Of a DNA stretch of 64,000 nt, positions 1 through 64,000 are shown in pieces. The stretch spans positions 22,897,069 to 22,961,068 of the forward strand of contig NC_087151.1 in the NCBI RefSeq assembly GCF_035594125.1. Direction: 5' to 3'. Every line of letters starts with the position of its first letter. Position 1 is the stretch's first letter. Both the position numbers and the translations under genes were made by a program. The DNA is from Scylla paramamosain (taxonomy: Eukaryota > Arthropoda > Malacostraca > Decapoda > Portunidae). Below the pieces are notes generated by a model that did not search any database, was not told where the DNA came from, and was given only the letters and a program-made list of their open reading frames with translations.

Positions 1-372
1 CTGATGATACCACCCTGCACTTTTCCACGTCTTTTCATAGACGTCCAACACTTCAGGACATAAACGTTTCACGCAGGGAAGCCACAGAACACCTGTCTAC
101 TGTTTTTTTTTTAAAATTTCTGATTCGGGCAGAACAAACTTGGTATTGTTCAATGCCTCAAAAACTAAATTCCTCCAATCAACTCGACACCCTCTTCTTC
201 AGTGACACTTAACTTTTCCCCCTTCTACACTGAACATTTTCGGCCTGTCCTTTACTTATAATCTGAAGTGGAGACTTGACATCTCATATCTAGCTAAAAC
301 TGCTTCTATGAAGTTAGGTGTTCTGAGACGTCTCTGCCAGTTTTTTTTTTTTTTTTCATCCCCCCCAGCTAC
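1..372 (+). mobile_element. LINE-A fragment (copy A1), RT C-terminal part
   Basis: The window opens inside a Jockey-like reverse transcriptase. The first codons read as the two catalytic aspartates of the YADD box, followed by TTLHFSTSFHRRPTLQ. The fragment ends near residues GVLRRLCQF, where a long T run interrupts the frame. It then passes directly into satellite in minus orientation. Frameshifts and a homopolymer break it, so it is a dead fragment. Family assignment rests on close similarity to the better copies at 27.5-30.7 kb and 50.7-53.9 kb. Confidence 0.85.
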
Positions 373-1478
373 TAGGGTGCTTTCTAAGCATTTTAGCGTT
401 TTGTTGCCTAAAACACTAAAACAGATACTTTCCCCATATAAAGTGAAATCACTTTATATGGGGTATATAGGTATTTTGGCGTTTTGGTACCTAACATTGT
501 GAAAAATACCTAAATACGCGCTTTTGGTAATGTTGATCAGTTTCTACATATGGATTGTTATTTACGCATTTTAGGATATTAGTATCTGAGAAGGTCAAAA
601 ACAATAATACACGTTTCAGGTAATGTTGTTTTGTTTCACCATATGAACACATTTTTTTGGTAATATTATTCTGTTTCTCCACAATGGAGGTTTAGTATGT
701 ATTTTAGCGATCTGATACATAAGAAGCTGAAAAGCAGTCAAAAGGCACGCTTTTCGTGATGTGCTTTTGTATTCCAATATAGAGTGCTTTACATGCATTA
801 TAGCATTTTGATGCCTAACGAGCTCATAAACACTCTAAAGAAATGTTTCTTGTAATGTCATTTCATTTCCCCCTACAAAGTGCTTTAAATGCATTTTGTC
901 CCTTTGGTACCTAACAATGTGAAAAAGAATCATTCAAAATAAGCGTTTTTGATAATGTAGTTTTGTTTCACCATATAGGGTACTATTAACACATTTTAGA
1001 GTTTTGGTAGTTAAATAGCTCAAAAACACACGTTTCTCGTAATGCCCTTTAGTTTTTCCATAAGGAGTGTTTTGCATCCATTTTGTCGTTTTGATACAAA
1101 ACAACGTAAAGAATAAATAAATAAATAAATAAAAAAGATATATCTGTCAATGCTGTTCTTTTCTAGTAAATAGAAAGTGCTATTCACGCGTTTTACCGTT
1201 TTGGTATCTAAGAAATTCAGAAACACTTGTAATACATGTTTCTTGTAATATCGTATCGTTTTCCATACAGTGTATTTTTCATGCATTTTGCCGTTTCTGT
1301 TGTAGGTAAGAATCTCAAAAAGACGTTTTTGGTAATGTTATTCTGTTCCGCAATATTTTTTTTTTTTTTGGCATTAGATTTAGCGTTTCAGTACGCAAAA
1401 AGCTCACAAACACTGAAAAGACACGTTTTTGGCAGTATTGTTTTGTATTCCAATATAAAATAGATTCCATGCTTTTTT
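373..1478 (-). repeat. 97-bp satellite, minus orientation (5-monomer type)
   Basis: Diverged tandem monomers read as the reverse complement of the array that starts at 5.0 kb. Blocks such as CGTTTTGGTACCTAA recur about every 97 bp. The monomer variants ending CACATTGTTA on the complement (at about 490 and 900) are those of the 5-monomer HOR. The segment is bounded on the left by LINE-A and on the right by an (AAT)n tract. Confidence 0.8.
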
Positions 1479-1515
1479 AATAACAATAATAATAATAATA
1501 ATAATAATAAAAATG

Positions 1516-1552
<37 letters not shown>

Positions 1553-1559
1553 GAATAAA

Positions 1560-1602
<43 letters not shown>

Positions 1603-1761
1603 TTAATAACAACAACAATAATAATAATAATAAAACAATAATAATAATGATAATAATAAGAAGAAGAAGAAGAAAAAGAAGAAGAAGAAGAAGAAGAAGA
1701 AGAAGAAGAAGAAGAAGAAGAAGAAGAAGAAGAAGAAGAAGAAGAAGAAGAAGAATAATAA

Positions 1762-1792
<31 letters not shown>

Positions 1793-1830
1793 AAAAAAAA
1801 GAAGAAAAGAAAAGAAGAAAAAACTATATT
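1479..1830. repeat. (AAT)n then (GAA)n microsatellite
   Basis: About 180 bp of imperfect AAT repeats pass into about 170 bp of GAA/AAG repeats with a short AAT relapse near 1755. The purine-only strand of the GAA part could in principle form triplex DNA. Long open frames here (poly-R, poly-F, poly-L) are repeat artefacts. Confidence 0.95.
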
Positions 1831-2503
<673 letters not shown>

Positions 2504-2505
2504 TA

Positions 2506-2589
<84 letters not shown>

Positions 2590-2648
2590 CATTATTATCA
2601 TCGTTATTATTATTAGTAGTAGTAGCAGTATTGTTGTTGTTGTTCCTC

Positions 2649-2726
<78 letters not shown>

Positions 2727-2830
2727 TTATCATTATTATAGTTGTAATAACGATAATAATAATTTTAAATTACAATTTTAGTATAGTACCTTATCGGCAT
2801 TATTATTGTCATTATCATCATTAATGTGTA
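2504..2830. repeat. (TTA)n microsatellite block
   Basis: Two TTA runs (about 2504-2615 and 2655-2750) are separated by GTA/GTT-rich sequence. They are followed by degenerate ATT repeats. Confidence 0.95.
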
Positions 2831-2842
2831 TGTGAGTGTGTG

Positions 2843-3066
2843 TGTGTGTGTGTGCTATTTGGTACGGAAGATTTAATAATCGTTTCATTGCAAGAATTGT
2901 GTTGTGTTTGCAGTTTTTTTCTTTTTACTCTTGTTGTTATTGTCATTTTAAGTTTGTTGTTGTTTTCTTCGTTAATTATGTTTTATCATTGATGATGACA
3001 ATGTAGTTGTTAATGATGACGTTTTTTGTTGATACTATTACTGTTGTTGTTGTTGTTGTTGTTGTT

Positions 3067-3113
<47 letters not shown>

Positions 3114-3170
3114 CGTCGTCGTTGTTGTTGTTTTTGTTGTTGATGTTGTTGTTGATGTTGTTTTTTTGTT
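2843..3170. repeat. (TG)n and (TTG)n microsatellites
   Basis: A short (TG)n run lies near 2843-2854. After about 180 bp of T/G-rich sequence comes a (TTG)n tract at about 3043-3165 with a few GTC interruptions. Poly-V and poly-N open frames here are artefacts of the repeat. Confidence 0.9.
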
Positions 3171-3194
3171 TTATTTCTTTTTTCTTTTTTTTAA

Positions 3195-3686
3195 AGTAAG
3201 AGTGACACTGGTCAAGGGCAATCAAAAGTTCGAAAAAGGCCCACTTGAGTGCCAGTTCCCAAACCGAGGTCAAAAAGAATCATATAAAATTGGAGGATAG
3301 TGTCTTAAAGCCTACTTTGAAAGAGTTCAAGTCATAGGAGGAAGGAACTACATAAGCAGGCAGAGAGTTTCAGTGATGAATGACTCAGAATACTGGTAAT
3401 CTTGCATTAGAGAGATGGACAGAATAGGGGTGAAAGTATAAAGTTTTGTACAGCAAGGCCGCGGGAGGAGAGGAGGCATGCAGTCAGTAAGATCTTAATA
3501 GCAGTTAGCGTGAAAATAGCATTAGAAGATATCAAGAGATGCAACATTGGAGCGATGAGAGAAGGGCTGAAGACACTTTTTATTTCACCCTGTCTAAAAG
3601 AGCGGTATGAGTGGAACCTATACATGGCTGGAACTTCTTACATGGATTGATAATGGCCCTCTATATGTACATGGTCAGCAGCTTAT
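3195..3686 (-). mobile_element. LINE-A 3' fragment (copy A2, first part)
   Basis: On the minus strand this is the C-terminal end and 3' tail region of LINE-A. It corresponds to the region with residues RVESKAFRLINS, NCMPPLLPR and [16 protein letters not shown] in other copies. The frame is broken in several places. It continues at 4166 after an intervening (AT)n tract and an unclassified insert. The 3' end lies near 3195, next to an A/T-rich tail. Confidence 0.85.
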
Positions 3687-3690
3687 GATA

Positions 3691-4165
<475 letters not shown>

Positions 4166-4997
4166 GGGGGGTGAGAAAAACTGGCGGTGACGACTCTGAA
4201 TGCCTAACTTCATATAAGCTGTTTTAGCTAGAGATGAGATGTGAAGTTTCCAGCTTAGATTATTAATGAAAGACAGACAGAGGAAGTTCAATGTAGCAGC
4301 AGGGGACAGCTGAGTGTCAATAAAAAAAGAGAGGATAGTTATCTGGAACGCTCTGTGAAGTTGATATATGAAGGAATTGAGTTTTTGAGGCATTACTCTA
4401 CCCCAAACAGAAATTTTAAAGAAATTAGAAGTCTGGCGTAGTGTGGCTTCCCGACGTGAGCTGTTCAGCTTCTAAAGGGTTGGACGTCTACGAAAAGACG
4501 TAGGAAAGTACATAGTGGTATCAGCGTAGGAGTGGATAATTATGACAAGAATTTTGTCTTAGATCATTAATGAATAATAGGAACACCACTGTTAATACGT
4601 AGACTTAGGAGAAGAATAGTCTCCGCCTACAACAGCAACAATAAAACGGACAGAAAGGACATTTGAGGTGAAATTACAGAGAAAAGGATAGAAGGTAAGT
4701 AGGTAGGAAGGTAGTTTGGAAATTAAAGATCGTGCCATATTCTGTCAAAACCTTTTTGATATTTCTTAGGCAACAGCGAAAATTTCACAAAATCCTTAAA
4801 AAAAGATGACCAAGACTCAGTAAGGATGGCCAGTAGAGCGGCCATGACTGAACCCATACTGGCGATCACATGTATGGTCGTGAAATGATAGATGTTTAAG
4901 AATCTTCCTATTCAGGATATATTCAAAACTTCAGAGATGCAGGAAATTAAAGCAAGAGTACAGTAGTTTAAGAGGTTAGAGCAGACACCTTTTTTAC
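4166..4997 (-). mobile_element. LINE-A fragment (copy A2, second part)
   Basis: Minus-strand LINE-A RT sequence running from the region upstream of GVLRRLCQF back through the YADD region to the SNYRPI region near 4990. The recognisable stretch encoding SSLAKTAYMKLGIQSRH lies near 4200-4240. Many frameshifts. Beyond 4997 the sequence becomes satellite. Confidence 0.85.
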
Positions 4998-5039
4998 ACT
5001 CTATTCTCGAACGTTAAAGACAACAGCCTCGCATGCAAA

Positions 5040-13011
<7,972 letters not shown>

Positions 13012-13976
13012 CAAATCTTGATGTTTTTATATGCACAGTGACTTAACCTGCTCTCGCGCCCACGCTATCGAATCTTCAGAGTTTTATACTGTCTGGCTAC
13101 GACTACAGAGTCACTCTCAAGCTAAATTCATCTGTGCTGTATTCCTCTCACCTATCTCCTCTGACAATAAGAAAATTAATTGCCTGCTTTATTTTCGAAG
13201 TGGAGCACATTATTTCTTCCTTTTTACAGAGATCACCATTATTTGAGACTTCAGTGTTAACTCCAGCTTTGGCTTTCCTCTCACTTCACTGACCATCCTC
13301 GTCAAGTAGCCTTCAATTATGCTCCATGACCTAGTGTAATTGGTGCAACATCCTACCTGACATTTTCATTACCTCTAATCCTTCTTCTTATGCTGTTACC
13401 ATCTCTTCTCAATTGGGCTCCTCCGATCACAATCTCATATCTGTATTTTGTCCTGTCGCTCCAATCCTTCTTTTGGATCACCCTAGGCGGAGGTGCCTCT
13501 GGCGTTTTGCCTCTGTTAGTTGGAAGGACCTGAGGAGGTATTTTGCTGATTTTTCTTGGAAGGACCACTGCATCCGTGTCAGAGACCGCTATTTTTATGC
13601 TAACTGCTCTTCTGATGTTGCTAACTACATGCCTCCCCTCCGCCTGCGACCTCTCTGCACAAGACTTTCTTCCCTCTCTCACCCCTATTCTGTCCACCTC
13701 TCTAATGCAAGAGTTAACCTGTATTCTCAATCATTAATTCCTTTCTCTGGTAAAGTTTGGAACTCCATGCCTGATTATGTGTTTCCACCTTCCTATAAAT
13801 TGAATTCCTTCAAGACACTTATCATTTAAGACACTTATACATTTTTGACTGCCGCTTCGGAACCTGTTCAGGGACCATTGTCTCAGTGGATTATTTATTT
13901 ATTTATTTTTATTTATTTTGTATTTATTTTTTTGTTGGTGGGGGATTTCTGTTGCCCTTGGCCTGTGTCCCTACAT
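13012..13976 (+). mobile_element. LINE-A internally deleted copy (A3)
   Basis: Plus-strand LINE-A that begins within the endonuclease domain (MHSDLTCSRAHAIESSEF) and ends at the normal 3' region, but lacks the whole RT palm. At about 13590 endonuclease-side sequence (residues DHCIRVRDR) joins directly to the C-terminal region ([17 protein letters not shown]). The element is flanked by similar sequences at 12993-13009 and 13977-13992, a candidate target-site duplication of about 16 bp inside one satellite monomer. This is a dead or non-autonomous deletion derivative. Confidence 0.85.
13413..13829 (+). pseudogene. LINE-A endonuclease/C-terminus fusion ORF
   Basis: A 138-codon open frame. Residues 1-8 (MGSSDHNL) hold the SDH triad of the APE-type endonuclease. 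Residues up to about 59 continue the post-endonuclease linker. The rest is the extreme C-terminus of the LINE protein ([21 protein letters not shown]-like, WNSMP). The join removes all RT catalytic motifs. The in-frame join is probably chance. The true start of the protein lies upstream and is frameshifted, so this is a remnant and not an independent gene. Confidence 0.7.
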
Positions 13977-17850
<3,874 letters not shown>

Positions 17851-17875
17851 TTATTTTTAATTTTATTTATTTATT

Positions 17876-20447
17876 TTTTTTTTTATGAAGGAGAGACACT
17901 TGCCGAGGGCAACAAAAATCCAATAAAAAAAATAGTAATAAAAAAAGAAGCCCACTGAGATACCAGTCCCAGAAAAGGGTCCAAAGCAGTAGTCAAAAAC
18001 TGAAGGATAAGTGTCTTCAACCTCACCCTTGAAGGAATTCGTCATAGGAAGATGGAAATGCAGAAGCAGGCAGGGAGTTCCAGAATTTACCAGAGAAAGG
18101 GATGAATGACTGAGAATGCTGGTTAACTCATGCATTAGAGAGATGGACAGAATTGGGGTGGGAGAAAGAAGAAAGTCCTTTGCAGTGAGTCCGCGGGAGG
18201 AGGGGAGGCACGCAGTTAGCAAGATCAGAAGAGCAGTTAGCATGAAAATACCGGTAGAAGATTGTTAAAGATGCAACATTGCAGCGATGAGAGAGAGGCT
18301 GAAGACAATCAGCTGGAGAAGAAGAGGTGATGAGACGAAAAGCTTTTGATTCCACCCTGTCTAGAAGAGCAGTATGAGTGGAACCCTCTCAGACATGTGA
18401 AGCATACTTCATACAAGGACGGATAAGGCCCTTGTACAGAGTTAGCAGCAGGGGGGGGGTGTTAGAAAAACTGGCGGAGAAGTCTCAGAACGCTTAACTT
18501 TATAGAAGCTGTTTTAGCTAGAGATGAGGTGTGAGGTTTCCACTTCAGATTATAAATAAAGGATAGACCGAGGTTGCTCAGTGTAGAAAAGGGGAACAGT
18601 TGAGTGTCATTGAGGAAGAGGGGATATTTGTCTGGAAGGTTGTGTCAAGTTCATAAATGGAGGAACTGGGATTTTGAGGCACGGAACAATACCAAATTTG
18701 CTCTGCCCCAATCAGAAATTTTAGAAAGATCAGAAGTCAAGCGTTCCCTGCATGAAATGTTTACTTCTGAAGTCTATGAAAAGACATGGAAAAGTGCAGG
18801 GTGTTATCATCAGCGTAAAAGTAAATAGGACAAGAAATTTGGTCTAGAAGGTAATTGATGAATGATGAGAAGAGAGTGGGTGACAGGAAAGTATCCTGAA
18901 GAACACCACTGTTAATAGATTTAGAAGAACAGCAAAAGTTTCTTCCTGTTGAGGATAGATTCAAAATCTTTAGATAGGCACGACGGTAGTCTGAGGGATT
19001 AGAACGGTCATCCTTTTTAGGAACAGGTTGAATGTAGGCAGACTTCCAGCAAGAAGGAAGAGTAAATGTTGATAGACCGAGCTGAAAGAGTTTGAATAGG
19101 CAAGGTGCAAGCACGGAGGCACAGTTTCGGAGAACAATAGGAGGGACCCCATCAGGTCCATAAGCCTTAAGAGCATCTAGGCCAGCATGGAAAGCATCAT
19201 TGCGAAGAATTTTAATAGGTAGCATGAAGTAGTCAAGGGGTGGAGGAGAGGGAGGAACAAGCCTTGAATCGTCCAAGGTAGAGTTTTTAGCAAAGGTTTG
19301 AGCGAAGAGTTCAGCTTTAGAGATAGATGTGATAGCAGTGGTGCCATCTGGTTGAAATAAAGGAGGGAAAGAAGAAGAAGCAAAGTTATTGGAGATATTT
19401 TTGACTAGGTGCCAGAAGTCACAAGGGGAGTTAGATCTTAAAAAAAGATTTTGACACTTTCTGTTAAAGAAGGAGTTTTTGGCTAGTTGGAGAACAGACT
19501 ATGCATGGTTCCGGGAAGAAATATAAAGTGCATGAGATTCTGGTGATGTAAGGCTTAAGTACCTATGGTGGGCCACCTCTCTATCATATATAGCATATAT
19601 AACACGAGAACAAGCTGTGTTAAACCAAGGTTTGCAAGGTTTAGGTCGAGAAAAAGAGGGAAGAATGTACGCCTCTATGCCAGACACTATCATCTATGTT
19701 ATGCGCTCGGCACACAAAGAAGGGTTTCTGACACGGAAGCAGTAGTCATTCCAAGGAAAATCAGCTAAATAGTCAGGTCCCCCAAACTATCAGGGGCAAA
19801 ACGACAGAGGCATCTTCGCTCAGGTGGATCCTGAGAAGAGATTGGAGCGAGAGGACAAGATACAGATATGAGATTGTGATCGGAGGAGAAAGGGTGACAG
19901 CATAATCAGGATTAGAGGTCAGGAAAAGGTCAAGAATGTTAGGAGTATCTCCAAGACGGTCAGGAATACGAGTAGGGTGTTGCACCAATTGCTCTAGGTC
20001 GTGGAGGATAGCAAAGTTGAAGGCTAGTTCACCAGGATGGTCAGTGAAGGGAGAGAAAAGCCCAAGCTGGTGGTGATCATTGAAGTCTCCAAGAATGGAG
20101 ATCGCTGCAAAAAGGAAGAGAGTCAGAATGTGCTCACTTTGGAAGTTTAGTCAAAGAATATCTTATTGTCAGAGGAGTTAGGTGAGAGGTATACAGCACA
20201 GATAAATTTAGTTTGAGAGTGACTCTGTAGTCGTAGCCAGATAGTGGAAAACTCGGAAGATTCAAGAGCGTTGGTACGAGAGCCGTTGCGCACATACACG
20301 CAACATCCAGTTTTAGATTGAAAATGAGGATAGGGAAAGTAGGAGGGAACAAAAAAGGGGCTACTGTCAGTTGCCTCAGACACCTGAGTTCAGTGAGGAA
20401 AAGAAGATGAGGTTTAAAAGACAAAAGCTGGTGTTTTACAGATTGAA
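17876..20447 (-). mobile_element. LINE-A copy A4, 5'-truncated and internally deleted
   Basis: Minus-strand LINE-A inserted in a satellite monomer. Its 5' end (near 20447) starts in the endonuclease at the region encoding SNFQSVEHH in other copies. The 3' end lies near 17876 beside an A/T tail. Endonuclease (about 20147-20383), post-endonuclease (19499-19988), RT (18761-19276) and C-terminal (17863-18355) segments are all recognisable but frameshifted. It is the left-arm partner of the LINE-A at 62786-64000; the mirror match is visible out to about 19257, where the window ends on the other side. Confidence 0.9.
18761..19276 (-). pseudogene. LINE-A RT fragment with palm deletion
   Basis: 171 codons. 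The N-terminal part ([38 protein letters not shown]) is the RT entry region. After residue about 120 it jumps to SSKSINSGVLQD (motif B region), FINYLLDQIS and FYADDNTLHFS (the YADD catalytic box is present). The GFRQG and motif A segments between them are missing compared with the copy at 51.5-52.4 kb. The first catalytic aspartate is lost, so it cannot polymerise. Confidence 0.85.
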
Positions 20448-22480
20448 AATTAGATTGGTATGATACCTAACTACATTACCAAAAACCTGTATTATGAATG
20501 TCTTGAACTTGTTAGGTATCAAACCGCCAAAACTCATGCAAAGCTCACTATATTGGAAAATAATACATTATAAAAAACGTGGCTTTTGAGTGTTTTCAGC
20601 TACTTATATACCAAAACGATAAAACTCATGCAAAACACCCTTTATAGAGATTAACCTCATCAAAATAGTGTATTTTGAGAGTTTTTGAGCTTGTTAGGTA
20701 TCAAATCTCCAAAATGGTTGTAAAGCATCGTTTAAGGGTAATGAAACGACATTACGAGAAACGTGTCATTTGTTTGTTTATTTTATTTTATTTGTTTAAC
20801 AAATTAGGCACCAAAATGCTAAAAAGTATGGAAAAAAACTCTATTTAGAAAACTAAACAAGTTTAACAAATTGTGTGTTTTGAGCTTTTTTTAGCTTCTT
20901 ACATAAGAAATCTTAAAAAATACATACAAAACACCTTGTCTGAAGGAACAGAACAGCATTACTAAAAATATGTGTTTTGGGTGTTTTTTTTAAGTTTATT
21001 AGGTACCAAAACACATGCAAATTATCTCAAACGTGTCATATGAGTGTTTTTTAAGGCTCTTAAATGTTGAAACGCTAAAGCATATGAATATTAATCAAAA
21101 TTGAGGAAGAGAACATCATTACTAAACACTTGTATTTTGAATGTTATTCATCATGTTAGATCCTAAATCGCCAAAATGCATACAAAAACCATTTCTGAAA
21201 AAAAAAAAAAAGTATTTCCAAAAATGTGTGTTTTAAGTGTGTTTCAGTTTGTTAAGTACCAGAACACCAAAACATTTGCAAAATATCAATATGGGAAAAA
21301 TTAATTATATAATCACAAACATGTGTTACGTGTGTTTTTGATGTTCTAATGTATCAGAAAGCTAAAACACGTGAATAGTACTCTATATTAAGAAACAGAA
21401 CAGTATTTTTCATTATGTTAGGTACCAAAACGTCAAAATGCATGCAAACAAAAAAAAAAAAACAGAACTACATTACCAAAAAACTGTATGATCAATGTAT
21501 TTTTTTTATATATATTGTTAGATACCAAAACGCCAAAATGCGTGAAAAGTACAATATATTGGAAAAGAAAACAACTTTACCAAAAACGTTTATTTTAAGT
21601 GTTTTCGGATTCTAACAAACCAAAACTCTAAAACGCATGCTAAACACCCATTGTGGAGAAACAAAACAACTTTATCAAAAAGTATATTTTGAGTGTTTTG
21701 AGCTAGTTAGTTATTAAAGCCCCAAATGCATGCAAAGCATCCTATATGGGAAAACGTAACAATATTATCAGAAACGTGTTATTTGCCTGTTTCTAAACAT
21801 ATTAGGCACCTAAACGCTAAAAAGCAGGGAAAACACCCTAAAATAGACAATTAAACAATGTTATCAAAATTGTGTCTTTCCAGTGTTTATGAGCTTTTTA
21901 GGTACCAAAACTCTAATATGCATCCAAAACACCCATTCCCAAGGAACAGAAAAAATCATTACCAAAAAGGTGTGCTTTTGAGTTTATTAGGTACGTCAAA
22001 AAACATGCAAATTTGCCAGTATTGGGAAATTAAATGATATTCTCAAAGACGTGTCTTATGAGTGTTTTTGAGGTTCTTAGGTGTTAAAACACTACAACAT
22101 ATGAATAATACTCAAAGTTGAGTAACAGAATATCATTAATAAAAATGTGTATTATGAAAGTGATACACCATTTTAGGTACAAAATCTTAAATTTTTGGAG
22201 AAACAAAAAACGTTTGTTTTAATTTTTTTTTTCAAGTTTATAAGTACTAAAAGGCCAAAAAACATGCAAAATAGCCAATATAGGGATACCAAAAGATATA
22301 ATCACAACCGTGTATTATGACTGTTTTCGATTTTGTTAGATATCAGAACTCTAAAACACGTTAATAATACACTATACTGACAAACAAAACAACTTTATGA
22401 AAAAAAAAAAAACTTCTGTTATGAGTCTTATTATTGTACATTAAGTACAAAAACGATGAAATGCATAAAAAGAAACTTAC
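20448..22480 (+). repeat. 97-bp satellite, 11-monomer HOR (left arm)
   Basis: Plus-orientation satellite with the GTGTCATTTG-type marker near 20763 and 21776 (step 1013 bp). It is the reverse complement of 60760-62785. Confidence 0.85.
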
Positions 22481-23900
22481 TTTTTTGGGAATGTTCTGTT
22501 TCTCCAGAAAAGTTGTTTGTATACATTTTTGGCGTTTTTGTACTTAATATGGTGAATAAGCCTCAGAACACACTTTTAGTAATAAAGTTTTCTTTCTCAA
22601 TATAGATTAATATTTATTTGTGTTAGCTTCTCATCACCTAAAAACCGTAAAAAAAAACTCTCATAAGACACGTGTGTGGAAATATCGTTTAGTTTCCCCA
22701 TAATGGCCGATTTGTATATGTCTAGGCGTTTTGGTATATAATGAACTGAAAAAAAAAAAAACACTTAAAACACACATTATTGGTAATGTTGTTATGTTTC
22801 TCCGGACAGAGAGTTTTTGCATGCATTTTAGAGTTTTGGTACGTAAGAAGCTCAAAAAAAAAAAAAAAACACTCAAAAAACACTTTATTTGTGAGATTGT
22901 TCTGTTTCTCCTTAAGGGATGTTTTTCATGAATTTTAGCGTTTCGATACGCAAAACCTGAAAAAAACATGTTTTTGGCAGTTGTTTTATTTTCTAATAAG
23001 ATATCTTAAGATATCTTAAGATATCTAAATAAATATAAAAAAACAGTCATAATGCAGGTTTTTGGTAATATAGATGTGTTTCTTAATATACGTATATAGG
23101 TGTATATGCATACAGGTAAGCATTTTCAAGTCTTCTCACCTATCATAGTGAATAAGATTCATAATTCATAACGCTTTTCTTAATGTTGTTCTGTTTCTGA
23201 ATATAGAGTACTATTTTTGTGTTTTAGCGTCCTGATATCTTTTGTTTGTGATTAATTCGTTTCCTTTCCCTATACTGAAACCTTTGCATAGGTTTTGGCA
23301 TTTTGATATCTAACAAAAACAGTTAAAACACACGTTTTTTTTTAATATTATATGCTGATTTTATTTTTTTATTTATTTATTTATTTTTCTCCAGAAAGGG
23401 TTCTTTCTATGCATTTTGGCGTTTTGGTACGTAACATGGTGAATCACACTCATAATACACATTTTTGTAATAATGCTTTTTTTGTTCCCCCAATATAAAG
23501 GAATATTCATAAGTTTTAGCGTTTCAGCGCCGAGGAATCTTAAAAAACACTCATAAGATACGTTTGTGGTAATATCGTTTAGTTTCCTCATATGTGCTAC
23601 ATTGAATATGTTTAGGCGTTTTTGCACCTAATGAACTTAAAAACACTAAATACACACGTTTTTGATAAAGTTATGTTCCTCCGGAACATAACTTTTTTGA
23701 TACCTTAGAACATTAAAAAAAACATATACACGTTTGTGATTATATCGTTTCATAATATATGCTAATTTGCATGTATTTGGCAATTTCGTACCTAACAAGC
23801 TGAAAAACAATTAAAACTCATGCTTTTAGAATTTATTTTTTTTGTACCTAACAAACTGAAAATACTTAAAGCACACATTTTTGAAAAAAATATGTTGTTC
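22481..23900 (-). repeat. Nested inverted satellite segment (left arm)
   Basis: At about 22480 the satellite orientation flips to minus, and near 23900 it flips back. Monomer types are those of the 11-monomer HOR. The same inverted block is present in the right arm (about 59296-60760), so the inversion predates the large inverted duplication. An AAGATATCTT tandem (22998-23026) and a 13-bp-arm hairpin (23667-23695) lie within it. Confidence 0.8.
23667..23695. repeat. Perfect short inverted repeat
   Basis: AAAGTTATGTTCC, a 3-base loop, then GGAACATAACTTT. It is conserved in the right arm near 59545-59573. It sits at a junction between two non-neighbouring monomer types, so it may mark an old rearrangement point. 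Confidence 0.8.
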
Positions 23901-25855
23901 TGTTTCCCCAAGTACAAGACCAAAATCCATAGAAAGTACCCTATATGGGAAAGTAAAAGACATTAAGAGAAGCGAATTATGCGCATTTTTTTTTTTTTTT
24001 ACTTCTTAGGTACAAAAAAGCGAAAAGGCGTTAATAGCACTCTATATGGAGAAACGAAACACGCAAAAATGCTTGCAAAGTCAATTATATTAAGAAATGA
24101 AATGACATTACTAGAAACATATTTTGAGTATTTTTATGCATGTCAAGCTCCAAAACTCTAAGAAAAAACAAAAAGTATGGAAAGCACCCATTATGGGAAT
24201 AGAAAAGAACCTTACCAAAAACTTATCTTTTTCGGCTTCTTACGTACCAAAACGCTAAAACGCATGCAAAACACCCTGTAAGAAGAAACAGAATAATATT
24301 ACCAAAATAAAAAAAAAAGAGTGTTTTGAGCTTGTTACATACAAAAACGCCAAAATACATGGAAAGTACACTATAAGAGGAAACGAAAGAATATTATGAG
24401 AAACGTTTATTATGAGTGTTTTTCACCTTTTTATGCAACAAAACGTGATAAAACATGAATAGCACTCTAAATGGAGAAACTGAACATTACTAAAACTTTT
24501 ATTTTAGTGTATTTCACATGATTTAGGTACCAAAACGCCAAAATGCATGCAAAGCACTCTATATGGCGAAAAGAAACAACATTTCCAGAAAAGTGCCTTT
24601 CGAGTGTTCATTAACGTGTTAGGCAGCAAAACGCTAAAAAAAAAAAAAAAAAAACGGAAAACACTTTATATGGAAAAAGGAAACACGATTACTAAAATCA
24701 TGTCTTTTGAATGTTTTGAACTATTTATGTACCAAAACGATAAAACGCAGAGAAAACATCCCTTATGGGAAAACACAATAACGTTACCAAAAAAAAAAAT
24801 ATTATTTTGAGTGTTTTTCCTCATGTTACGTACAAAAAACGCGAAAAATGTGTAGAAAGTATCCTATATGGGGAAACGAAAGGACATTATGAGAACCGTT
24901 TATTATTAGTGTTTTTTTTTTAAGATACCAAAACTCGAGAGCACATGACACTCTATATGGAGAAACAGAACATTAACCAAAACGTGTATTTTAAATGTAT
25001 ATCACATCTTAAGGTATCAAACAACCAAAATGCATACAAAGCACATTAACTGGAAAATGGAAACGAGATTTCAAAAAAAAAATATCTTTGACGAGTGTGC
25101 TAAGCACCTTATCGCTAAAAAGCATGGAAAAGAACCTCTATGGGAAAAGAAAACAACATTACAAATAACTACTTTTTTCCGTCTTTTAAGGTACTTACGT
25201 ACCAGAACGCTAAAACGGATGGAAAACAACCTTTTGTGGCGAAACAGAATAACATTACTAAAAATCAATACCTTGTGTGTTTTTTAGCTTGTTACATAGA
25301 AAAAGCCATAATGAATGCAAAATACTCTACATGGGGAAACGAAAAGACATTACGAGAAACGTGTATTATGAATTTTGGGGCTTTTTAGGTAACAAAATGC
25401 TAAAACACATGAGTAGGACTTTATACGGAGAAAAAAGAACAACGCTACAAAAAAGTGTATTTTGAGGGCATTTCACATTGTTAGGTATCAAAACGCCAAA
25501 ATGCATGTAAAGCACTTTATATAAGAAAAGGAAAAGAAATTTCCACAAACGTGTCTTTTGACTGTTTATAAGCGTGCTAGGCACCAAAATGCTAAAAACA
25601 TGGAAAACACCCTATATGGGAAAGCAAAATATCATTACCAAAAACGATTCTTTTCATTTCTTTTTTTTAGCTACTTTCGTAGGAAACGCATGAAAACTCC
25701 ACTTATGTGCAATAATAGAATAAATTTACCAAAATCGTGTATTTTGAGTGTTTTTCAGCTTGTTACGTAGAGAAATACCAAAAAGCATGCAAACTACTGC
25801 ATATAGGGTAATGAAAAGACATTATCAGAATTATGCATTATTATTTTTATTATTA

Positions 25856-25911
<56 letters not shown>

Positions 25912-27538
25912 GGTAAGAAAACGCGAAAACTGTTAATAGCACTCTATATGGAGAAAAGGAAAAAACATAACGAAAAACGTGTATTTTTATTGTTTTATTA
26001 CATTGTTAGGTACCAAAACGCAGAAATGTATGCAGAAATGTATGTAGAAATGCATCCCCTTATATGGGGAAAAGAAAAGACATTACAAGAAACGTATCTG
26101 TTGAGTGTTTTCCTGGATATTAGGCACCAAAACGCTAAACAGCATGGAAAGTACCATATATGGAATCAGAAAACAACCTAACTAAAAACAAGTATTTTGT
26201 GCGTTTTTAACTACTTACGTACAAAAACACCAAAATATAAAGGAAAGGACATTACGAGAACCGTGTATTTTGAGTGTTTTGAGCTTCTTAGGCACCCAAA
26301 AATGCTAAAATGCATGAATAGCACTCTATAAGGAGAAAAAGAACATTACCAAAAACGTCTATTTTGAGCGTGTTTCTCATTCTTAGGTACGAAAACGCCA
26401 AAATGCACGCAAAACGCACTATATGGGGAAAGGCAACGAGATTTGAAAAAAAAAAAAAAATGTCTTTTGAGTATTTATGAGCGTGCTACGAACCATAACG
26501 CTAAAAAGTATGGAAAGCAAACTATATGGGAAAACAAACCAACATTACCCAAAAAGTCAGTAGTTTTTGAGCCAAAACGCTAAGACGTTTGTAAAGCACC
26601 CTTTATAAGGAAAAATAAACTATTACAAAAATATTAGTAATCTGAGTTTTTGAGCTTGTTACGTAGAAAAATGCCAAAATGCGTCCAAAGTATCCTGTAT
26701 AAGGTGCTAGTCACTATAACGCTTAAAAAAAATAAATAAATAAAAAGCATGGGAAGAACCTAACATTGGAAAACAAAACATTACGGAACACGTTTCTTGT
26801 CATAGTTTATGATCTAGGTACAAGTCAAAACGATAAAGCCCATGTAAAAAAAAATCTCTTTGAATGAAAATAACACTACAAAAAACAAGTATTTCGATTG
26901 TTTTTTTTTTTACTTTTTACTTACAAAATGCAAAAAGCATTTTTCTAAGTAAAAATCCAATATGTTTTTGCATTTTTACTTGCATTTGCCCAAATTGCAA
27001 AAAAAAAATATTTTATTGAAAAAACACAATAACATAAACAAAAAGAGGTTATTTGAGTGTTTTTAACCTTGTTATGGACAAAAAACGCAAAAATGCATGG
27101 AAAGTACCTTACATAGGGAAACAAAAGGACACTATGAGAAACGTTTGTTATAAGTGTTTTTGATCTTCTTGGTACCAAAACTTGAAACAGCATGAATAGC
27201 ACTCAATATGGAGAAAGATAACAAAATTGCGAAAAATATGTGTTTTGAGTGTATTTCACATTATTAGGTATCAAACCGCCAGCATATACGGAAAGCACAC
27301 TATATGGGAAAAGGAAACGACTTTAAAAAAAGAAAAAAATGTCTTTTAAATATTTATGAGTACGTGGTAGTCACTATAACCCTAAAAAGCATGGAAACAC
27401 CTTATATGAGAAAACAAAACAACTTTACCAAAAAGTTTTCTTTTTAGTGTTTTTTTTTTTTTAGCTACTTACATAGCAAAAAGCTGAAACGCATGCAAAA
27501 CACCTTTTAAGGAAAAACTGAAAAACATTCCTAAAACA
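23901..27538 (+). repeat. 97-bp satellite, 5-monomer HOR (left arm)
   Basis: Plus-orientation satellite. The monomer variant with a TTTCACATTGTTAGG-like block recurs near 24515, 25003, 25474 and 26000, about 470-525 bp apart, equal to five monomers. A (TTA)n tract interrupts it at about 25845-25912. It mirrors the right arm at 53.94-59.3 kb, which is longer by about 1.53 kb and 0.24 kb. Confidence 0.85.
25845..25912. repeat. (TTA)n microsatellite
   Basis: TTA repeats inside the satellite. The mirror (AAT)n tract lies at about 57080-57142 in the right arm, so the tract was already present before the duplication. Confidence 0.95.
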
Positions 27539-27784
27539 AGGAGGAGGCAGTAGGCACCTGCCGAAACGATAATTACTCCCAGTGAGGTCTTTAAAGCAAA
27601 GTTCAGAGGGTGCTGTGAACTTATCATTAAACCCAGCATTGATATCAATGAACGTTTCCCTTTGTGTCTCAAAACACAAGGGGGCAGTCACAGCCTTCCC
27701 TCTAAAGACAACTCTCTTCCTCCACACAAAACTACAAGCACCTAATAACACACACACCCTTCACTCAAAAAATTTAAAATCATC

Positions 27785-28099
27785 ATGGCGACTCCTACAC
27801 CAGCCTCGGAGTTCTCATCTGGGGAGGGGACCATAAATGTCCCCAGGTCGGACTGCCTTTCTGTCGACGACCCTAAGTGTCTTGACACCCCCCTCAACTT
27901 TTTCTTCATTAACTTCTGCAACATTCGCGGTCTAAGATCTAATTTTCAGTCTGTAGAACACCACCTCTCCTCTTCTAAACCTCATCTTCTTTTCCTCACT
28001 GAAACTCAGGTGTCTGAGGCAACCGACAGTAGCCCCTTTTCTATTCCCTCCTACTTTCTCTATCCTCATTTTTCGATCCAAAGCTGGATGATGTGTTAA
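27785..28099 (+). pseudogene. LINE-A endonuclease N-terminus (left arm)
   Basis: 104 codons from the natural start MATPTPASE. It contains [15 protein letters not shown] and the LLFLTETQ block with the metal-binding glutamate of APE-like endonucleases. A one-base change in the T run after residue about 95 shifts the frame, and it stops early. The right-arm copy reads on to 277 codons. Confidence 0.85.
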
Positions 28100-28296
28100 T
28101 GTGCACATTGACTTAACCTACTCTCGTGCCCACACTCTTGAATCTTCAGAGTTTTCCACCATTTGACTACGACTACAGAGTCAATCTCAAACTAAATTTA
28201 TCTGTGCTGTATACCTCTCACCTAACTCCTATAACTATAAAAAATTCTTTGACTATTTAACTTCCAAAGTGGAGCACATTCTGACTCTCTTCCCTT

Positions 28297-28900
28297 TTGC
28301 AGAGATCTCCATTCATGGAGACTTTAATGTTCACCAACCAGCTTTGGCTTTCCTCTCCCTACACTGACCATCCTGGTGAACTAGCCTTCAACTTTGCTAT
28401 ACTCCATGACCTAGAGCAATTGGTGCAGCACCCTACTCGTATTCCTGACCGTTTTGGAGATACGCCCAACATTCTTGACCTTTTCCTGACTTCTAATCCT
28501 TCTGCTTATGCTGTCACCCTTTCTTCTCCGTTGGGCTCCTCCGATCACAATCTCATCTCTGCATCTTGTCCTATCGCTCTAATCCCTCCTCAGGATCCCC
28601 CTAAGCGAAGGTGCCTCTTGCGTTTTGCCTCTGCTAGTTTGGGGGACCTGAGGAGGTATTTTTCTGACTTTCCTTGGAATGACTACTGCTTCCGTGTCAG
28701 AGACCCATCTTTGTGTGCTAAGCACATAACAGGGGTGATAGTGTCTGGCATGGAGGCGTACATTCCTCACTCTTTTTCTCGACCTAAACCTTCCAAACCT
28801 TGGTTTAACACAGCTTGTTTTCGTGCTATACATGGTAGAGAGGTGGCCCACAAAAGGTACTTAAGCCTTCCATCACAAGATCTAACTCCTCTCGTAACTT
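28297..28900 (+). pseudogene. LINE-A endonuclease C-terminal half and linker (left arm)
   Basis: The open frame here contains [28 protein letters not shown] and SSDHNLIS (the SDH catalytic motif of the endonuclease). It continues as the linker [24 protein letters not shown] and [11 protein letters not shown]. After about position 28900 the frame shifts, and the remaining codons up to 29145 translate a wrong frame. At the codon that is TAG in the right arm, this copy keeps TTG (leucine). Confidence 0.85.
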
Positions 28901-29039
28901 CTGGCATCTATCCAAAAATATCTCCAATATCTTTGCTTCTTCTTCTTTCCCTCCTTTATTTCAACTATATGGCACCACTGGTATCACATCTATTTCTAAA
29001 GCTGAACTCTTCGCTCAAACTTTTGTTAAAAACTCTACC

Positions 29040-29513
29040 CTGGACGATTCAGGGCTTGTTCCTCCCTCTCCTCCACCCTCTGACTACTTCATGCTACCTA
29101 TTAAAATTCTTCGCAATGATGTTTTCTATGCCCTTGCTGGCCTAAACCTTCGGAAGGCTTATGGACCTGATGGGGTCCCTCCTATTGTTCTCTGAAACTG
29201 TGCCTCCGTGCATGCACTTTGCCTAGTTAAACTCTTTCAGCTCTGTGTGTCAAAATCTACCTTTCCTTTTTGCTGGAAGTTTGCTTATATTAAACCTGTT
29301 CCTAAAAAGGGTGACCGTTCTAATCCCTCAAACTACCGTCCTATTACTTTAATTTTCTGCTTATCTAAAGATTTTGAATCTATCCTCAACAGAAAGATTC
29401 TTAAACATCTATCACTTCACAAACTTCTTCACTTCCATCTAATCACCAGTATGGGTTCCTTCAAGGCCGCTCTACTGGTGATCTTCTGGCTTTCCTTACT
29501 GAGATTCTTTTAA
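29040..29513 (+). pseudogene. LINE-A RT N-terminal part (left arm)
   Basis: This stretch encodes [18 protein letters not shown] and RKAYGPDGVPPIVL. A TGA at about 29193-29195 replaces the arginine codon found in other copies. SFPFCWK-like, YIKPVPKKGDRSN and NYRPI blocks follow. The frame breaks again before the fingers/palm GFRQG block. Confidence 0.8.
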
Positions 29514-29669
29514 ATATTTTGGTGAAACTTTTGTTGTTGCCTTGGACATATCAAAAGCTTTTTGATAGTCTGGCACAAAGCTTTGATTTCCAAACTACCC
29601 TCCTACGGCTTCTATCCTTCTCTCTGTAACATTATCTGTAACTTTTAAGTTTCCTTTCCTTTTGCTGCT

Positions 29670-30263
29670 GTGGTAGACGGTCACTGTTCTTCTCCTAAAT
29701 CTATTAACAGTAGTGTTCTTCAGGGTTCTGTCATGTCACCCACTCTCTTCTTATTATTCATTAATGATCTTCTAAACCAAATTTCTTATCCTATCCACTC
29801 CTACGCTGATGATACCACCTTGCACTTTTCCACGTCTTTTCATAGACGTCCAACCCTTCAGGAGGTAAACATTTCACGCAAGAAAGCCACAGAATGCTTG
29901 ATTTCTGATCTTTCTAAAATTTCTGATTGGGGCATAGCGAACTTGGTATTGTTCAATGCCTCAAAAATTCAATTCCTTCATCTATCAACTCGACACAACC
30001 TTCCTGACAACTATTCCTTCATCTTCAATGATACTCAACTGTCCCCCTCTTCTACACTAAACATCCTCAGTCTGTCCTTTACTTATAATCTGAACTGGAA
30101 ACTTCATATTTCATCTCTAGCTAAGACAGCTTCTATGAAGTTAGGTGTTCTGAGACGTCTCTGCCAGTTTTTCTCACCCCCCTCAGCTGCTAACTCTTAT
30201 CCGTCCATGTATGGAGTATGCTTCATATGTCTTGGGGGGGTTCCAGTCATACTGCTCTTCTAG
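29670..30263 (+). pseudogene. LINE-A RT palm and thumb (left arm)
   Basis: 197 codons covering motif B (SINSSVLQGSVMSPTLF), FINDLLNQISYPIHS, the YADD box (HSYADDTTLHFS) and the downstream region (LSKISDWG, NASKIQFLHLS, LNWKLHISSLAK, KLGVLRRLCQFFS). Motif A lies upstream in a disrupted frame. The end (SYPSMYGVCFICLGG) is frame-shifted relative to the family. Confidence 0.88.
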
Positions 30264-30728
30264 ACAGGGTGGAATCAACAGCGTTTCGTCTCATCAACTC
30301 CTCTCCTCTAAATGACTGTCTTCAGCCTTTCTCTCACCGCCGCATTGTTGCATCTCTAGCTATCTTCTACCACTATTTTCATGCTAACTGCTGTTCTGAT
30401 CTTGCTAACTGCATGCCTCCCCTCCTCCCTCGGCCTCGCTGCACAAGACTTTCTTCCTTATTGCTGTCCACCTCTCTAATGCAAGAGTTGACCGGTATTC
30501 TCAATAATTCATTCCTTTCTCTGGTAAACTCTGGAACTCCCTGCCTGTTCCTGTATTTCCACCTTCCTATGACTTGAATTCCTTCAAGAGAGAGGTTTCA
30601 AGACACTTATCCATCAATTTTTGACTACTGCCTTGACCCTTTTATGAGACTGGCATTTGAGTGGGCATTTTTTTTATTTATTTTTTTGTTTTTTGTTTCC
30701 CTTGGCCAGTATCCCTCTTATATGAAAA

Positions 30729-35583
<4,855 letters not shown>

Positions 35584-36382
35584 ATGGAAAGCTTCCTGTA
35601 TGGGGAAACGAAAGAACTTTTTTGAGTGTTTTGGAGCATGTTAGACACCAAAATGCTAAAAAGGCATGGAAATCTCCCTATATATAAGTTCAAAAGAATA
35701 AATACATGTGTTTTTTTCTTTTATTATTCTTTTTCAACGTCTTATGTACCAAAACGCTGAAACACATGCAAAACACCCTTTATAACTAAACAAAGTAACT
35801 TTTCCAAAAAACATATATTCTGAGTGTTTTTGGGCTTGTTGTATTATAAAATGTCAAAATGCATGGAAAATACACTATGGGGAAACGAAAAGATTTTACA
35901 AGAAAGTTGTCTTATGATCGGTTTTGAGCTTCTTAGGTATGAAACGGGAAAATCCGTTAATATCACTCGATATGGAGAAAGAGAACAAATTTACCAAAAA
36001 CGTGAATTTTTAGTGGTTTTAACATTGATTGGTACCAAAACGCCAAGATGGTACAAAGCTTCTCCATGTATGAAGAAAAAAAAAGAGAGTATAAGAAATG
36101 TTTTTTTTTTTTTTTGTATTTTCTGCATGTTAGTCACCAAAATTCTAAAAAGCATGGAAAGCATCCTATATTGGGAAAAGAAACGAGACTTCCAGAAACG
36201 TCTCTTTTGAGTGTTTATGACCGAGCTAGGCATTAAAACGTTAAAAATGGAAATGCACTTTATATGGGAAAAGAAAACAACATTTTTAAAAACTTTTTTT
36301 TTTTTTTTTGCTTCTTATGTACCAAAAAAAGCTAAATTACATCGAAAAGATCCCTTACTGAGAAACATAATAACTACCAAAG
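35584..36382 (+). repeat. 97-bp satellite (left arm)
   Basis: About eight plus-orientation monomers of the 5-monomer HOR between two LINE-A fragments. They mirror 42242-42736 plus 42963-43416, where the right arm carries a local duplication. Confidence 0.85.
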
Positions 36383-37150
36383 AACGCTTGACTTCTGATC
36401 TTTCTAAAATCTCTGATTGGTGCAGAGCATACTTGATATTGTTCAATGCCTCAAAAACTCAATTCCTCCATCTATCAACTCGACACAACCTTCCAGACAA
36501 CTATCCCATCTTCTTCAATGACACTCAACTGTCCCCCTCTTCTACACTGAACATCCTCGGTCTGTCCTTTACTTATAATTTGAATTGGAAAATTCACATC
36601 TCATCTCTAGCTAAAACAGCTTGTATGAAGTTAGGTGTTCTGAGACTGGGGGGGTTCCACTCATACTGCTCTTCTAGACTTGGTGGAATCAAAAGCTTTT
36701 CGTCTCATCAACTCCTCTCCTCTAACTGACTGTCTTCAGCTTCTCTCTCACCGCCGCAATGTTGCATATCTAGCTGTCTTCTACCGCTATTTTCATGCTA
36801 GCTGCTTTTCTGATCTTACTAACTGCATGCCTCCCCTCCTTCCGCGGTCTCGCTGCACAAGACTTTCTTATTTCTCTCACCCCTATTCTGTCCACCTCTC
36901 TAACGCAATAGTTAACCAGTATTCTCAATCATTCATCCCTTTCTCTGGTAAACTCTGGAACTCCCTGCCTGCTTTGGTATTTCCACCTTCCTATGACTTG
37001 AATTCCTTCAAGAGGGAGGTTTCAAGACACTTATTCACCAATTTTTGATAACTGCTTTGACCCTTTTATGGGACTGGCATTTCAGTGGCCATATTTTTTT
37101 ATATGATTTTTATTTGCCCTTGGCCAGTGTTCTTCTTGCATAAAAAAAAA
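36383..37150 (+). mobile_element. LINE-A 3' fragment (A7, left arm)
   Basis: A 5'-truncated LINE-A starting at ERLTSDLSKISDW and running to the poly(A) end. Compared with its right-arm mirror (41397-42241) it lacks about 90 bp near 36645, between GVLR and the G run before LILLF-like sequence. A 122-codon open frame at 36680-37048 covers the C-terminus (RVNQYSQSFIPFSGK-type block, WNSLPALVFPPSYDLNSF). Confidence 0.9.
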
Positions 37151-41396
<4,246 letters not shown>

Positions 41397-42241
41397 GCAG
41401 GAAGAACACTGGCCAAGGGCAACAAAAATCCAATAAAAAAAATATGGTTATTGAAATGCCAGTCCCATAAAAGGGTCGAAGCAGTGGTCAAAAATTGGTG
41501 AATAAGTGTCTTGAAACCTCCCTCTTGAAGGAATTCAAGTCATAGGAAGGTGGAAATACCGAAACAGGCAGGGAGTTCCAGAGTTTACCAGAGAAAGGGA
41601 TGAATGATTGAGAATACTGGTTAACTCTTGCGTTAGAGAGGTGGACAGAATAGGGGTGAGAGAAAGAAGAAAGTCTTGTGCAGCGAGGCCGCGGAAGGAG
41701 GGAAGGCATGCGCTTAGTAAGATCAGAAGAGCAGTTAGCATGAAAAGAGCGGTAGAAGACTGCTAGATAAGCAACATTGCGGCGGTGAGAGAGAAGCTGA
41801 AGACAGTCAGTTAGAGGAGAGGAGTTGATGAGACGAAAAGCTTTTGATTCCACCCTGTCTAGAAGAGCAGTATGAGTGGAACCCCCCCCCAGACATGTGA
41901 AGCATACTCCATACATGGATGGATAAGGCCCTTGTACCGTGTTAGCAGCTGGGTGGTGAGAAAAACTGGCAGATACGTCTCAGAACACCTAACTTCATAC
42001 AAGCTGTTTTAGCTAGAGATGAGATGTGAATTTTCCAGTTCAGATTATAAGTAAAGGACAGACCGAGGATGTTCAGTGTAGAAGAGGGGGACAGTTGAGT
42101 GTCATTGAAGAAGAGGGGATAGTTGTCTGGAAGGTTGTGTCGAGTTGATAGATGGAGGAATTGAGTTTATGAGGCATTGAACAATATCAAGTATGCTCTG
42201 CCCCAATCAGAAATTTTAGAAAGATCAGAAGTCAAGCGTTC
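41397..42241 (-). mobile_element. LINE-A 3' fragment (A8, right arm)
   Basis: Mirror of A7. A 142-codon open frame at 41488-41916 on the minus strand ([65 protein letters not shown]) gives the complete C-terminus. The part upstream of it (region of [27 protein letters not shown]) is also present without the 90-bp loss seen on the left. Confidence 0.9.
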
Positions 42242-42736
42242 TTTGGTAGTTATTATGTTTCTCAGTAAGGGATCTTTTCGATGTAATTTAGCTTTTTTTT
42301 GGTACGTAAGAAGCTAAAAAAAAAAAAAAGAAATTTTTGGTAATGTTATTTTCTTTTCCCATATAAAGTGCATTTCCATTTTTAACGTTTTAATGCCTAG
42401 CTCGGTCATAAACACTCAAAAGAGACGTTTCTGGAAGTCTCATTTCTTTTCCCAATATAGGATGCTTTCCATGCTTTTTAGAATTTTGGTGACTAACATG
42501 CAGAAAATACTCAAAAAAAAAAAAAAAATTCTTCCACTGTCGTACATGGAGAAGCTTTGTACCATCTTGGCGTTTTGGTACCAAACAATGTTAAAACCAC
42601 TGAAAATTCAAGTTTTTGGTAAAGTTGTTCTCTTTCTCCATATCAAATGATATTAACGCATTTTCCCGTTTGATACCTAAGAAGCTCAAAAACGATCATA
42701 AGACACCTTTCTTGTAAAATCTTTTCGTTTCCCCAT
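42242..42736 (-). repeat. 97-bp satellite (right arm)
   Basis: Minus-orientation monomers. The last part is the end of the first copy of a local direct duplication. Confidence 0.8.
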
Positions 42737-43103
42737 AGAGATGAGATGTGAATTTTCCAGTTCAGATTATAAGTAAAGGACAGACCGAGGATGTTCAGTG
42801 TAGAAGAGGGGGACAGTTGAGTGTCATTGAAGAAGAGAGGATACTTGTCTGGAAGGTTGTGTCGAGTTGATAGATGGAGGAATTGAGTTTATGAGGCATT
42901 GAACAATATCAAGTATGCTCTGCCCCAATCAGAAATTTTAGAAAGATCAGAAGTCAAGCGTTCTTTGGTAGTTATTATGTTTCTCAGTAAGGGATCTTTT
43001 CGATGTAATTTAGCTTTTTTTTGGTACGTAAGAAGCTAAATAAAAAAAACTCAAAAACGATCATAAGACACCTTTCTTGTAAAATCTTTTCGTTTCCCCA
43101 TAG
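42737..43103 (-). repeat. Second copy of a right-arm tandem duplication
   Basis: 42737-43103 repeats 42015-42738 in direct orientation (LINE-A plus satellite). It lacks an internal part corresponding to about 42320-42680. The LINE-A portion is 42737-42962. The left arm has a single copy, so this arose after the arms separated. Confidence 0.9.
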
Positions 43104-43416
43104 TGTATTTTCCATGCATTTTGACATTTTATAATATAACAAGCCCAAAAACACTCAGAATATATGATTTTTGGAAAAGTTACTTTGTTTAGTTATAAAG
43201 GGTGTTTTGCATATGTTTCAGCGTTTTGGTACATACGACGTTGAAAAAGAATAATAAAAGAAAAAAAAACATGTATTTATTCTTTTGAACTTGTATATAG
43301 GGAGATTTCCATGCTTTTTTTAATATTTTGGTGTCTAACATGCTCCAAATAACTCAAAAGACACGTTTCTGGTAAAGTTCTTTAATTTCCCCATACAGGA
43401 AGCTTTCCATGCCTAG
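43104..43416 (-). repeat. 97-bp satellite (right arm)
   Basis: Minus-orientation monomers, mirror of about 35584-35890. Confidence 0.8.
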
Positions 43417-45762
<2,346 letters not shown>

Positions 45763-45928
45763 CGTTTTTTTTTTTTTTTTTTTTTTTTTTTTATTTAAAC
45801 AAAAATTTACATCAGGCTTAAAACAACACGTTTTTTATGCTGTTATTTGAAAAGCCTATACTTAAATGTAAGGAAGAAAATATATACAAAAAGTAAACTC
45901 ATCCTACTATATATATATATAGACATGA

Positions 45929-46270
45929 TTAACACAGCACTAGTGTGGGGGGTTGTGTTTTACGCCACCTGTGTGCAGCCACTTTTACCTGCTGGAGTGT
46001 CATTGTCTGTGTATCACTCGTGGCTGCCGTAAACACATTCCACAGTCTGGAGGTTCTAGCTGTGTAAGAGCGCTGGTGCTGCCTCGAGTAAGATCGAGGC
46101 ACTTGCACCAGCATGTCATTGGAGGCGGTGGTCCTGGACTCCCTCTGGACAGCTCGTGGTGGGAGCCTTATCGAGCTGAGATGAGGGACCTCCAGAACCC
46201 GGGCCTTGTGCTGGACCACCAGCGCCGACACGTCCCGCCGATGCTCTAGCGACGTGACTCCGGTCTGCTC

Positions 46271-46319
<49 letters not shown>

Positions 46320-47260
46320 CCGTCCATCCCCACCAAGCGCAGGGCACGGCGTTGCACAGCATCCAGTCTCTGCAAGTGGGTGGGGGCACTCGACATCCAG
46401 GACAAGGCACTGTACTCCATACAAGGCCGTATCTGAGCCTTGTACAGTGTGAGGATGCCCCGGGAGTCGAGGTTTCCTGACATCCGACGCAGTGCAGAGA
46501 CTCGCTGGGAGACCTGGTGGGCAACAGCAGCAACATGGCGGTCAAAGCGCAGGCCACAGTCCACTGTCACTCCCAGCAACTTGACGTGTTCCTGGAGGGG
46601 AAGTGTCTGGCCTCCAAAAATCAGACAGCCTGAGACGGCTGGGGAGGCAGCTGGGGACCGTGAGATGACCATGGCCTGCGTCTTTTCTGGAGCGAAGCTG
46701 ACTTGCCACGCCTCTTCCCACTCCATCACCAGCCTGAGCTGCCTATTTAGCTCTCTAACGGCTCGTTGACTGTCGGAGCGGCAGTAGGAGCGGGAGAGAT
46801 TGCAGTCGTCGGCGTATGCAAGCAGAGTCGGGATTTGCCGCAGGAGGTCATCGATGTATATGTTCCACAGGATCGGGCCCAACACTGAACCCTGTGGAAC
46901 TGAGGCCTGTATAGGTAACGGCTGGGATGCCTGTCCATTGATGACTACCCGGAGGGTTCTCCCCTGGAGGTAGTCCTCGAGCAGTGCAAGGAGGTTGCCC
47001 TGGATACCCTTGGCGCAAAGCTTTTTTACAAGCCCCGCGTGCCAGACCCTATCAAAGGCCCCAGCAATGTCCAGGGCCACCACAAGAGTATCCAGACCTT
47101 CGTCCAGGGCATCCTGCCAGCCTTGGGAGAGGAGGGTGAGGAGGTCCGCTGTTGAGCGGCCAGGCCGGAAGCCGAACTGTCTGTCTGAGAGGAGGCGGTG
47201 CTCACTCAGGTGATGACAGACGACACCTGCCACCACCTGCTCCAGCAACTTGCCCACCAC
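45929..47260 (-). pseudogene. LINE-B reverse transcriptase, main ORF
   Basis: 443 codons from an internal methionine; the true frame continues upstream through one stop codon (near 47294). Visible RT landmarks: FGFRPGRSTADLLT (about residues 29-42); VVALDIAGAFDRVWH with the motif A aspartate at about 64; VPQGSVLGPILW (121-132); LLAYADDCNL with catalytic D151-D152; FAPEKTQAM (189-197); LLGVTVD (228-234). Then comes a Jockey-type tail with LYKAQIRPCMEYS (272-284), a 15-glutamine run (about 315-329) and RLWNVFTA near the end. All visible palm motifs are intact. The upstream stop and the missing 5' end make it non-autonomous. Assignment to the Jockey/CR1 group is from motif style. Confidence 0.9.
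46274..46318 (-). repeat. (CAG)15 encoding poly-Q in LINE-B
   Basis: Fifteen CTG triplets on the plus strand, read as CAG on the coding strand, between RLVGMDG and EEQTGVTS. Confidence 0.95.
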
Positions 47261-47293
47261 GGAGAGCAGCGAGATGGGTCTGTAGTTGCTGGG

Positions 47294-47925
47294 CTAAGAC
47301 TTTGAGTTCTTCTTGTGGGCTGGTACCACTCGCGCCTCCTTCCATATAGAGGGCCACCTGTGCTCCATCAGGCAGGCCCTGAAGACGCTGGTGAGAGGAC
47401 CTGACAGCTCACTGGCGCAACGTTTGAGGAGCCGCGGGCTGATGTCGTCCGGGCCGGTGGCTTTGTTCTCCTCTACTTCCCTCATCAGCCGCTCCACCTG
47501 TTCACGTGTCACCTGAACATCGGCGACGGTGTGGTCTGTTTCCTGAGGGAGGTGAGGTGGACGTCTACCCGGATCAGTGACTGACATCTTCTCTGCGAAA
47601 AAATCAGCGAGTAGAGAAGCCTTGTCCTCACTGCTGGCGGCTGTTGTCCCGTCCGGCCTTGTTAGTGGAGGAACAGTGTCGCGGCGGCCTGTTCCTTGCT
47701 GCTCCTTGACAAGCCTCCACCAGGTCTTGTGGCCAACCCCTGAGCCACAGAGCTTTTGCCTCAGGTCCTCCCGCTGCTGCCGTCTCGCCCACCTGCAGGT
47801 AGCTGTCACCCGTCTACACGCCACACGGTGTTGGGCCCAGTTGTAGTGTGTTGGACGACGTTTGTACCTCACCCAGGCTTCGTGTTTAGCCTCAGCGGCC
47901 GCTCGGCATCGGTAACCAAACCAAG
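47294..47925 (-). pseudogene. LINE-B pre-RT and fingers segment
   Basis: The same frame as the main RT ORF, interrupted by one TAG near 47292-47294 between HKKNSKS and PSNYRPI-type residues. It contains TWWRLVKEQQG, DKASLLADFFAEKMS, ATGPDDISPRLLKRC and WPSIWKEARVVPAHKK, the usual sequence leading to the RT fingers. The first recognisable codons (CRAAAEAKHEAW) mark the 5' truncation at about 47925. The endonuclease domain is missing. Confidence 0.85.
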
Positions 47926-50744
47926 CTCAAAAACACTCAAAATACCTGTTTTTTGTTAATGTGTTTATGTTTCTGCATAATGTGTTGTTGTTTTTCTTTT
48001 CTTTTGCACCCATTTTAGCGTTCTGGTACGTAATTACCTAAAAAAAAAAAAACACACAATAGACACATTTTTGGTAATAATACTTTCTATTCGCATATAG
48101 GGTGTTTCCATGCTTTTTAGTGTTTTCTTGCCTACCTTATACAAAAACACTCAAAAGATGCGTTTCTTTTAATGTCGTTTCGTTTTCCCATATAAAGGGG
48201 CTTTACATGCATTTTGGTGTTTTGGTACCAAACAATGTGAAAAACACTCAAAATAGATGTTCTTGATAATGTTTTCTTTCCCTGTATAAAGTCCTATTAA
48301 CGCGTTTTTCCGTTTTGTTACCTTACAAACTTAAAAACAGTCATAAAACACGTTTCTCGCAATGTTTTATCGCTTCCTAATATAAAGTGTTTGCAAGAAT
48401 TTAACCGTTTTTAACATAACAAGCTGAAAAAAAAACACCAAAAATACTTGTTTTTGGTCATGTAATTATGTATTTCCAAAAAGAGTGTTTGGCATGCGTT
48501 TTAGCGTTTTGGTATGTAAGTAAAAAAAAATAATAAAATACAATAAAATAAAATAAAAGACATGTTTCTTGTAATATTGCTTTGTATCCCCATGTAGGAT
48601 GCTTTCCATGCTTTTTATCATTTTGGGACCTAACACGCTCAAAAACACTCAAAAACACGTTTCTTGTAACATCATTTTGTTTCCCCATATAATGGGCTTT
48701 GTATGCATTTTGGCATTTTGGTATCTAACATTCTAAGGATTAAAATACACCTTTTTTTGGTAATGATCTGTTTGCACATATAAAGTGCAATTTATGCGTT
48801 TCATTATTTTAGAACCTAAGATCAAAAACTCTCATAATACACGTTTCACGTAATGTCTTTTCGTTTCCCCATATAGAGTTTCTTGCATGCAATTTGTTAT
48901 TTTTTCTACGGAACAAGCTCAAAAACACGGAAAATACACGTTTTTGGTAATGTGTTTCTGATTTTTTTTTTCCATGCGTTTTTGTACATAAGTAGCTCAA
49001 AAACACTAAAAAATAAATGTTTTTTAGTTATGTTTTGTTTTCTAATATGAGGTGCTTTCCATGCTTTTCCTGGTTTTTGTGTCTAGCACGCTTATAAAGG
49101 GTGAAAATAGACAATTTTAGGTATATGGTTCCCTTTACCCATATAAGGTGCTTTGCGTCCATTACATTCTTGTACTGTATTCATTACATTACATTTTTGT
49201 ACGTAGTAATGTGAAATACACTCAAAATACAGATTTTTTGGTGATGTTTCCTGTTTCTCCATATAGAGTGCTATTTGTGCGTATTAGCGTTTTGATATCT
49301 AACGAGCTCAAAAACTTTCATAATACACGTTTCTCGTAATGTTCTTTCCTTTCTCCATATAGGGTATTTTCCATGCATTTTGGCGTTTTTATACGTAACA
49401 AGCTCAAAAACACTCAAAATTCACGTTATTGATAAAGTTGTTGTGTTTCTCCGTAAAAGGTGTTTTCCCTGCGTTTTAGCGTTTTAGTAAGTACCTCAAA
49501 AACACTTTAAAAAACACGTTTTTGCTTACGTTGTTTTGTTTTCTTATGTAGGCTGATTGCCATGTTTTTTTTTTTTTTTTTTAGAGTCTTGGTGCCTAAC
49601 ACGCTCAAAAACACTCAAAAGACACGTTTCTGAAAATGTCGTTTCCTTTCCCCATCGAGGGTGCTATACATGCATTTTGGTGGTTTGGTATCTAATAATG
49701 TGAAATATTCTCAAAAAACACATTTGTGGTAATGTTGTTCTGTTTCTCCATATAGAGTCCTATTAACGCATTTTAACATTTTGGTACCTTAGAAACACTC
49801 ATAATACATGTTTCTCGTAATGTCATTTCATTTTCCCATATAGGGTAATTTGCATGCAGTTGGGTGTTTTTCAATGTAAGAAGCTCAAAAACAATCAAAA
49901 TACTTGTTTGCGGTAAAGTTATTCTGTTTAATCATGAATGGTGTTTTACATACGTTTTAGCATTTATGTACGCAAGAACTTCAAAAAGAAACTAAAAAAA
50001 ATAAATGGCACGTTTTTCTTATAGTTTTTTATTCCCATTAAGGGTGATTTCCATGTTTTTTTTTTTTTTTTTACATTTTGGTGCCTAACAAGCTACAAAA
50101 CATTCAGAAGACACGTTTCTGGTAATGTCGTTTTAGTACCTAAAAACAGAAAAACTCTCATGATACACTTTTCTCTTAATATCTTTTTTTGTTTTCTTAT
50201 AGAATACTTTCCATGCATTTTTGCATTTTTCTACGTAACAAGCTCGAAACAAACAAAATACACGTTTATTGTAAAGTTAATGTGTTTTTTTTTTTCTAGA
50301 AAGGGTGTTTTGCTTGAGTTTTAGGGTTTTAGTATGTAAGAAGCTGAAAAAAAAACTTAAAAGACACGTTTTTGGTGTTTTTTTTTTCTATATAGGGTGT
50401 TTTCCATGGTTTTTAGCATTTTGCTGCCTAACACGATGAAAAAAAAAAAAAACTCAAAAAAGACATTTCTATAAATCTTGCTTCCATTCCCCATAAAGGA
50501 TGTTGTGCATGCATTTTGGCATTTAGTACTTAACAATGTGAGACAGTCAATTTATTTTTTTTTTGTAGTGTTCTTGTGTTTCTACATATAGAGTGCTTTT
50601 CATGCCTTTTACCGCTTTGGTACATAAGAAGCTGAAAAACTCTCATAATACACGTTTTTTTTGTAATGCCTTTTTGTTTCCCCATATAAGGATCTTTGCC
50701 TGCATTTTCGGTGTTTTTCTAAAAACTTCAAAACACTCAAAATA
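47926..50744 (-). repeat. 97-bp satellite, 5-monomer HOR (right arm)
   Basis: Minus-orientation satellite, mirror of 30729-33560 with the same order of monomer variants. Confidence 0.88.
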
Positions 50745-50820
50745 CTTTTTTTTTTTCTTTTTCATATAGGAGGGATACTGGCCTAGGGAAACAAAAAAAC
50801 AAAACAAAAAAAAATGCCCA

Positions 50821-51532
50821 CTAAAATGCCAGTCTCATAAAAGGGTCAAGGCAGTAGTCAAAAATTGATGGATAAGTGTCTTGAAACTTGAAGGAATTCA
50901 AGTCATAGGAAGGTGGAAATACAGAAACAGGCAGGGAGTTCCAGAGTTTACCAGAGAAAGGAATGAATGATTGAGAATACCGGTTAACTCTTGCATTAGA
51001 GAGGTGGACAGCAATAGGGGTGAGAGAAAGAAGAAAGTCTTGTGCAGCGAGGTCGCGGGAGGAGGGGAGGCATGCAGTTAGCAAGATCAGAAGAGCAGTT
51101 ATCATGAAAATAGTGGTAGAAGATAGCTAGAGATGCAACATTGCGGCGGTGAGAGAGAGGCTGAAGACAGTCATTTAGAGGAGAGGAGTTGATGAGACGA
51201 AACGCTGTTGATTCCACCCTGCCTAGAAGAGCAGTATGAGTGCAACCCCCCCAAGACATGTGATGCATACTCCATACATGGACGGATAAGAGTTAGCAGC
51301 TGGGGGAGAGTGAGAAAAACTGGCAGAGACGTCTCAGAAGACCTACCTTCATACAAGCTGTTTTAGCTAGAGATGAAATATGAAGTTTCCAGTCCAGATT
51401 ATAGGTAAAGGACAGACCGAGGATGTTCAGTGTAGAAGAGGGGGACAGTTGAGTGTCATTGAAGATGAAGGGATAGTTGTCAGGAAGGTAGTGTCGAGTT
51501 GATAGATGAAGGAATTGAATTTTTTGAGGCAT
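50821..51532 (-). pseudogene. LINE-A C-terminal region (right arm)
   Basis: Overlapping broken frames encode [109 protein letters not shown] and VFPPSYDLNSF. At least three frame changes are needed to read it through. Confidence 0.85.
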
Positions 51533-52439
51533 TGAACAATACCAAGTTTGCTCTGCCCCAATCAGAAATTTTAGAGAGATCAGAAATCAAGCATTCTGTG
51601 GCTTCCGTGCGTGAAATGTTTACCTCCTGAAGGGTTGGACGTCTATGAAAAGACGTGGAAAAATGCAGGGTGGTATCATCAGCGTAGGAGTGGATAGGAA
51701 AAGAAGTTTGGTTTAGAAGATCATTAATGAATAATAAGAAGAGAGTGGATGACAGGACAGAACCCTGAGGAACACCACTGTTAATAGATTTAGGAGGAGA
51801 ACAGTGACCGGCTACCACAGCAGCAATAGAACGGTCAGAAAGGAAACTTAAGATGAAGTTACAGAGAGAAGGATTGAAGCCGTAGGAGGGTAGTTTGGAA
51901 ATTTGTTTGTGCCAGACTCTATCAAAAAGCTTTTGATATGTCCAAGGCAACAACAAGGGTGTCACCAAAATATCTAAAAGAGACTCAATAAGGAAAGTCA
52001 GAAGATCACCAGTAGAGCTGCCTTGACGGAACCCATACTGGTGATTAGATGGAAGTTTGTGAAGTGATAGATGTTTAAGAATCTTTCTGTTGAGGATAGA
52101 TTCAAAATCTTTAGATAGGCAGGAAATTAAAGCAATAGGACGGTAGTTTGAGGAATTAGAACGGTCACCCTTTTTAGGAACAGGTTGAATGTAGGCAAAC
52201 TTCCAGCAAGAAGGAAAGGTAGATTTTGACCGACAGAGCTGAAAGAGTTTGACTAGGGAAAGTGCAAGCACGGAGGCACAGTTTCGGAGAACAATAGGAG
52301 GGACCCCATCAGGTCCAAAAGCCTTCCGAAGGCTTAGGCCAGCAAGGGCATGGAAAACATCATTGCGAAGAATTTTAATAGGTAGCATGAAGTAGTCAGA
52401 GGGTGGAGGAGAGGGAGGAACAAGCCCTGAATCGTCCAA
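51480..52439 (-). pseudogene. LINE-A reverse transcriptase (right arm)
   Basis: 319 codons. FGPDGVPPIVLRNCA (41-55), YIQPVPKKGDRSN (83-95), NYRPIALIS (98-106), HQYGFRQGSSTGDLLTF (133-149), motif B SGVPQGSVLS (221-230), FINDLLNQ (238-245) and the YADD box (252-255) are visible. Between about 157 and 171 two compensating indels put the motif A stretch in the wrong frame: it reads LLLPWTYQK in place of an ALDIS-type block before FDRVWH. The first catalytic aspartate is therefore absent. The frame is lost near residue 306 (FNASKNSIP). Confidence 0.9.
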
Positions 52440-52567
52440 GGTAGAGTTTTTAGCAAAAGTTTGAGCGAAGAGTTCAGCTTTAGAAATAGATGTGATAGCA
52501 GTGGTGCCATATAGTTGAAATAAAGGAGGGAAAGAAAAAGAAGAAAAGATATTGGAGATATTTTTGG

Positions 52568-52858
52568 CTAGATGCCAGAAGTTACGAGAGGAGTTAGATC
52601 TTGTGATGGAAGGCTTAAGTACCTTTTGTGGGCCACCTCTCTACCATGTATAGCACGAAAACAAGCTGTGTTAAACCAAGGTTTGGAAGGTTTAGATCGA
52701 GAAAAAGAGTGAGGAATGTACGCCTCCATGCCAGACACTATCACCTCTGTTATGTGCTCAGCACACAAAGATGGGTCTCTGACACGGAAGCAGTAGTCAT
52801 TCCAAGGAAAGTCAGAAAAATACCTCCTCAGGTCCCCCCAACTAGCAGAGGCAAAACG
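52568..52858 (-). pseudogene. LINE-A linker after endonuclease (right arm)
   Basis: In frame with the endonuclease past the single [73 protein letters not shown] frameshift follows at SGI, close to the internal deletion of about 100 bp shared with the left-arm copy. Confidence 0.85.
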
Positions 52859-53692
52859 CTAGAGGCACCTTCGCTTAGGGGGATCCTGAGGAGGGATTGG
52901 AGCGAGAGGACAAGATGCAGATATGAGATTGTGATCAGAGGAACCCAACGGAGAAGAAAGGGTGACAGCATAAGCAGAAGGATAAGAGGTCAAGGAAAGG
53001 TCAAGAATGTTGGGCGTATCTCCAAAACGGTCAGAAATACGAGTAGGGTGTTGCACCAATTGCTCTAGGTCATGGAGTATAGCAAAGTTGAAGGCTAGTT
53101 CATCAGGATGGTCAGTGAAAGGAGAGGAAAGCCAAAGCTGGTGGTGAACAGTGAAGTCTCCAAGAATGGAGATCACTGCAAAAGGGAAGAGAGTCAGAAT
53201 GTGCTCCACTTTGGAAGTTAAATAGTCAAAGAATTTTTTATAGTTATAGGTGTTAGGTGAGAGGTATACAGCACAGATAAATTTAGTTTGAGATTGACTC
53301 TGGAGTCGTAGCCAGATGGTGGAAAACTGGGAAGATTCAAGAGTGTGGGCACGAGAGTAGGTTAAGTCACTGCGCACATAAACACAACATCCAGCTTTGG
53401 ATCGAAAATGAAGATAGAGAAAGTAGGAGTGAATAGAAAAGGGGCTACTGTCAGTTGCCTCAGACACCTGAGTTTCAGTGAGGAAAAGAAGATGAGGTTT
53501 AGTAGAGGAGAGGTGGTGTTCTACAGACTGAAAATTAGATCTTAGACCGCGAATGTTGCAGAAGTTAATGAAGAAAAAGTTGAGGGGGGTGTCAAGACAC
53601 TTAGGGTCGTCGACAGAAAGGCAGTCCGACCTGGGGACATTTATGGTCCCCTCCCCAGATGAGGACTCCGAGGCTGGTGTAGGAGTCGCCAT
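52859..53692 (-). pseudogene. LINE-A APE-type endonuclease domain
   Basis: 277 codons from the natural start. Key places: [13 protein letters not shown] (about 42-54); LLFLTETQ with the metal-binding E73; [10 protein letters not shown] (138-147); ILGDFT at 176-181, where the usual N after GDF is T in this copy; [13 protein letters not shown] (207-219); SSDHNLIS with the catalytic SDH at 252-254. It ends at a TAG that is TTG in the left-arm copy; after it the same frame runs on for about 95 codons. In the family this domain nicks target DNA for target-primed reverse transcription. Confidence 0.9.
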
Positions 53693-53941
53693 GATGATTT
53701 TAAAATTTTTGAGTGAAGGGCGTTTGTGTTATTAGGTGCTTGTAGTTTTGTGTGGAGGAAGAGAGTTATCTTTAGAGGGCAGGCTGTGACTGCCCCCTTG
53801 TGTTGTGAGACACAAAGGGAATCGTTCAGTGAGGTCACTGCTGGGTTTAATGATAAGTTCACAGCATCCCCTGAACTGTGCTTTAGATCTCACTGGGAGT
53901 AATTATCGTTTCGGCAGGTGCCTACTGCCTCCTCCTTGTTT

Positions 53942-56900
53942 TTGGTAATGTTTTTCTGTTTCTCCTTAAAGGGTGTTTTGCATGCGTTTCAGCTTTTTGC
54001 TATGTAAGTAGCTAAAAAAAAAAAAAACACTACAAAGAAAACTTTTTGGTAAAGTTGTTTTGTTTTCTCATATAAGATATTTCCATGCTTCTTATGGTTA
54101 TGGTGACTACCACGTACTCATAAATATTTAAAAGACATTTTTTTTTTTAAAGTCGTTTCCTTTCCCCATATAGTGTGCTCTCCGTATATGCTGGCGGTTT
54201 GGTACCTAATAATGTGAAATACACTCAAAACACATATTTTTCGTAATTTTGTTATCTTTCTCCATATTGAGTGCTATTGATGCTGTTTCAAGTTTTAATA
54301 CCGAGAAGATAAAAAACACTCATAACAAACGTTTCTCATAGTGTCCTTTTGTTTCCCTATGTAAGGTACTTTCCATGCATTTTTGCGTTTTTTGTCCATA
54401 ACAAGTTTAAAAACACTCAAATAACTTGTTTTTGTTAATGTTATTGTGTTTTTTCAATAAAATATTTTTTTGCATTTTGGGCAAATGCAAAAAGTAAAAA
54501 AAATCCTATGTAAAAATGCAAAAAGATTTTGGATTTTGGACTAAAAACTAAAAATCCAAATTAAAAAAAGTAAAAAGTAAAAAGTAAAAAAAAAACACTC
54601 GAAATACTTGTTTTTTGTAATGTTATTTTCATTCATAGAGATTTTTTTTTACATGGGCTTTAACGTTTTGACTTGTAAGTAGATCATAAACTATGAACAG
54701 AAACGTGTTTCGTAATGTTTTGTTTTCCAATATTAGGTTCTTTCCATGCTTTTTTTTTTTTTTAGCGTTATAGTGACTAGGACGTTCATAAATTCGCAAA
54801 AGGCAGGTTTTATAAATCTCGTTTCTTATTCTCATAAAGGGTGTTTTGCGTGCATTTTGGCGTTTTGGTACATAAAAATGTGAATTACAGTCAAAATACG
54901 TGTTTTTGGTAATGTTATATTATCTCTCCATATAGAATGCTATTCATGCGTTTTCGAGTTATGCTACCTAAAAAGCTCAAAAACATTCATACGACACGGT
55001 TTTTGTAAGATCCTTTCCTTTCCCAATATAGTTTACTTCCATATATTTTGGCATTTATGTACGTAACAAGGTCAAAACACTTAAAAATACCCGTTTTTGC
55101 TAATGCTGTTGAGACGTCTCTGACACATTTCTGGAAATGTCGTTTCTTTTCCTCATATATTGTGATTTGCATGCATTTTAGCGTTATGGCATCTAAAAAT
55201 GTGAAATACACTTGGTATATTCATATTTTGTAATATTGTTCTTTTCACCAGAGTGCTATTCATGCGTTTTCGAGTTTTGGTACCTAAGAAACTCAAAAAC
55301 TCTCATAATACATGTTTGTCATAATGTCTTTTCTTTCCCCATATAGGGTACTTTCCCTGCAATTCTAAATTTTTAAATGTAACAACCTTAAAAAGCTAAA
55401 AATACTTGTTTTTTTTTTGGTAATGTAATTCTCCTTAGCCATGCCTTTCAGCGTTTTGGGTTGTAAGAAGTAAAAAAAAAATTGTCCGAAGACACACTCA
55501 ATGTTTTGTATTTGTGTTTTCCATGATTTTTAGCGTTTTTTTGGTACCTAACACAAAAAAAAAAAAACACTGAAAAGACACGTTTCTGGTAATGTCTCTT
55601 GGTTTCTCCATATAGGGGGCATTTAATGCTTTTTGCATTTTGGTATCTATCAATGTGAAAAACTCTGATAAAAAAACACGTTTTTGGAAATGTCCTTTTC
55701 TCCAAAATAGAGTGCTAATCGTGCGTTTTAACATTTTGGTACCCAAGAATCTTAAAACTCTCATAATAAAAGTTTCTTGTAATGTGTTTTCGTTATTCCG
55801 TTTAGTGTATTTTACATGCATTTTGGCTTTTTACGTAATAAGCTAAAAAAAAAAAACCCTCAAAATACACATTTTTATAAAGTTACTGTGTTTCCCTCAT
55901 AAAGGGTGTTTTGCATGAGTATTATTAGCTCAGTATGCACCTCAAAAACACTCAAAAGACACGTTTTCGGTAATGTTGTTTTCCTTTCCCTTATAAGGTG
56001 TTTTCTATGCTTTTTAGCGTTTTAGTGCCTAGCACGCTCATAACCACTCAAAAGACACGCTTCTGGAAATCTTGTTTCCTTTCCCCATATAAGGTGCTAT
56101 TTATGCACTTTCGTATTTTGGTACCTATCAATGTTAAAAACACTTAAAAATGCACGTTTTTGGTAATATTGTTTTCTTTCTACATATGTAATGCTATCCA
56201 TCTGTTTTAGCGCTTTGGTACCAAAATATAGAGTGCTTTTCATGCATTTTAATGTTTAGTTATCTAAGAAAAAAAAATATAATACATGTTTCTCGTAATG
56301 TCATTTCGTTTCCTTATACAGGATACTTTGGACGCATTTTGGCATTTTTCCACATAACAAGCTCAAAAACTAATATTTTTGTAATAGTTTATTTTTCCTT
56401 ATAAAGGGTGCTTTACAAACGTCTTAGCGTTTTGGCTTAAAAACTACTTACTTTTTTGGTAATGTTGGTTTGTTTTCCCATATAGTTTGCTTTCCATACT
56501 TTTTAGCGTTATGGTTCGTAGCACGCTCATAAATACTCAAAAGACATGTTTTTTTTTCCAAATCTCGTTGCCTGCGTTTTGCGGGCATTTTGGCGTTTTC
56601 GTACCTAAGAATGAGAAACACGACCAAATTAGACGTTTTTGGTAATGTTCTCTTTCTACTTATAGAGTGCTATTCATGCATTTTAGCGTTTTTTGTTGCC
56701 TAAGAAGCTCAAAACACTCAAAATACACGGTTCTCGTAATGTCCTTTCCTTTATATTTTGTTGTTTTTTGTACGTAAGTAGTTAAAAACGCACAAAATAC
56801 TTGTTTTTAGTTAGGTTGTTTTCTGATTCCATATATGGTGCTTTTCATGCTGTTTAGCGTTTTGGTGCCTAATATCCAGGAAAACACTCAACAGATACGT

Positions 56901-57080
56901 TTCTTGTAATGTCTTTGTTTTTTCCACATATAAGGGGATGCATTTCTACATACATTTCTGCATACATTTCTGCGTTTTGGTACCTAACAATGTAAAAAAC
57001 AATAAAAATACACATTTTTCGTAATGTTTTTTCCTTTTCTCCATATAGAGTGTTATTAACAGTTTTCGCGTTTTCTTACC

Positions 57081-57124
<44 letters not shown>

Positions 57125-59295
57125 TAATAATAATAATAATAATGCATAATTCTGATAATGTCTCTTCATTGCCCTATATGGAGTAGTCTGCATGCTTTTT
57201 GGTATTTCTCTACGTAACAAGCTGAAAAACACTCAATTTACACGATTTTGGTAAATTTATTCTATTATTGCACATAAGAGGTGTTTTCATGCGTTTCCTA
57301 CGAAAGTAGCTAAAAAAAATAAAAAGAATCGTTTTTGGTAATGATATTTTGCTTTCCCATATAGGGTGTTTTCCATGTTTTTATCATTTTGGTGCCTAGC
57401 ACGCTCATAAACAGTCAAAAGACACGTTTGTGGAAATTTCTTTTCCTTTTCTTATATAAAGTGCTTTACATGCATTTTGGCGTTTTGATACCTAACAATG
57501 TGAAATGCCCTCAAAATACTCTTTTTTGTAGCGTTGTTCTTTTTTTTCTCCGTATAAAGTCCTACTCATGCGTTTTAGCATTTTCTTACCTAAAAAGCCC
57601 AAAAATTCATAATACACGTTTCTCGTAATGTCTTTTCGTTTCCACATGTAGAGTATTTTGCATGCATTATGGCTTTTTCTACGTAACAATCTAAAAAAAA
57701 CACACAAGGTATTGATTTATAGTAATGTTATTCTGTTTCGCCATAAAAGGTTGTTTTCCATCCGTTTTAGCGTTCTGGTACGTAAGTACCCCAAAAGACT
57801 AAAAAAAGTAGTTATTTGTAATGTTGTTTTCTTTTCCCATAGAGGTTCCTTTCCATCCTTTTTAGCGATATAGTGCTTAGCACACTCGTCAAACATATAT
57901 ATATTTTTTAAATCTCGTTTCCTTTTTCCAGTTAATGTGCTTTGTATGCATTTTGGTTGTTTGATACCTAAAGATGTGATATACATTTAAAATACACGTT
58001 TTTGTTAATGTTCTGTTTCTCCATATAGAGTGTCATGTGCTCTCGAGTTTTGGTATCTTAAAAAAACACTAATAATAAACGATTATTATAATGTCCTTTC
58101 GTTTCCCCATATAGGATACTTTCTACACATTTTTCGCATTTTTTGTATGTAACATGAGGAAAAACACTCAAAAAACTTTTTTTTTTGGTAACGTTATTGT
58201 GTTTTCCCATAAGGGATGTTTTCTCTGCGTTTTATTGTTTTGGTACATAAATAGTTCAAAACACTCAAAAGACATGATTTTAGTAATCTTGTTTTCTTTT
58301 TCCATATAAAGTGTTTTCCATTTTTTTTTTTTTTTAGCGTTTTGCTGCCTAACACGCTCATGAACACTCGAAAGGCACTTTTCTGGAAATGTTGTTTCTT
58401 TTCGCTCTATAGAGTGCTTTGCATGCATTTTGGCGTTTTGGTACCTAAATCATGTGAAATACACTAAAATAAAAGTTTTAGTAATGTTCAGTTTCTCCAT
58501 TTAGATTGCTATTCATGTTTTATCACATTTTGTTACATAAGAAGGTAAAAAACACTCATAATAAACGTTTCTCATAATATTCTTTCGTTTCCTCATATAG
58601 TGTACTTTCCATGTATTTTGACGTTTTTGTACGTAACAAGCTCAAAACACTCAAATTTATTTTTATTTTGGTAATATTATTCTGTTTCTTCTTACAGGGT
58701 GTTTTGCATGCGTTTTAGCGTTTTGGTACATAAGAAGCCGAAAAAGATAAGTTTTTGGTAAAGTTCTTTTCTATTCCCATAATGGGTGCTTTCCATACTT
58801 TTTGTTTTTATCTTAGAGTTTTGGAGCTTAACATGCACAAAAATACTCAAAATATGTTTCTAGTAATGTCATTTCATTTCTTAATATAATTGACTTTGGA
58901 AGGATTTTTGCGTTTTTTTGGTACCAAAAAAAGAAAAACACTTGAAATTCAAGTTTTTGGTTATGTTCTTTTTCTCGATATAGGGTGTTACTGATGCGAT
59001 TTCGCGTTTTGGTACCTAAGAAGCTCAAAACTCTCATATCTGATATGTCTCTTATCTGAATGTCTTTTGTTTCTCCATAAAGGGTTATTTGAGTTTTAGC
59101 GTTTTGATACTTTAAATAGTTAAAAAACACACACACACAAAAAAAGGTTTTTGTCAATGGTGTTTCGTTTCTCCATATAGAGTGCTATTAACGCCTTTTC
59201 GCCTTTTTGTACCTAAGAAGTAAAAAAAAAAAATGCGCATAATTCGCTTCTCTTAATGTCTTTTACTTTCCCATATAGGGTAGTTTCTATGGATT
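53942..59295 (-). repeat. 97-bp satellite, 5-monomer HOR (right arm)
   Basis: Minus-orientation satellite, mirror of 23901-27538. It carries 54781-56311 (about three HOR units) and 58918-59160 (about 2.5 monomers), which the left arm lacks. It includes an A/T slippage patch (about 54455-54600) with AAAAGT-like repeats and an (AAT)n tract. Confidence 0.85.
57080..57142. repeat. (AAT)n microsatellite
   Basis: AAT repeats with one AAC, mirror of the (TTA)n tract at 25845-25912. Confidence 0.95.
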
Positions 59296-60760
59296 TTGGC
59301 CTTGTACTTCTTGAAACAGAACAACATTTTTCAAAAATGTGTGCTTCAAGTATTTTCAGTTTGTTAGATACAAAATAAAAAAAAATAAATAAATTTACAG
59401 AAGCATGAATTTTAATTGTGTTTCATCTTGTTAGGTACTAAATTGCCAAATACATGCAAATTAGCATATATAATGAAACGATATAATCACAACCGTGTAT
59501 ATGTTTTTTGTTCTTTTTTTTATTTTCTAAGGTATCAAAAAAGTTATGTTCCGGAGGAACATAACTTTATCAAAAACGTGTGTACTTAGTGTTTTTAAGT
59601 TCATTAGGTGCAAAAACGCCTAAACATATTCAATGTAGCACATATGAGGAAACTAAACGATATCACCACAAACGTATCTTATGAGTGTTTTTTAAGATTT
59701 TTCAGTGCTGAAACGCTAAAACTTATGAATATTCCTCTATATTGGGGAAGCAAATAAAGCATCATTACAGAAATGTGTATTATGAGTGTGATTCACCATG
59801 TTACGTACCAAAACGCCAAAATGCATAGAAAGAACCCTTTCTGGAGAAAAAAAAAAAAATAAATAAATAAAAAAAAAAAAAAAAATCTGCATATAATATT
59901 AAAAAAAAAACGTGTGTTTTAAGTGTTTTTGTTAGATATCAAAATGCCAAAACCTATGCAAAGGTTTCAGTATAGGGAAACGAAACGAATTAATCACAAA
60001 CAAAAGCTATCAGGACCCTAAAACACAAAAATAGTACTCTATATTCAGAAACAGAACAACATTAAGAAAAGCGTTATGAATTATGAATCTTATTCACTAT
60101 GATAGGTGCGAAAACTTCAAAATGCTTACCTGTATGCATATATACCTATATACTTATATTAAGAAACACATCTATATTACCAAAAACCTGCATTATGACT
60201 GTTTTTTTTTTTATTTAGCTAGATATCTTAAGATATCTTATTAGAAAATAAAATAACTGCCTAAAAATGTTTTTTTTCAGGTTTTGCGTATCAAAACGCT
60301 AAAATTCATGAAAAACATCCCTTAAGGAGAAACAGAACAATCTCACAAATAAAGTGTTTTTTGAGTGTTTTTTTTTTTTTTTTTTGAGCTTCTTACGTAC
60401 CAAAACTCTAAAATGTATGAAAAACTCTCTGTCCGGAGGAACATAACAACATTACCAATAATGTGTGTTTTAAGTGTTTTTTTTTTTTTTTCATTTCATT
60501 ATATACCAAAACGCCTAGACATTTACAAATCGGCCATTATGGGGAAACTAAGCGATATTTCCACACACGTGTCTTATGAGAGTTTTTTTTTTTACGGTTT
60601 TTAGGTGATAAAACGCTAACACAAATAAATATTAATCTATATTGAGAAAGAAAACGTTATTACTAAAAGTGTGTGTTATGAGGCTCATTCACCATATGAA
60701 GTACAAAAACGCCAAAAATGTATACAAAGAACTTTACTGGAGAAACAGAACATTTCCAAA
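59296..60760 (+). repeat. Nested inverted satellite segment (right arm)
   Basis: Plus-orientation block between two minus-orientation blocks, mirror of 22481-23900. Carries the mirror hairpin (about 59545-59573) and two AAGATATCTT units near 60221-60240, against three on the left. Confidence 0.8.
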
Positions 60761-62785
60761 AAAGTAAGTTTCTTTTTATGCATTTCATCGTTTTTGTACC
60801 TAACGTACAATAATAAAACTTATAATACACGTTTTTTTTTTTTTTCATAAAGTTTTTTGTTTGTCAGTATAGAGTATTATTCACGTGTTTTAGAGTTCTG
60901 ATATCTAAAAAATCGAAAACAATCATAATACTCGGTTGTGATTATATCTTTTGGTATCCTTATATTAGCTACTTTGCATGTTTTCTGGCCTTTTAGTACT
61001 TATAAACTTGAAAAAAAATATATAAAACAAACGTTTTTTTTTCTCCAAAAATTTAAGATTTTGTACCTAAAATGGTGTATCACTTTCATAATACACATTT
61101 TTATTAATGATATTCTGTTACTCAACTTTGAGTATTATTCATATGTTGTAGTGCTTTAACACCTAAGAACCTCAAAAACACTCATAAGACACGTCTTTGA
61201 CAATATCATTTAGTTTCCCAATACTGGCTAATTTGCATGTTTTTTTTTGCGTAACTAATAAACTCAAAAGCACACCTTTTTGGTAATGTTTTTCTGTTCC
61301 TCGAGAATGGGTGTTTTGGATGCATATTAGAGTTTTGGTACCTAAATAGCTCATAAACACTGGAAAGACACAATTTTGATAACACTGTTTAATTGTCCAT
61401 TTTAGGGTGTTTTCCATGCTTTTTAGCGTTTAGGTGCCTAATATGTTTAGAAACAGGCAAATAACACGTTTCTGGTAATATTGTTACGTTATACCGTATA
61501 GGATGCTTTGCATGCATTTGGGGCTTTAATAACTAACTAGCTCAAAACACTTAAAATATACTTTTTGATAAAGTTGTTCTGTTTCTCCAAAAAGGGTGTT
61601 TAGCATGCGTTTTAGAGTTTTGGTTTGTAAGAATTCGAAACAAAAATTAAAAGAAACGTTTTTTGGTAAAGTTGTTTTCTTTTCCAATATATTGTACTTT
61701 TCACGCACTTTGGCGTTTTGATATCTAACAATAAAAAATAAAAAACATTGATCATACAGTTTTTTGGTAATGTAGTTCTGTTTTTTTTTTTTTTGCATGC
61801 ATTTTGACGTTTTGGTACCTAACATGGTGAAAAATACTGTTCTGTTTCTTAATATAGAGTACTATTCACGTGTTTTAGCTTTCTGATACATTAGAACATC
61901 AAAAACACACGTAATACATGTTTGTGATTATATAATTCATTTTTCCCATATCGATATTTTGCAAGTGTTTTGGTGTTTTGGTACTTAACAAACTGAAAAA
62001 CACTTAAAACACACATTTTTGGAAATACTTTTTTTTTCAGAAATGGTTTTTGTATGCATTTTGGCGATTTAGGACCTAACATGATGAATAACATTCAAAA
62101 TACAAGTTTTTAGTAATGATGTTCTCTTCCTCAATTTTGATTAATATTCATATGCTTTAGCGTTTCAACATCTAAGAGCTTAAAAAAACAATCATATGAC
62201 ACGTTTGAGATAATTTGCATGTGTTTTGGTACCTAATAAACTAAAAAAAAACACCCAAAACACATGTTTTTAGTAATGCTTTTCTGTTCCTTCAGACAAG
62301 GTGTTTTGTATGTATTTTTAAAGATTTCTTATGTAAGAAGCTAAAAAAAGCTCAAAAGACACAATTTGTTAAAGTTGTTTAGTTTTCTAAATAGAGTTTT
62401 TTCCATACTTTTTAGCATTTTGGTGCCTAATTTGCTAAACAAATGAAATAAAAATAAACAAGCAAATGACACGTTTCTCGTAATGTCGTTTCATTACCCT
62501 TAAACGATGCTTTGCAACCATTTTGGAGATTTGATACCTAACAAGCTCAAAAACTCTCAAAATACGCTATTTTTATTAGGTTAATCTCTATAAAGGGTGT
62601 TTTGCATGAGTTTTATCGTTTTGGTATATAAATAGCTGAAAACACTCAAAAGCCACGTTTTTGATAATGTATTTTTTTTCCAATATAGTGTGCTTTGTAT
62701 GAATTTTGGCGGTTTGGTACCTAACAAGTTCAAGACATTCATAATACAGGTTTTTGGTAATGTAGTTAGGTTTCATACTAATCTA
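60761..62785 (-). repeat. 97-bp satellite, 11-monomer HOR (right arm)
   Basis: Minus-orientation satellite, mirror of 20448-22480. Confidence 0.85.
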
Positions 62786-64000
62786 ATTTTCAATCTGTAA
62801 AACACCAGCTTTTCTCTTTCAAACCTCATCTTCTTTTCCTCACTGAACTCAGGTGTCTGAGGCAACTGACAGTAGCCCCTTTTCTGTTCCCTCCTATATT
62901 CCCTATCCTCATTTTCAATCCAAAGCTGGATGTTGCGTGTATGTGCGCAACGGCTCTCGTAACCACGCTCTTGAATCTTCCGAGTTTTCCACTATCTGGC
63001 TACGACTACAGAGTCACTCTCAAACTAAATTTATCTGTGCTGTATACCTCTCACCTAACTCCTCTGACAATAAGAAATTCTTTGACTAAACTTCCAAAGT
63101 GAGCACATTCTGACTCTCTTCCCTTTTGCAGCTATCTCCAATCTTGGAGAATTCAATGTTCACCACCAGCTTTGGCTTTCCTCTCCCTTCACTGACCATC
63201 CTGGTGAACTAGCCTTCAACTTTGCTATCCTCCACGACCTAGAGCAATTGGTGCAACACCCTACTCGTATTCCTGACCGTCTTGGAGATACGCCTAACAT
63301 TCTTGACCATTTCCTGACCTCTAATCCTGATTATGCTCTCACCCTTTCTTCTCCATTGGACTCCTCCGATCACAATCTCATATTTGTATCTTGTCCTCTC
63401 GCTCCAATCCCTTCTCAGGATCCACCTAAGCGAAGATGCCTCTGTCGTTTTGCCTCTGATAGTTGGGGGGACCTGACTATTTAGCTGATTTTCCTTGGAA
63501 TGACTACTGCTTCCGTGTCAGAAACCCGTCTTTGTGTGCCGAGTGCATAACAAAGATGATAGTGTTTGGCATAGAGGCGTACATTCTTCCCTCTTTTTCT
63601 CGACCTAAACCTTGCAAACCTTGGTTTAATAGAGCTTGTTCTCGTGTTATATATATGCTATATATGATAGAGAGGTGGCCCAGCAAAGGTACTTAAGCCT
63701 TCTATCACCAGAATCTCATGCACTTTATATTTCTTCCCGGAACCATGCAAAGTCTGTTCTCCAACTAGCCAAAAACTCCTTCATTAACAGAAAGTGTCAA
63801 AATTTTTTTTTATGATCTAACTCCCCTTGTGACTTCTGGCACCTAGCCAAAAATATCTCCAATAACTTTGCTTCTTCTTCTTTCCCTCCTTTATTTCAAC
63901 CAGATGGCACCACTGCTATCACATCTATCTCTAAAGCTGAACTCTTCGCTTAAACCTTTGCTAAAAACTCTACCTTGGATGATTCAAGGCTTGTTCCTCC
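62786..64000 (+). mobile_element. LINE-A copy A11, 5'-truncated, runs off the window
   Basis: Plus-strand LINE-A, mirror of A4. It begins in the endonuclease ([25 protein letters not shown] at 62853-63089), continues with [17 protein letters not shown] and [10 protein letters not shown] (63248-63484) and the linker (KPCKPWFNRACS, 63463-63696). It reaches the start of the RT region at the window edge. It retains about 100 bp near 63700-63812 that copies A5 and A10 have lost. Frameshifts and a TAG near 63482 break it. Confidence 0.9.

What the first reader, a model, noticed from the sequence alone, without database searches (positions are those of the whole stretch)
19257..64000. Giant inverted repeat (arms of about 19 and at least 23 kb) built of satellite and LINEs
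Seen directly: more than ten anchors pair left and right sequences in reverse complement, and the coordinate sum is constant between identifiable indels. The arms share satellite variants, a nested inversion, three LINE-A insertions and a shared internal LINE deletion. They differ by point changes and by private events. Inference: a real, fairly old inverted duplication, possibly of a kind seen in heterochromatin, sex chromosomes or fold-back amplicons. The alternative is an assembly join of two related arrays.
Basis: seen in the sequence. Interest (0 to 1): 0.88.

Follow-up and report, generated by a model that had tools for sequence, protein, structure and literature searches.

The report
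Amplified satellite palindromes on crab chromosome
The giant mirror-image stretch of repeats in this crab-like genome is real, and it belongs to a family of at least thirteen mirror-image pairs spread over about three million bases in the middle of one chromosome, an architecture that a 2026 paper had reported only in one genus of beetles.

Summary
Confirmed and enlarged. The window is C1:22,897,069-22,961,068 of a 1.21-Gb decapod-like assembly. With flanks, the arms are 9556-38230 (28.7 kb) and 40765-75047 (34.3 kb), 95.7% identical over 25.2 kb aligned. They are a ~95-bp satellite with LINEs. One orientation switch lies between them (38191-38275); the 2.5-kb "spacer" continues the right-hand array in register.

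It is not an assembly join: a sister palindrome with both arms, spacer and junction lies 0.46 Mb away, and arms cluster by arm, not by palindrome (286 sites against 8 and 2). The 22-bp junction occurs 13 times in the genome, all on C1:20.73-23.79 Mb. An arm segment has 40 main copies there, forming 13 '+-' neighbour pairs and no '-+'; 6 of the 13 pairs hold the junction.

Best reading: a satellite/LINE array was joined head to head to a shorter copy of itself (fold-back type), then copied in both orientations, with little arm-to-arm conversion. Nearest known architecture: (peri)centromeric "macro-dyad symmetries" of Tribolium beetles. Centromere identity and function are untested.

The parts
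9556..38230 (-). Left arm of the palindrome (28.7 kb; satellite mostly in '-' orientation). Its outer part 9556-19250 pairs with 64001-75047, beyond the window.
40765..64000 (+). Right arm, in-window part; continues to window coordinate 75047 outside the window (34.3 kb in all).
38231..40764 (+). Unduplicated spacer (2.5 kb) of the same satellite, in register with the right arm.
   Evidence: monomer map; BLAST limits
38191..38275 (.). Orientation switch / inversion junction; 14-nt imperfect hairpin 38211-38224 / 38231-38244 with 6-nt loop; the 22-mer around it occurs 13 times in the genome, all on C1.
22473..23909 (+). Nested inversion in the left arm (older than the palindrome, being in both arms).
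59313..60777 (-). The same nested inversion in the right arm.
17870..20455 (-). LINE-A copy A1 (fragments), left arm; mirror 62781-65231, partly outside the window.
27508..30737 (+). LINE-A copy A2, left arm, with the shared ~95-bp internal deletion.
50751..53967 (-). LINE-A copy A2, right arm (Pfam RVT_1 9e-21; Exo_endo_phos_2 8.7e-10).
36377..37173 (+). LINE-A copy A3 fragment, left arm.
41367..42246 (-). LINE-A copy A3 fragment, right arm.
45772..47921 (-). LINE-B, Jockey-like RT with poly-A tail, private to this right arm; absent from the left arm and from both arms of the sister palindrome; no target-site duplication seen, about ten bases of target lost.
54784..56312 (+). 1.53 kb of satellite present in right arms of both palindromes and missing from both left arms.
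34791..35188 (.). Perfect (TA)n tract, left arm; mirror tract 43851-44263.
37853..37988 (.). (TA)n tract near the junction, left arm; mirror tract 41007-41254, at which the right arm has lost the equivalent of 37288-37853.

Best explanation
A palindromic amplicon. SHOWN: two 28.7/34.3-kb arms of satellite plus LINEs, a single main orientation switch, a 2.5-kb spacer that is a seamless part of the right array, the same switch in 13 places on C1:20.7-23.8 Mb, and one whole sister palindrome that keeps left and right arms distinct. INFERRED: a broken end of the array was joined head to head to a copy of itself broken about 2.5 kb further in (intrastrand fold-back, or fusion of sister chromatids with unequal ends, or a replication template switch), leaving the spacer single. 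The palindrome or parts of it were then copied, in both orientations, across about 3.3 Mb within a short span, with one traced later whole copy at about half that age, and the arms have drifted since with almost no gene conversion. No host gene was recognised in or around it (17 of 46 ORFs scanned; split genes not sought); the likely 'function' is none of its own (heterochromatic amplicon), with a possible structural role as pericentromeric dyad DNA.
For: Arms and switch. Spacer in register with the right arm. Sister palindrome within C1:23,376,001-23,421,500: R1-Rc 96.7% over 14,868 aligned bases, L1-Lc 96.3% over 13,824, its own arms 91.8-94.5% in collinear pieces over 600 bases. Site patterns over 12,673 columns: L1Lc|R1Rc 286, L1R1|LcRc 8, L1Rc|R1Lc 2; singletons 118-139 each. 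Trees: of 7 segments tried, 5 had enough rows; L1+Lc in 5 of 5, R1+Rc in the 4 of 5 that held both, at 100/98 to 100/100. Junction 22-mer 13 times, 6 forward and 7 reverse, all C1; reversed-pattern control 0 and 1. Junction read directly in 6 of the 8 loci of the first search, one of them the window itself. 40 arm copies kept, 13 '+-' neighbours, 3 '++', 1 '--', 0 '-+'; 0 of 20,000 strand shuffles reach 13. Spacer length lies inside the 766-70,466 bp (median 3,428) of human fold-back duplications (PMC3907307, passages).
Against: Only 6 of the 13 arm pairs hold an intact junction, 3 of these hold two, and 4 of 13 junction copies lie outside the listed pairs, so many copies are partial or nested and whole copying is traced for one sister only. 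By my reading of the copies, junction microhomology is only about 1 bp, less than the 2-8 bp in 13 of 21 human junctions; the 14-nt hairpin scores 11, equal to the maximum of 300 random satellite positions (95% quantile 10). The second palindrome (P2, window coordinates 120.5-161 kb) does not fit 'copied whole': 15 sites group the arms within each palindrome, 2 group like arms, 316 are singletons, and its arms join now the R and now the L rows. 14 of 40 arm copies are outside the 13 pairs. No raw reads were seen.
Confidence: 0.72

Rival explanations
1. Assembly artefact: two related arrays, haplotypes or a chimeric read joined head to head.
For: No raw reads were available; satellite arrays are prone to misassembly.
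Against: No N in 264 kb. The arms differ by 4.3% mismatches and private insertions, unlike a fold-back read. The same junction recurs 13 times, with substitutions in some copies, and a sister palindrome 3-4% diverged keeps both arms.
Confidence: 0.02
2. Functional macro-dyad: the palindromes are kept because mirror-image satellite DNA structures the (peri)centromere, as proposed for Tribolium beetles.
For: Same architecture (opposed subarrays, tens of kb, a conserved inversion site; PMC13081366, passages and one section part). The listed satellite-pattern places fall in an interior megabase zone on C1, C2, C3, C4 and C6, with strands nearly balanced genome-wide, 203 to 191. A C17 sample also has a mirrored pair, 98.7% over 1.74 kb, each copy with a switch.
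Against: No CENP-A, chromatin or FISH data. C5 has two zones, and the list is cut during C6. The C17 sample was chosen because rows showed a strand change there. Monomers are poorly homogenised (median identity 65% of 362 monomers) and arms drift freely, as neutral DNA would. One satellite family was found, not a major/minor pair.
Confidence: 0.25
3. Ordinary inversion: a direct duplication of the array, one copy of which was later inverted by recombination, rather than a fold-back.
For: Orientation changes inside the arrays are common, and direct copies at 92-96% abound.
Against: Needs a second switch at the other end of the inverted copy; the one between 1450 and 5064 spans 3.6 kb of microsatellite and LINE pieces and could not be matched. 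It does not by itself give a spacer that is the array's own end.
Confidence: 0.3
4. Sex-chromosome ampliconic palindromes maintained by gene conversion between arms (Y/W type).
For: Many large inverted pairs in one block of one chromosome.
Against: Arms 95.7% identical, grouping by arm and not by palindrome; one candidate conversion tract only (31656-32031, 375 bp identical); no host gene recognised among the 17 of 46 ORFs scanned in 264 kb.
Confidence: 0.04

Closest known systems
Macro-dyad symmetries of TmSat1/TmSat2 in Tribolium madens and congeners (PMC13081366)
   Same: Satellite arrays from a ~110-bp element that switch orientation to form palindromes of tens of kb in megabase zones, with inversion sites conserved among copies; [quoted passage not shown]
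   Different: Here one ~95-bp satellite family with LINE invasion, poorly homogenised; 13 copies of one junction on one chromosome rather than thousands genome-wide; one palindrome is shown to have been copied whole. No sequence relation was tested.
Fold-back inverted duplications with a disomic spacer (Hermetz et al. 2014, PMC3907307)
   Same: Inverted duplication with an unduplicated spacer of fitting size (2.5 kb; range 766-70,466 bp; passages) that belongs to one arm.
   Different: Interstitial and old; about 1 bp microhomology; subsequently amplified; no terminal deletion could be looked for.
Megabase clusters of tandem and inverted segmental duplications in apes (PMC12058530)
   Same: A mixture of direct and inverted copies in megabase-scale clusters (passages).
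   Different: Here the units are satellite and LINE DNA, with no host gene recognised in the parts read.
Y-chromosome palindromes with arm-to-arm conversion (recalled; Rozen 2003 seen only in a reference list)
   Same: Large paired inverted arms round a short spacer, several on one chromosome.
   Different: Arms here are 95.7% identical and evolve separately; no gene family seen.

Membership tests
Satellite macro-dyad symmetry (Tribolium type) | A satellite array that switches orientation into two opposed subarrays | tested here: met
   '-' 5064-38191 and '+' 38275-62774 in the window, the latter on to about 117 kb outside, apart from small nested inversions
Satellite macro-dyad symmetry (Tribolium type) | Length of a few to tens of kb | tested here: met
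   28.7 + 2.5 + 34.3 kb
Satellite macro-dyad symmetry (Tribolium type) | Inversion site conserved among many copies | tested here: met
   13 copies of the 22-mer with at most 2 mismatches, reversed-pattern control 0 and 1
Satellite macro-dyad symmetry (Tribolium type) | Multi-megabase (peri)centromeric regions of all chromosomes | tested here: inconclusive
   Interior megabase zones on the contigs listed, two zones on C5, list cut off during C6; centromere not tested
Satellite macro-dyad symmetry (Tribolium type) | Intermingled major and minor satellites | tested here: not met
   One ~95-bp family found; the long-period rows of Tandem Repeats Finder on the window (95-109 bp) read as the same family, and a second satellite was not seen. 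Flanks were searched only with that family's profile.
Fold-back inverted duplication | Unduplicated spacer belonging to one arm | tested here: met
   Spacer 38231-40764 in register with the right arm
Fold-back inverted duplication | Inverted microhomology of 2-8 bp at the junction | tested here: inconclusive
   About 1 bp by reading the copies; 14-nt hairpin not exceptional for this satellite
Fold-back inverted duplication | Dicentric intermediate / adjacent terminal deletion | not testable with these tools
   Old, interstitial event; no ancestral copy found
Sex-chromosome palindrome | Near-identical arms kept by gene conversion | tested here: not met
   95.7% identity; 286 sites against 8 and 2
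Sex-chromosome palindrome | Sex linkage | not testable with these tools
   no read depth by sex

The most novel reading that the evidence does not exclude
Macro-dyad satellite palindromes with a conserved inversion site are a convergent architecture of arthropod (peri)centromeric zones, present in a decapod as in Tribolium beetles, and here spread by copying palindromic blocks rather than by homogenising monomers.
Probability: 0.35. Interest if true: 0.8.

Novelty: new variant of a known kind. Interest (0 to 1): 0.6.

Why it matters
Satellite arrays are usually thought to evolve by unequal exchange between head-to-tail monomers (general knowledge). Here a unit that spreads is a palindrome of some 65 kb or large parts of it, and two sister palindromes let one date the inverted duplication and its copying separately and measure the near-absence of gene conversion between arms. 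If the zone is the centromere, it gives a crustacean counterpart to the Tribolium macro-dyads and makes the proposal that dyad structure rather than sequence matters for centromeres testable outside beetles.

Tried and rejected
Assembly join, haplotype join and chimeric read: rejected. Y-type conversion palindrome: rejected on arm identity and trees. A single simple palindrome: rejected by the flanks. Special hairpin at the switch as cause: not supported, equals the random maximum. Common monomer phase of all switches: phases of small nested inversions agree, but several are copies of one another and the C1 and C17 switches differ by 6 bp on a 47.5-bp scale, so no claim. Rfam at gathering threshold: 0 matches in the window. 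Higher-order repeat: only a weak five-monomer period (mean 0.686 at lag 5 against 0.63-0.67 at the other lags up to 10). Literature: 10 searches used; 'macro-dyad' occurs in 2 papers of the library, one only in its reference list. That no decapod case is in print rests on these searches alone. Papers: passages only of PMC3907307, PMC10164571, PMC7467729, PMC12058530, PMC8794474 and PMC13427858; outline and passages of PMC10454600; passages and part 2 of section 7 of PMC13081366.

Not done: the same copy-number test with the C17 unit (all unanswered), so generality beyond C1 rests on one chosen 10-kb sample.
Full report
WHAT WAS CHECKED. The window holds no N and its self-comparison gives a chain of inverted matches from 19251/64000 inward to 38230/40765. 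Global alignment of these in-window arms gives 95.6% identity over 18,298 aligned bases. With very short blocks and TA tracts left out, mismatch is 4.3% (Jukes-Cantor 0.044) over 17,429 bases, nearly even along the arm; the one outlier is a 375-bp identical run at 31656-32031, which 1 of 2,000 simulations reaches.

THE MATERIAL. A profile of a ~95-bp monomer gives 453 matches in the window. They run '-' from 5064 to 38191 and '+' from 38275 to 62774, with one nested inversion at mirror positions (22473-23909 and 59313-60777) and scattered single opposite-strand matches. Monomers are only about 65% alike (median of all pairs among 362), so a 95% match over tens of kb cannot come from array background. 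LINE-A and LINE-B encode reverse transcriptases (Pfam RVT_1 9e-21 and 1.3e-34). LINE-B's best hits are unnamed (71%); most named ones among the 120 listed are decapods (Portunus, Scylla, Chionoecetes, Eriocheir, Penaeus and others, about 42-78% identity), with one Branchiostoma. LINE-A's named hits are few (Armadillidium, a butterfly). The genome is 1.21 Gb in 234 contigs. I take it for a crab-like decapod; the species is not given.

THE SPACER IS NOT A SPACER. Monomers run head to tail through 40765 without a break (40614-40708, 40714-40802, 40804-40898), while the main change of orientation is at 38191-38275. So the right arm and the spacer are one array, and the left arm is most simply the added inverted copy. 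In the other copies the junction reads ...CTTTCA then TACTTG.... The left part matches the right arm up to that point and I count about 1 bp of overlap. An imperfect 14-nt hairpin sits at the switch but is no better than the best of 300 random places in the satellite.

THE SURROUNDINGS. With 70 kb on the left and 130 kb on the right, the arms extend to 9556 and 75047: 28,675 and 34,283 bases, 95.7% identity over 25,244 aligned. The 264 kb are a mosaic of direct and inverted duplications, many at 92-96%, and the satellite changes orientation many times. A second palindrome (P2, window coordinates 120.5-161 kb) has lost its centre, where an RT-like ORF lies (Pfam RVT_1 7.5e-5, below its cut-off; Penelope-like is recalled from the motif only). 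Of 46 ORFs of 160 residues or more left after a low-complexity filter, 17 were scanned against Pfam: RT, endonuclease and virus-like domains or nothing. Genes split by introns were not sought.

A SISTER PALINDROME. Within C1:23,376,001-23,421,500 lies a complete copy, turned round: right arm with right arm 96.7% over 14,868 aligned bases, left with left 96.3% over 13,824, while its own arms match each other at 91.8-94.5% in collinear pieces over 600 bases. Over 12,673 gap-free columns of L1, R1, Lc and Rc, 286 sites join like arms, 8 join arms of one palindrome, 2 the third way; singletons number 139, 123, 125 and 118. So the palindrome came first (about 2.1% per lineage) and was copied at about half that age (about 1.0%), and arms have hardly been converted; three of the eight discordant sites (31418, 31675, 31843) lie in or near the 375-bp run. 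LINE-B is absent from both sister arms and the loss of 37288-37853 from its right arm, so both are later; the 1.53-kb difference at 54784-56312 is shared by like arms and so earlier than the copying.

COPY NUMBER. A 2.2-kb arm segment gave 114 rows, all on C1 (only the best 40 candidates are scored, so a lower bound). I kept 40 main copies, C1:20.45-23.79 Mb, 20 on each strand, 80-96% identical besides itself, and dropped the shorter or weaker rows, among them two adjoining pieces at 85% and 95%. Among neighbours closer than 45 kb there are 13 '+-', 3 '++', 1 '--' and 0 '-+'; none of 20,000 strand shuffles gives 13 '+-'. The junction 22-mer occurs 13 times genome-wide, all on C1. Six of the 13 arm pairs hold a junction, three of them two; 9 of the 13 junctions lie in such pairs and 4 outside. 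So some copies are whole, some have lost the centre and some are nested. The tree of 14 inner-arm rows (242 columns) is star-like, with one well-supported fork (the left arms of the window and the sister) and two identical pairs.

WHAT DOES NOT FIT. For P2, 15 sites group the arms within each palindrome and 2 group like arms, against 316 singletons; the 15 are spread out. In the trees P2's arms join the R rows, the L rows or each other, by segment. Either P2 was formed separately, or its arms were converted early. Of the 40 arm copies 14 are not in the 13 pairs.

CHROMOSOME CONTEXT. C1 is 42.18 Mb, so the cluster is at 48-56% of its length. A satellite 25-mer with at most one mismatch occurs 203 times forward and 191 reverse (controls 0). 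The listed places fall in one interior zone on C1, C2, C3, C4 and C6, but in two on C5, with single places on C9, C13 and C36; the list is cut during C6. This suggests, but does not show, pericentromeric DNA. A 10-kb piece of C17, chosen because one search showed a strand change there, has a 1.74-kb inverted pair at 98.7% and switches in both copies.

COMPARISON. The 2026 Tribolium madens paper (passages and part 2 of section 7) describes opposed satellite subarrays up to 75 kb with conserved inversion sites in putative (peri)centromeric zones, and says they are documented exclusively in Tribolium. The present case shares the geometry, size and conserved switch; a second satellite was not found and its centromeric place is unproven, so I do not file it as a member but as a similar architecture. 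The fold-back model (PMC3907307, passages) explains the spacer; yeast work (passages of PMC7467729, and PMC10164571) shows that short hairpins and widely spaced, divergent inverted repeats can seed such joins and further rearrangement. Any absolute date needs a mutation rate; at an assumed 1-5e-9 per site per year (recalled) the arms would be some 4-22 million years old.

Noticed in passing
about 16.9-6.8 kb left of the window (L014, L015) and at window coordinates 183.5-187.3 kb (L027, L028): Two related stretches with fragmentary virus-like ORFs (Polinton-like is my reading): a B-type DNA polymerase match in the right one (PF03175, 2.9e-6) and sub-threshold hints of a protease and a capsid domain in the left one; carried along in the same duplication mosaic. 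Observed only.
   Followed up: partly
window 11483-11931, 34791-35188, 43851-44263, 41007-41254: Perfect (TA)n tracts of 248-449 bp; one of them marks the edge of a private deletion in the right arm, as if it were a fragile site.
   Followed up: partly
window 42014-42327 and 42736-43049: A 99%-identical 314-bp direct pair 722 bases apart in the right arm; the second member lies in a stretch (about 42694-43109) missing from the sister's right arm, so a recent local duplication.
   Followed up: partly
window 22473-23909, and three short inverted segments near -49.4, -37.2 and -34.7 kb: Small inversions inside the array with similar monomer phases at their ends; at least two are copies of one another.
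   Followed up: partly
L053 (C17:19449001-19459000): An inverted pair at 98.7% on another chromosome, each copy holding an orientation switch near a CAAAAAC...GTTTTTG dyad of the monomer.
   Followed up: partly
window 45772-47921: LINE-B sits in its target without a target-site duplication and with about ten target bases lost, unusual for a poly-A LINE insertion.
   Followed up: partly
window 1450-5064: A further orientation change (+ to -) across 3.6 kb of microsatellites and LINE pieces, with copies of the same module near 117-120 kb; may be the outer breakpoint of the duplication.
   Followed up: no
C1:20731550-20737222 and 20951098-20956735 (L005, L004): Two junction copies with identical 242-bp inner arms on both sides, so a very recent copy of one from the other.
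   Followed up: no
C1:20725866/20733067, 20945334/20952615, 21687498/21709853: Arm pairs that enclose two junction copies each, 7-22 kb apart, opposed in two cases and in the same sense in one: nested palindromes.
   Followed up: no
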